Shown here in pieces: positions 1-64,000 of a stretch of DNA of 64,000 bases. Numbering within the stretch: the stretch's first letter is position 1; the number at the start of each line of letters is the position of its first letter. Source of the DNA: Membranipora membranacea. Lineage: Eukaryota > Bryozoa > Gymnolaemata > Cheilostomatida > Membraniporidae. Position numbers and translations under genes: made by a program. The notes under the pieces were generated by a model. That model worked only from the letters and a program-made list of their open reading frames with translations, was not told where the DNA came from and did not search any database. The stretch lies in the NCBI GenBank assembly GCA_914767715.1, contig OU612074.1, positions 23,174,062 through 23,238,061 of the forward strand, in the 5' to 3' direction.

Positions 1-3
1 CAA

Positions 4-235
4 GTAGGTGGTGGCTCGGTTGGTTAGAGCGCTGCCATTTAATATGCACATGTTGAAGGTCGTTGGTTCGAATCCCCGTGCATTCCATCGACTACTGGGG
101 TTTGGTTGGCCCCAAGGTGTGCTCTGACCTGCCTTCAAACGGAGAGCAAATTGGCGCAGATGTTGCGGCCTTGCCATTGAGGCACTAACATTTCGCCGTC
201 CGTGATTCGGGTTGTGGCAAGTGATTTGACATCTG
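4..235 (+). mobile_element. tRNA-derived SINE in a gene A intron
   Basis: It has an A-box-like GGCTCGGTTGGTTAGAGCG and a B-box-like GGTTCGAATCC, then a conserved body CGACTACTGGGGTTTGGTTG ... GTGTGCTCTGACCTGCC. The same element sits at 30557-30795 in gene B, so it predates the duplication. Confidence 0.75.
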
Positions 236-356
236 ATTTTAATCAACCTTTAACCGACCATTTTAATCAATCGTTATCTGAATCCTAGACCAGAGACATG
301 CCAGAACCAAGACAAGAATGGAGTAGTGGCAATATTTTTTTCTGTTTTTTTTATAG

Positions 357-3300
357 ATTTATTGCTAGAAGAGAATTTGTCGTCAGATACAAAATCAATG
401 TTGGAGGCTAAAGACATGTACAAGGCTTGCGTCAACAATGGTACGACCAAGTGATTGCATCTTCTGGGCTGATTACCTCTAAATGTTTGAAATATTCAAG
501 AACGCTGATGTTAGAATTTAACTACATTAATCAAGTATTTTGGTGGTTTCATCAAGCCACAAGCTATGACAGTCATAAAAACAGGGTGTTGTTGACAGAT
601 GATAGCTTTAGAACAAATGATACCTTATTAGATACACCATGGCCGTAGTTTAGAAAAAATGGTAGGGGAGGAAAAAGTGTGAGGCGCTTCCGCAGTATCA
701 CCAGAAGGGGTGCTGTAAGCTCTTCCCCAAGCAATTTAAGGTATATAAATAGCAATGGAAATCCCAGAGGAGCTGATAATGACGTGGAATATAGTGTTTT
801 TAGGTCACTGTATTCAGCTTTCTAGGGAAAGCAGTGCCTCCCTGCCTCCCCTAGAACTACGGGCCTGCACACAGTCGATGAGCTTTTCTGACCAGCTTCA
901 ATTTATCGGGATAAATCAACATGTAAAATGTAAAATGCAAAAATCATATCAAACAGAGTTTCACATATAAAACACTATGTTTGTCCCCATTTCAGATAAA
1001 AAAGAGGAAGTGGGAGTTGCCCCGCCTCGTGACCTTCATACTGACTTAGGTGGATGGCCTATTTCTGATCCTACCTGGAACGAGACTGAGTTTGACCTGT
1101 TATACACACTGAGTGAGCTGAGTTTGCTCGGTCATAAGTATCTGGTGGATGTTTCAGTGTCTGCGGATGAAAAGGACAGCAAAGTTAATATTGTTAAGGT
1201 AAGCAAAATGGTGAAGTCTCCAAAGGGCAATGATATTAAACTTCAATGACATGAACGCCCCATGGTGCAACTACCTGCTTAATTATCTATATCACATCTC
1301 AGGAAGTCTCTATCCTAAGAATGATTCAAATATAGGCATACATCTTGTGTCTTCGGTCAACAATTTTCTTTACCTATAGCTGGACCAGTTTGTATTTAGC
1401 CTGCCACACAAGAACTATTACTCTGAGCCTGAGTTCGCTAAAGAGAGAAACGCATACAAGACCTACATCAGAGAGATAGCGATGGCCATGGGTGCTAACA
1501 ACAAGACTGTTGACAAAGATGTCAACGATATTATGGAGTTTGAGACATACTTTGCAAATGTATGTACAAGTCTACCATGGGTTCAAATCATTCAGCTGGC
1601 GTTCTTAACCAATGCAAGTTGTATCATAACAAGAATATTCACATTTCATATTGATGAATTTGATATATTCTCTCTCCAACAATTGCTCAGTAATTTTACA
1701 AGAAATTAACCAATATTTTTAGCCTCTCAAGGTTGCCACTAGTTGTTAAGAAATCACTGCTGAAAAAGTTAAGTAATGGTTATGTAAGGAAACTTTATCA
1801 TTATAGTGACATAATCGCTCCTTGATTTTTGAAAAGCAGATAAAGCTCCAATTGTAATACATCCTAGTAGGTTCTCAAAATGCTGAAAATTTCTGTGAAA
1901 TTTTAAGAATATTTTCTACACTCCAATTTCACGGGGTGGGGATGTTAGTTCATTAGTTGTTACTATGTTGAGATGACATTTTCTTCATTATTATAGATCT
2001 CCACAGAGCGTGAGAACAGAGGGGTACTCCCATATAACAGAGCCAAGGTCTCAGAGCTCACTACAAAATTATCTGATAAGGTGGGAATCAGCACTTTGTA
2101 GCAATTAAAACTGCCGTAACAGTACTCATTGTATTTCAGATGACAAGGGAAGACCAGATGGGAGAATGAAAATAAAAGTCATAGGGCTTTAGTTTGAAGT
2201 TTACGCCAACCAAGAGCTTTTGAAGTTTCTTGATTCAAAAATTAAAGTTCAGAGTCTTTAAACATCAGTGCTCATCTAGTCACGGTGACAGGACGAAAAC
2301 TCTTCTTTTATAAGTTGGTCACATTTTTTCAGCCAATTTCCACTACAATTAAATACAACTCTCCTTTTTTTGATGTTCTAATTTGAAGTTGGACATGCAT
2401 ATTTTAATTATCGTTTGATTTCAAACCTGACCTTTGAGGGATATAGCTCACCGTAGATGAATCTTATGATGACTTAGCCTTTCTGAATTGAATTGAATTT
2501 ATTTTGGTAATTGTGTTAGAAACACATTACAATTTAGGTGTGAACCATTTCTCTCTCGGTTGTTAAGCAGACGAATACTAAAAGGCACAAAGCTGCACAA
2601 AAATCTCGATATACTATGTTTATCTTAACAGTTTGAATGGAAGAGGTTTTTGAATCTACTCTTCGTCAATACGGAGTTTAAGTTCACTGATGACACAGAG
2701 CTTGTGATCCATGCTCCCGACTTCCTTAAAAAGATGGCGGAGAAGGTAGCGGTCACATCACCAAGAGTACTGGCTAATTACCTGGTGTGGAGAATCACAG
2801 AACGTAGGGTTATATATCTAAATCAAGAACTCCAAGATATTCAGAATAAGTACTGGCGGGTAAGCCAAATATTTGTAGAGATCATGATTCAGTCATGTTG
2901 GTATGATGGGCTGAATAATCATATATGAGTTGCAACAGTTAGAAGAAAACATGAAATTGCTTGTCTTACATAGCGATGTGTTAGCCCAACAAGTAACGAG
3001 TCGGATGACTTGTAAGCTTGTTTAACATATTTGTAATCGGTTGCTCATCTTTGCATATGCTCTGACAGCTGTACTCTCATCTACCTATTCATGTCTGTTC
3101 TGAGTAGGATCATAAAGCCAGTGGTCTACTGAGATGTTGCCAAATTCAATGTAACAGGCACTGTCAGAGAACATTTGAGTCAACGGAACAGGGTTACACC
3201 AAGGGTTATATCTCAGTGCTTGAATATGCTAAAATCTAACGATGTTCATAATATCTTTTTTGTTTCAGGTAGCTTATTCAGTCCCACAAAAGCCTCCAAT

Positions 3301-6300
3301 ATGGCGGCGTTGTGTACGTTATGTGGGTTATGTTGGGCTATGGGCTATTGGGAGATCGTTTGCTGACAAATACTTTAATGAAGAATCGAAAATTGCAGTG
3401 AGTTGTATATTTTTACATCACTTTACTTGTGACGTTCATTTAGATTATTCATCATCACGTTCATTGAAGTTGGAATTTTCTTGAATCGACCTGCTCTCAA
3501 AAACTTTAGAAAGGATGAGGTTTATATAGTGTGATGTTTTACTTCCTCACGTAGGTAATACAATTTTAAAAGTACTTTGAGACTAAAATTTACTTACTGT
3601 TCATCAATATTGTTCTTACATCTAGATGGAAGACATGTCAAATGAGGTTCGGCAAGCCTTTGATGTATCTATGTCCAAGACAGACTGGATGGATTCTCAA
3701 ACCAAGCTGCTAGCAAAAGAAAAGGTGAACAGTGTTTTCCAGTTAAAATTGTCTCAAATATGAAAATATCAGCTTGAGCAACTCTAGTCAGAAATTTGGT
3801 AGCTGATATAGCCATGAATCCACGGCAGCCCAATTTCCACTGCGAATAATTCGCAATTCCAACCTTTGTCTTGGCATTGTGTGACCAGATCTTCGTTTCT
3901 TCGAGATTTTCTTCCCAAGGCACCGTCAATTCCATCAGTATTAGTGCTTTTTCTATGTCAGACCAAACAATTAAGTCCGGTCTTTGGTTCGTGATCACAA
4001 TATGCTGCGGCATGCTCAGCTGCTCTGTGAGGTCGCATCTCACCTGCCATTCTCCGCTGTTCGTTAATCCCTTTTCGAGCAAAATCTTTTCACGTGCTTC
4101 ACCACCAGCATTAGCATATTCACACTTCTCCGTGATATAATTACACAACACACTCAGGACTTGATTATGCCTATACATGTTGATCATAGGCTGCACCAAC
4201 CAGAAAGCTGATCCTTTGTGGCTCCATCGACCACAATTCTGTCCATTTGAGCTGACGCTGCTCAACAGACTCCCATCAAGTCCAACTGCCTTGTTGGGCT
4301 TGGCCTACAGCTTGTGTCTGGCGGCGCTCCTCTTCCATCTTGCGCACTCTCATCAACTTCCATCTCCCGCCTAACCTTTGGGCTTTCCTTTGAGAACCAC
4401 CGGTTTGCTTCCCCGCCGATGTCATGACGTGCAGTTGTCACAGCATCCACAATCTCACTTATCTCCAGTCGAGATTTGGCATCTCTGACAGTCTCTGTGA
4501 CAGACCATTTTTTACCAGTGTCATGTGTTGGAACACATTCCCTTATCCCCTAGTCTGGTGACTCGTTCAGCATCATATCCAGTCTCGCTTTTGATGTTTT
4601 GTACTCTTCCACAAGCGATTTCATAGGTAGTGAAAGAGTAAACGAACTGGCATACAGTGCATTAGTGTTGAAGCTCCTTGGAACTCCGAGCCACTTACAC
4701 ATGGGCTTGTTAATCATTTGCTCCATTCTCTCAACTGGTGTAAGCGGAATATCATAAACTGTCAGAGGCCGCAGAATTCGAGGCATGAGTGCAAAAACAT
4801 GATCAAGAACGATGCAGACTTCACTGTCATCTACCATTAAAAAGCTATCAAAATTTGTTTGAAGATGCAACTCAAGCTATTCGGAATCCTTGCAAAATAG
4901 TCTCTTCAATTCTCGATGCTGTACTAGTTTGAGTTTTCAAATGTTACCTCAATCATAGTTGGTCATCATCAACGACATTCCCAGCATATGCTGTTCGGAT
5001 TGTGGTTATGAATAGAACCCGAGCATCTTTTGACCACTGAGTTCTCATCACTAAATGTTCACTGTTTTAGCTTGCTGCGATGAATAATGACATTGGTTAT
5101 CCGGACTGGATTCACAACGACACTGCGATGAATCTGGTATACGAAGGGGTAAGTCAGAGTCAGAGTCTGAGACGATCTGGTTATCAATGATCACATTGTA
5201 AATAGTTGTATGTACGTAGTTTTGATTCTAAATTTTTGTGTCAGAATTAATTGAGAAGATAATCTCAGGCTAGAAGAATGCAATCTGAATACTTTACAGG
5301 ATCTCAATCTATGTAAAATATTGCTAGGAATCTTCTCAGCTTTGAGCTGTCAAGCAAAATAGTGAAATCACTATCAAACATCGATGAAAGAGCCCAGAGT
5401 TTATGATTTATAAGTCCTATTCACTTATTATACCTGGTCACTTATTTGATAAAACGGCCATGAATCCTTGTCATGCAGCAAAGTGTTGAGATAAGCAACT
5501 AGCATCCTAACAAATATTCATAGCCAAGTCAGCATAAGAGTACTTGGGTGCGGATAGCTTAAACATATGTGGAGAACACAAAACTCATTCTTCCCAATTA
5601 CCAGAAAAGTTGTTATCCATATCATATCTGAACCCATGTACCTGAGGATTGATGACTTGGACAGTTTTGTAGGGTTGTTTTAGGACAGGAATCATGCTTA
5701 TCTGATTTTTTGGGAGAAGCCTATAAACTCAAGTGACGATTGCTTGTTGTTTGTTGTTAGTATGTACCTTTATTATCTCATGATGGGACACCATTTGTGA
5801 GTTTTATCTTACCCCTTGATAATGGGGGATCACTGATTATTGAACTTCTTCACAGCTACAATTCTGAGCATCCCATCCCATACCGCTTGTGTTCCCAATC
5901 ACTAAAGTGGGCTAAAATCTTGAGACTAAGAAATAACAGTGCCTTAGCCGTGAGGGGGTCGTATTCGGTGCCAAATTGCTCTCAGTTTGCAGGCAAGCAC
6001 ACCTTGGGCGTCAATTGAAGCGAGTATTAGGTAGACTGCACCGGGATTTGAACCCAAGATCTCCAATGCTTGTGCATAAGAGGGCAGGGTCTCAAACTAA
6101 CTGAGCTACCGGCTTATCCTAGTAGGAATTCAATAAACTTCATAGCCATATCTGCTGGCTGAGATGAATAGTGTTAAAAGGTTTCAAAGATACTCCAAAT
6201 GTACCAGATGTACTCACCACAGAAAATGATACAATGATTCAATTCTGATAAGTAATTAATAAATTTTTGATAAATAAATGTTAAAATTAACGCCAAAATG

Positions 6301-9188
6301 TCGCTAGTTTTTTTTCTTGTCTTAGATCAACAAATCTACAGTTATCCCCCTTGATAAGTGAGGAAATCCCCTAGACAAAGATCAAATGCAGTTAATTAAA
6401 AGAGTATTCTCTGTTATTTAATATATAGCTAGAGTTTGACACAGATACATACTTCCAAAACGATCTGAACTGGAGGAAGTGGAAACAGCTTAACGAATTA
6501 TTAGAAATAACTGAGCCTGTAAAAAAAGATAGATGGCCGGCAGGTCCGGCGGATATCACTGCTTCTTATCACCCTGAGCTGAACACAATGGGTGAGTCTG
6601 TCCAGGATTTAAATATCTCTGTCGCTGATCCAATAGGAAACACCTTAAAGAAGAATCATTCATCTCTTTCGATTGGCTGGCGTGGGCCATTGACCCTAGC
6701 CGACCTGCGATTGAATGATGGATAATGAATTTGCCATGTATCCTAATACCTTCAAAAATGAAGTTGGCGATAACTCTTTAAAACAATCAACAACAAACAA
6801 ACAGCAACATAAATTAAACCTCTTCATGCTGACCTTCATTTTAGCTTAGATATCGCCCCCTAGATATTTAGGGAAGAGACACGTTCAGGAGTGATTATAA
6901 CACTGGCCTTTATATGAAATTAACAAATATCTTTTCTGGTATGTGTTAGAAGTTTATATTCCACTCTACTCAAACTTCTAAACAGAGTTTTGATTATATA
7001 TTTGCAGTCTTACCTGCTGGTGCTCTTCAGCCTCCTTTCTATCACAAGCAGCAACCAATGTAAGTAAAATTAAAAAAGAGAATAGAACCTGATCTTATTG
7101 TCATTTTCTTAAGTCTGTAGATGAAGCCTGTTTTTGATAAAGCTATAAGTTATACTGCTTCATTATTCCTATAACCAAAATATTGAGGAGTGTTAGCTAG
7201 ATTTAATGGCTCTGATTGGCCTCTGATTGCAGGTCGCTGAATTACGGAGGAATGGGATCCTTCATCGGACATGCTATAACTCACGGATTTGATAATACAG
7301 GTATGACAAACTTTGTCTCTTTTTTCTTTATTTTTTTATTATACACTTCATTAGCTGTGCAGTGATTAATGCCAATGAGAACATGCATACATCGAGATTA
7401 AAAGTTTACTAAAAAAGATGATTGCAATATTGCCAGTTCGTGATATTTCCCCGTTTATATTTGTGACGAAAAAAATCAAGGCATTAATTTAGCAACATGC
7501 CATTTGTCTCAGGTTTGTGTTGCTGTAAACTGTGCAGTAACTTCATCAATGTACAAATGAAAAAATAATTCTTCATCCTTACATTGCATCGCATTTGCGC
7601 AAATTCATTATATCTGTGGCTCTTCATTTTCCTTTCTTCACAAAAGGTCGATTGTATGACAAGAATGGAAATATTGGAGGACAGTTGTGGGATGACAAAA
7701 CAGAAGCTTCATTCACAAAGAAGACAGAGTGCATGATAAATCAATATTCCTCTTATGAAATAGAAGAAATAAATCAAAATGTGAGTTGTTTGACAGTTAT
7801 GAACCTTGTGGTTGGAGAAAAGCTTAGGAAAGCAATTTTTAGGACAACTTTTAAATGTGGTAGTTGTAATAAACCAAAAACATTCCACACTTGGTTGCAA
7901 TCCACAAGTCTAAACAAAAAAAATGTTTGCCACAAATATTTGGCGACATCTCATATCTGTTTGCTTAGCAATAATGTGAAGTGAAATTTAAGCTAATCAA
8001 GAAATGATTTCTATCATACAGGTTAATGGTAAACACTCTTTGCCAGAAAATATCGCTGATAATGCCGCTATAAAGACAAGCTATGCGGCTTTTCTGAAAC
8101 ACGAAGAAAAGAACGGGCCAGGACAACGCCTACCTGGACTTATGCAATATAATTCTAAAGAATTGTTCTTTCTCAATTTTGCACAGGTATGAGACAGAAC
8201 AGCAAAAAGCTTTACATGTTTTTACTGCTCAAAATCACCAGAAGTTTATACTACATGTGTTAATAATGGCTGCCACTCGAATCTAGTAGAGAGTAAATAC
8301 TGTCTTTGATTTTATTAAAATTAGATGACACATACATGGTGAAATAGTCAAATACAATGGGCTGTATGTATTCTTTTATTGATCAGTTATTCACTTGTCC
8401 CGTTGCTTAGTGCACCTAATAATGTCTATATACCTGTTTCAGATGTATTGTCGAATTAACAGAGAGGCAGCCTTGAAGTATCATGTAACCGGAGGTCGGT
8501 TTATGAATACAGCTCCTGGTAAATGGAGGTATGTTAACTAAATCTGACATTAGTTCATGCTAGATAAATAACAAGTAGAGCCGATAACCCAAACATGTAC
8601 GCCAGGTTACGTAGTTTGGCAATGGTCAGATCGAATGAGCTTCTTGGATGCGTGTGCATGACTTCAAGTAGTTAATAAGCAGGCGTGCTCATAATCACCA
8701 TCAACCCGTCTTTCCCTTGGATGGTGAGATGAGGCCTACTATTCACTGCCAGGCTATTGGTGTTGTAGAAGACCTTCGTTCAAGCCCCACTGGGTAGCTT
8801 TCAAGAGTTATTGTCCCAACACACTCTCCCCTCCAACCTTGGGTGGATTTTACCCACAAAAAAGTTCAGTCAAAAAAGCTAGATATTTAAACTGATCTTT
8901 CAAGTACTACAACTGAATACTCAGAGTATAATTGTCTCTTACAATAAATCATTGATCACCAACTTACCTCTTCTAAGCATCAGACAACTCTTAATCAAGA
9001 GGCTGTGGCAAAATTATTACTAACTATAATTAAAAATAAAATGAATCTATGTTTCGATGTCTATGTATCATGCCTATTCCTTTTACAGAGTTATCGGACC
9101 CTTATCAAATAATGATGAGTTCTCCAAAGTATTCAGCTGCCCTGTCGGTTCTGTGATGAACCCAGTAGAGAAATGTACAGTCTGGTAG
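357..9188 (+). CDS. Gene A: M13 (neprilysin-like) pseudopeptidase, 3' part, 15 exons
   Basis: Exons: 357-440, 996-1198, 1380-1559, 1997-2080, 2632-2859, 3269-3397, 3626-3724, 5071-5148, 6429-6591, 7008-7059, 7233-7300, 7647-7780, 8022-8186, 8443-8528, 9089-9188 (TAG). All junctions are GT-AG and phases join without a stop, giving about 617 codons. By comparison with gene B, the first four exons (tail, membrane anchor, DPC/CGGW region) lie left of the window. M13 landmarks are [37 protein letters not shown] and a C-terminal KCTVW. The zinc motif is HAITH (7270-7284), so the catalytic Glu is Ala. The NAYY-type substrate-binding motif reads TASY (6558-6569), and the His711-equivalent codon is ACA, Thr (8509-8511). 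The family is type II membrane ectopeptidases that cut peptides; this member should bind zinc but not hydrolyse by the normal mechanism. It is nearly identical to gene B over all shared exons. Confidence 0.93.
2484..2616 (-). repeat. Non-LTR-like 3' tail in gene A intron
   Basis: GAATTGAATTGAATTTATTT reads on the minus strand as AAATAAATTCAATTCAATTC, a tail repeat typical of CR1/L2-like ends. In gene B the match (about 32994-33125) continues into 300 further bases that are missing here. Confidence 0.4.
3735..4870 (-). mobile_element. Non-LTR retrotransposon 3' fragment with RLE-like endonuclease region, in gene A intron
   Basis: Antisense to gene A, between exons 3626-3724 and 5071-5148. Minus-strand frames contain [15 protein letters not shown] and [17 protein letters not shown], typical of the region after the reverse transcriptase, then RHNQVL and RPDLIVWSD with a following [10 protein letters not shown]. 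That order resembles the C-terminal part of R2-type elements, where a CCHC knuckle precedes a PD-(D/E)XK-like nuclease. The knuckle is missing here by a deletion relative to the 35.4 kb copy. Broken by frameshifts and stops; no active element. Confidence 0.7.
5905..6122 (-). mobile_element. tRNA-derived SINE, reverse, in gene A intron
   Basis: Read in reverse it has a tRNA-like head (complement of GGGATTTGAACCC and of AACTGAGCTACCGGC) and a body with CTCTCAGTTTGCAGGCAAGC as in the other SINEs. Gene B keeps only the head (37585-37695). Confidence 0.65.
7270..7284 (+). other. Gene A zinc motif HAITH (inactive HExxH)
   Basis: Codons CAT GCT ATA ACT CAC inside exon 7233-7300. Both zinc-ligand histidines are present; the Glu that activates water in M13 peptidases is Ala. 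The flanks GSFIG and GFDNTG fix the alignment to the canonical M13 motif. Confidence 0.95.
8685..8875 (+). mobile_element. Probable SINE remnant in gene A intron
   Basis: It contains GTTCAAGCCCCACTGGG, like a decayed B box, and a body ending in CCTTGGGTGGATTTTACCC. Duplicated at about 40250-40430 in gene B. Confidence 0.4.
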
Positions 9189-9956
9189 AACTTGCGACAA
9201 CGTAATTAGTAACAGCAGAAATATTATATCATAGATGCGCTTGAGTTATGATTCATCAACAGCAAAAAATAGCATAGCTGCAAGGAGTTACTATTCACAG
9301 GTCATCAATAGCAACTGTAGAAATATTATACCAATGCTGTTATCATCTGCAGTCATTATCGAGTATTAATTTTATTCCGTGTTAATCAAGTCATATATAC
9401 TCTAACAGGTAAATCCTTGATACTTATCTCGACAGATATTTCAAAAAAAAATTTTTTTGCCTCATTCATATTCAGTAGGGTTTCCACCAGAAAGAGCATA
9501 GATCAATTATTGATCAGGAGATGAAACCTATAACAGTCACAAAATGTCATATGTGTTTTGTTTTAATTTTACTAGTGTTCAAAAGGTTTCGTCAACTCAA
9601 ATGAAAAAAAGTTTTTTTTGCCTCTCTGTTTTGAAATTTATTACAAGATACAAAGTGAATAGAGTGCACACAAACCCCGCCCCTGCTATCTAATTTTCTA
9701 AATCTTAATCATAACTAAAGAGTCAGGGTTGATAACACAAGCTTGTGAATCGTTCTACAGAGCTGTCCACTACTATCTCTACTAACTCTATGATCAGGGT
9801 GATAATTTATTATATTTACCCTTGGTTAGCATTACCAGGTGAACTTTGAGGTTCAAGCTCGAGGTTCAAAGGTCAAGATTCAAATATTTATCTTATTTGG
9901 AGATAAGGAATTGCGTGGGCTTGCTGTAAAAGATGCATCATATGAGAAGTATGCAA

Positions 9957-10205
9957 GGAGGAATACGTAGGGGCAGGCAGGGTGGCGTAGTGGTTAGGAT
10001 TCGAGCATCTCAATCTTTCAGGTTCGAATCCCGGTTTCTACCCATGCTGCTGAAGGGGGTGAGCTCTCTGGACAATAGCCTAGCTTGCCCACTCCTACCT
10101 TGTACAGGAGTGCGCTAAATTGAATATGTATATGTATATATCTTATATTCATGTAAAGATTGCTGGAGAGCAGCTAAATAAAAAGTGATTTTATATTTAA
10201 ATTTA
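9957..10205 (+). mobile_element. tRNA-derived SINE downstream of gene A, absent downstream of gene B
   Basis: A head with GGCGTAGTGGTTAGGATT and GGTTCGAATCCCGG, a body, and an A/T-rich tail AAATAAAAAGTGATTTTA. In the paralogous spacer the flanks ATGCAA and ACCACCACCC are joined directly (about 41750-41760). Confidence 0.75.
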
Positions 10206-11282
10206 CAACCACCACCCAACAAAGGTGTCTTGCTATGAGCCTGAGTCTATTTGTGTTTTGTTAGGCCTTGTAGCAATATTCTCATTGCCGACTCAAACAG
10301 CCTGAGTGTAAGGGAGAGGGTAAGGTGTGGACCTTTGGTCTCAATAATATGTAGTTTATTTTATTCATGATTTCATTCAATTCCTAATTGTACTCTTAAC
10401 AAATTCTGGGCAACAGTAACGTATTGATTTTAGAAAATCTGAAACAGTGCAGGTCAAAAACGACCCAAATTCCATAAAGCAGGAACAAATTGAAATTGGA
10501 GCATTTACTTGACAATGAAGCAGGTTGGGTTCTTGCCTGGTATATATTACATGCATCATTCACAGATGCATCAGTAATCCAGTTTGTAGACGTTGACTAT
10601 CCTGTATGATTGGTCATTGCCAAAAAACATTATTTCGGAAGTTTTAGCATCAAGGCATGTGTTTCAAAGTAGAGACATTCAAAACACATCAAATATTGAA
10701 ACATTACCTGCACAAATAATATCATGCATGTGTATGTGTATTGTATTTCACCTTGGGTTGATATTTTTGTACTAGTACAAACATAAAACTATTTGAGGTC
10801 AATTATACGTTTTAGCCCTTCCTATTGGCTAGAAACGCTGTCAGATCATCATCAGATGAGGCTTTGCTCGGACCCTGTTGGGGCTTTGCACCGCCCCCAA
10901 ACCCCAGGCGGATAACTTGGGTGCTTTGCCCTTTTGTAGATTACCAATCAATGCTTGTTGTTCAGGAAAGTTTTTCAGCATAGAACTTCCTGATTTATCA
11001 GCAACAAAAAAAAACACATTCACTAGCTAAGATTTTGTGTGATGTTGTATGATGGTCACAAAAGTGACATGGGATTGTTGTGATTGACTGGCTGGTGTGA
11101 CGAAACTGAAGCTTTGCTTCTGTTGGACGTTTAGCAAAAATAGTTTGCATAGTCTGTTTGATAATCTTGGGGCTACCTTATCGATATGATGGTGCCTTTG
11201 AGATAACCTTGCAAAAATCATTATCGAAATCCCAGAGTCGTAGACTAAGTGAAAACATGAACTTGAATCTAACCATTTTTGC

Positions 11283-11570
11283 CACAAAATTAAATTCTTT
11301 TCTTAGAATGGAAATAGTATCATAACATCATGCAGTTAGAACACTTAACACAGGGGCTCATATGAAATTGATCTGATTGGCTGTCCCTACTAGCATGAAT
11401 TATATAGCCTTGGAAATCAACTTCTTTACAAAACTGCAGACAGTAATAAAATGCATTCAACGTCGATGATTTGGGCTTTTCCAGAATGCTACTAGGGACT
11501 GGCTATTTTTGCAAGCCCATTGTTGGGCAAAAGAAAGCTAATAATGCTATTCCAGATATGGAATTCAATG
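11283..11570 (+). mobile_element. hAT-like MITE, 288 bp, with 8-bp target duplication
   Basis: The element begins CACAAAATTAAATTC and ends GAATTCAATG. It is flanked on both sides by ATTTTTGC (11275-11282 and 11571-11578). The paralogous spacer has a single ATTTTTGC (42822-42829) and no element. An inverted relative of the same length is in gene D (62768-63055). Confidence 0.8.
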
Positions 11571-12269
11571 ATTTTTGCATAAACAATTAATTCATGAATC
11601 CAAAAATAACTAATATCTGATCAATCTCCAATTGATATTGTTGTTGACACTGACACTGGCGCTTTGGGTGGCATGTAAATTGCTAAAACCAGCAGACCGC
11701 TGGCAACTGGGCTACCTATAAGGCAGAGCCGAGTTCTTGAGTCAAGTCTTGACATTTTAATTCCTGTCGCTGAGTGCTGATTCCATAGGATTAGGATCAG
11801 CCAGTAGGGTACCGGAGAAGTAAGGTAGGTGTTGACAGCTTGTTCAAAAGTCTGACAGCTGAGTCATTGTGAGGGTCGCTTGTGTTGTGTAAAACTCTAC
11901 TAACATCCTAAGTGATGTTGCCGTTGTATGCAAGTCCTCCAAAGATATTATTCCATTGAAGACGTAGCCAGAAACACAATTTTTTGAAATTGAAATTGAA
12001 ACCTCATCAATCAAAATTTTCCATATTATATTGCAAGGTTTCATGACACATGTTCCACATGACAAATGGACCACAAGACAAATGTATGTACGTACGTAGA
12101 AAATGTATTATTACCAGCCCCGTTGATCCAAGAGTGTTCATTGCATGTGACGCGACCAGACAAGGAGGAACATTGCATTCATAATCTCAGCATTTAGGTG
12201 AAAACACTCAAGGAAAACTCATCTTGATAAACAAGAAAGTAGACAGCTAGAAAGAACACATAGTGTGAA

Positions 12270-15200
12270 ATGGATGGCTCACTGAGTTCATCCACTGCAA
12301 AGTAAGTAAACCATTACCAGAGAAAATTAAATTGAATTAATTGTTATTAATATTCAAATACTCCTCACACAATCCGTCTGGCAACAGTTGAGAATCAAAT
12401 TGAAATTTTAGATAATGTCCCGGAATGAATTTCTTGCTCTCACATTATGCAATCAATGTTACTCAGATAACGTATTTTGATTATGATTCCTATATTTTGT
12501 GGTGAAGGTGAGGTGGGAAAACAGATTCTAATTAGGACCTTTGTGATTATTCAATATTAGATCAAGAAAATATCATTTCATGGTATTGTCCGGTCAAACC
12601 TTCGCCAACAAACTTTGAGGCGGAATAATCAATCTGACCAAGGGAAGTTATGGATAATCTGAAATTGAAACTATCCAGTTTTCTGAAATAAACTTTCATA
12701 TCATATTGAAGCGATTCAGCTTTCTCCGATCAGATATCGGATTGTAGGGGAGAATATTAAATCATACTGTCTTCTCCAGGCCATAGTCAATCATACCAAC
12801 ATTAGTGTTTGCAGTCTGCCCCCTATATTCAATACCCTTACAGTCACCCTGTCCAATCCCTCATGGTTGGACACCCGCTCACAAAACAAAGTATTTGCAT
12901 CACTCCTAATGATGTCTGTAACTTCAATAAATCTAGGGTTATTAACCTTCCAGAAATGATGAGATCACTATTGTAATGAATCACCAATCATTTTACCATC
13001 TGGTCACAAGTTAATTGTGATAAATGACCAAACAGTTCACAATCTCAAAATTGAAGCTACAAAATAAGCAACCAAAATCATAGCACCACCGTCATGGGGC
13101 TTTGTGAGTTGGATGCTTCCCCAAGTAACCATAGCTGGCCTACATCACCAATCACTGATCTGTTAGGGGTAGTTAGTGTCACCTATAAGCATATCATTGT
13201 TCAATCGCCGACTTAGCTTACGGTTTTTTGTACTTATTAATATTAAAGGTTAGATATCGATTATGGAGAGATGAAAGGGAAGATATTTACTAAGTACTTC
13301 ATCGCTGCTTTGGCAGCAGCCATCATTTTACTGGCCAATTGCAATACCAAAATGCGGTGCAATATAAATTAATGATAAGCAGAAGAGATATAAACTTCAC
13401 TCGATGGTATTTTCTGTTCCTGGAATATTTGAATCACCACCATGTATTAATGTCAAAGATAGCTGTTTTCTTGAGAACTGGTAATTCCGAACAATGGATC
13501 GTTGGTAGAGAATCCAAGAGTATAACAAATTTTATTTCACTCCAAGGCAAAACAAAGGCTTTAATTAGAAAATAGTTATTTTTTAATTCATTTCATTCAT
13601 TTGGCAAAGATTGGGATAAGTGGAACAAGACTTTCATCCTTATATCCTTATTATATATAATTTTTTTTTGCAGCAAATTCTGTGTCATAAACTGCATTTT
13701 GTTTTTTTATTACTGGTGTGCTCTGGGAAGTAATGAGGAAATGATTAAAATAATGGAGGAAGGACTGCAAAGCAGTTAAATCAAAGAATAATCTGTGTTG
13801 TGCATTGCGGTTCTTGTAAAGAAGCTATCTGGTTAAGTTTAACATTTGGCTCATACTCTGTAGTGAAGGATTATGATGAGGTCATTACATTACATATATT
13901 TATTCAATTTATTCATAGTTGAGGTCAGTTCAAACAATCTCATCATAGGTTTTAAAACATTACCTAGCAACTTACCAATGTAAAAGAAGTCCTGACTTCC
14001 AAGTAATCTCAGGCAGCTGCAGAGGTAGTTCTCAGATTCAGAGCAATCAATCAAAGGACTGGTAGTTTTAGAATTCCCATAAGCCAATAGACAGTGGTCA
14101 CATGTCTTCCTTGTGGCCAACAGCATGGTAAACTATGTAGGAGGTGTCATAGCTTTGTAAAAGGCTAGACAACCCTAAAATTTGGAGATGCGATGGGATA
14201 CTTGATAATTTGTTTTGGAATGATTTCAGTCTAAAAAATAACTTTAGAAAAGTTTGATTTTTGTTTCAATATTGTTATATTATATGATGCAGATGGTGGT
14301 AATGACAGAAGAAGTTCGCCAAGCCTTCGATGGAGTTCTAACTCAAACAGAATGGATGGACCCCACGACAAAAAAACTAGCAAAAGAAAAGGTGAAGTGT
14401 TTTGCCAAATCTCATATACTCTAAAAAGTCCAAATGAAAGCCATCAAACGTCCAATTTTGGAGATTTATTTTAGATTTTATACCCTTAAAGTGTGTTTCT
14501 GTTAATGCCATCAGCATACGATCCGAAAGGTTGTGGTTGAACACTCATAGTGCATGTCTCCATGACTGTTGATCAATTGGTCCTGGCTGGGTTCCGAACC
14601 TGTCAACACCATAAGTTTTGATCACAACTTTATCTCCAAATTTGACAATCAATTTCTGCAAATTATTTGCCAATCAGGTGACAATGCTGAGATTGCAGCC
14701 TCATATTACTAGTTTTGACAACCTATACAGAATTTAAAAAGCACACATTTGCCAGCAGTAATTTGAGTCACATCAATTTTTCTCAAGTCATACCGCTATA
14801 TTGAAGTTGTGAATTACTGTTTTAGATATATTGTCGTGCTGACAGGCTGTCCTCACTGAAACGGCAGGTAGCAGCAGGTAACCATTCTCCTGGTAAATGC
14901 AGGTACGTTTATCAGATCTGATATCCTCAAAAAAAGATCATAGGTGGTTAGAGCACCTGCCCTTTAATGCGCAAGCGTTGGAGGAATACAGCTGCAGTCT
15001 CATTGGCTCAATTGACGCCCCAGGTGTGCTCCCCCTGCCTGAAAACTGAAAGCAACTTGGGGCCGTTTATGGCGGCGGCGCCCTTAAAGCACCTTCATTA
15101 CCATTCTTCGGACAGAGACAGACTTGAGATTTTAACCCACATATTACCCATGTACATAGAAAACTATAGCTACAACCGGAGTTGACCATGCAAAACTTTT

Positions 15201-15382
15201 GGATTAAATTGTAACTTTCCCTTTCCGGAACAAAATACAGATTTACGATGGTAACCATGTTGTAACCCTCTTTCATTTACAGAGTGATTGGACCAGTGTC
15301 AAATTATGATGAGTTTTCTAAGGTGTTTGGGTGTCCTGTTGGCTCTGTAATGAATCCAGTAGACAAATGTAGGGTCTGGTAA
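12270..15382 (+). pseudogene. C': gene C copy with two large internal deletions
   Basis: Retained pieces match gene C exons 1, 2 (5' half), 11, 18 and 19: 12270-12301 (ATG, 32 nt), 13249 to about 13325, 14293-14391, 14826-14902 and 15283-15382 (TAA). At about 13322-13327 the transmembrane exon runs straight into sequence matching intron 10 of gene C (near 48997), so the rest of exon 2 through exon 10 is gone. At about 14556-14562, intron-11 sequence (near 49548) jumps to intron-17 sequence (near 52690), removing exons 12-17, including both zinc-binding exons. In exon 18 a Trp codon has become TGC. Exons 11, 18 and 19 are otherwise open. No M13 domain can be made. Reading on from exon 2 gives a 51-residue membrane peptide ending at 13370-13372. 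It occupies the same place after gene A that C occupies after B. Confidence 0.88.
14940..15100 (+). mobile_element. SINE fragment between exons 18 and 19 of C'
   Basis: GGTGGTTAGAGCACCTGCCC and CCAGGTGTGCTCCCCCTGCC match the head and body of the SINE family at position 4. A shorter version is at 53070-53172 in gene C. Confidence 0.6.
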
Positions 15383-15799
15383 GACTCAATACAGTGAAAA
15401 CTGCAACAAAGAAAAACATTGATGTTGTATCCTGTATACGATCTTTGATCACAAGACACCAATATCCCCATATACAATGCTCCAATTAACAAACACACCC
15501 AATTGAGTTAAAAGTACGCTTTCCAATAACTATACTCTGTCTTTGTCATATCAAATACAATAGCATTATATCAATATGAGGAAAGTGTTAACTGATAGTT
15601 AATATATTCTGCATAACATAATTTTTTTCAATTAACATTTTAATTTTATTAAATTTAAATAAGCAATACATCATTTCTTTTAAATCAATGTATTTATTCT
15701 TCAAAGTTTGTAAATATCAAGACTACAAGCAAGAACAAGAAAGCAAGGAACTGAACTGGGCCCCATCCATTGGCTAATTTATGTGTTAAATCTGTTGAT

Positions 15800-16610
15800 T
15801 ATGATACAAAATGTATCAAATATGATGATGAATGATGATACAACCTTTTATAAGCCTATCGTTGATCCATCCACTGAGAACATATCTGATGCAATACTGT
15901 TAGCAAACACCTAGTCTGAGCAAAAGAATATGATTTCGAATTCCAGGAAAACTGTGATACTGAATGTGGCTTACAAAGAAACCTGCTATGCACCTTGGAA
16001 TAACCTATGGAAATGATAATCTCTTTATCTCTCCCTCTGAGCATACCAAGTTTGTAGGCATATTCATAGACATCACACTAACTTTCAACAATGATATTGA
16101 CTATATTATATCTAAATGCTTTCAACGATTATACATGATGAGACTGCTGAAACGCATGGGCATAATCTACTATCAGACACCGATAAAGCACGACTAGAGA
16201 GGACCAAGCACTCTGCTATTCGGATTGTGCTGCCATTCTCTGACAACTATGAGCAGAGGCTGGACCATCTAGCACTGCCACCCATCACGACATTCCTGCA
16301 CACCACTTGCAGTGAACATTTCACTAAAATAGCTGACAACGATAATCACCCCTTGAACTCTTGTATTAAAATAAATACAAACAGAACATCTGCTCGTAGA
16401 GCGAAGATAGAAAAATATAGGCCATCCAAGTGTAAAACAACCAAAAGACAAAATACCTCTTTTGGAATTTATATGCGATTTTTTAACTAATGCAGCTCAG
16501 ACCCCTTTTGTTTTTATTTTTCCACATATATGCCGTATATTCGATGCTATCATCCTATCACAGGATGGATATTAGGATTTAGGCAATAAACAAACTTCAA
16601 ACTTCAAAGA
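15800..16610 (+). mobile_element. CR1/L2-like non-LTR retrotransposon 3' end, downstream of C'
   Basis: Fragments of the reverse-transcriptase C-terminal region: LGITYGND, FVGIFIDITLTFNNDIDYII, LSDTDKARLERTKHSAIRIV and a final FGIYMRFFN before TAA. The 3' end carries CAAACTTCAAACTTCAAAG, a short tail repeat like those of CR1/L2 elements. Split across frames by indels. It lies 0.4 kb after the C' stop codon and matches 53830-54660. Confidence 0.72.
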
Positions 16611-17584
16611 CTGTTCTCCAGGTATTCCCCAGAGCATAATTTTGTAGAACAAATCAAAACCGTATGCAGCTGTATTTTTCCTGCCACGACAAACAAAACT
16701 AAACTTAATCATTCCATAAGTCACACTCCCGGACTCTTTGTGTTGTAAAGATCATTTAAGATATCAGTCGGTCGACTTAAAAAGATCCAAGAATTTTACT
16801 GTCATATTGAAAACTAAGTAGTATATAAATGTAGTTTGGAAACATAGTCTATACAAAAGCTGCCAACAAAAGAAGTTTCCATTTGATGTATCACCAACAG
16901 TCCTATTGCAAGCCTATTATGAAAATCTGTCTAAATCCCAAGGGGGGGGGGCTGACCATATTTTATAATAAAAATAATAAGGTAAAAGAAGTTAACAGGT
17001 AAAACAAAGGTTAACATTCGGGACACATTTCATCGATCTTGACAGTGATGTCACTTAAGTCTAGACAGCAGGCTGTATTGAGTTTTTCAAGTAAAAATAT
17101 TCAGACTTGGTTATTTCATGACTCCTTCCATTGCAAACAAATTCTGATTCCCAGTTAATTTCTTGTTAAAATATAGGGCAGAATGGGCAGAGTGTTAACA
17201 ATTAAAAGTGTTTCATGGTTGATATTTATTGCTTGAATTTTATGCTCTGATAAGTAAATGATCAGGGGAGGTAACTTTAACAAATTTGGCCAAATATTCG
17301 ACACATTATTGATTCAAACGATTTACAAAAAACAACATCAGATCAACCAGGAAATTGGTGACATATATATGAACTATTGAAACAATTTATCAAGCCTCAA
17401 AGACCGATATTTTGATCAAATATGCCTGCGCTTTGTATAGAAACTTGCTGTTTTCACAGCTTAGCGGTTTGAGACATACTTTGATGAGACCAAACGTAAT
17501 AAAAGAGTAGTATAAATGTGAGTCTCAAAGCTGCAGTTAAAATAGATGCTCCTTAGTCCAGGCTAGTGCCTTCTGTACACTTAT

Positions 17585-17800
17585 ATCTTGGGATTCAGGA
17601 GTGGTCCAATGGATCAGAGTCTAGGCTAATGATCTTTGAGGTTAAGGCAGTCATTTCTGATTCTGTACAGCAAGACCCTTCATCCTAACCAGGTCTTTTG
17701 AAAGCGGACCAGACCTACCAGAGGTTCATTGTGTGGTTGCACACTCCACACACAGTAAAAAGACTCCTCTCTGCCTATTTGACATAAATATTGTGATAAC
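17585..17800 (+). repeat. Dispersed repeat, possibly SINE-derived
   Basis: The segment with CCAGAGGTTCATTGTGTGG and CACTCCACACAC recurs at 55625-55830 (paralogous) and, in part, at about 50560-50665 in gene C intron 13. The last is a separate insertion, so this is a dispersed family. Confidence 0.45.
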
Positions 17801-17832
17801 CAATCGATTTTAAGATTTTGTGTTTCAGTTGT

Positions 17833-19528
17833 GCAAAGGAGCTTTTGATGTTATACTATATCATTCTCAGCCATCTCAGTTATATGATGTACAGGAAGCA
17901 ATTTTGGCATTTTTCTCTCTCACGCTCAGATGGTTGTTCCCTAGTAGGTGTTGGAACTAGTACAGATAGTATGAAAATGTTAGACTAAGACTAGTGGCAA
18001 CACCGTTTAAAGTAATAAACCTTTCAATCTAATGGAGAGAGTTGAGTTTGATAGACATAATAAAGGCTTCCCAGATACACAACAATTATATTGGTTGTAT
18101 TTATGCTCTTTAAACCAGGCCTGCATGTCATTCACTATTGTTCCATGCCTCGAATGAGTGGTCCAATTTTGATTTTGAAAATGAAAAACATCTGCCACGG
18201 CCGGGACTCGAACCTGGATCGCCCGCGTCAATTGCCCTTAAAGGCATTGTGTGCAAGCCGCCACGTCGCCTATTTGGAATAATTGTTTGATTCATCAAGC
18301 TATTTGTATTCGCGTCAAAAAATGTCATTCGGCAGAAGCAGAAGTCAGTTAATGCCCCTTGATATCTCATCTCTCATGTGTACACTGCAAGCTTTATCGT
18401 GTCAATAACCGGTTATATATTTTAAATGAGGTACTTCCTATGGGTCAAATCCTCTTCAATTTATTCTTACCGATTTACTAGGGAATTTTTCATTTCCAAA
18501 AAATGACTTCATCAGGGCAGGAGTACCAAAGGTTGAAATTTGTTTGTTTGTTTTCAGTCCCATCCAGTGGACAAGACAAATATAAAGCATCACATTTCAG
18601 TATTTGGTATCTGTCATGTAAGAGGAAATACTCAGCAGAAGTCTGAATTCCCCTTGGAAAAATCCCAATCGGGAGGGGCGGGAGTGTGAGCTGATATTTA
18701 GACTGAGTCCCCAGTACTTTCAACTTTTCCTGTTCAGTCCTATTATGTCATATTATCCTTGTAATTGAGCACAGGCCTCCCACTTGTTACCTGATAGTTA
18801 TCTTCAATATTTTATGAATTACTTAGGCCTACTTGGCAATGCTCCCAAATGATAACGTTTAATTTTATTTATTAATTTGATTTGGCGGCTTAAAGTCTAT
18901 GGGAATTGGGGCCTGACAGTTTTTTTGGGGAAACTGGTAATGTTTTATATGGGGACCTCACATTCTTTGTACTGTTTCCTGCTGTGTGGCAAGCCTGCAA
19001 TTCAGGATGAGCCGGAGCAACATACATGGATTGACCAGGAAAAGTTAAAGGTCTTTTTCTCAATCCCCTTTTTGGGAATGTTTCATTTGGGGAATTCATC
19101 CTTTTGTAAACTTTTCCCTGCGGTGTTAAGTCCTTGAAGTGTGATGCAGTCCCGGCCGTGGAAGATGTTTTTCATATTCAAAATCAAAATTGGACCACTC
19201 ATTCGAGGCATGGAACCATGGTGAATAACATGCAGGCCTGGTTTAAAGAGCAAAAATACAACCAATATAATTGTTGTGTATCTGAGAAGCCTGTATCATG
19301 TCTATCGAACTCAACTCTCTCCATTAGATTGAAAGGTTTATTACCTTAAACAGTGTTGCCACTAGTCTTAGTCTAACATTTTAATACGATATGTACTAGT
19401 GCCAACACCTACTAGGGAACAACCATCCAAGAGTGAGAGAGAAAAATGCCAAAATTGCTTCCTGTACACCATATAACTGAGATGGCTGAAAATGATATAG
19501 TATAACATCAAGAGCTCCTTTGTAGACA
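17833..19528. repeat. Inverted repeat pair (arms 17833-18215 and 19139-19528)
   Basis: GGAGCTTTTGATGTTATACT in the left arm matches the complement of the 19490-19520 stretch. GAATGAGTGGTCCAATTTTG (about 18153-18172) matches CAAAATTGGACCACTCATTC (about 19185-19204). The arms are about 385 bp with a spacer of about 920 bp. The left arm begins exactly where similarity between the two duplicated units ends. Confidence 0.75.
18180..18275 (-). mobile_element. tRNA-like SINE head, reverse
   Basis: Reversed, it reads GGCGACGTGGCGGCTTG ... GGTTCGAGTCCCGGCCGTGG, with a good B box. It abuts the left arm of the inverted repeat at 17833. It lacks proper tRNA stems, so it is not a tRNA gene. Confidence 0.5.
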
Positions 19529-20208
19529 GGTAATGAATTAATACCAGGCTTACAATAGTTGATTTACCTTTGCCTCCCTCAGCCCACATACCATAACTTA
19601 ACTATACAATAACTATACAATAGCGATAATGAATGTAATTATATAGCAGGCAGGGTTAATTACGCAATGATGGTTGCTGGTTGGGTAATGATATATGGAT
19701 CAGTTTCGAACAATTCTAGAATTGTACAGAATTGTCCAACAATTCTTGGGTATGAAACGCAGTGCAGAAGGATGCCAGCTATTAAAACAATGTGCTGAAC
19801 ACCGATTCCCGCTCGCTGGTTTTTCATATCCATTGAATAGTCTACAACATAGAGAAAACATAAGCCTGGTAGATATCTTCAATATTGTATGAATCACTTA
19901 GGCCTACTTGGCAATATGTAATGATAACGCTTAACTTTGTTTATTAATTTGATTTGGCGGCTTAAAGTCTATGGGAATTGGGGCCTGACAGGTTTTTTGG
20001 GGAGACTTGTAATGTTTTATATTGGGAACTCACATTCTTTGTACTGTTTCCTGCTGTGTGGCAAGCCTGCAATTCAGGATGAGCCAGAGCAGCATACATG
20101 GATTGACCAGGAAAAGTTAAAGGTCTTTCTCTCAATCCCCTTGCTGGGAACGCTTCCCTGGTTTTTCATATCCATTGAATAGTCTACAACATAGAGAAAA
20201 CATAAGCC
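18798..20208 (+). repeat. Direct repeat pair (18798-19090 and 19869-20157) with a nested short repeat
   Basis: Both copies share CACTTAGGCCTACTTGGCAA-type starts, TTGATTTGGCGGCTTAAAGT, CTGTGTGGCAAGCCTGCAAT and ATGGATTGACCAGGAAAAGT. A short piece, TTTTTCATATCCATTGAATA, occurs at about 19819 and again at about 20161. The second copy overlaps the right arm of the inverted repeat region, so the order of insertions is layered. No coding content recognised. Confidence 0.7.
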
Positions 20209-21102
20209 GATGTAAAAATACTCTTTTTCTAATTGATGATATCTTTTTATCTTTTATTTACAAACAAGGTATTATCGTCACCCTTTTAAATTGAAATGAA
20301 GAATAGAGATGATACCAATTGAACAGCACATACCGATGTCACTATGACCATGTTGAAATGCAACATCGGTTACATTTAGATTTAAGTTGTATATCCCAAC
20401 CACACCCGCTTAAATTACCAGTACTAGCTAATCTAGCCAGGACATGGCCAGGTTTAAAAAAAAAACTTTCAACGTTAAATAAACTTCCTGTCTCACGTCA
20501 CAAGCACAACAAAACAAAATGACAATGGTATAGTATTATTATTATGGCAACTGACAAAGAGCGATCAGTATGAGGAAAAGTATATCATAAAATAATCAAT
20601 TAGCACAACAATTTTGATGTGAGGTTTGAATACGGCAGGATAATCTCTTTGATGCAGGTTGCTCTTTGGAACCGTTTGACTGGAGAAAGTGCATTGACCC
20701 CTTCCACCCTACAATAAATCACTTGTCTATCAACTTCCTAAATTAATCAAGAGATTATCAACAGGAGGATGCACTTATCCCTGAAGCGTCGGCAATTTTA
20801 TCAGACATAGTCCTGTCTGCTCAATGCCCGCCCCCTGCCTTCCCGGGCCTTACCCAATGGGATGTTAAATTATGATTGACTACACAAGCAGGGCCGGTGT
20901 ATTTTTGGCTTTGATTGATCCAGGTTGCCGAGAAGAATAAATGCGACGATTTAGCCGACCCAAGACCCTAATATTTTCAAAGTCCTTTTACTTTATGCTG
21001 TTGGAATTGATGGAAATTTAGCACAACATGCCGAAATAAAATCGAAATAAACAGTAAAACACTCAACCATTCAATAATCATTTAGCCGTGATTTTGGGAC
21101 TT

Positions 21103-21505
21103 AAGCTGCGTTTATATTAGGCCATTTTTTGGCCCAGTCTTGAGTCTGACCGACAAATTACTAAGACGGAGGCTGAGACTGTGTAGTGTGAATGACAAAA
21201 AATGGTTGACAGACCTTGTCTGACCGGCTTTTAAGACGGTGTCTGGCAATTCGCGCAGTGCTCGTTTTGCAGTCTCACGGCTGCCCGCCTTAACACAAAT
21301 TCCTAATTTAGAGATCACAATACTGCCATTTGTTCTATCACTCACATTTATTTTCTGTTTACATTACTCTGAGACTGACATTGGCTAAGCCGGTGCTATG
21401 TAAACACATGCCAGTCTCAGACTCTGGCTCAGACTTGGGGTTAAAGACTGCTCAGTCTTGAGTTGGTGGCCAGCTGACGGAGATGGCCTAATGTAAATGC
21501 AGCTT
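21103..21505. mobile_element. MITE-like element with about 23-bp terminal inverted repeats
   Basis: The left end AAGCTGCGTTTATATTAGG continues to CCAT; the right end ATGGCCTAATGTAAATGCAG plus CTT is its imperfect reverse complement. Internal sequence has further self-complementary CAGTCTGAG/CTCAGACT stretches. No clear target duplication was seen. The only frame inside (minus strand) is not recognisable as a transposase. Confidence 0.6.
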
Positions 21506-23754
21506 CACCGATATCAATTAAATCAAGTATCACAGAATCAGATATAAAAGAAAACACTATTTATTTGACACCCTAATAGATTTAAGAGATATGTCTCCCT
21601 CTCTTCATAGGGTAAAGAGTTTATTGACGTAATCAATATTGTGCAAACTCCATCAAACCATATCCTAGTTCCTGAACAATGGCAGTACCAACTTAAAATT
21701 ACGGAACACGCTGTCTAATAAAAGTCAAACAAAAATCCAACAAAATACAACTCCTAGCAATCAAAGCTCTGTTTCAACAATCTAGCACCTGTCACGCACC
21801 ACTTTATAGGTCTCAAAGGGAGATCTAACCACGACAAAAGAGATCTCTAGTAAGTTTAGTATTTTACAATAAAAATACTTTTCAGCTGCTAGCTAATTGT
21901 TATATTTCTCGAAGGGCTGGAATTTGAAGGAATGACACCTGCCAGTTAACACATCAATAAATTTGTAGAATAGAATTAGTTAGTTCCGTGTGTTGACACT
22001 CTCCAATACTCTATATTACAATCTAAAAATTATGACTAGAGGCTTTATCACATTGTTACGTAACCATTATAGAGAGAAAATTTGCTTAAATACAAAAAAA
22101 AAAATCTATCGGAAAACAATGGCGATTTATTTGTATTGATTTTAGGACTGTAAAATCAACAACGCACTGATCAGATGTACTTATTGGCAATCGATTATTT
22201 TTATTAAGACAATCCTTACTTTATACTGCAGGCGACAAATCAGAGTGTAAGCCCTTCTCATTCCTTCTCTGTGTGCACGGGACAGCGCGATGCTGCTTTC
22301 TAACAGCAGAAAAAGCAATACTGAACAATGTCAAGCAGCTTCCAAATTAACTATAGCATACAGACAATATTTAATTTAGAAATTGAAATGATAAATATCA
22401 GCAGATCAAAGGGGAATTTGAAGCGGAGAGTTTTCACAGACCTTTTTGTCTGCATCTTTCATCGACTCAACCAACCAATAGAATAAGTTGATCACTAATT
22501 GATTTGTCAACATCTAAATATCTTGTTTATGATTATAATGATGCTCATTAGTGCACAACACATTGAAGTGGATTGCTCCCTAAATGTGTTTACCTGGATG
22601 AAAATTTTGCAGTGGATTTGTTAACGAGGAAATGTCCTAGGAATTGTCTCCTCTCTCTTTGCATGTGGACATAACTCTTAGCTTTTCCATGTAGTTTTAA
22701 GTACACCTATCTCTTTTCACAGTAAGGCTAATATTGGTAATGGAAACAACAAAAAAAACTTTCTCATTTCTTATGGTAGACAAGGCGTCTCTAAAGTTTT
22801 TGTGAACTCTAAGTTTGAGACATGCACAGGTTCGAGACTTAGAGGAGTAAGTATTCGTTGGAGGAAAAGCCTTTATGCACCAGCTTGATAAACTGGAATT
22901 CAGTTCTACCTTCAATTCATTGCTAAAATCCTCATTATTTTATACAAGCTCCCACCTTAACTAGTTAAAAATTGGTGCTAGCTAATATTTAGTCAGCCTC
23001 AAATTAGCTTAACTAAACCCTATTTTCTATCACCTTACTGGGGACCACCACTGATTGATGTATTCCCCATCTTGTGTAGCACAAGCAAATGCAGTTTTCA
23101 CACAACCTGGTTGTCTGTTGCCTGTTGCCTGTTGCCTGTGAACTTGATTGAGTTTGTAGCATGTGGTCCACTTCAGCGCTCCTCCCAAGTCCTACTTTTT
23201 TGATCTGCTGGTCCATCTAAATGTGAGGCTGCTACAGACTGTAAATAATCTATTAACCAAAAGGCTGACAATCAACTGGTTTACAAAAACCCCTGTGTGT
23301 CAATGATGATCTCATCTCATCGGATCCTCAACGTGTTTGTCTGTATGTAATTATCAATATCTCTTGTTAAGGTCGATGCTCTGTGAGTGGACTGTTCTGA
23401 AATTACAGCTCATTAACAACAACAACAACAACAACAAACCGGCAATTACTCCTTACTTTAATTTGAACTCAGCAGAGAATATCCTCAATATGTGAAACAG
23501 GAGTATGCTCTCATGGATTGTCTTTAGCTGCACTGAGTTTGGTTAAATTTAATCCTTAATTTTCAAATTTTCATGTTTGTACTTTCGGTTAGATGAGACA
23601 AGAAACATCTAGCATCCATTCTTACCGCAGCAACGCCCTTAAGACAATTATATAGACAGGGATGGTCTATTTCATCAGATTTTTTTTTGTTTTCCTTGTC
23701 CTCCAGTAACCGTAGGGATTATAAAATGGATATCAAGCAGTAGACAAGGTATGG

Positions 23755-23878
23755 TGCGCTTACGTAAGGTACTACTAACGTATGGTACTTACGTATGGTA
23801 CTTACGTATGGTACTTACGTATGGTACTTACGTATGGTACTTAGATATGGTATGGTACTTACGGATGGTATGGTGTAT
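23755..23878 (+). repeat. 13-bp minisatellite
   Basis: Tandem units TATGGTACTTACG, about six in a row, with degenerate units on both sides. No gene nearby within 3 kb. Confidence 0.85.
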
Positions 23879-24524
23879 TTACTTTCTCAGATAACTAGAG
23901 TAAAGATACGTTCTGACTATAAATAACATCAGACTGCTAACGGGAGAAGATAAATGACACACACATCCATTTTCTCGCTAGTTTAGAGCCAATTTGGTTG
24001 CAGTTATTCTTTCCTAGTTTGTGTGCAGGATTAATAAAAGATTGCATACACAACTTGATGTGTTGCACCTGCGTCAACAATTCTGTTTTTGATTGTCACT
24101 TTCCTGTGTTAGCCAAGTGTCCTCATAAGGCAGAGTCATTCTTAAAAACGTCATGATAATTTCAAACTTAACAGGTACAAATTGGTATTTGAGTGTAAAA
24201 GTAATGAGCGCATTGGTTGAGGCTCTAAACTATACAATATCCTCGCAATATAATATGAAAATGAGTTATTACCGGCCTTTTGATTTATCCAGACCAGAAA
24301 AAAGGATGTGTATTTATCTTTATCTTACCTTTATCCGTTTCAGCTTACCCTTGCGTGGTAAACGCAGTTTGATGGAGAAGAAAATATATCGGAAAACCTA
24401 AAAAAATTGTGTGTGCAATGGATGAAAACTTTCAGAGCAATGTGGGTACATTTTACAGATGTCTCAATATTTTTATTATAAATTCTGTTGATTAAAAATC
24501 GGATGTCATATCACTCGCCCATCC

Positions 24525-24735
24525 CAAGGCATCGGCGGAGAAATATCAATGCCTTAATGGGGAAACCGCCAATTTGCTCTCGGTTTGCAGTTTCAGTTTC
24601 AGGCAGGTCCGAGCACTCTTTGGGGCCAACCAATCCCCAGTAGAAGATGGACTGCAGTGGGATTTGAACCAACAACTTTCAACGCTTGCGTGTTGAAGTC
24701 CGGCGCTCTAACCAACTGAGCCACCTCCTACTGTT
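24525..24735 (-). mobile_element. tRNA-derived SINE, reverse
   Basis: Read in reverse: TAGGAGGTGGCTCAGTTGG head, B box GGTTCAAATCC, then CTACTGGGGATTGGTTGGCC. Same family as positions 4 and 45850. Confidence 0.75.
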
Positions 24736-25754
24736 GATATTTCAGATGTAAATGTTCTTTAAGCGGATGTAAAAAAACCAAAGTCCTGTCTTGTCAATTG
24801 TAAAGATTTAATCCTGCTGCTCAATACAAGCATTGTAATTCAGACTTATTAAAATTGTGTTTTAGGGTTTGCTTTTGAAAAAGTTTGTTATATGCTAGTT
24901 CCCTAGTTTCCCTCAACAAAAAATGATGAACAAAAGAGCCTTAAAAATCCCTAAATAGAATAAATAGAACCCTGAGGTACACCCAATGGCGAATCTGAAG
25001 AAAAGACCACGTCATAGTTATATTGTGAGGCCAACCTTTGCACTCACAATCAGAGTCAGAACACCTGTTCTGAACCAGGGAAGCCGTGTTGATTCTGACA
25101 TTGAAACCCTAATGATAATAATCATCAATCATAGTGACACCAATGACATTCATAAATCTAGGGGTAGAAACCCTTCTAAAGATATAGTTAGATAATATTT
25201 TGATAGAGAACTTGTCATAATATTATTTCAATCCGGTCAAATCTAGATTGTCATATATGATTAAACATTTTATCAGCAGATCGAGATACAGCATTTTTCC
25301 TACATAAATACAGAAGCAGTAACAATTCCAGTTCTGTGAGAAATACTACTTCCAGTAACAAAATTAAACCTTCATAACCCTTTATGACAGGAACGATCAA
25401 TTCAATCAAATTCACATTATGAGAGATCTTCGAAATTATATCTATCATGAGCTGCGCTTTAACATCTTTGTGATGTTTTTTCTTTTCAAATTTTTGGGTA
25501 GACCTATTCCGTAGAAGTAAATCTCAACGAATGAGTATTGACCAAAGTAAAGTTCAATATAGATAATTAAATAGATATCAATTGTGATAAATTTTCCAGC
25601 AGATTATGCGCAGATCAAACTACAATATTTCTACATTAATACAAAAAAAGCAACAACAAAAGATAGTCTAGTTTAGTGAGATATATTTCTCCCCATTACC
25701 AAATTAACCCATTGAAACTGAGAGCACATCTATTGCAACTTATAACTATCTTAT

Positions 25755-25892
25755 CAGATTGTGCCTTAAGAGGGAAAAGATATTTTCTCAGTACATCAGT
25801 GTTGCTTTTTCAGCAGCCATCTTGTTTTCAATCACTACTAGAATGCTCGGCAAAGTCAAGTAGCAAATTGGTCGTAGCAGTGCAAACAGCAG
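25755..25892 (+). pseudogene. Degenerate transmembrane exon of an M13 paralogue
   Basis: The stretch resembles exon 2 of genes B and C: an AAGATATTTT start, TCAGCAGCCATCTTGTTTTC over the membrane segment, and ACAGCAG followed by GTAAGT (donor at 25893). The frame that matches the family has an internal TAG after the membrane segment. It lies about 0.9 kb upstream of gene B exon 1. Most likely a relic of another duplicated copy. Confidence 0.6.
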
Positions 25893-26793
25893 GTAAGTAT
25901 TGAACATTTCTACCCGCATGTTATACTATGAAGTACAACAGTCAAAATGGCCTGAAAGAGCTTGAGAGTGTTTCAATCAAGGGATGTCGATATCCTACAA
26001 CTACAAACATTTTGCCCTAATTGAAATCACTAATGAGTAAGTTACAGTAAGTCAAGGTAAGTCGAACCCAATTGAGAATTGATGGTACAGTTCATGGCAA
26101 AGTTTTAATTGCTTATTAAATGCCTGACATGGCGCTATTCTGATGTATTCATTTTTGTAAATATGAATATGAATATATATATATCAAAAAATATATATAT
26201 ATATATATCGAACAAGCCATGGGGAGAGTTGTGTTCAGGCCTTAAGCGATTCGATTCTCTGGATATCTATCGAAGCGAGACGTTGCATTGTTAGTTGCAT
26301 AAAATGACATCTGAGACAACTAGTTTATTCTTCAAGGTTTAAATTTTAAAAAGCAACTCAACTACCTTATAGAACAGCTCAGCAGTAGTGCCCTGTCTTG
26401 CCTAGTCATTCTTACCGACATTTTTCAATTTAATTAACAGCTCAGATGTCAAGAGAATTCGTCAACGGAAATATAATATTATTTTCATGAGCTCTTTCTG
26501 CTATCAATACTAACTAAAAGATGATCAGTGAGTGAATAATTTGACAGTGTCACTATGATATGACAATGCTATTCCGAAACAAATACCAGACAATAATAAG
26601 TGACAATAAAAACCTGATCCATTACAAAAATTGTGGCACAATAAAACCAGCTGGGTGACAAAAGGTTAAATGCTGCATGTCCTAGGCTCCATGAAAGCAG
26701 ACATTAGAATCTGTATTTGGTGAGCACTTGAAAGAAATACACAGCTTGAGGGAGGCATACAGTCACAAGAACTTTATCAAGCCAAAATTTGCG

Positions 26794-29700
26794 ATGGAGG
26801 GTCGATTCAGTACATCCACCACAAAGTAAGTACAGTTCAGAGTACATGCGTTGCAATGTCACCATATTTAAACATTTATGGTGGCCCATCAGATTTCTCT
26901 TCCGACAGCTGAGCTTAAATGTAATTCATAAACAAAAGTAGCAAGAACTAAAGAGGATACATATCAGGCATACATATTATTATGTATCCTTGAAGCAGAG
27001 TACAGAGGCTACATATTTCAATCTGGAGTTTGCTACACTTTCTCTGAAAACTAAAATATTCCGATGCAAGAGGTGCTGGTCTGCACCCCAAAGTTACTTA
27101 TTAATACGGTTTGCATATGTACCTCAAGGGTACAACATAAATATCCTTTTGCCTGCTATATGTGCCATTTTTTCTTTGAATGTATAGCCCTTGCCAGACT
27201 GCATTCTTAGAATTAATCATATATTTTCTCACAACAATTTGAATTGCTGCTAATGAAAACTTCACTCAATAATAGTGGAAACCAATGTCATCTATATCAG
27301 TTTCTAAGATCATCTCCAAAAAAGTAATAAATAACTATTTGAGTATGTTGTGTCATTTCAGTCTGCGTCTAATCTAAGGCCTAACAACCCATACTTTTCT
27401 TCATAATGAATGAGCCCAATTCCCATTGACATCGTAAAATCTTAAGAGAAGTAATATCCAAAGATTTTGATAAGTTACGAGCCTCAAAATATCAGCTATA
27501 AAAAACCAATATATTATATTTGAGATGAATATGCTAGCCCATAGAGATATGAAACCAATACATTATTATGTTGCTCAACCCTCAAACTAACGGGTGAATT
27601 TTACTTACTTTCAATCGCTACAGGCTGACACAGAAGAGCCAAAAGATACTTACTAAATACTTTATCGCTGCCTCGGCAGCAGCTCTCCTCTTTCTTATCA
27701 TCACTATAGCACTGGTTATAGCCTTGGCTTCTAGGGGAAAATCATGCAACAAGTCAGTCATAGCAGAGCAACAAGCAGGTTAGTCTGAACTCAAGTCTTT
27801 CTCATATCTGTTAATTAACACGGAGAGTGGCACATCTTCTATCCTGCTCCCCGCAATGTCTTCCGTTCATAACTGCCTACAAGGTTCGGTGATTTCTTTC
27901 ATTTGCAATCTCCTGTGAGTTACCTCAAAACTACAATCATTTAAATAAAGTGATGAGTGAGCTTCCTCATTACAAAACAAACAAAGTTGCTCCTGTGAAT
28001 TGAATCTGTTACGATACAACATACAGTGGTGTGCATACCACTGCACAACACACAGGTCTTCAGTCTACAACCTCCTCATGGCCAGCCCCAGCAGCATAAA
28101 CCCATCCCTATTTGTTGATGAGCATCTCAGTCAATCTCATGGATCCCTCAGTGCATCACTTCTTGCTCTTAATCTATTCATAGAAAATTAATTACATTCC
28201 TGATAATTTGTAGGTGGTGAGTCTGATGTGTGTTTGACAGCAGCTTGTGCACAAGCAGGTGAGTTAAAACTTAACATATTTAATCAAGGTAACTGGTGAG
28301 AACTTTTAGGATTTGTAGCTTTTTCTTCTACAAGTGTTTATTGTCTTATAATTGCAAGGAGAATAAGGTTTTTAAAAAGTGACTAAAAATTACCAAGGGG
28401 CTTATCAGATAGTTGTTCAGAACACTGTGGTCCCTAGTAATCCCTGTAATCCCTAGTCTGTGAATTCAAATTCTTCTGAAATATGGTGTCTTTCAAAACG
28501 ATAAAATCATGTCACAAAATCTACTCTGTTGTGAAGATTTAAGAGTCGGAGCTTTATTAGCTGGGAAAACGTGTCATAAACATACTTTGGGACTGAGAGG
28601 GCTTGATTTGTTAGTGCGCCGATTTTCAACATGCAAAGTGTTGAAGGTCGTGGGTTCAGACATTGATGCGTCGTCCTTCAGGCACCTGCTTTTTTGCTGC
28701 CTGTAATTAATAACGTGATTGAACCTTGCGATTTATATCCAACAAGTGAAAATTCTGCTTACTCATCTTCTTAAAATCCAATTAATCAATACTATTCATG
28801 AAATGAGGAACTCATAGTGCTTTCATAACAGAGAAATCATGAAACTAAATAGACATCATGAAAGCTGATTTAATCTTTGTCACCTTGTTAATATATATTG
28901 GCTGCAGGTGTCTATGAAATATTTGTCAGCTGCTATCGAGTTTGCTCCTCTTCACAAAATTGTTTAAACAATTTTTTACTTAGGAATATAAAAAACTTGT
29001 TAGAAAGAATTGGGGCCGAAGATGAGCCCAAAACATAAAAGGTCCAGCCTATCATAGAGAGATTTGACGACAAAAAACATAAGAGCTGGGACTCGGATCG
29101 ATAGAGGGTAACACACGGCAGTAATCAATCACATTGTGGACCAAATTAATATCGTTAATTGTCATATAACTGACATAATTTTGTTATTTTTTGTGTATAG
29201 GTATTTCCATCCGTTTTCATCCTTTCTTCATTGTTCACTACCTTGTCTCATAGTCATTGGGTTTAAACCTTTATGAAACATGATATTATTTGCTTCCCTG
29301 CACTGATCAGTTCGATAAAGTTCATATCATCATTAGTATTATCACAGAGTAAGGATAAGCAGAGGAGACACTTCAATGATCTTTATAGTGCCTGCGGTTT
29401 CTATCCACTGGGGGAAATTCATCAATCTGGCCACCTGCCAATTTCAGAATATATATAAGTTACAGTGGAGTTTTACCATGCAGACATAGCCACCTTTGAT
29501 AGGTCATAATCCATTCTGTATTTATCCTAAAGACTGATTTCTAACTTTTCTGAAATGTCCAATCTTCGAGCTATACACCATATTATTGTCATTTTTGCTA
29601 GGATACATGGGCTATGAGTAATCCAGGTTTTTAAAATGAGTTATATCATATAGATTTACATAGGGCGTAGGTCAATGCACGGACATTTCCTAATTTTGAT

Positions 29701-32700
29701 GACCAGCCGTCTATCAATTGTCACATGTAAATCTATATGACAAAACTCATTTCAAAAACCTGGATTTCTCTTAGCCTATGAATCCTAGCAAAAAATGACA
29801 ATAATATGGTGTATAGCTTGAAGCTTGGACATTCCAGCAAAGTTGGAAATCAGTCTTTAGGATAAATACAGAATGAATTATGGCCCATCAAAGGTAGGGA
29901 TGTCTGCAAGAAAAATGCCATTATAACATAAAGAGATAATGAGTTTTTGGCATCCAGCTGTGCACAATTTTCCCCCAGTGAATCAAAAACCGCAGGCACT
30001 ATAACTATCATTGAAGTGTCCCCTCTGCTTATCCTTACTCTGTGGTATTATATTGTTTATTCATTAGCAAGCAAAATGATTGAAAGTCTTGACACAACTG
30101 TTGACCCCTGCGATGATTTCTATCAGTATTCGTGTGGAGGATGGATCGATAAGACTGTAATACCAGAATCTGATATCAACTATTCAAAGTTCAGACAGTT
30201 CAGAAATGAAATGGCAGTGCTGATCCATGGTGAGACTTAGTTTAGCCACTTTATGATTTCATCGGAGTTGGCTGCCAAATGTTCTTTGGTATATCTTTTT
30301 TACCTCTTGATTGATATGGCAACAAGTTTCTCCCTGAACTACCAATTTCCTACATTGGTACTATATCCCGATGCAATTCATTGTTTGTTTTTTAAATTTG
30401 CGAATCATTATTTATTAGCATTTGGACTGAGTCTACCTCAATATCCTTTCAAAATAGAAACAAACAGCCAATGACCAGAATAGTATACAGCCACAGAGCT
30501 ATGCAAGGAAAGGAGTATTGTTAAGTTACCGTATTATATATACAGGCAAGTCTCTCAAGTAGGTGGTGGCTCGGTTCGTTAGAGCGCTGTCATTTAATAT
30601 GCACATATTGAAGGTCGTGGTTTCAAATCCCAGTGCATTCCATCGACTACTGGGGTTTGGTTGGCCCCAAGGTGTGCTCTGACCTGCCTGCAAACAGAGA
30701 GAGAACTGGCGCAGATGTTGCGGCCTTGCCATTGAGGCACTAACATTTCGCCGTCCGTGATTCGGGTTGTGGCGAGTGATTTGACATCTGATGTTAATCA
30801 ACCTATAATCGACGATTTTAATCAACCGTTATCTGAATCCTAGACCAGAGAAATGCCAGAACCAAGACAAGAATGGGATAGTGGCAATTTTTTTTTTTCT
30901 GTTTTTTTATAGATTTATTGCTAGAAGAGAATTTGTCGTCAGATACAAAATCAATGATGGAGGCTAAAGACATGTACAAGGCTTGCGTCAACAACGGTAC
31001 GACCAAGTGATTGCATCTTCTGGGCTGATTACCTCTAAATGTTTGAAATATTCAAGAACGCTGAAGTTAGAATTTAACAACATTAATCAAGTATTTTGGT
31101 GGTTTCATCAGGCCCCAAGCTATGACAGTCATAAAAACAGGGTGTTGTTGACAGATGATAACTTTAGAACAAATGATACCTTATTATATACACCATGGCC
31201 GTAGTTTAGAAAAAATGGTAGAGGAGGAAAAAGTGTGAGGCGATTCCGCAGTATCACCAGAAGGGGTGCCGTAACCTCCTCCCCAAGCAATTTAAGGAAC
31301 ATAAATAGCAATGGAAATCCCAGAGGAGCTGATAATGACGTGGAATATAGTGTATTTAGGTCACTGTATTCAGCTTTCTAGGGAAAGCAGTGCCTCCCTG
31401 CCTCCCCTAGAGCTACGCCCTGCACATCCAATCCACATGAATGTAAAATGCATAAATCGTGTCAATAAGAGTTTCTTATACAAAACACTATGTTTGTCCC
31501 TATTTCAGATAAAAAAGAGGAAGTGGGAGTTGCTCCGCTTCGTGACCTTCACACTGACTTAGGTGGATGGCCTATTTCTGATCCTACCTGGAACGAGACT
31601 GAGTTTGACCTGTTATATACACTGAGTGAGCTGAGTTTGCTCGGTCATAAGTATCTTGTGGATGTTTCAGTGTCTGCGGATGAAAAGGACAGCAAAGTTA
31701 ATATTGTTAAGGTAAGTAAAATTGTGAAGACTCCAAAGGGCAATGATATTAAACCTCAATGACATGAACGCCCCATGGTGCAACTAGCTGCTTAATGATC
31801 TATATCACATCTCAGGCAGTCTCCATCCTAAGAATGATTCAAATATAGGGATACATGTTGTGTCTTCGGTCAACAATTTTCTTTACCTATAGCTGGACCA
31901 GTTTGTAGTTAGCCTGCCTCACAACAACTATTACTCTGAGCCTGAGTTCGCTAAAGAAAGGAACGCATACAAGACCTACATCAGAGAGATAGCGATGGCC
32001 ATGGGTGCTGACAACAAGACTGTTGACAAAGATGTCAACGATATTATGGAGTTTGAGACATACTTTGCAAATGTATGTACAAATCTACCATGGGTTCAAA
32101 TCATTCAGCTGGCATTCTTAACCAATGCAAGTTGTATCATAACAAGAATATTCACATTTCATATTGATGAATTTGATATATTCTCCAACAATTGCTCAGT
32201 AATTTTACAAGAAATTAACCAATATTTTTAGCCTCTCAAGGTTGCCACTAGTTGTTAAGAAATCACTGCTGAAAAAGTTCAGTAATGGTTTTGTAAGGAA
32301 ACTTTATCATTATAATGACATAATCGCTCCTTGATTTTTAAAAAGCAGATAGAGCTCTAATTGTAATACATCCTAGTAGGTTCTCAAAATGCTGACAAAT
32401 TCTGTGAAATTTTAAGAATATTTTCAACACTCCAATTATACGGGGTGGGGGATGTTAGTTCATTAGTTGTTACTATGTTGAGATGACATTTTCTTCATTA
32501 TTATAGATCTCCACAGAGCGTGAGAACAGAGGGGTACTCCCATATAGCAGAGCCAAGGTCTCAGACCTCACTACAAAATTATCTGATAAGGTGGGAATCA
32601 GCACTTTGTAGCAATTAAAAATGTCATAACTGTACTCGTTGTGTTTCAGCTGACTTGGGAAGGCCAGATGGGAGAATTAAATAAAAGTCAAAGGGCTTTA

Positions 32701-35700
32701 GTTTGAAGTTTATGCCAACCAAGAGCTTTTGAAGTATCTTGATTCAAAAATTAAAGTTCTGAGTCTTTAAACATCAGTGCTCATCTAGTCACGGTGACAG
32801 GACGAAAACTGTTCTTTTATAAGCTGGTCACATTTTCTCAGCCTATTTCCACTACAATTAAATACAACTCTCCTTTTTTTGATGGTTTAAATTGAAGTTG
32901 GACATGCATATTTTAATTATTGTTAGATTTCCAACCTGACCTTTGAAGGATATAGCGCGCCGGAGATGAATCTTATGATGACTTACCCTTTCTGAATTGA
33001 ATTGAATTTATTTTGGTAATTGTGTTAGAAACACATTACAATTTAGGTGTGAACCATTTCTCTCTCGGTTGTTAAGCAGACGAATACTAAAAGGCACAAA
33101 GCTGCACAAAAATCTCGATATACTAACTTTTGGCATGATAAAATATTTACGATTAATTTTATAACAATTGCGTAAAATGTGTCTATCCTCAGCTATGACA
33201 TGTTGAGCTCAATTACAATACTCATGTCAACAAAACAGTCAGCTTCAAAAATGAAGCTGTTTTTAAAAACAAACTTAAAAACATATTCTCTTATCTTTCA
33301 GTAGCACCAGTATACCAGAGTTCAATATCGTAGGTAAAAATGGGTTGGATCAGTGATTGAAGGAGATAATGATCAAACGCCAAGTGCCCCTATTTCGAAT
33401 CAGACTTGTCATTTATTTTAACAGTTATGTTTATCTTAACAGTTTGAATGGAAGAAGTTTTTGAATCTACTCTTTGTTGATACGGAGTTTAAGTTCACTG
33501 ATGACACAGAGCTTGTGGTCCATGCTCCCGACTTCCTTAAAAAGATGGCGGAGAAGGTAGCGGCCACATCACCAAGAGTACTGGCTAATTACCTGGTTTG
33601 GAGAATCACAGAGCGTAGGATTACATATCTAAAACAAGAACTCCGAGATATTCAGATAAAGTTCTGGCGGGTAAGCTCAATATTTGTAGAGATCATAATT
33701 CAGTCATGTTGGTATGATGGGCTGAATAATCATATATGAGTTGCAACAGTAAGAAGAAAACATGGAAATTGCTTGCTTAACATATTTTTAATCGGTTGCG
33801 CAGCTTTGCATCTGCTCTGACAGCGGTTTGCTCATCTACCTATTCATGTCTGTTCTGAGTAGGATCATAAAGCCAGTGGTCTACTGAGATGTTGCCAAAT
33901 TCAATGTAACAGGCACTGTCAGAGAAGGTTTGAGTCAACGGAACAGGGATACACCGAGGATTATATCTTAGTGCTTGAATATGCTAAAATCTAACGATGT
34001 TCATAATATTTTTTTATTTCAGGTAACTTATTCAGTCCCACAAAAGCCTCCAATATGGCAGGATTGTGTGAGTTATGTGCGTTTTGTTGGGCTATGGGCT
34101 ATTGGGAGATCGTTTGCTGACAAATACTTTAATGAAGAATCGAAAATTGCAGTGAGTTGTATATTTTTTTACATCACTTTACTTGTGACGTTCATTTGGA
34201 TTATTCATCATCACGTTCATTGAAGTTGGAATTTTCTTGAATCGACCTGCTCTCAAAAACTTTAGAAAGGATGAGGTTTATATAGTGTGATGTTTTACTT
34301 CCTCACGTAGGTAATACAATTTTAAAAGTACTTTGAGACTAAAATTTATTTACTGTTCATCAATATTGTTCTTACATCTAGATGGAAGACATGTCAAATG
34401 AGGTTCGGCAAGCCTTTGATGTATCTATGTCCAAGACAGACTGGATGGATTCTCAAACCAAGCTGCTAGCAAAAGAAAAGGTGAACAGTGTTTTCCAGTT
34501 GAAATTGTCTCAAATATTAAAATATCAGCTTGAGCATAATTATTTGATACAACATACAGTGGTGCGCGTACCACTGCACAACAAATAGGTCTTCAGCTAG
34601 AAACCATGAGTCAGGCGCTGTTTTGAGGCATTTTCTAGTACAACCTCTTCATGGCCGGCCCCAACAGCATGAAGCTACTCCTGTGTGTTGCTGAGCATCT
34701 CAATCAATCTCATCGATCCCTCAGTGCATTTCGCAAGTTTCGGCGGTTTGACATAATTGGTGTGTTTACGCTGTTGCGCAACCAGGGAGGCTCAACTCAT
34801 CGGCGCAAATTCGCTATCGTCAAGGCACCCGCACCTCGTGCCACTCATTCACTACTCAAATTCACCACTTTTAGCATATTATAACTCATACACAAGTCAG
34901 AGAGATGACTTGTTAGCGCTACAGGTGGAATATATACTTAGAGATAACTTTCATTGTAACATTTGATTTTCTTTGTTATATGACTAGTCTAAATTGACTT
35001 CTTACGTCACGCCATACAATGTATTTTTTTGCGAAGCTGTGAAAATATGTGAAACTCAATTATTAACTGAGAACAATTCCTAGGCTCAAAAAAAAGTATT
35101 AATTATGATGCTCTCTTAGAGTACACTTAAAATGTCATAGACATTGACTTTCAACAAAGTAGCTTGCATATTGCCCTCATTCTAATCCTTACAAGGATTA
35201 TAACAAAAGGAATGGAATGCTGCCCAACTCCACAAAGCAAAGTGAGTGCGCTAAACCCCAGCTTACAAGTAATAGGATTACATAGCTTCTGTCTTCACAC
35301 AGTGCTGTTGCCAAATCCATGCATCCATCCATGCCTCATGTACTATGCTTTTTGTGGCTTGTTTGAGTGCTCTTCCTGAAAGCCTAACTCTAGTCAGAAA
35401 TTTTGTAGCAGATCTAGCCATGAATCAACGGCAGCCAACTTCCACTGCGAATAATTCGCAATTCCAACCTTTGTCTTGGCATTGTGTGACCAGATATTCG
35501 TTTCTTGTCAGTTTTCTCTCATGCGCGTATGAGAGATTTTCTTCCCAAGGCACCGTCAAATCCATCAGTATTAGTGCTTTTTCTTGGTCAGACCAAACAA
35601 TAAAGTCTGGTCTTTGGTTCGTGATCACAATATGCTGCGCCATGCCGAGCTGCTCTATGAGGTCGCATCTCACCTGCCATTCTCCGCGGTTCGTTAATCC

Positions 35701-38700
35701 CTTTTTGCGTAAAAATCTTTTCATGGGCTTCACCACCAGCATTAGCATATTCACACTTCTCCATGACATATTTACACGACACACTCAGGACTTGATTATG
35801 CCTATACGTGTATCTTCCCAGGCTCTGTTGGCAATTCGACAGTATATGTCGAAGTGTACCCATGGTTAAGCACTCGGTGCATTTCGAGTTTTCGGTCAAA
35901 TTCCAGCGATCCAGGTTTGCCGGGGTCGGTATGTCGATCATAAGCTGCACCAACAAGAAAGCTAATCCTTTGTAGCTCCATCGTCCACAATTCTGTCCAT
36001 TTGAGCTGCCGCTGCTCGACAGACTCCAAACAAGACCATCTGCATTGTTGGGCTTGGCCTACAGCTTGGGTCTGGCAGCGCTCCTCTTCCATCTTGCGCA
36101 CTCTCATCAACTTCCCTCTCCAATCTAACCTTTGGGCTTTCCTTTGAGAACCACCGGTTTGCTTCCCAGCCAATACCATGACATGCAGTTGTCACAGCAC
36201 CCACAATCTCACTTATCTCCAGTCGAGATTTGGCATCTCTGACAGTCTCTGTGACAGACCATTTTTGACCAGTGTCAAGTGTTGGAACATATTCCCTTAT
36301 CACCTGGTCTGGTGAGTTGTTCAACATCATATCCAGTCTCGCTTTTGATGTCTTGTACTCTTCCACAAGCGATTTCATAGGTAGTGAAAGAGTAAACGAA
36401 CCGGCATACAGTGCATTAGTGTTGAAGCTCCTTGGAACTCCGAGCCACTTGCGCATGTTTATTATTTGCTCCATTCTCTCAACTGGTGTAAGCAGAATAT
36501 CATAAACTGTCAGAGGCCGCAGAATTCAAGGCATGAGTGCAAAAACATGATCATGAACGATGCACACTTCACTGTCATCTACCATTAAAAATCTGTCATA
36601 ATCATCATAATTTTCAAATGTTACCTCAATCATAGTTGGTCATCATCAACGACATTCCCAGCATATGCTGTTCGGATTGTGGTTATGAATCGAACCTGAG
36701 CATCTTTTGACCACTGAGTTCTCATCACTAATTGTTCACTGTTTTAGCTTGCTGCGATGAATAATGACATTGGTTATCCGGACTGGATTCACAACGACAC
36801 TGCGATGAATCTGGTATACGAAGGGGTATGTCAGAGTCTGAGTCTGAGACGATCTGGTTATCAATGATCACATTGTGAGTAGTCGTATGTACGTAGTTTT
36901 GATTCTAAATTTTTATGTCAGAATTAATTGAGAAGAAAAACTCAGGCTAGAAGAATGCAATCTGAATACTTTACAGGATCTCAATTGAAACTGCTTTCAA
37001 GAAGTATCTCCCATCAATCTATGTAAACTATTGCTAGGAATCTTCCCAACTTTGAGCTGTCAAGCAAATAGTGAAATCACTATCAAACATCGATAACAGT
37101 GCCCAGAATTTTTGATTTATAAGACCTTTTCACCTATTATACCTGGTTACTCATTTGAAAAAACTCCCATGAATCCCTGTCATGCAGCAAAGTGTTGAGA
37201 TAAGCGACTAGCATCTTAACAAATAGTCATAGCCAAGTCAGCAAAAGAGAACTTGGGTGCGGATAGTTTAAACATATGTGGAGAACACAAAACTTATTCT
37301 TGTCCATTTACCAGAAAACTTGTTAACCATATCTGAACCCAGGTACCTGTGGATTGATGACTTGGACAGTTTTATAGGGTTGTTTGAGCACAGGAATCAT
37401 GCTTATCTTCTTTTTTGGGAGAAGCCTATAAACTCTAGTGACGTTTGCTTGTTGTTTGTTGTTAGTATGTACCTTTATTATCTCATGATGAGACACCATT
37501 TGTGAGTTTTATCTTACCCCTTGATAATGGGGGATCACTGATTATTAAACTTTTTCACAGCTACAATTCTGAGCATCCCATCCCATAGTAGCCAGTAGTA
37601 GGTAGACTGCACCGGGATTCGAACCCAAGATCTCCAATGCTTGTACATAAGATGGCAGGGTCTCAAACCAACTGAGCTACCGGCTAATCCTAGTAGGAAT
37701 TCAATAAACTTCATAGCCATATCTGCTGGCTGAGATGAATAGTGTTAAAAGGTTTAAAGATATTCAAAACTGTTTAGAATGATAGATCGGAAACATCAAC
37801 AGATGTACTCACCACAGAAAATGAGACAATGATTCAATTCTGATAAGTAATTAATAAATTTTTGATAAATAAATGTCAAAATTAGCCAACATGTCGCTAG
37901 TTTATTTTCTTGTCTCAGATCAACAAATCTACAGTTATCCCCCCCCTGATAAGTGAGGAAATCCCCTAGACAAAGATCAAATGCAGTTAATTAGCTGTGT
38001 ATTCTCTGTTATTTAATATATAGCTAGAGTTTGATACAGATACCTTCTTCCAAAACGATCTGAACTGGCGGAAGTGGAAACAGCTGAACGAATTATTACA
38101 AATAACTGAGCCTGTAAAAAAAGATAGATGGCCGGCAGGTCCGGCGGATATGACTGCTTCTTATCACCCTGAGCTGAACACAATGGGTGAGTCTGTCCAG
38201 GATTTTAATATCTCTGTCGCTGATCCAATAGGAAATGCCTTAAGGAAGAATCATTCATCTTTTTCGATTGGCTGGCGTGGGCCATTGACCCTAGCCGATC
38301 TGCGATCGAATGATGGATAATGAATTTGCCATGTATCCTAATACCGTCCAAAATGAAGTTGGCGATTATTCTTCAAAACAAACAAAAACAAACAAACAGC
38401 AACATAAATTAAACCTCATCGTGCTGACCTTCATATTAGCATAGATATCGCCCCCTAGATATTTAGGGAAGAGACACATCCAGAAGTGATTATAACACGG
38501 GCCTTTATATGAAATTAACAAATAGCTTTTCTGGTATGTGTTAGAAATTTGTATTCTAAACAGAGTTTTGATTAATTATTTTCAGTCTTACCTGCTGGTG
38601 CTCTTCAGCCTCCTTTCTATCACAAGCAGCAACCGATGTAAGTAAAATAAAAAAAGAGATTAGAACCGATCTTATTGTCATTTTCCTAAGTCTTTAGATG

Positions 38701-40753
38701 AAGCCTGTTTTTGATAAAGCTATAAGTTATACGGCTTCATTAATCCTATAACCAAAATATTGAGGAGTGTTAGCTAGATTTAATGGCTGTGATTGGCCTC
38801 TGATTGCAGGTCGCTGAATTACGGAGGAATGGGATCCTTCATCGGACACGCTATAACTCACGGATTTGATAATACAGGTATGACAAACTTTTTCTCTTTT
38901 TTTTTTCTTTTTTATTATACACTTAATTAGCTGTACAGTGATTAATGCCATAAGAACATGCATACATCGAGATTAAAAGTTTACTAATAAAGATGATTGC
39001 AATATTGCCAGTTTGTGATATTTCCCTGTTTATAATTGTGAAGAAAATACTCAAGGCATTAATTGAGCAACATGCCATTTGTCTCAGGGTTGTTTTGCTG
39101 TAAACTGTCAATGTACAAAAGAAAAAATAATTCTTCATCCTTACATTGCTTTGCATTTGCGCAAATTCATGATATCTGTGGCTCTTCATTTTCCTTTCTT
39201 CACAAAAGGTCGATTGTATGACAAAGATGGAAATATCGGAGGACAGTTGTGGGATGAAAAAACAGAAGCTTCATTCACAGAGAAGACAGAGTGCATGATA
39301 AATCAGTATTCCTCTTATGAAATAGAAGAAATAAATCAAAATGTGAGTTGTTTGACAGTTATGAACCTTGTCGTTGGAGAAAAGCTTAGGAAAGACAATT
39401 TTTAGGACAACTTTTAAATGTGGTAGTTGTAATAAACCGAAAACATTCCACACTTGGTTTCAATCCACAAGTCTTAACAAAAATAATTTTTGCCACAAAT
39501 ATTTGGCGACATCTCATACCTGTTTGCTTAGCAATAATGTGAAGTGAAAATTAAGCTAATGAAGAAATGATTTCTATCATACAGGTCAATGGTAAACACT
39601 CTTTGCCAGAAAATATCGCTGATAATGCAGCTATAAAGACAAGCTATGCGGCTTTCCTGAAACACGAAGAAAAGAACGGGCCAGGACAACGCCTACCTGG
39701 ACTTATGCAATATAATTCTAAAGAATTGTTCTTTCTCAGTTTTGCACAGGTATGAGACAGAACAGCAAAAAGCTTTACATGTTTTTACTGCTCAAAATCA
39801 CCTCAAGTTTATAAGAAATGTGTTAATAATGGCTGCCACTCAAATCTAGTAGAGTGTAAACACTGTCTTTGATTTTATTAAAATTAGATGACACATACAT
39901 GGTGAAATAGTCAAATACGATGGGCTGTGTGTATTCTTTTATTGATCAGTTATTCACTTGTCCCATTGCTTAGTGCACCTAATAATGTCTATATACCTGT
40001 TTCAGATGTATTGTCGGATTGACAGAGAGTCAGCCTTGAAGCATCATGTAACCGGAGGTCGGTTTATGAATAAAGCTCCTGGGAAATGGAGGTATGTTAA
40101 CTAAATCTGACATTAGTTCATGCTAGATAAATAACAAGTAGAGGCGATAACCCAAACATGTACGCCGGGTTACGTAGTTTGGCAATGGTCAGATCGAATG
40201 AGCTTCTCTGATGCGTGTGCATGACTTCAAGTACTTAATAAGCAGGTGTGCTCATAATCACCATCAACCCGTCTTTCCCTTGGATGGTGGGATGAGGCCT
40301 ACTATTCCCTGCCAGGCTATTAGTGTTGTAGAAGACCTTGGTTCAAGCCCCACTGGGTAGCTTTCAAGAGTTATTGTCCCAACACACTCTCCCCTCCAAC
40401 CTTGGGTGTATTTTACCCCCAAAAAGTTCAGTCAAAAAAGCTAGATAGATATTTAAACTGACCTTTCATGTATTACAACTGAATACTCAGAGTATAATTG
40501 TCTCTTACAATAATTCATTGATCACCAACTTACCTCTTCTAAGAATCAGACAACTCTTAATCAAGAGGCTGTGGCAAAATATTACTAACTATAATTAAAA
40601 ATAAAATGAATCTATGTATCGATGTCTATGTATCATGCCCATTCCTTTTACAGAGTTATCGGACCCTTATCAAATAATGATGAGTTCTCCAAAGTATTCA
40701 GCTGCCCTGTCGGTTCTGTGATGAACCCAGTAGAGAAATGTACAGTCTGGTAG
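26794..40753 (+). CDS. Gene B: complete M13 (neprilysin-like) pseudopeptidase, type II membrane protein, 19 exons, 748 aa
   Basis: Exons: 26794-26825, 27624-27778, 28214-28258, 30068-30229, 30913-30996, 31509-31711, 31893-32072, 32507-32590, 33443-33670, 34023-34151, 34382-34480, 36748-36825, 38024-38186, 38586-38637, 38810-38877, 39209-39342, 39585-39749, 40006-40091, 40654-40753 (TAG). The sum is 2247 nt, the usual length for neprilysin. The start was chosen because this short exon (10 codons plus 2 nt) has the same length and phase as exon 1 of C and C'. Residues about 1-22 form a basic cytoplasmic tail and 23-46 a hydrophobic anchor; then come [21 protein letters not shown] (90-103), the M13_N region and the M13 metallopeptidase domain. 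HAITH at 578-582 lacks the catalytic Glu; ENIADN (641-646) is kept. TASY (537-540) replaces NAYY, and Lys710 stands where neprilysin has His711. Expected at the cell surface, zinc-binding, catalytically dead. Confidence 0.93.
28005..28160 (+). repeat. Dispersed repeat, copy 1 (gene B intron 2)
   Basis: ATACAACATACAGTGGTGTG, ACAACCTCCTCATGGCCAGC and CATCTCAGTCAATCTCATGG recur at 34545-34890 and, reversed, at 59215-59660. Non-coding, origin unknown. Confidence 0.6.
28590..28690 (+). mobile_element. SINE fragment in gene B intron 3
   Basis: TTAGTGCGCCG, CATGCAAAGTGTTGAAGG and TCGTGGGTTCAGA match the head of the family. The rest is lost. Confidence 0.5.
29337..30049. repeat. Large foldback (palindromic) element ending next to gene B exon 4
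   Basis: Left arm about 29337-29665 and right arm about 29725-30049 are reverse complements with scattered mismatches; the loop is about 60 bp. Matched landmarks: AGAGTAAGGATAAGCAGAGG with its complement at about 30020-30040, ACACCATATTATTGTCATTT with its complement near 29798-29817, and TATAGATTTACATA with TATGTAAATC-type sequence near 29725-29740. The right end is about 18 bp before exon 4 (30068). It lies within intron 3 and would form a long hairpin in pre-mRNA. Confidence 0.75.
30557..30795 (+). mobile_element. tRNA-derived SINE in gene B intron 4
   Basis: Orthologous partner of the SINE at 4-235, same orientation and flanks; the B box is degraded to GTTTCAAATCC. Confidence 0.75.
32994..33430 (-). 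repeat. Non-LTR-like 3' end in gene B intron 8
   Basis: Longer counterpart of 2484-2616, with the same tail repeat and additional sequence 33126-33428 absent from gene A. No coding frame was recognised. Confidence 0.4.
34538..35387 (+). repeat. Dispersed repeat, copy 2, plus B-specific intron sequence
   Basis: 34545-34890 matches the repeat at 28005 and extends further (GACATAATTGGTGTGTTTAC, CAACTCATCGGCGCAAATTC). The whole block lies inside gene B intron 11 and is absent from gene A, where the flanks are fused at about 3780. It may be an insertion in B or a deletion in A. Confidence 0.6.
35388..36590 (-). mobile_element. Non-LTR retrotransposon 3' fragment with CCHC knuckle and RLE-like region, in gene B intron
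   Basis: Counterpart of 3735-4870 in the same intron of gene B (between exons 34382-34480 and 36748-36825). It keeps [18 protein letters not shown], a C-x2-C...H-x4-C knuckle, followed by [10 protein letters not shown], and RPDFIVWSD in another frame, so there is at least one frameshift between them (about 35700-35750). Being at the same site in A and B, the insertion predates the duplication. Confidence 0.75.
37585..37695 (-). mobile_element. tRNA-derived SINE head, reverse, in gene B intron
   Basis: Counterpart of 5905-6122, with most of the non-tRNA body missing. GGGATTCGAACCC is the reversed B box. Confidence 0.65.
38847..38861 (+). other. Gene B zinc motif HAITH (inactive HExxH)
   Basis: Codons CAC GCT ATA ACT CAC in exon 38810-38877. 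Same Glu-to-Ala replacement as gene A; the first His codon differs from A by a silent T/C change. Confidence 0.95.
40250..40430 (+). mobile_element. Probable SINE remnant in gene B intron
   Basis: Same element as 8685-8875 at the equivalent place between exons 18 and 19. Confidence 0.4.
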
Positions 40754-43516
40754 AACTTGCGACAACGTAATCAGTAAAAGCAGAAATATTATATCATAGA
40801 TGCACTTGAGTTATGATTCGTCGGTCATCAACAGCAAAAAATAGCATAGCCGCAAGGAGTTACTATTCACAGGTCATCAATAGCAACTGTAGAAATATTA
40901 TACCAATGCTGTTATCATCTGCAGTGATTATCGAGTATTAATTTTATTCCGTGTTAATCAAGTCATATATACTCTAACAGGTAAATCCTTGATACTTATC
41001 TCGATAGATATTTCAAAAATATTTTTTTGTCCATTCATATTCAGTATGGTTTCAATTATCAATTATTGATCAGGAGATTAAACCTATAACAGTCACAAAA
41101 TGTCATATGTGTTTTGTTTTAATTTTCCTAGTGTTCAAAAAAATTTCGTCCATTCAAATGAAAAAAAGTTCTTTTTGCCTCTCTGTTTTGAAATTTATTA
41201 CAAGATACAAAGTGAATAGAGTGCACACAAACCCCGCCCCTGCTATCTAATTATCTAAATCTAAATCTTAATCATGACTAAAGAGTCAGGGTTGATGACA
41301 CAAGCTTGTGAATTGTTCTACAGAGCTGTCCACTACTATCCAACAAGCTATTCCGTTCCACCGCTGCCACCCCACGCAATACAAATACAACACGCCAAAA
41401 TGCCTACCACCAACATCACAAAAATTTGCATCAAGAATCAATGAGTGCTGTGCCCAGGCCTTCTCAAGAACAACCTCCACATCAACCCATCACACAGACC
41501 TCTGGTCAACAATATAAAAGGATTGACTTTGTATACAAATAGACAGCCATTAATTTTTCTCATTTGCTTAGAAATATCTGTAACTCTATGATCAGGGTGA
41601 TAATTTATTATATTTACCCTTGGTTAGCATTACCAGGTGAACTTTGAGGTTCAAGCTCGAGGTTCAAAGGTCAAGATTGAAATATTTATCTTATTTGGAG
41701 ATAAGGAATTTCCTGGGCTTGCTGTAAAAGATGCATCATATGAGAAATATGCAAACCACCACCCAACAAAGGTGTCTAGCTATGAGCCAGAGTCTATTTG
41801 TGTTTAGTTAGGCCTTGTAGCAATATTCTCATTGCCGACTCAAACAGCCTTAGTGTAAGGGAGAGGGTAAGGTGTGGGCCTTTGGTCTCAATAATATGTA
41901 GTTTATTTTATTCATGATTTCATTCAATTCCTAATTGTACTCTTAACAAATTTTCGGCAACAGTAATGTATTGGTTTTAAAAAATCTGAAACAGTGCAGG
42001 TCAAAAACAAACCAAATTCCAAAAAGCAGGAACAAATTGAAATTGTAGCATTAACTTGACAATGAAGCAGGTTGGGTTCTTGCCTGGTATATATTACATG
42101 CATCATTCACAGATGCATCAGTAATCCAGTTTGTAGACTTTGACTATCCTGTATGATTGGTCATTGCCAAAAAACATTATTTTGGAAGTTTTAGCATCAA
42201 GGCATGTGTTTCAAAGTAGAGACATTCAAAACACATTAAATATTGAAACATTACCTGCACAAATAATATCATGCATGTGTATGTGTATTGTATTTCACCT
42301 TGGGTTGATATTTTTGTACTAGTACAAACATAAAACTATTTGAGGTCAATTATACGTTTTAGCCCTTCCTATTGGCTAGAAACGCTGTCAGATCATCATC
42401 AGATGAGGCTTTGCTCGGACCCTGTTGGGGCTTTGCACCGCCCCCAAACCCCAGGCGGATAACTTGGGTGCTTTGCCCTTTTGTAGATTACCAATCAATG
42501 CTTGTTGTTCAGGAAAGTTTTTCAGCATAGAACTTCCTGATTTATCAGCAACAAAAAAAAACACATTCACTAGCTAAGATTTTGTGTGATGTTGTATGAT
42601 GGTCACAAAAGTGACATGGGATTGTTGTGATTGACTGGCTGGTGTGACGAAACTAAAGCTTCGCTTCTGTTGGACGTTTAGCAAAAATACTTTGAATAGT
42701 CTGTTTGATAATCTTGGGGCTACCTTATCGATATGATGGTGCCTTTGAGATAACCTTGCAAAAATCATTATCGAAATCCCAGAGTCGTAGGCTAAGTGAA
42801 AACATGAACTGGAATCTAACCATTTTTGCATAAACAATTAATTCATGAATAAAAAAATAACTAATATCTGATCAATCTCCAATTAATATTGTTGTTGACA
42901 CTGACACTGGCATTTTGGGTGGCATGTAAATTGCTAAAACCAGCAGGCCGCTGGCAACTGGGCTACCTAAAAGGAAGAGCCAAGTTCTTGAGTCAAGTCT
43001 TGACATTTTAATTCCTGTCGCTGAGTGCTGACTCCATAAAGGGATTAGGATCAGCCAGTAGGGTACCGGAGAAGTAAGGTAGGTGTTGACAGTGTGTTCA
43101 AAAGTCTGACAGCTGATTCATTGTGAGGGTCGCTTGTGTTGTGTAAAACTCTACTAACATCCTAAGTGATGTTGCCGTTGTATGCAAGTCCTCCAAGGAT
43201 ATTATTCCATTGAAGACATAGCCAGAAACACAATTTTTGAAATTGAAACTTCATCAATCAAAAATGTCCATATTATATTGCAAGGTTCCATGACACATGT
43301 TCCACATGACAAATGCACCACAAGACAAATGTATGTATGTACGTAGGAAATGTATTATTACCAGCCCCGTTGATCCAAGAGTGTTCATTGCATGTGAGGC
43401 GACCAGACAAGGAGGAACATTGCATTCATAATCTCAGCATTTAGGTGAAAACACGCAAGGAAAACTCATCTTGATAAACAAGAAAGTACACAGCTAGAAA
43501 GAACTCATAGTGTGAA
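40754..43516. other. Spacer between genes B and C
   Basis: Matches 9189-12269. It has about 240 bp (41338-41577) not present after gene A and lacks the SINE and MITE found there. It should contain the gene B 3' UTR and gene C promoter, but I cannot point to specific elements. Confidence 0.7.
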
Positions 43517-46500
43517 ATGGACGGTTCACTGAGTTCATCCACTGCAAAGTAAGTAAACCATTACCGGAGGAAATTATATTGGATTGATTGTTATTATTAT
43601 TCAAATACTCCTCACACAATCCGTCTGGCAACAGTTGAGAATCAAATTGAAATTTTAGATAATGTCCCGGATCTTGTCGTGTAAATGAATGAATTTCTTG
43701 CTCTCACATTATGCAATCAATGTTACTCAGAAAACTTATTTTGATTATGATTCCTATATTTTGTGGTGAAGGTGAGGTGGTAAAACAGATTCTAATTAGG
43801 ACCTTTGTGATTATTCAATACTAGATCAAGAAAATATCATTTCATGGTATTGTCCGGTCAAACCTTTGCCAACAAACTTTGAGGCGGAATAATCAATCTG
43901 ACCAAGGGAAGTTATGGATAATCTGAAATTGAAAGTATTCAGTTTTCTGAAATAAACTTTCATATCATATTGAAGCGATTCAGCTTTCTCCGATCAGATA
44001 TCGGATTGTAGGCGAGAATATTAAATCATACTGTCTTCTCCAGGCCATAGTCAATCATACCAACATTAGTGTTTGCAGTCTGCCCCCTGTATTTAATACC
44101 CTTACAGTCACCCTGTCCAATCCCTCATGGTTGGACACCCGCTCACAAAACAAGTATTTGCATCACTCCTAGTGATGTCTGTGACGTCAATAAATCCAGG
44201 TTTATTAACCTTCCAGAAATGATGAGACCACCATTGTAATTAATCACCAATAATTTTACCATCAGGTCACAAGTTAATTGTGATAAATGACCAAACAGTT
44301 CACAATCTCAAAATTGAAGCTACAAAATAAGCAACCAAAATCATAGCATCACCATCATCCGGCTTTGTTAGTTAGATGTTTCCCCAAGTAACCATAGCTG
44401 GCCTTCATCACCAATCACTGATCTGTTAGGGGTAGTTAGTGTCACCTATAAGCATAACATTGTTCAATCGCCGACTTAGCTTACGGTTTTTTGTACTTAT
44501 TAATATTAAAGGTTAGATATCGATTATGGAGAGAAGAAAGGGAAGATATTTACTAAGTACTTCATCTCTGCTTTGGCAGCAGCCATCTTGTTTCTCATCA
44601 TTACTATAGGTTTGACCATAGCAATGGCCGCCACTTCTGGGGGGAAGTCAGGCAAAAAATCAGTCGTAGAAGCCATAAGAGCAGAAACAGCAGGTCAGTC
44701 TAAACAAATTCTAGTTTTTTGTCTAAATATAGGAAAACCTTGAATATTGTAAATGAAACAAATCGATTCAAAAAAATTGTTGCTGGCAGGTTACATCTTG
44801 AATAAAGGACATCGATTCTCAATATTTTTGCAAAACCACTGATTCCTGCTGAGAAAGGAATCCTTATTTGGAAAATGAAGATGTAACTAGCTTATAATAC
44901 ATAAAACTACAAAGGATATTGAAGATGATATGACTGTTTGTTTGTTCATTTTCGAAACCCTATCTCCAGATATTTTGGCATAAAATGAAAAAGGTCATGT
45001 AATCAAAAAATGATAGTCAACTCTAAATGAATGCTGTCAGTAACTGATTACTTGTATTTTTCTGAGAAATGAATTATATTCCCATTGATTTGTAGGTGGC
45101 AAAGCTGATGTATGTATAACAGAAGCTTGTGCTCATGCAGGTTAGTGAAGAGTTGATTGATTGGATAAAGGTAATGGTTTCAAAGTAAATAGTTGGCATA
45201 CCCCTTAGATTTGATAGATTACCAAATATTCTTTATGCAGTTGCCTTTAGTGAGTACATATTGTATCCACTAAAGTATTTGTTCTATGATGGCCATGAAG
45301 GTAGTTTGCAACAAGATCCAATGAATGAATAGCTATCATCTTCAACCTTGTGAACAGAATTATGTCAGTACCATTCATGCATTCATGTTTTAATATTTCA
45401 TAGTTTTATTATTATTTTTTAGCCAGTAAAATAATCGCGAGTGTTGACACAACCGCTGACCCTTGTGATGATTTCTATCAGTATTCATGTGGAGGATGGG
45501 TAGATAAAACTGTCATACCAGAATATAGATCTTCTTATTCACAGTTCACCCAACTCAATGATGAAATGGCGGTACAACTAAAGGGTGTGTAATGCTTAAC
45601 CATTGGACTAGTTTATTTGATTACACAAATGTCTTCATATTCTGAAACAATAACATCTTGATGCATATGGCACTAAATCTAATGATAGAATTATGACTAT
45701 AGCATCTTTGAAAGAGTAGAAACATTTTAAGCTTGTGCTGGTGTAACGCTCTCAGCCTGCTTGCACCAGCTAGCTATATTGGTAACAAGAGACAATTCTA
45801 TGGAATCAAGCACTGAAGATATTGTGTTCTGGTTTGTTAACCGCATATGTTAGTAGGAGGTGGCTCAGTTGGTTAGAGCGCCAGCACTTCAGCATACACG
45901 TGTCGAAGGCACAGGTTAGAATCCAACTGAAGTCAATCAACTACTGGGGTTCGGTTTGCTTCCAGGTGCCTGCCTGCAAACAGAGAGCAACCTGGCACAG
46001 AAATTGCAGCCTCACCCTCACCCTCACTCATGCTTTAGGATGAGGCCATATGAGCATCCAATTTTAATCAACCATCGAGGATTCTGTAAATGATCAGTAG
46101 ATCCGCTTATAGTAAACAGTTTGAATTTCATTCTTACCATCATATTTATCAATGCGATTATGTCTTCAGTGTGCCACTGATAATATTTAATAATCTTTTT
46201 TTGCCACAAAGGTTTACACTAGAATTTCCTTTTGACAGATTTACTAGAAGAAGACTATAACCCTTCAGACCCTAAGCCAGTGTTAGAAGCTAAAGACATG
46301 TACCAGGCCTGTGCAAACAAAGGTCAGTTACCCTGATTACAACATCTTGGTCAGTAGCCGTGGTCACTTTGACAAAACCTATGTTATGACAACTTCAAAA
46401 GCGCCCTGTTGAAATCAACAATGTCTGCTATTCAATGCTTTTGGTATAGTTTCAAGTGAATAGCAGGCATGAAAGAAGAGAATTGTTTAAATTGAAAACA

Positions 46501-49500
46501 GAAAAAGCTAACTTAGAGCTAAATTTCCTTGTATGTAAGCATTGACACGCAAAACATTTTATAATCTAAGTTAAGTTAATTACGTTCTGTCTACATTTCA
46601 GATAAAATAGAAGAACTGGGAGCGACCCCACTTCGTGACCTTCACACTCACTTAGGAGGCTGGCCACTTACAGATCCGACCTGGAATGATACTGAGTTTG
46701 ACCTTTTATACACACTGAGTGAACTAAGACTTCTGAGTAATGAGTATCTGGTCTATGTTTGGGTTTCTGCCGATGACCGGGATAGCAAAACTAATATAGC
46801 GCAGGTTGGTTTCTGAAGATAGATGCATATTTTTCCCACTTTAATTCCTCAAGGTAAAACAGCCACGGGCAAGACAGCAAAGCTCTGATATTATGGGTGA
46901 TGTATTGAGCACCCTAAGGCAAATTTAAGATATGAGACCAGTTTTTATTCAACCAATCAATGAGTATTATTTGTTTACAGTTGGACCAGTTTCACCTCGG
47001 CCTGCCACACAGAAAATATTACCTAGAGCCTGAATTCTCTAAAGAGTTCAATGCATACAAGACATTAATCAAAGAGATAGCAGTGTATATGGGTGCTGAT
47101 AACAAGACTGTGGATCAGGATGTCAGTGATGTCCTGGAGTTTGAGACTTACATGGCTAATGTAAGTACTTATATAGTGCTAAATATAGCAGCTTGATATA
47201 CAGATATCAAGTTGTTCAACGAAATTGAAAATTTTTAATGACCAAAGTGTTATGAGCCTTTTTCAATTATGGAATCTGTTTCACAGCAAGCATGAACAAG
47301 ATATGATCTCAGCTGCCCATCTGACCACCACTGAATCATTGCCACTGACATCTATCATTCAATGGCTATAGTGTCATCTGTAAATGTTTTTGCGATGAGG
47401 TTGTTCACCATGAGATGTCCTTCATCTGTTCATTACAGCAGGGGGTCAGTTAATATGACTATGTATAAGTCTAACCACATGGTTCATTGACTCTGAGATT
47501 GTCAGTATTTTGACATGTTTTATTTTTAACAAGCTTTGATTGAAGTCATGAGACCTACCTTGATTGTTCATTGGCTATACTATAGATGGCAGTCGTCAAA
47601 TTGTATAAGAGAAAGGTTCAGAGTATTGCAGTCATGTGTTTATGTATCCTTATTAAGTCATTTTTTGTATTTTGTCAGATTTCAATGAAGGAGGAGGATA
47701 GGACGGATCTACATGCCCTATATAACAGATATAAAGTCTCCGAACTGTACACTAAAATATCTGATAAGGTAGGGACCACCCATTCACTATAGGTGATAAT
47801 ATTATGTACTCATTTGTGAAGCAGTTGACTTTACAGGACTAGATGGTAGATTGTTAGGTTTAGATACAAATGAAAGGATATACATATTCTCTCACTACCT
47901 CTACATCAGCATAAACTCCAAAAATGCTTCCCACTTGACCGATTGAACGTGTGTTTATCAACTCATTATTGCTAACAGAACAGCCGTTCTGACATTGCAA
48001 GACATTTTATGGTCAATTTTCCAATATAATATTAGTGATAGTTAAGGTTGCTGGACAATTTCTATTACTTTGATTCAGCAAGTGTTCCTATGAGCTCCGT
48101 AAAATTGCACAAAGTTTGGAATATTTTTACAGTTTGACTGGAAGAAGTTTATGAATCTACTCTTCGTTGATACTGAGTTCAAGTTTGTTGATGACACAGA
48201 GGTCGTAGTCTACGCTCCTGACTTCCTCAAAAAGATGGCGGAGAAGGTGGCGGTCACACCACCAAGAGTACTGGCTAACTACCTGGTGTGGAGAATCACA
48301 GAATACAGGATTACCAATCTACCCCAAGCATTCGTTGATATACAAAATAAGTTCTACAGAGTAAGTGTGCTCTTTTATAACTTCCATGTTATTATGGTGA
48401 GCAGAAATTTGTTCTGATCCAATGAGGGTTTGTTGATAGAGGAGAACAGGATTATTTTTTTGTCTCATTGTGCGAGAAAAATGTGGAGCAGGATTCCGCA
48501 GTAAAATGCTAAAATATGACAACAGTATGGTGTACGGTAAGGATATGTGAGCTGGGGATCCCAGTAAAATACTCCTGGCCAGGTCGGTTCAAGATCAGAT
48601 CCAACCAATTGAAAAATCCCCCTCTGCCTATCAGAAAGAGTAGCAGGTTACATCTTCAAGCCTGATGTCAGAGGACTAAACGATCGCCCTCAATGAGGGC
48701 ATTCAGACAATGACAATGTTTAAAAGAGAATCAAAGGTTATGCCTATTGATATACCCCCTATTCTTAATCAGGTAGCCTATTCGATCCCTGAAGAGCCAC
48801 CACGCTGGTTACGTTGTGTTAACTATGTAAATCAAGCTGTAGGATGGGCTGTCGGGAGATTATTCGTCAACAAATACTTCAAGGAAGAATCAAAAAAATC
48901 TGTAAGTTATATCTACATAACTTTTCAACAATACAGGTTGCTTTATCTGAATGTTATGATTATGATTATCTCTTCCTAAAGACTATATATTGGATTTTAC
49001 TGGCCAATTCCAATACCAAAATGAGGTGCAATATAAATCAATGATAAGCAGAAGAGATATAAACTTCACTCGATTGTATTTTCTGTTCCTGGAACATTTG
49101 AATCACCACCATGTATTAAAGTCAAAGATAGCTGTTTTCTTGAGAACTGGTAATTCCGAACAATGGATCGCTGGTAGAGAATCCAAGAGTGTAACAAATT
49201 TGACTTCACTCCAAGGCAAAACAAAGGCTTTAATTAGAAAATAGTTATTTTGTTTCAATATGGTTATATTGTATGATGCAGATGGCGGTAATGACAGAAG
49301 AAGTTCGCCAAGCCTTCGATGGAGTTCTGACTCAAACAGAATGGATGGACCCCACAACAGAAAAACTAGCAAAAGAAAAGGTGAAGTGTTTTTGCCAATC
49401 TCATATACTCTAAAAAGTCCAAATGAAAGCCATCAAACATCCAATTATGGAGATTTATTTTAGATAGTATACCCTTAAAGTGTGTTTCTGTTACAATGCC

Positions 49501-52500
49501 ATCAGCATACGATCCGAAAGGTTGTTGTTGAACACTCATAGTGCATGTCTTCATAATTTTCTCTGTCTGTAACCTCCATGACCTGACTTAAAAAAGCTGC
49601 CGCTTACACTAACTTACCTACGGAAGATTTGAATTAAGAGTCGGACTTAGTTTTGATACCGCACTCAAAACCTGAAGGAATACAAATCTTTTGTTATAAA
49701 GCAAAATATGTTGCTTGTTTTTTTGTGAATAAATAGAAATACGTGGAAAACTAGACAAGAGAGACAAAATGAGAGTGTTTTTGTTATCAACTGTTGTAGC
49801 TTACAGCGATGAATAATCACATTGGCTATCCAGAGTGGCTTTATAATAACTCAGCGCTCGATTACGAATATGAAGGGGTGAGTCCGATATGATTACCCCT
49901 TTCCTTGCAGTTAGTGAAGTTATGTATATGATCGGTCCCAATCAACTACCTCCAAGTCTTTTGATGATCATCGGTTTATTGAACATCCTCACCAATCACT
50001 TAAACACTGTGTACAAACTGGATGTTCAGATGATGATTGATGTAACTTTCTCTCATCTGCCAGTTGGAGTTTGAGGCCGATACATACTTCCACAACCATC
50101 TAAACTGGCTGAAGTGGATTGAGATCAATGGATTCAAACGAATCACTAAGCCTGTTAAAAAAGACAGATGGTTCACAGCACCAGCTGTCATTGATGCCTA
50201 CTATCATCATGAGCTTAATACGATGGGTATGTAGATACTTTTAATTTTTGTTAATTTTTGTTAATACTTTTATTGGCATCATAATCATGTAAAAAAAAAG
50301 CTTTTCATTATTTTAGGTATATGTGGATTGAGTTTTTGAAGAGATAATTGATAATATGTCTTTTAAAAGTTGACAGAGTATTTGATGATCTAATAAATCT
50401 TGGCAGAGATAAAAATTATTGAATATTATCCTAGCTCGCCACAGTCAGAATGGGATATTGGCTGCCATTAGGGTACAATCTTGCGATCTGTGATAATGTG
50501 ATGTTACCAGTGCTTGCAGCCAGTGATGATTTGTAACTGATATGGCATTCATCCTAGCCATGAGGTTTACTGCCGTGAGGTTCACTGTGCGTTTGCACAT
50601 CCCACAAGCAGTAAAATGACCCTCCTCTGCCTCTTGCATTTTGATGAATTGCGGTGAATTCAGCAGGCAATGGTTAGGGGTGAATCTACAGTACCGTTTG
50701 TCCCAGCAACAAAGAATAGTATGAAGCACACTATTTTGACATTGCTTGTGGAGAAGCCTTCTGGGAAAAAACTTACATTCCATAGCAATTGAGTTTTGTA
50801 AACACAAACTTTGAATTTGTTTTCAGTCTTACCTGCAGGTGTGCTTCAGCCACCCTTCTGGCACAACGATCAACCAATGTAAGTACAAAAATCAGCAACC
50901 GATGTAAAAACACTAACAAGCGACCATTGTACGTACAATTGTAAATACTATAACTTAGCAATCAATGTTAGTACACTAACTTAGCAATCAATGTAAGTAC
51001 AATACTGAGCAATCGTTGTAAGCAAAATAACAATAATACCAATGTAAGTACAAAAATTAGCAATCAGTGTAAACACACTAACTAACAAACAATGTAAGTA
51101 CAACAACTACGAGCAAAAATATAAGTATTACAGCCAACGTCCGTGCGACATGAAACAACAGATGTGAGTGCCGTCAAGAATTACCTGAGAAATTCTTTAA
51201 CATAATGGCTGTTTATTTTACCTAGTGTTACAGCTCAATTGGAGTAGATCATGACCTTAAATGACGCCGTTCAGTAATATACTTTGTGATATAAACATTG
51301 CTTACCTTGTTAGTTTGATATTGCGTCGTCACGGTGTGACCAAACAGTTATAAATAGTCGATGGTTTTAATTTGCAGGTCACTGAATTATGGAGGAATAG
51401 TTTCATTCATCGGACATGCAATGACCCATGGTTTCGATAATTATGGTAGGACAATTCATGATCCATGACATTTTATTGCTTGATCAGGGAATCAGAATTG
51501 AATACAGATTATTTGACATAGAATCATTACAAATATTTGCAGTTCCTTTGCGCCATAACCTTGAAATTATCATGGCAAGATATAATAAGTAATGAATATC
51601 GAAATAATTCATATACTTTATAGATACTTCATGATCATCTGAGACAATTTTGATTTGTCATTCCTTAATTTTAGGTCGGCTGTTCGGCAAAGATGGGAAT
51701 GTCGGACAGTGGTGGGAAAATAAGACACTCGCTTCATTTAAAGAGAAGACGCAGTGTATGATAGACCAATCTTCCTCATATAAAGTAGAAGAAATTGATA
51801 AATATGTGAGTATTTTCTACATCAAGATGACGACAACTCATTTCGTTGATGTCAGTTTTCCAATGAAGAAGAAATTAGGGAAATATAAGATTCACAAAAG
51901 GTCAAAAGAAGTCATGTTAAACTGTTTCTTGTGATTGTAGGAAGAGATGTAACATCAATTTAAATTTATTTCTTATTGTGTGACTTTCTTGACCCAAATC
52001 ATTAGGCAAGTATAAAAAGGTATGTACCTGCCTCTTTAGGCAACTATTTGGTGATTTAAGAAACACGGGTGAAATAAAAATGTTTTGTTGTTTCAAGGTG
52101 AACGGTGAAAACACGCTAGGGGAAAATATCGCCGACAATGGAGCATTAAAGACAAGCTATGAGGCATTCCTAAAACACGAAGAAAAGAACGGGCCAGGGC
52201 AACGCTTACCTGGACTTGTGCAATATAGTTCTAAAGAACTGTTCTTTCTCAATTTTGCCCAGGTATGATATGATGAACCTATATATCGATATTATAATGG
52301 TATTTTTAAAATAACAAGAGTTAAGTTTAGTATATCCCATCAGATAAAACAATGACCATGAGATTTGATGCCACAGTAAAGTATAATAAAATAATTCTGT
52401 TCAAGTCATCACTCATGCTAATGAATAGGTCTAGGATTTCATATGCAGTTTATAGCATGACTTGGGTGAGTTTTTTTAGCCTAGGTCTAGCGGATCACCA

Positions 52501-53455
52501 TTTAGTGTCATTAGCACTGCACCATGGAGTCATGTAATAACAATATTATTTCAAATTTAAGATTGAAGATTAAGTTTGAAGGAATTTTTGAAAGCCAATG
52601 AGATGAGCTTGTTATTTGCATTTTTAAAAGTTCATCTCTTTCAAAGTTATGTTTGCAATCAAATGCTCATTGTAGGACACTGGCAGTATCCATGACTGTT
52701 GATCAATTGGTCCTGGCTGGATTCCAAACCTGTCAGCACCATAAGTTTCGATCACAACTTTATCTCCAAATTTGACGATCAGTTTGTTCAAATTATTTGC
52801 CCATCAGGTGACAATGCTGATATTGCAGCCTCATATTACTAGTTTTGACAACCTGTACAGAATTTAAAAAGCACACATTTGCAAGCTGTAGTTTGAGTCA
52901 CATCAATTTTTCTCAAGTCATACCGCTATATTGAAGTTGTGAATTACTGTTTCAGACATATTGTCGTGCTGACAGGCTGTCCTCACTGAAGTGGCAGGTA
53001 GCAGCAGGTAACCATTCTCCTGGTAAATGGAGGTACGTTTATTAGATCTGATACCCTTAACAACAAAAAATCATAGGACGTTAGAGCACCTGCCCTCTAA
53101 TGCTCCGACCTGCCTGAAAATTGAGAGCAACTTGGGGCCGATTATGGCAGCGGCGCCCTTAAGGCCCCTTCATTACCATTCTTAGGACAGAGACAGACTT
53201 GAGATTTTAACCCACATTTTACCCATGTACATAGAAGACTATAGCTACAACCGGAGTTGACCATGCAAAAATTTGGGATTAAATTGTAACTTTCCCTTTC
53301 CGGAAAAAAACAGATTTAAGTTGGTAACCATGTTGTAACCCTCTTTCATTTACAGAGTGATTGGACCAGTGTCAAATTATGATGAGTTTTCTAAGGTGTT
53401 TGGTTGTCCTGTTGGCTCTGTAATGAATCCAGTAGACAAATGTAGGGTCTGGTAA
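43517..53455 (+). CDS. Gene C: complete M13 (neprilysin-like) pseudopeptidase, type II membrane protein, 19 exons, 755 aa
   Basis: Exons: 43517-43548, 44512-44693, 45096-45140, 45423-45584, 46239-46322, 46602-46804, 46981-47160, 47679-47768, 48133-48360, 48773-48901, 49282-49380, 49800-49877, 50064-50226, 50827-50878, 51378-51445, 51675-51805, 52098-52262, 52956-53032, 53356-53455 (TAA). The sum is 2268 nt, open throughout, with GT-AG junctions. The tail is about residues 1-26 and the anchor 27-52, followed by [37 protein letters not shown] and KCRVW. The zinc motif is HAMTH (589-593; bases 51415-51429), with catalytic Glu replaced by Ala. ENIADN (651-656) is intact. DAYY (548-551) is closer to NAYY than in A/B, and His717 (53013-53015) matches neprilysin His711. 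Exon 8 is 6 nt longer than in A/B; exons 16 and 18 are 3 and 9 nt shorter, as in D. A possible AATAAA lies at 53730-53735. Lies 2.8 kb after B on the same strand. Confidence 0.93.
45850..46080 (+). mobile_element. tRNA-derived SINE in gene C intron 4
   Basis: TAGGAGGTGGCTCAGTTGG head, a weak B box (GGTTAGAATCC) and the shared body CAACTACTGGGGTTCGG, GCCTGCAAACAGAGAGCAA. It lies between exons 45423-45584 and 46239-46322. Confidence 0.75.
50868..51130 (+). repeat. Degenerate tandem array built on the exon 14 splice donor of gene C
   Basis: From the exon 14/intron border, units of about 25-35 bp repeat CAACCAATGTAAGTACAAAA-like sequence: AGCAACCGATGTAAAAACAC, AGCAATCAATGTTAGTACAC, AGCAATCAATGTAAGTACAA, AGCAATCGTTGTAAGCAAAA, ACCAATGTAAGTACAAAAAT and AACAATGTAAGTACAAC. 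The true donor is at 50879. Introns 14 of A, B and D have no such array. Confidence 0.8.
51415..51429 (+). other. Gene C zinc motif HAMTH (inactive HExxH)
   Basis: Codons CAT GCA ATG ACC CAT in exon 51378-51445. The catalytic Glu is Ala (GCA); both His ligands remain. Confidence 0.95.
53070..53172 (+). mobile_element. SINE fragment in gene C intron 18
   Basis: Counterpart of 14940-15100, lacking the middle part. Confidence 0.55.
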
Positions 53456-53829
53456 GACTCAACACAGTGAAAACTGCAACAAAGAAAAACATTGATGTTG
53501 TATCCTGTATACGATCTTTGATCACAAGACACCAATGTCCCCATACACAATGCTCCAATTAACAAACACACCCAATTGAGTTTAAAGTATGCTTTCCAAT
53601 AACTATACTCTGTCTTTGTCATATCAAATACAATTACATTATATCAATATCACGAAAGTGTTAACTGATAGTTAATAAATTCTGCATAACATAATTGTTT
53701 TAATTCACATTTTAATTTTAATTAACTTAAATAAACAATATATCATTTCTTTTAAATCAATGTATCTATTCTTCAAAGTTTGTAAATATCAAGACTACAA
53801 GCAAGAACAAGAAAGCAAGGAACTAAACT

Positions 53830-54660
53830 GGGCCCCATCCTTTGGCTAATTTATGTGTTGAAATCTTTTGATTATGATACAAAATGTATCAAATATGCTG
53901 ATGAATGATGAGACAACCTTTTATAAGCCTATCGTCGAGCCATCCACTGAGAACATATCTGATGCAATACTGTTAGCAAACACCAAGTCTGAGCAAAACA
54001 ATATGATTTTGAATTCCAGGAAAACTGTGATACTGAATGTGGCTTTTACAAAAAAACCTGCCATTCACCTTGGTATAACCTATAGAGATGAAAGTCTCTT
54101 TATCTCTCCCTCTGAGCATACCAAGTTTTAAAGCTTATTCATAGACAACGCACCAACTTTCAACAATCATGTTGACTATATTATATTATATTATATCAAT
54201 TATACTTGATGAGACTGCTGAAACGCATGGGCATGGATAGTGATGGCCAGAGAACCTTCTATATAGCTAGAATTAAGTCTATAATCTCCTACGCCTGCCC
54301 TGCATGGTACAATCTACTATCAGACACCGATAAAGCACGACTAGAGAGGATCCAGCACTCTGCTACTCGGATTGTGCTGCCATTCTCTGACAACTTCGAG
54401 CAGAGGCTGGACTATCTAGCACTGCCACCCATCACAACATTTCTGCACACCACTTGCAGTGAACATTTTACTCAAATAGCTGACGACGATAATCACCCCT
54501 TGAACTCTCATATTAAAATAAATACTAACAGAACATCTGCTCGTAGAGCAAAAATAGATAAATATAGGCCTTCCAAGTGTAGAACAACCAAAAGACAAAA
54601 TACCTCTTTTGAATTTTATATGCGATTTTTCAACTAATGCAGCTCAGACTCCTTTTATTT
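53830..54660 (+). mobile_element. CR1/L2-like non-LTR retrotransposon 3' end, downstream of gene C
   Basis: Same element as at 15.8-16.6 kb. The frame 54206-54637 reads IISYACPAWYNLLSDTDKAR through to FEFYMRFFN, the usual end of a CR1/Jockey-group polymerase. The part before it (53868-54131) is in another frame, and some bases between are scrambled (a TATAT repeat at 54179-54198). The 3' tail is lost by a deletion at about 54650. Confidence 0.75.
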
Positions 54661-55869
54661 TTTCCAATCAAAACCGAATGCAGCTGTATTTTTCCTGCCA
54701 CGACAAACAAAACTAAACTTAATCAATCCATAAGTCACACTCCCGGACTCTTTGTGTTGTAAAGATCATTATAGATATCAGTCGGTCGACTTAAAAAGAT
54801 CCAAGAATTTTACTGTCATTTTGAAAACTAAGTAGTATATAAATGTAGTTTTGAAACATGATCTATGCAAAAGCTGCTAACAAAAGAAGTTTCCATTTGA
54901 TGTATCACCAACAGTCCTATTGCCAGCCTATTATGAAAAGCTGTCTAAATCCCAAGGGGGGGGGGCTGATAATTTTTTATAATAAAAATAATAAGGTAAA
55001 AGAAGTTAACAGGTAAAACAAAGGTTAACATTCGGGACACATTTCATCGATCTTGACAGTGATGTCACTTTATTCTCGACAGCAGGCTGTTTTGAGTTTT
55101 TCAGGTAAAAATATGCCGACTTGGTTATTTCATGACTCCTTCCATTGCAAACAAATTCTGATTCCCAGTTAATTTCTCGTTACAGAATATAGGGCAGAAT
55201 TTTAAGTGTAAACAGTTAAAAGTGTTTCATGGTTGATATTTAATATTTGAATTTTATGCTCTGTTAAGTAAATGATCAGGGGAGGTAACTTTAACAAATT
55301 TGGCCAAATATTCGAAACATTATTTGACTGAAACGATTTACAAAAAACAACATCAGATCAACAGTGTCAAAGGAACCATCAACCAGGAAATTGGATGACA
55401 TATTTATGAACTATTGAATAACAATTTATCAAGCCTCAAAGACCCATATTTTGATCAAATATGCCTGCGCTTTGTATAGACACTTGCTGTTTTCACAGCT
55501 TAGCTGTTTGAAACATACTTTGATGAGACCAAACATGATAAAAGAGTAGTATAAATGTGAGTTTCACAGCTGCAGTTAAAATAGATGCTCCTTAGTCCAG
55601 GCTAGTGCCTGCTGTACACTTATATCTTGGGATTCAGGAGTGGTACAATGGATCAGAGTCTAGGCTAATGATCTTTGAGGTTAAGGCAGTCAGTTCTGAT
55701 TCTGTACTGCAAGACCATTCATCCTAACCACGTCTTTTGAAAGCGGACCAGACCTACCAGAGGTTCATTGTGTGGTTGCACACTCCACACACAATAAAAA
55801 GAATCCTCTCTGCCTATTTGACATGAATGTTGTGATGACCAATCGATTTTAAGATTTTGTGTTTCTGAT

Positions 55870-57000
55870 GCAGTCAGCTCCAAATCTGTTCGAATGGTCC
55901 AGAAGGGATTTCCCCTTCGCGAAAGCGGAACTTAGAAATAAATAGCTTTATCGGGTTTATTATTTGTACTCCACAATAGACACTCTTAATGAGACTGACC
56001 TTGAATATCGACGCCTAATAAAAATCAGATTCGTCACCATTCTCTTTTATAAGGAAGCAGTTTAATGACACCACACTGTGATATTGCACATTCAATTCCA
56101 AGCTACCTTAGAACCATCCGGACTGTAATCTCTTGAACAATTGATCCGGAATAGCAGGGCGTCAGGGTATGGTATGCATCTGAGCTTAACATTTAACATA
56201 AGACTCATGAATTGAAAAAGCTAGCTTTAGAATTGGTAGATATGACAGTCCATTGATACAAATATCCATTACTAGCACATATCAAAATTCCGGTTGAACA
56301 AATACTTTAAGAACTAAAACACTGTGACAAAACACGACAATAAATTTCACGAGACCATTTTAAACCATTTTTAAAATTACCCAAAGACCAAAGCATGGTA
56401 TAGTCAGGCAGTTACTCATGATAGTTTTGTAAGATTTGCATGATAAAAAGTACAATACTCTGCTTGGCATGAGTTATTGATGGTGGAAAGATTGCCTTCC
56501 ATAAGGGAAAGAAACTCCCATTCTCTGCACTGTGATGTCACAGTCTCCCAAATGTGCAGTACAAGAAACATGAATGCGGTTTTGTGACAAAGATCAAGCA
56601 CAAAAGTCCTACACAGTTATGATATTAGTAGATAAAACCCATTTGCTATCTTTTATAACTGACATATCATTTTTGTGTAAATAAATATTAGTGTTATATT
56701 TTCTCATTTCATAACTCAATAATAGGGACAATTTATCATAATCATTGTGCAGAAACACTGCCGGGTTGACAGACTGTTGCCTTTTAAGAAAAGGGTGCAA
56801 AAGGAACTCATGCAACTTGCAAATTGAGGCGCTTTAACCAGATCTTTTTACTAATTAATTATATCTCACATAACAGATAGTCCATACTTCGATAAATTCT
56901 GAACTCATTCACAATTATTAAACCCTACGCTTTTACGGTTGATAAAACTCGAATCAGCTAGAATGTCTCCAATCACCTGCACTTTTCAAAAATCAAGGCT
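55870..57000. other. Spacer after the duplicated unit, no gene recognised
   Basis: Unique sequence between the end of the B+C unit and the orphan terminal exon. No M13 exon found on either strand. Confidence 0.5.
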
Positions 57001-57016
57001 TTCTTTTTTCTCATAG

Positions 57017-57104
57017 TGATTGGTCGAATTACGGTGAGTTCTTCAAGGCTGGCTGCCTTGTGGGTTCAGCGTTGCACCCGGAACACAAATGCAAGGTCTG
57101 GTAA
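57017..57104 (+). pseudogene. Orphan M13 terminal exon (remnant or alternative last exon)
   Basis: After a pyrimidine-rich tract and TAG (57014-57016) an open frame reads SDWSNYGEF, an AGC segment and KCKVW, then TAA (57102-57104). It aligns with the terminal exon of gene C (SNYDEF, FGC, KCRVW), with about three residues missing near the start. The two C-terminal cysteines and the final VW are kept. The splice phase fits the gene C exon 18 donor (AG plus one base). No other M13 exon was found between 53.5 and 57.0 kb on this strand. It is either a relic of a lost paralogue or an alternative last exon for gene C, 3.6 kb downstream. Confidence 0.75.
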
Positions 57105-57109
57105 GGGGA

Positions 57110-58500
57110 CTGAATACACTGATAAATCAAACGAAGAGATTATGACTCCGATACTGTACCCTTTATGGAGGGTCAATGTCAACGATTCAGCAGTCACTAT
57201 TCACTATGGGCTTTTGTTAATGAACTACAGCACTGAAGATATTACTGCATACCCTTATTGCATATAAATTTTTTTATTATTCACATGTACCTTGTTACAA
57301 ATGATATCATAATCTTTCTTGATGCCAACAATCTTTGTATTCAGGAGTGATCTTTATGTCCTTTTTTTTAATTTATATAATTTTATCACCAAGCAATAAT
57401 AAGTACAATTTAACATTTTGAAAGACTGTAAAACTGTGACTTGAATGGTATAACTTTCTTCCTCTCTGATGACTTTCCAAGTGATGAGTTACTTGTCTGG
57501 TGAACAGGCTAGTCTTAGATACATTCATAAATCATAAATATGAGAGGGCACCAGTACTCATTAAAAATTAAAACCAAATCAAACACAAATCTCTTTCTAC
57601 AAAATACCAATGATAACTTCTTCGTTTCTTATAAGGAGAATAAAAAAGTGACCAATGAAAACACAATACAGAGTTAAAAGGTAGATCATTTCATGGTACC
57701 CATTTTACAGAGTATCGGAGACTTTCCAGTAATGTTTAGAAAGCCATTATCAACAGTTCACGGTGTCTCTACATTGTGTTAGTATATTGAATCGTCAGTC
57801 TTGACATCTCACTGCATTGATTGAAAGATATAAACATACCTCATACACCACCTTAGGGGTTAAAGGGCCTAGTTTTGCAAACATCTGGCGTTTATTTCAA
57901 TCTGATTTTGCTGTTATAAAAGCTGTCATCTAAAGCAAACAAATAATCTGAATTATGTGATGGTCAGAAACGCATATTTTTAGTTGCACTCAATGATAGC
58001 ATGTATCTAAAAAAACATCTGAAGAATGTTGCAAAGAATTCTGTCTGGGAAATCTGTAGTGTGAATGCAGCTTTTCTTTTCTGACTCTATCTGGACTTGT
58101 TCAGATCTGAGATAATGGCTGATTTCTACATTACTAAGTTTCAGAATTCCAAAAAAAATTGTTTAGCAACCTGCTTCTTGTGGTCATATCTTCCTAATGT
58201 CTTAGGGTTTACTTTTAATATAAAAAGTGTCTGTAGTCTTTAAATTTTCATCTACAAAACATAAAATTGGTTCCTTGTCTCTTCCGGCTAATATCGTTTT
58301 CAGCAATTTAATTGACTTGGTGTAGGTACTTGGACAGAGATTGAAGCCACTGCAGGATGACTGATTACCCTTCTACAGTTTGTGGTAATTACAGTCACCA
58401 CACGAAGTGTGATTGAGCGAGGTTATGACCTAATATCACTCTACCTTCGGTTAACAATCTCACAAAATCACCCCGGATAGCGCACTGAGCCACACCAGGC
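57110..58500. other. Spacer, no gene recognised
   Basis: AT-rich with homopolymer runs. The text GTAGTGTGAATGCAGCTT at about 58059 recalls the internal and terminal sequence of the 21.1 kb TIR element, but no second end was found. Confidence 0.4.
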
Positions 58501-58524
58501 ACACATGAGTAACACAGCAGACCA

Positions 58525-58565
58525 CCACCGCACCTGCACCGCACCTGCACCGCATCTTCACCGCA
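58525..58565 (+). repeat. Short CACCGCACCTG tandem repeat
   Basis: CACCGCACCTG repeats about three to four times, about 60 bp before the tRNA-Lys gene. Confidence 0.6.
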
Positions 58566-58625
58566 TAACTGCTTATTGACTACCTAAACATTGTTTCAAA
58601 CAGAGTTTTCAATGCAATATAAGTA

Positions 58626-58698
58626 GCCCGGATAGCTCAGTCGGTAGAGCATCAGACTTTTAATCTGAGGGTCCAGGGTTCGAGTCCCTGTTCGGGCG
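58626..58698 (+). tRNA. tRNA-Lys (anticodon UUU)
   Basis: A 73-nt cloverleaf: acceptor stem GCCCGGA with TTCGGGC (one G-T pair), D-arm GCTCAGTCGGTAGAGC, anticodon stem TCAGA/TCTGA with loop CTTTTAA (anticodon TTT at 58659-58661), T-arm CAGGGTTCGAGTCCCTG, discriminator G. A and B boxes are intact, and a T-run (58708-58711) follows as a likely Pol III terminator. No intron. Unlike the SINE heads in this window, all four stems pair. Confidence 0.96.
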
Positions 58699-59214
58699 TA
58701 AGCTTAGTTTTAATAAATGATTGTGAGTGACTAGCAAAAATAGCATAGCAGCCAAGCAAGGGCAGCCAAGCAAGGAGCTTGCAAACAAGAATCTTAAGGC
58801 ACGTCAAACTATCCCATTCTGAACCATAATGGGGGTATGGTTCTCCAGTCCCTTAGCACTAGGATAGTATATGTAGTATCATGCATATTTAGAATAATGA
58901 CTCTCAAAAGAAGATGGCTGCTGTTTCCATCAAATGGGATGTTTACTGACATGTTGTGTTGACCCAGGTAATTGCTCTTATTTTAACAGCACTAATTTAT
59001 AATCATTTTTATATTTTTATATTTCTATACAACTTCTATGCAAACTGATGATGTGAAAACATGCAAATCCAGATTAGAGCAGAAAATTCTACTCATGTTT
59101 TTATTTCTAAAATATCATAGCTACCTTTTTATCCCCATGCGATTACCACGGTCCTTCTCCTAGTCTCAGGAAAACTGACATTAGAGACAGAGACAAACAA
59201 CTCAATTCTCTGAC

Positions 59215-59660
59215 TATGTATGAGTTGTACTATGCTCAATGTGGTGAATTTGGGTAGGGACAGTGGAGAGTGGACAGGTACCTTGACTATAGCGATTTTG
59301 CGCCGATGAGTTGATGGAAAGCAAACCTCCCTGCACCAATTTGGCTTAGAGTACAAGCATGGGAGTGATGGGACGAAAATTGTTGCTCTGAAACAATGGA
59401 GACTTTGCAGCCTCCTGGTTGCACAACAACGTAAACACACTGATTATGTCAAAATATACCGAGACTGACAATAGGTACTGAGGGCTTGATGAGATGGATT
59501 TAGATGCTCATCTATACATAATGATGGATTCATACTGCTTTGGCTGGCAATGAATAGGTTGTACTAGAGAAGGTCTTGAAACAGCGCTTGACTCATGGTT
59601 TTGAGCTAAACACTCCTGTGGAGCTTGATCTGCAGTAGTATGCCACCACTGCATGTTGTA
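59215..59660 (-). repeat. Dispersed repeat, copy 3
   Basis: Reverse complement carries GATACAACATGCAGTGGTGG, ACATAATCAGTGTGTTTACG and CAACTCATCGGCGCAAAATC, matching 34545-34890. A 103-codon minus-strand frame inside (59440-59129) is incidental; the same region in the other copies is not open. Confidence 0.6.
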
Positions 59661-61326
59661 TCATTGTTCGAATTTGTGCTCTATGAAAATAAACAAAGTA
59701 ATTACAGTTATTTGTCATGGATAGCAGTATAATAACTACGATGCATACAACAATGTACAAACATTTCATAGACAAACCTAGTGTGACTGTAGAAATAACT
59801 CATAATAATAATAGCACATAAAGGAAACATTATTACGAAAATTATCGCCAAAAATTTACTTACAAATATAAGATCAATCCAGTTTTAAATTGAGACCAGT
59901 ATAGAGTAGTAAAAATCATCAAACCAGCATCAGCTTAAACAATTATGAAAACGTTGGACTTCAGTTCATTTCTGAATGACAGATAACATCCATTATACAG
60001 CATGGCAGAAAATTCATACCACAAAGATAACGTACACAGATTATTATTTTGTTTAGTAGACAAAATTTACAGTAACTAACTGATAAATATTACAAGTAAG
60101 CAGCTTACTGACATGGTGTCTTGTGTGTGGCTACAGATTGGGCTAATTGTTCCCTATGACAATACAGTTGCCATAACAGTGTGCAGTGACAATAATATAT
60201 AATGTTGATATAATGACATGGAATGGAATTTACGAAGCGGGATTAAATTTTTGCCTGATACAAAAAATAGTGTTCCAGTAATACTCAACTTGCCTCTTTT
60301 GTATAGCTGAAATAGTTGATATAGTCGATATAGTTGATATAGTCGATATAGCTGACAGTTGATATATTTGATATTGTTACAGTAGTCATAGTAAGGTGAG
60401 TGTAGTAATACGCCGTTAATTAACCTCTGGCCACACTGGTAGACAAATGCTAAGTGGAGTATATTGCCTCCAAGTTATCGAGTGGAGAAAAGTTAGAAAA
60501 GATAATTCCGAGCACAGATATGAGCAGCGGAATAAAACAAAATTATTCCCTAAACTTATCAGTGACAGTTCTAGATGAATTACTTCTGATAGACTGACTG
60601 TGTCTGAGCATTTAGGTATTAAATTGATATTAGTGGGGTTTTTTTTTTCTTCTGATGCGATACTCTCTAGTCTAACAAATAAGTATCTTAACTGATCTGT
60701 ACACAGAAATAATTTGCCATATTGTAATTAAAAATCCAGTTGCCCTTTGACCATGTTTGAAATTCTGCAACAGGTCTTGTTTCAGAACCTCCAACCTGCC
60801 TATTTTTATTTCTTGTTCTTTTTTTGTTTAGACAATGAGGTCCCAAGCATTGAACATGACAAGCGGAACTACAACACACATCCCTCTATCTAACAAACAA
60901 CATAAGCATTCATTCAAGTTCTTGGGCACGGTGTCCATTAGATTGACAGGACCGCACCAGATTAATCAGAATGTAATATAATAAAACAAGGACCCTGCCA
61001 GCAATACACCAAGTAGTCTTTGAACATCACCTGTAATTATTGTGTAGGGTGACGAGATTTGTTGCTCATAGTTATTATTTCAATCATAATCAAAGATAAT
61101 AAAAAAATGATTTTTATCCTAATTTCATTAAGATTTTTATTTACAATTGTCACTTAATGATAATATTCAAAGGTTGTAGAATGTTAAATGTGTATTATTT
61201 AATAATTAATAGTAAGTAGTGTATAGTAATTTTGATGTCCTGAGAGTTCCGACCCAGTGTCAGACTGGTACAGCTTAGACAGAATTATCCTATATTTTCC
61301 TCTTGCTGTTTCCAGTGTGTTGAGTC
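59661..61326. other. Spacer downstream of gene D
   Basis: No gene recognised. Probably contains the gene D 3' UTR (minus strand). Includes the 18-bp tandem repeat at 60305. Confidence 0.5.
60305..60375 (+). repeat. 18-bp tandem repeat
   Basis: Units of GTTGATATAGTCGATATA, two to three clear copies plus degenerate ones. Confidence 0.7.
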
Positions 61327-64000
61327 TTACCAGATGTTACATTTATCTACTGGGTTCATTACAGAGCCAACAGGACAGCTGAATGCTTTAGCAAACTCAG
61401 GAGAATTTGATATGGATCCTATCACTCTGAAAATGACATGAGGTATTTGTGTTAAAAAAGAGGAAAATTGAAACATCAATGATTGTAGAGAAATAAAAGG
61501 GTGATCGTAATTTACATACATCAATCATAAAATGACAGGGTCAAAAAAATCTAAAATTGCAAAATTTAAAATTTGGATATTAGATTGTCGAGTAAGAGAT
61601 ATGATGATGTTTATCAGGTTAACGTACCTCCATTTTCCAGGAGTATGGTATCCAGCGGTGACCTGATCCTTCAACGATGACAGTCGGTCAACTGTACAAT
61701 CAACCTGAAAAAATGATCACCTGAAGTTCACAGTGGTGTTGAACATTTCACCTTTACTCGAATCATCTAGCATACATCATTTAATGAATTGAACAGCTCA
61801 TTCTGAGCCTAAAGCAATGAACAGCAAACCCAAGTTCACGCTCTTCATATGTGTAAATAGGAGTATGATCTAAAGTGTTTTGACAGAGATATGCTCACAG
61901 ATTTTGTGCCCATACAAAAATAGACCATCATAAACCCAATTCAATTCATAATGGTGCCCGCAGAACTATGGCAGGGACCTACTATGTAAAACCAAAGCTC
62001 CATTTAACTTAGGCCTCTTTTACTCCATTGATCTGAATTGGCAAATTTAAGTGCGATATTTTGTTGACCTGACACTGATATAGCCTTCATGGCTTTATTA
62101 CACAATCAAATTCAGCTTTGTCCGCTGAAGCCGGATGAAATTTGTCCTGATTCTTCATAAGCTCAAAAGCTACATACCTGGGCGAGATTGAGAAAGAATA
62201 ACTGTTTGGAGTTATATTGCACAAGTCCAGGTAGTCTCTGTCCTGGTCCGTTTGCTTCTTCGTGTTTCTGGAAAGCTTCATAGCTTGTCTTTATAGCTCC
62301 ATTATCAGCTATATTTTCAGCCAGCGTGTTTTCACCGTCCACCTGAAATTTACAAAACCTTTGAAATTCACCTGCTAAACACTTCAATATCAATTCATTT
62401 GCTTTTCAAACCTGACGTAAAGTCACATTCCAACTCACACACAAGCAGTACCAAGAACATCACTTTCTTTGGTAATGTCTCAAATACTTGAAGGAACCAA
62501 ATGTCAAATTTCAATCTTCAACAGAGGGCACAACTCTGTAATATGATCATTGCTTGGGAAAACCTCTATTTCCCTGTGACATCATAAGAACACTCTCTTT
62601 ATTCCATTCATATCCGTCTTAATATAAAGAATCAACAAGCTGTGTGTTCGACTGTCCCTTGGTGCAGCAAACACTGCCTGTCTATGACAAAACAGAGCGT
62701 GGGCTGCCACTAAATAGTGACGCAAGTTGCCCAAAGTCCTCGTACTGATAGTGTAATACATCCTAGTCATTGAATTCCATATCTGGAATAGCATCATTAG
62801 CTTTCTTTTGCAAAACAAAGGGCTTGCAAAAATAGCCAGTCCCTAGTAGCAATCTAGAAATGCCCTAATCATCGACACTGTGTGGGGTATAATTACTGTT
62901 TGCAATTTTGTAAACAAGACAATTTCTCAGGCTAATTATTCATGCTACTAGGGACAGCCAATCAGATAACAGTCAGATGGGTCCCTGTGTTTAGTATCCT
63001 AACCGTATAACGCTATGATACTATTTCCATTCTAAGAGAAGAATCTAATTCAGTGATCCTAGTAAATTAGAATGCATCCTAGAATTGAGGCCACGGGGGA
63101 CCTCCTAATCATGAGTGTGGAGCAAGCTGCAAGAAACTGAAACAGGCACTTATCGCAGTGACACTTTGACCTTAGCCAATAGGCTGAGAAGCTACTACTC
63201 ACATATTTGTCAACCTCTTCTACTTTGTAAGAGGAATACTGATCTATCATGCATTTTGTTTTTGCTAGGAATGAAGCTAGTGTTTTATCATCCCACCATT
63301 GGCCGATATTTCCATCTTTGTCAAAGAATCGACCTATTAAAATGGGATAAACAGAAAAACCTCTAAAGCGTAGTATGTGGTGAAGATACAAAGCCTATAA
63401 TGTAAGGATTGAGATTTGCATTCAAATTGCCGACAACCATGATCTCTAGCCGCACGGAAACTAACAACTAGAATCTGTAGCAAAATTGAAGCTGATCATT
63501 TTTTATTCCCAGTATGCACGACATCACTGATCGTGACTAACATACCAATGTCGTCGAATCCATGAGTGATTGAGTGTCCAATGAAGGATCCAATTCCTCC
63601 ATAGTTCAGTGACCTGTAAATTAAACACGAAAATATGAAGATGTACAGTGGGTTACAAAATGTCTATATCAAGGATGTTCTGGTGATTACGATATGTGTC
63701 ACAAAAATGCATCGAAGTTTTCATCAAAGTCTTTGTTACATTTTTATTATGCCATGTAATAATTGATAATGAATAAAACAAAGTCTCAGATAACAATTGT
63801 CTTCTCCTGTAAATTCTTTGTTTACTTACATCGGTTGCTCTTTGTGATAGAAAGGAGGCTGAAGGGCACCGGCAGGTAAGACTGAAAAAAATTTTAGTGG
63901 AAATTAAAAGAGCGGTTGAACTTACACATTTCATGTAGGCATGACGACATGATGAAGATATACCTGACATGCGAAATAGACATGGACATTTTTGGACTCA
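61327..64000 (-). CDS. Gene D: M13 (neprilysin-like) pseudopeptidase, last six exons, runs off the right edge
   Basis: Exons on the minus strand, in gene order: 63881-63830, 63613-63546, 63333-63203, 62342-62178, 61704-61628, 61426-61327 (stop TAA 61329-61327). Lengths 52, 68, 131, 165, 77 and 100 nt equal exons 14-19 of gene C exactly, with GT-AG borders and an open frame. Motifs: [16 protein letters not shown], then HSITH (63576-63562), with Ser in place of the catalytic Glu; [14 protein letters not shown]; a His in YHTPGKW matching neprilysin His711; and C-terminal KCNIW. The D protein reads GFDDIG after the zinc motif, closer to the canonical GFDD than GFDN in A-C. Exons 1-13 lie beyond position 64000. 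The gene converges on gene C, with about 7.9 kb between their stop codons. The shared exon-16 and exon-18 lengths suggest D is closer to C than to A/B. Confidence 0.92.
62768..63055 (-). mobile_element. hAT-like MITE, 288 bp, in gene D intron, with 8-bp target duplication
   Basis: Termini CATTGAATTC and GAATTCAGTG region (AATTCAGTG at the right end) form short inverted repeats. Both flanks are ATCCTAGT (62760-62767 and 63056-63063). Internal sequence matches 11283-11570 in reverse. An 8-bp duplication with CA...TG ends fits the hAT superfamily; no transposase is present. Confidence 0.8.
63562..63576 (-). other. Gene D zinc motif HSITH (inactive HExxH)
   Basis: Minus-strand codons CAC TCA ATC ACT CAT in exon 63613-63546. 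The catalytic Glu is Ser (TCA), one base from the Ala codon GCA used in gene C. Confidence 0.95.

Follow-up and report, generated by a model that had tools for sequence, protein, structure and literature searches.

Predicted M13 pseudopeptidases with retained zinc ligands and two hypervariable segments in a tandem gene cluster of Membranipora membranacea

Four genes of the M13 (neprilysin) peptidase family, designated A to D, were found in a window of 64,000 nucleotides from chromosome 10 of Membranipora membranacea; all of them lack the catalytic glutamate (Glu584) and keep the zinc ligands. The most appropriate explanation, to which we assign a probability of about 0.6, would appear to be that the genes encode type II membrane pseudopeptidases of a lineage-specific tandem family, with a conserved zinc-site scaffold and a copy-specific binding face, which may bind ligands without cleaving them. 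The new part is the combination of kept zinc ligands and hypervariable segments; M13 pseudopeptidases as such are already known from Drosophila.

The gene models (Table 1) contain no internal stops, and GT-AG boundaries were present in 51 of 51 introns. Both domains of the M13 family were detected in gene C, which was the one scanned (PF05649, E = 3.2e-115; PF01431, E = 5.7e-57); A, B and D align with C over their covered length. The C-terminal CxxW motif is present in all four genes (CTVW in A and B, CRVW in C, CNIW in D). A hydrophobic transmembrane exon, found in A, B and C (this part of D lies outside the window), would fit a type II single-pass anchor and a location at the cell surface. 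Open frames of about 750 codons, which an earlier note on this DNA had ascribed to B and C, came out close to that figure only when the transmembrane exon was included (about 737 codons in B and about 743 in C); from the DVC residues onward they comprise 682 and 680 codons, respectively, and their start-codon exon was not found.

Table 1. Positions of the M13 genes, remnants and segments discussed in the text (window numbering, except where a chromosomal position is given).
Feature	Position	Strand	Remarks
Gene A, exons 4-18, predicted M13 pseudopeptidase	357..9185	+	spliced model, 616 codons in window, 0 stops
Gene A, exons 1-3, intact	C10:23171667-23173756		upstream of window
Gene A, zinc-site exon	7233..7300	+	HAITH at 7270; Ala codon GCT at 7273-7275
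Gene A, third-ligand exon	8022..8186	+	ENIADNAA; spliced model
Gene A, stretch matching hypervariable segment 2	3299..3337	+
Gene B	27624..40750	+	transmembrane exon 27624-27778, DVC exon 28214-28258, 16 more exons
Gene B, hypervariable segment 1	30169..30213	+	codons 46-60; aligns with neprilysin Arg102-Arg110, S2' loop
Gene B, hypervariable segment 2	34053..34091	+	codons 336-348; helix around neprilysin Cys410, as seen in a homologue model
Gene B, zinc-site exon	38810..38877	+	HAITH at 38847
Gene B, third-ligand exon	39585..39749	+	ENIADNAA
Gene C	44512..53452	+	transmembrane exon about 44512-44693, DVC exon 45096-45140, 16 more exons
Gene C, zinc-site exon	51378..51445	+	HAMTH at 51415
Gene C, third-ligand exon	52098..52262	+	ENIADNGA
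Gene D, last 6 of about 18 exons	61330..63881	-	rest cut off by window end
Gene D, zinc-site exon	63546..63613	-	HSITH at 63576
Gene D, third-ligand exon	62178..62342	-	ENIADNGA
E, decayed partial copy of C region	11559..17826	+
F, degenerate last-exon remnant	57009..57101	+

The four altered motifs were located where the earlier note had reported them, with ENIADN intact in A to D; the canonical GSFIG context, also reported for all four, applies to A, B and D, whereas C has VSFIG. Position 584 is encoded by GCT in A and B (Ala), GCA in C (Ala) and TCA in D (Ser). The absence of Glu584 is not due to chance, since HExxH with Glu was present in 120 of 120 homologues (the best 120 of 985 found; a distant relative with HAxxH ranking below these would have escaped notice). 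A region-limited homologue search around HAITH gave five candidates and one match, named as an endothelin-converting-enzyme homologue (Adelges cooleyi). The zinc ligands His583, His587 and Glu646 are kept in all four genes, as are Asp590, Asp650 and Arg717. Further losses concern Ile558, Val580, Gly653 and Trp693, as well as Asn542 in all three genes which cover the position; His711 is lost in A and B and kept in C and D. The substrate motif NAFY/NAYY is replaced by TASY in A and B and by DAYY in C, these being the genes that cover it. With HExxH missing in four of four genes and NAFY in the three covered, the genes belong to the neprilysin-like class of PMC8223033, which comprises proteins significantly similar to neprilysin in which one or more of four catalytic motifs is lacking. 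Judged by these residues, A to D cannot be conventional peptidases, and their scaffold is probably still zinc-bearing.

None of the five metal and second-shell columns was changed. Substrate or catalytic columns, a set chosen after the changed columns had been seen, were altered in 7 of 11 cases, compared with 15 of the remaining 82 near-invariant columns (p = 0.003, one-sided Fisher test); for columns changed in every covering gene the figures were 6 of 11 and 5 of 82 (p = 0.0002). Since residues for the substrate backbone and the S1' pocket (Asn542, Ile558, Val580, Trp693) are replaced too, the simple notion of a dead neprilysin which goes on holding the substrates of neprilysin is weakened; these changes may even mean that peptide binding in the old cleft has been lost altogether.

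Peptidase activity that persists or has changed, relying on a different base, an alternative exon or RNA editing, would be compatible with the intact zinc ligands, Asp650 and Arg717 and with the His711 of C and D, but Asn542 and Trp693 have been replaced as well, and we regard this explanation as very improbable. Neither Ala nor Ser is known to substitute for Glu584 as base. An alternative exon with HExxH, which according to the earlier note would have spoken against inactivity, was not found in M13 context in the window when six-frame open segments of at least 20 residues were searched (a motif interrupted by an intron would be missed); the only HExxH strings were HESRH at 26690 and HELYH at 26096 on the reverse strand. 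RNA editing was rejected, since neither A-to-I nor C-to-U conversion can change GCN or TCA to GAR.

That the M13 genes are clustered was borne out, and the cluster proved to be much larger than is visible in the window: it extends from 22.72 to 23.25 Mb on chromosome 10 and contains at least 16 copies, some of them broken. When HxxxH was tabulated, Glu584 was absent from all 16 copies with a readable active-site exon (14 HA, 1 HS, 1 NA, no HE), with both zinc-site histidines in 15 of the 16 and ENIADN in every one; the lone NA copy is the broken g22723 (GNAMTH), where His583 is also lost. Assembly or sequencing error was rejected as the source of the Glu584 loss, which occurs in 16 copies with differing codons. 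Five copies are full-length apart from the unlocated start exon, and at least four are broken (outside the window g22723, g22773, g22795 and g22862), as assessed exon by exon with BLAST; in the 200 kb that were read, six copies have an active-site exon, and four of these are broken. In remnant E, the last two exons and a portion of the transmembrane exon have survived. Its identity to C is 92.5–96% across seven aligned pieces, and aligned pieces of A and B are 87–98% identical; A plus E and B plus C may represent two haplotypes placed in tandem, in which case the copy count would be lower and the main finding unaffected.

Elsewhere in the genome, intact canonical motifs were found at C10:2.745 Mb (HEITH) and C6:20.29 Mb (HELSH); the intact-motif neprilysin gene on the same chromosome offers a control for the cluster copies. 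At C10:21.458 Mb lies a relative in which the zinc site has been lost, whereas the frame is open in the modelled exons. In trees which contained no sequence named as Nepl, the cluster and this zinc-less relative grouped at 99/97, and the cluster, the genome's own chromosome 10 neprilysin and a gene at 19.93 Mb grouped at 94/90, slightly below the program's star.

The coding sequences of the window genes are under constraint. Values of dN/dS (NG86) were 0.19 for A-C and for B-C, 0.11 for C-D and 0.33 for A-B, with all bootstrap limits below 1 (likelihood-ratio test: p = 8e-39 for A, B and C; p = 0.001 for A and B); a ratio near 1, which had been named as counting against the earlier claim, was not encountered. 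Decay of the family, i.e., loss of Glu584 in a functionless duplicate whose copies drift toward pseudogenes, could explain the broken copies inside (E, F) and outside the window, including the one without His583, and also the pairwise dN/dS of B-type copies (0.33–0.50), which exceeds that of the deeper comparisons (0.11–0.23). However, neutral simulation from the A-C split onward gave about 25 expected stops per lineage, and from the A-B split onward about 3 (3.6% of runs being stop-free), and none was observed in either case. The uniform intron boundaries and the low deep dN/dS also argue against decay, as does the gathering of changes in two segments while omega is low in the zinc exons (0.15 and about 0.3, although each of them is short and, taken singly, does not differ significantly from the remaining exons, p = 0.10 to 0.13). 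Family-wide decay is therefore considered unlikely; the earlier statement that the open frames argue against it holds for some members and fails for the broken ones.

Among four intact copies that were compared, the differences crowd into the loop of the S2' subsite (Arg102–Arg110), as matched by direct alignment to neprilysin, and into the helix at Cys410, as placed from a model of a homologue. Codons varying in amino acid numbered 10 of 15 in segment 1 and 8 of 13 in segment 2, with no codons varying only synonymously (permutation p = 0.0001). Exon 9 has an omega of 1.9, compared with 0.45–0.46 in the remaining exons (p = 2e-7 to 3e-7), a difference that stays significant after correction for 17 exons; that its omega exceeds 1 is nominal only (p = 0.016 and 0.019 before this correction). 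Exons 3 and 9 jointly gave omega above 1 with p = 0.028 when a star tree was used and 0.069 with the best tree, and exon 3 alone gave no supported omega above 1 in these four copies; the number of copies is small, and gene conversion among them could distort these results. In 11 other B-type copies exon 9 is 89–97% identical to that of B, compared with 96–100% identity for exons 14 and 16 among B-type copies. Arg102 and Arg110 are described as S2' residues of neprilysin (PMC7822871; PMC4908401). The hypervariable loop and helix suggest ligands which differ between copies, and variability at two spots, one in the old substrate pocket, hints at a shift from enzyme to binding protein. Tentatively, one could go further and envisage a diversifying receptor family on a dead-neprilysin scaffold, whose tandem copies would have a constrained, zinc-bearing ectodomain and a membrane anchor in common. 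The former S2' loop and the helix face near Cys410 would vary under positive selection and give each copy its own specificity for a peptide or protein, as in gene families of recognition or conflict (immune, reproductive or self/non-self).

The variable segments could also be protein-protein contacts of a signalling or adhesion ectoprotein whose zinc cleft is merely structural, as in Gone early. The open frame of the zinc-less relative at 21.458 Mb would agree with this. On the other hand, the cluster has nearly always kept the zinc site, although the relative demonstrates that it can be lost, and one segment falls on the S2' subsite. We consider this explanation doubtful. Somewhat less probable still is an inactive subunit or chaperone which pairs with and tunes M13 enzymes of the same genome, comparable to mitochondrial processing peptidase, whose alpha subunit pairs with its beta subunit. 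Putative partners with canonical motifs exist at the two loci given above, and metallopeptidases with inactive partner subunits are known (PMC11266112), but nothing connects the variable segments with a dimer interface, and copies that served just one or two conserved enzymes would not be expected to diverge from one another.

According to the preferred explanation, a binding family without cleavage, the genes would have multiplied on one chromosome out of the neprilysin lineage of this genome; Glu584, the general base, and other substrate-handling residues would have disappeared before the copies radiated. Purifying selection would preserve the scaffold, the conserved cysteines and the zinc site, and intact copies would diverge chiefly in the S2' loop and on the helix around Cys410. 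Each copy could then present a zinc-braced cleft with its own rim at the cell surface and capture or sense a different peptide or protein ligand, as receptor, decoy or sink, binding being the most likely mode of action. The family should make it testable whether inactive neprilysins act by peptide binding and whether binding, in place of catalysis, can be the reason for which a zinc site is retained.

Comparable cases have been described. In Drosophila, 21 of 28 M13 genes are predicted to be inactive (Neprilysin-like, Nepl); they likewise lack catalytic motifs and have expanded, partly in tandem clusters, but differ from A, B and C, which carry a transmembrane exon (compared with PMC8223033). 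Nepl15, also predicted to be inactive and proposed to bind and sequester peptides, lacks the counterpart of His711, as do A and B; in contrast to A to D, two of its three zinc ligands are Arg, Glu584 is replaced by Gln, and its S1' pocket stays hydrophobic (according to PMC7822871). Gone early resembles the family as a type II transmembrane M13 pseudopeptidase, although its zinc site is destroyed (EAxxD, third ligand Val; as given in PMC11266112). Rat Kell is an M13 protein without Glu584 (Lys instead), in which the ligand Glu646 is gone as well (Ser; reported in PMC2259306). Mammalian ACE3 is not an M13 protein but one gene beside ACE, and mouse ACE3 has lost the second-shell Asp, too (from the account in PMC1925091). 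A large lineage-specific M13 expansion is known from a pincer wasp (66 neprilysin-like genes, 26 associated with the venom gland); these are discussed as venom metalloproteases, loss of catalytic residues not being among the features reported in the available text of PMC8314478. Thus, the characterised Nepl15 and Gone early, as described in those sources, have damaged zinc sites, whereas in the cluster family the base and several residues for substrate handling are gone, the metal site is retained by nearly all copies, and intact copies differ in the specificity loop.

The M13 (neprilysin-family) genes A, B, C (forward strand) and D (reverse strand) have lost the general base, Glu584 (neprilysin numbering), and retained the zinc ligands; they are under constraint and lie in a larger cluster, whose intact B-type copies vary locally. 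Six-frame translation confirmed, in M13 context, the four HxxTH motifs without catalytic glutamate described in the earlier note; the GSFIG context it had given for all four genes held in general, gene C having VSFIG.

Features of the window on C10 (window positions)
Feature	Position	Strand	Remark
HAITH, gene A	7270	+	
HAITH, gene B	38847	+	
HAMTH, gene C	51415	+	
HSITH, gene D	63576	-	
Exon 17, gene B	40006-40091	+	neprilysin residues ~693-714
E	11559-17826		decayed partial C-type copy
C region aligned with E	42810-55865		
F	57009..57101		degenerate last-exon remnant
Retroelement-like coding fragment	3669-4876	-	in exon 10-11 intron of gene A
Retroelement-like coding fragment	35588-36525	-	in exon 10-11 intron of gene B, matching intron of A
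tRNA gene	58626-58698		Rfam RF00005, 74 bits

Gene models were obtained with a spliced aligner, using as seed the neprilysin of Lingula anatina (best homologue, 43% identity); final exon borders were placed by hand and then checked. All 51 introns were of the GT-AG type, exon phases and lengths agreed among the genes, and stops were absent from the modelled codons (A 616, B 682, C 680, D 196). The 5' part of gene A lies before the window start and is intact; D extends past the window end and was covered by its last six exons. In A, B and C a conserved DVC exon comes after a hydrophobic one, a predicted type II membrane protein layout; a start-codon exon was not found for A, B, C or D. PF13966 was present in four of eight listed database relatives of the retroelement-like fragment in gene A.

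A and B can be aligned across introns in pieces of 87-98% identity, and E matches the C region in seven pieces (92.5-96%); F is one more remnant of the family. The simplest reading is that a unit of an A/B-type and a C-type gene was duplicated and that the C copy of one unit, E, would have lost most exons, with A still intact; two haplotypes misplaced in tandem may instead have produced the arrangement.

A Pfam search of the assembly (339 Mb, 18 contigs; window at C10:23174062-23238061) yielded at least 34 exon matches to PF01431. Between 22.72 and 23.25 Mb, including the window, the active-site exon was readable in 16 copies, with His-Ala in 14, His-Ser in one (D) and Asn-Ala in one (g22723); ENIADN was kept in all 16. 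Full sequence covered 22.70-22.90 Mb, the window and the 4 kb before it. The copies g22748 and g22878 were complete (18 exons, 737 codons, no stops). The broken C-type copy g22723 (L013, C10:22.723 Mb) contained one stop, GNAMTH for GHAMTH, i.e., zinc ligand His583 was lost, and Gln for His711; g22773 contained a stop and lacked three exons, and g22795 and g22862 were degenerate. Six other copies, read in exons 13-18 alone, had no frameshifts in these exons, three exon matches being incomplete at their ends (L004, exon 14; L018, exons 13 and 15). An additional exon-9 copy at 22.824 Mb had no active-site exon nearby in the 200 kb of 22.70-22.90 Mb. The next copy past D (L004, C10:23.25 Mb) carries ENIADNGA and HAITH and was placed near both C and D types in the C-terminal tree.

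The canonical C10 neprilysin (2.745 Mb) has HEITH, VNAFY and a further motif of 10 residues; the motifs at C6:20.29 Mb and C9:19.487 Mb are HELSH and HEFAH. A zinc-less relative at C10:21.458 Mb (L006/L025) has FPMTS and TNIAD, with an open frame in the modelled exons. In the C-terminal tree (26 rows, 196 columns) this gene and the cluster were sister groups (99/97), and together they joined the canonical C10 neprilysin and the 19.93 Mb gene at 94/90, just below the star. Another M13-like gene, L026 (C1:0.83 Mb), has HELTN, i.e., it lacks the second zinc histidine.

Values of dN/dS near 1 among A-D would, according to the earlier note, have spoken against its proposal; pairwise NG86 values were between 0.11 and 0.33 (A-B 0.33, bootstrap 0.19-0.54; A-C and B-C 0.19; C-D 0.11; A-D 0.18; B-D 0.21). 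Under codon models omega was 0.40 for the A-B pair (p 0.001 vs 1), 0.23 with C added (p 8e-39) and 0.17 with D as well (p 8e-29). No weight was given to free-ratio fits, with omega 1.0 on the short A branch (three genes; p 0.04 vs one ratio) and an unstable 54 on the B branch (four genes, 196 codons; p 0.06). Under simulated neutral evolution each lineage should have gathered about 25 stops after the A-C split and about 3 after the A-B split; the genes contain none. A-D formed a single clade with SH-aLRT 100. The stem of this clade is 1.36 changes per site long, and its placement among animal M13 proteins was not resolved in the tree. All four genes have Phe580 and Ala653 in common, so that a single loss of Glu584, preceding the separation of the copies, is most likely.

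Position 584 was Glu in all 120 listed homologues (the best 120 of 985 found), in 117 by the first pattern and in the other three from the motif listing; 119 were aligned with A-D, the double-length protein P0032 being left out. The 98 near-invariant columns were changed in 19 of 91 covered (A), 19/98 (B), 16/98 (C) and 7/59 (D), and in none of the five for His583, His587, Glu646 (zinc ligands), Asp590 and Asp650 (second shell). Asn542 is replaced by Thr in A and B and Asp in C (D outside coverage), Ile558, Val580, Glu584, Gly653 and Trp693 are replaced in A-D, and His711 in A and B; Arg717 is retained in A-D. With these replacements besides Glu584, the loss is more than one point change: base, substrate-backbone contact and hydrophobic S1' residues are gone and the metal site is retained. 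Ile558, Phe563 and Val580 belong to the substrate/catalytic set on the basis of neprilysin structures. For this set, otherwise taken from PMC2259306, PMC7822871, PMC4121237 and PMC4908401 and chosen after the changed columns were already visible, changes in one or more genes affected 7/11 columns vs 15/82 other near-invariant columns, and changes in every gene covered affected 6/11 vs 5/82 (p 0.003 and p 0.0002, one-sided Fisher tests).

Among the four intact B-type copies (A, B, g22748, g22878), 83 of 682 codons were amino-acid-variable, concentrated in codons 46-60 (10/15) and 336-348 (8/13; densest 15-codon window, permutation p 0.0001). A raised mutation rate is not the explanation, since neither segment contained a synonymous-only variable codon. 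Codons 46-60 align with neprilysin Arg102-Arg110, which belongs to S2' (PMC7822871; PMC4908401). Codons 336-348 surround Cys410, a few residues past Gly399 and loop 400-404, which are described at the domain interface, mutation of Gly399 changing substrate selectivity (PMC4121237). In the predicted model of the Lingula homologue their counterpart would be a helix (residues 434-445), on which sites with at least three states (338, 339, 342, 345, 346) span about 120 degrees of the helical wheel (hand count; chance about 1 in sixteen). Omega was 1.88-1.89 in exon 9 vs 0.45-0.46 in the rest (p 2e-7 to 3e-7; vs 1, p 0.016 to 0.019), and 1.17-1.33 in exon 3, different from the rest (p 0.002 to 0.0001) and not above 1; jointly, exons 3 and 9 exceeded 1 with p 0.028 on the star tree and 0.069 on the best tree. 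Exon 17 had omega ~1.15 (p 0.02 to 0.03 vs rest), and the zinc exons 14 and 16 had 0.15 and ~0.3, singly not significantly under the rest. Exon 17 of gene B is a third, weaker variable stretch; neprilysin residues 698 and 399 are reported to lie 5.9 A apart on opposite sides of the domain interface (PMC4121237). Eleven more B-type places have an exon 9 with 89-97% identity to that of B. Three of them are the tested copies A, g22748 and g22878, two (g22795 and g22862) were read and lie outside the test, and the other six are represented by their identity values; B-type exons 14 and 16 showed 96-100% identity to B.

The retained site would bind zinc, the proteins would be located at the cell surface, and the cleft rim could bind ligands which differ from copy to copy. 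Peptide sequestration was proposed for Drosophila Nepl15 (PMC7822871). A dead M13 protein is not automatically a sink, since muscle overexpression of an E-to-Q mutant of active Nep4, as described, left food intake, size and insulin-like peptide expression unchanged; late larval lethality was caused (PMC5140268). Loss of catalytic residues is already established for members of the M13 family: significant changes at catalytic or structural positions were reported in 30 of 111 M13 sequences (PMC2259306), and 21 of 28 Drosophila M13 genes were predicted to be inactive (PMC8223033). As no M13 pseudopeptidase family with kept zinc ligands and hypervariable S2' was reported in the literature searched, which includes few subscription papers, this combination would be a new aspect of a known kind of M13 pseudopeptidase.
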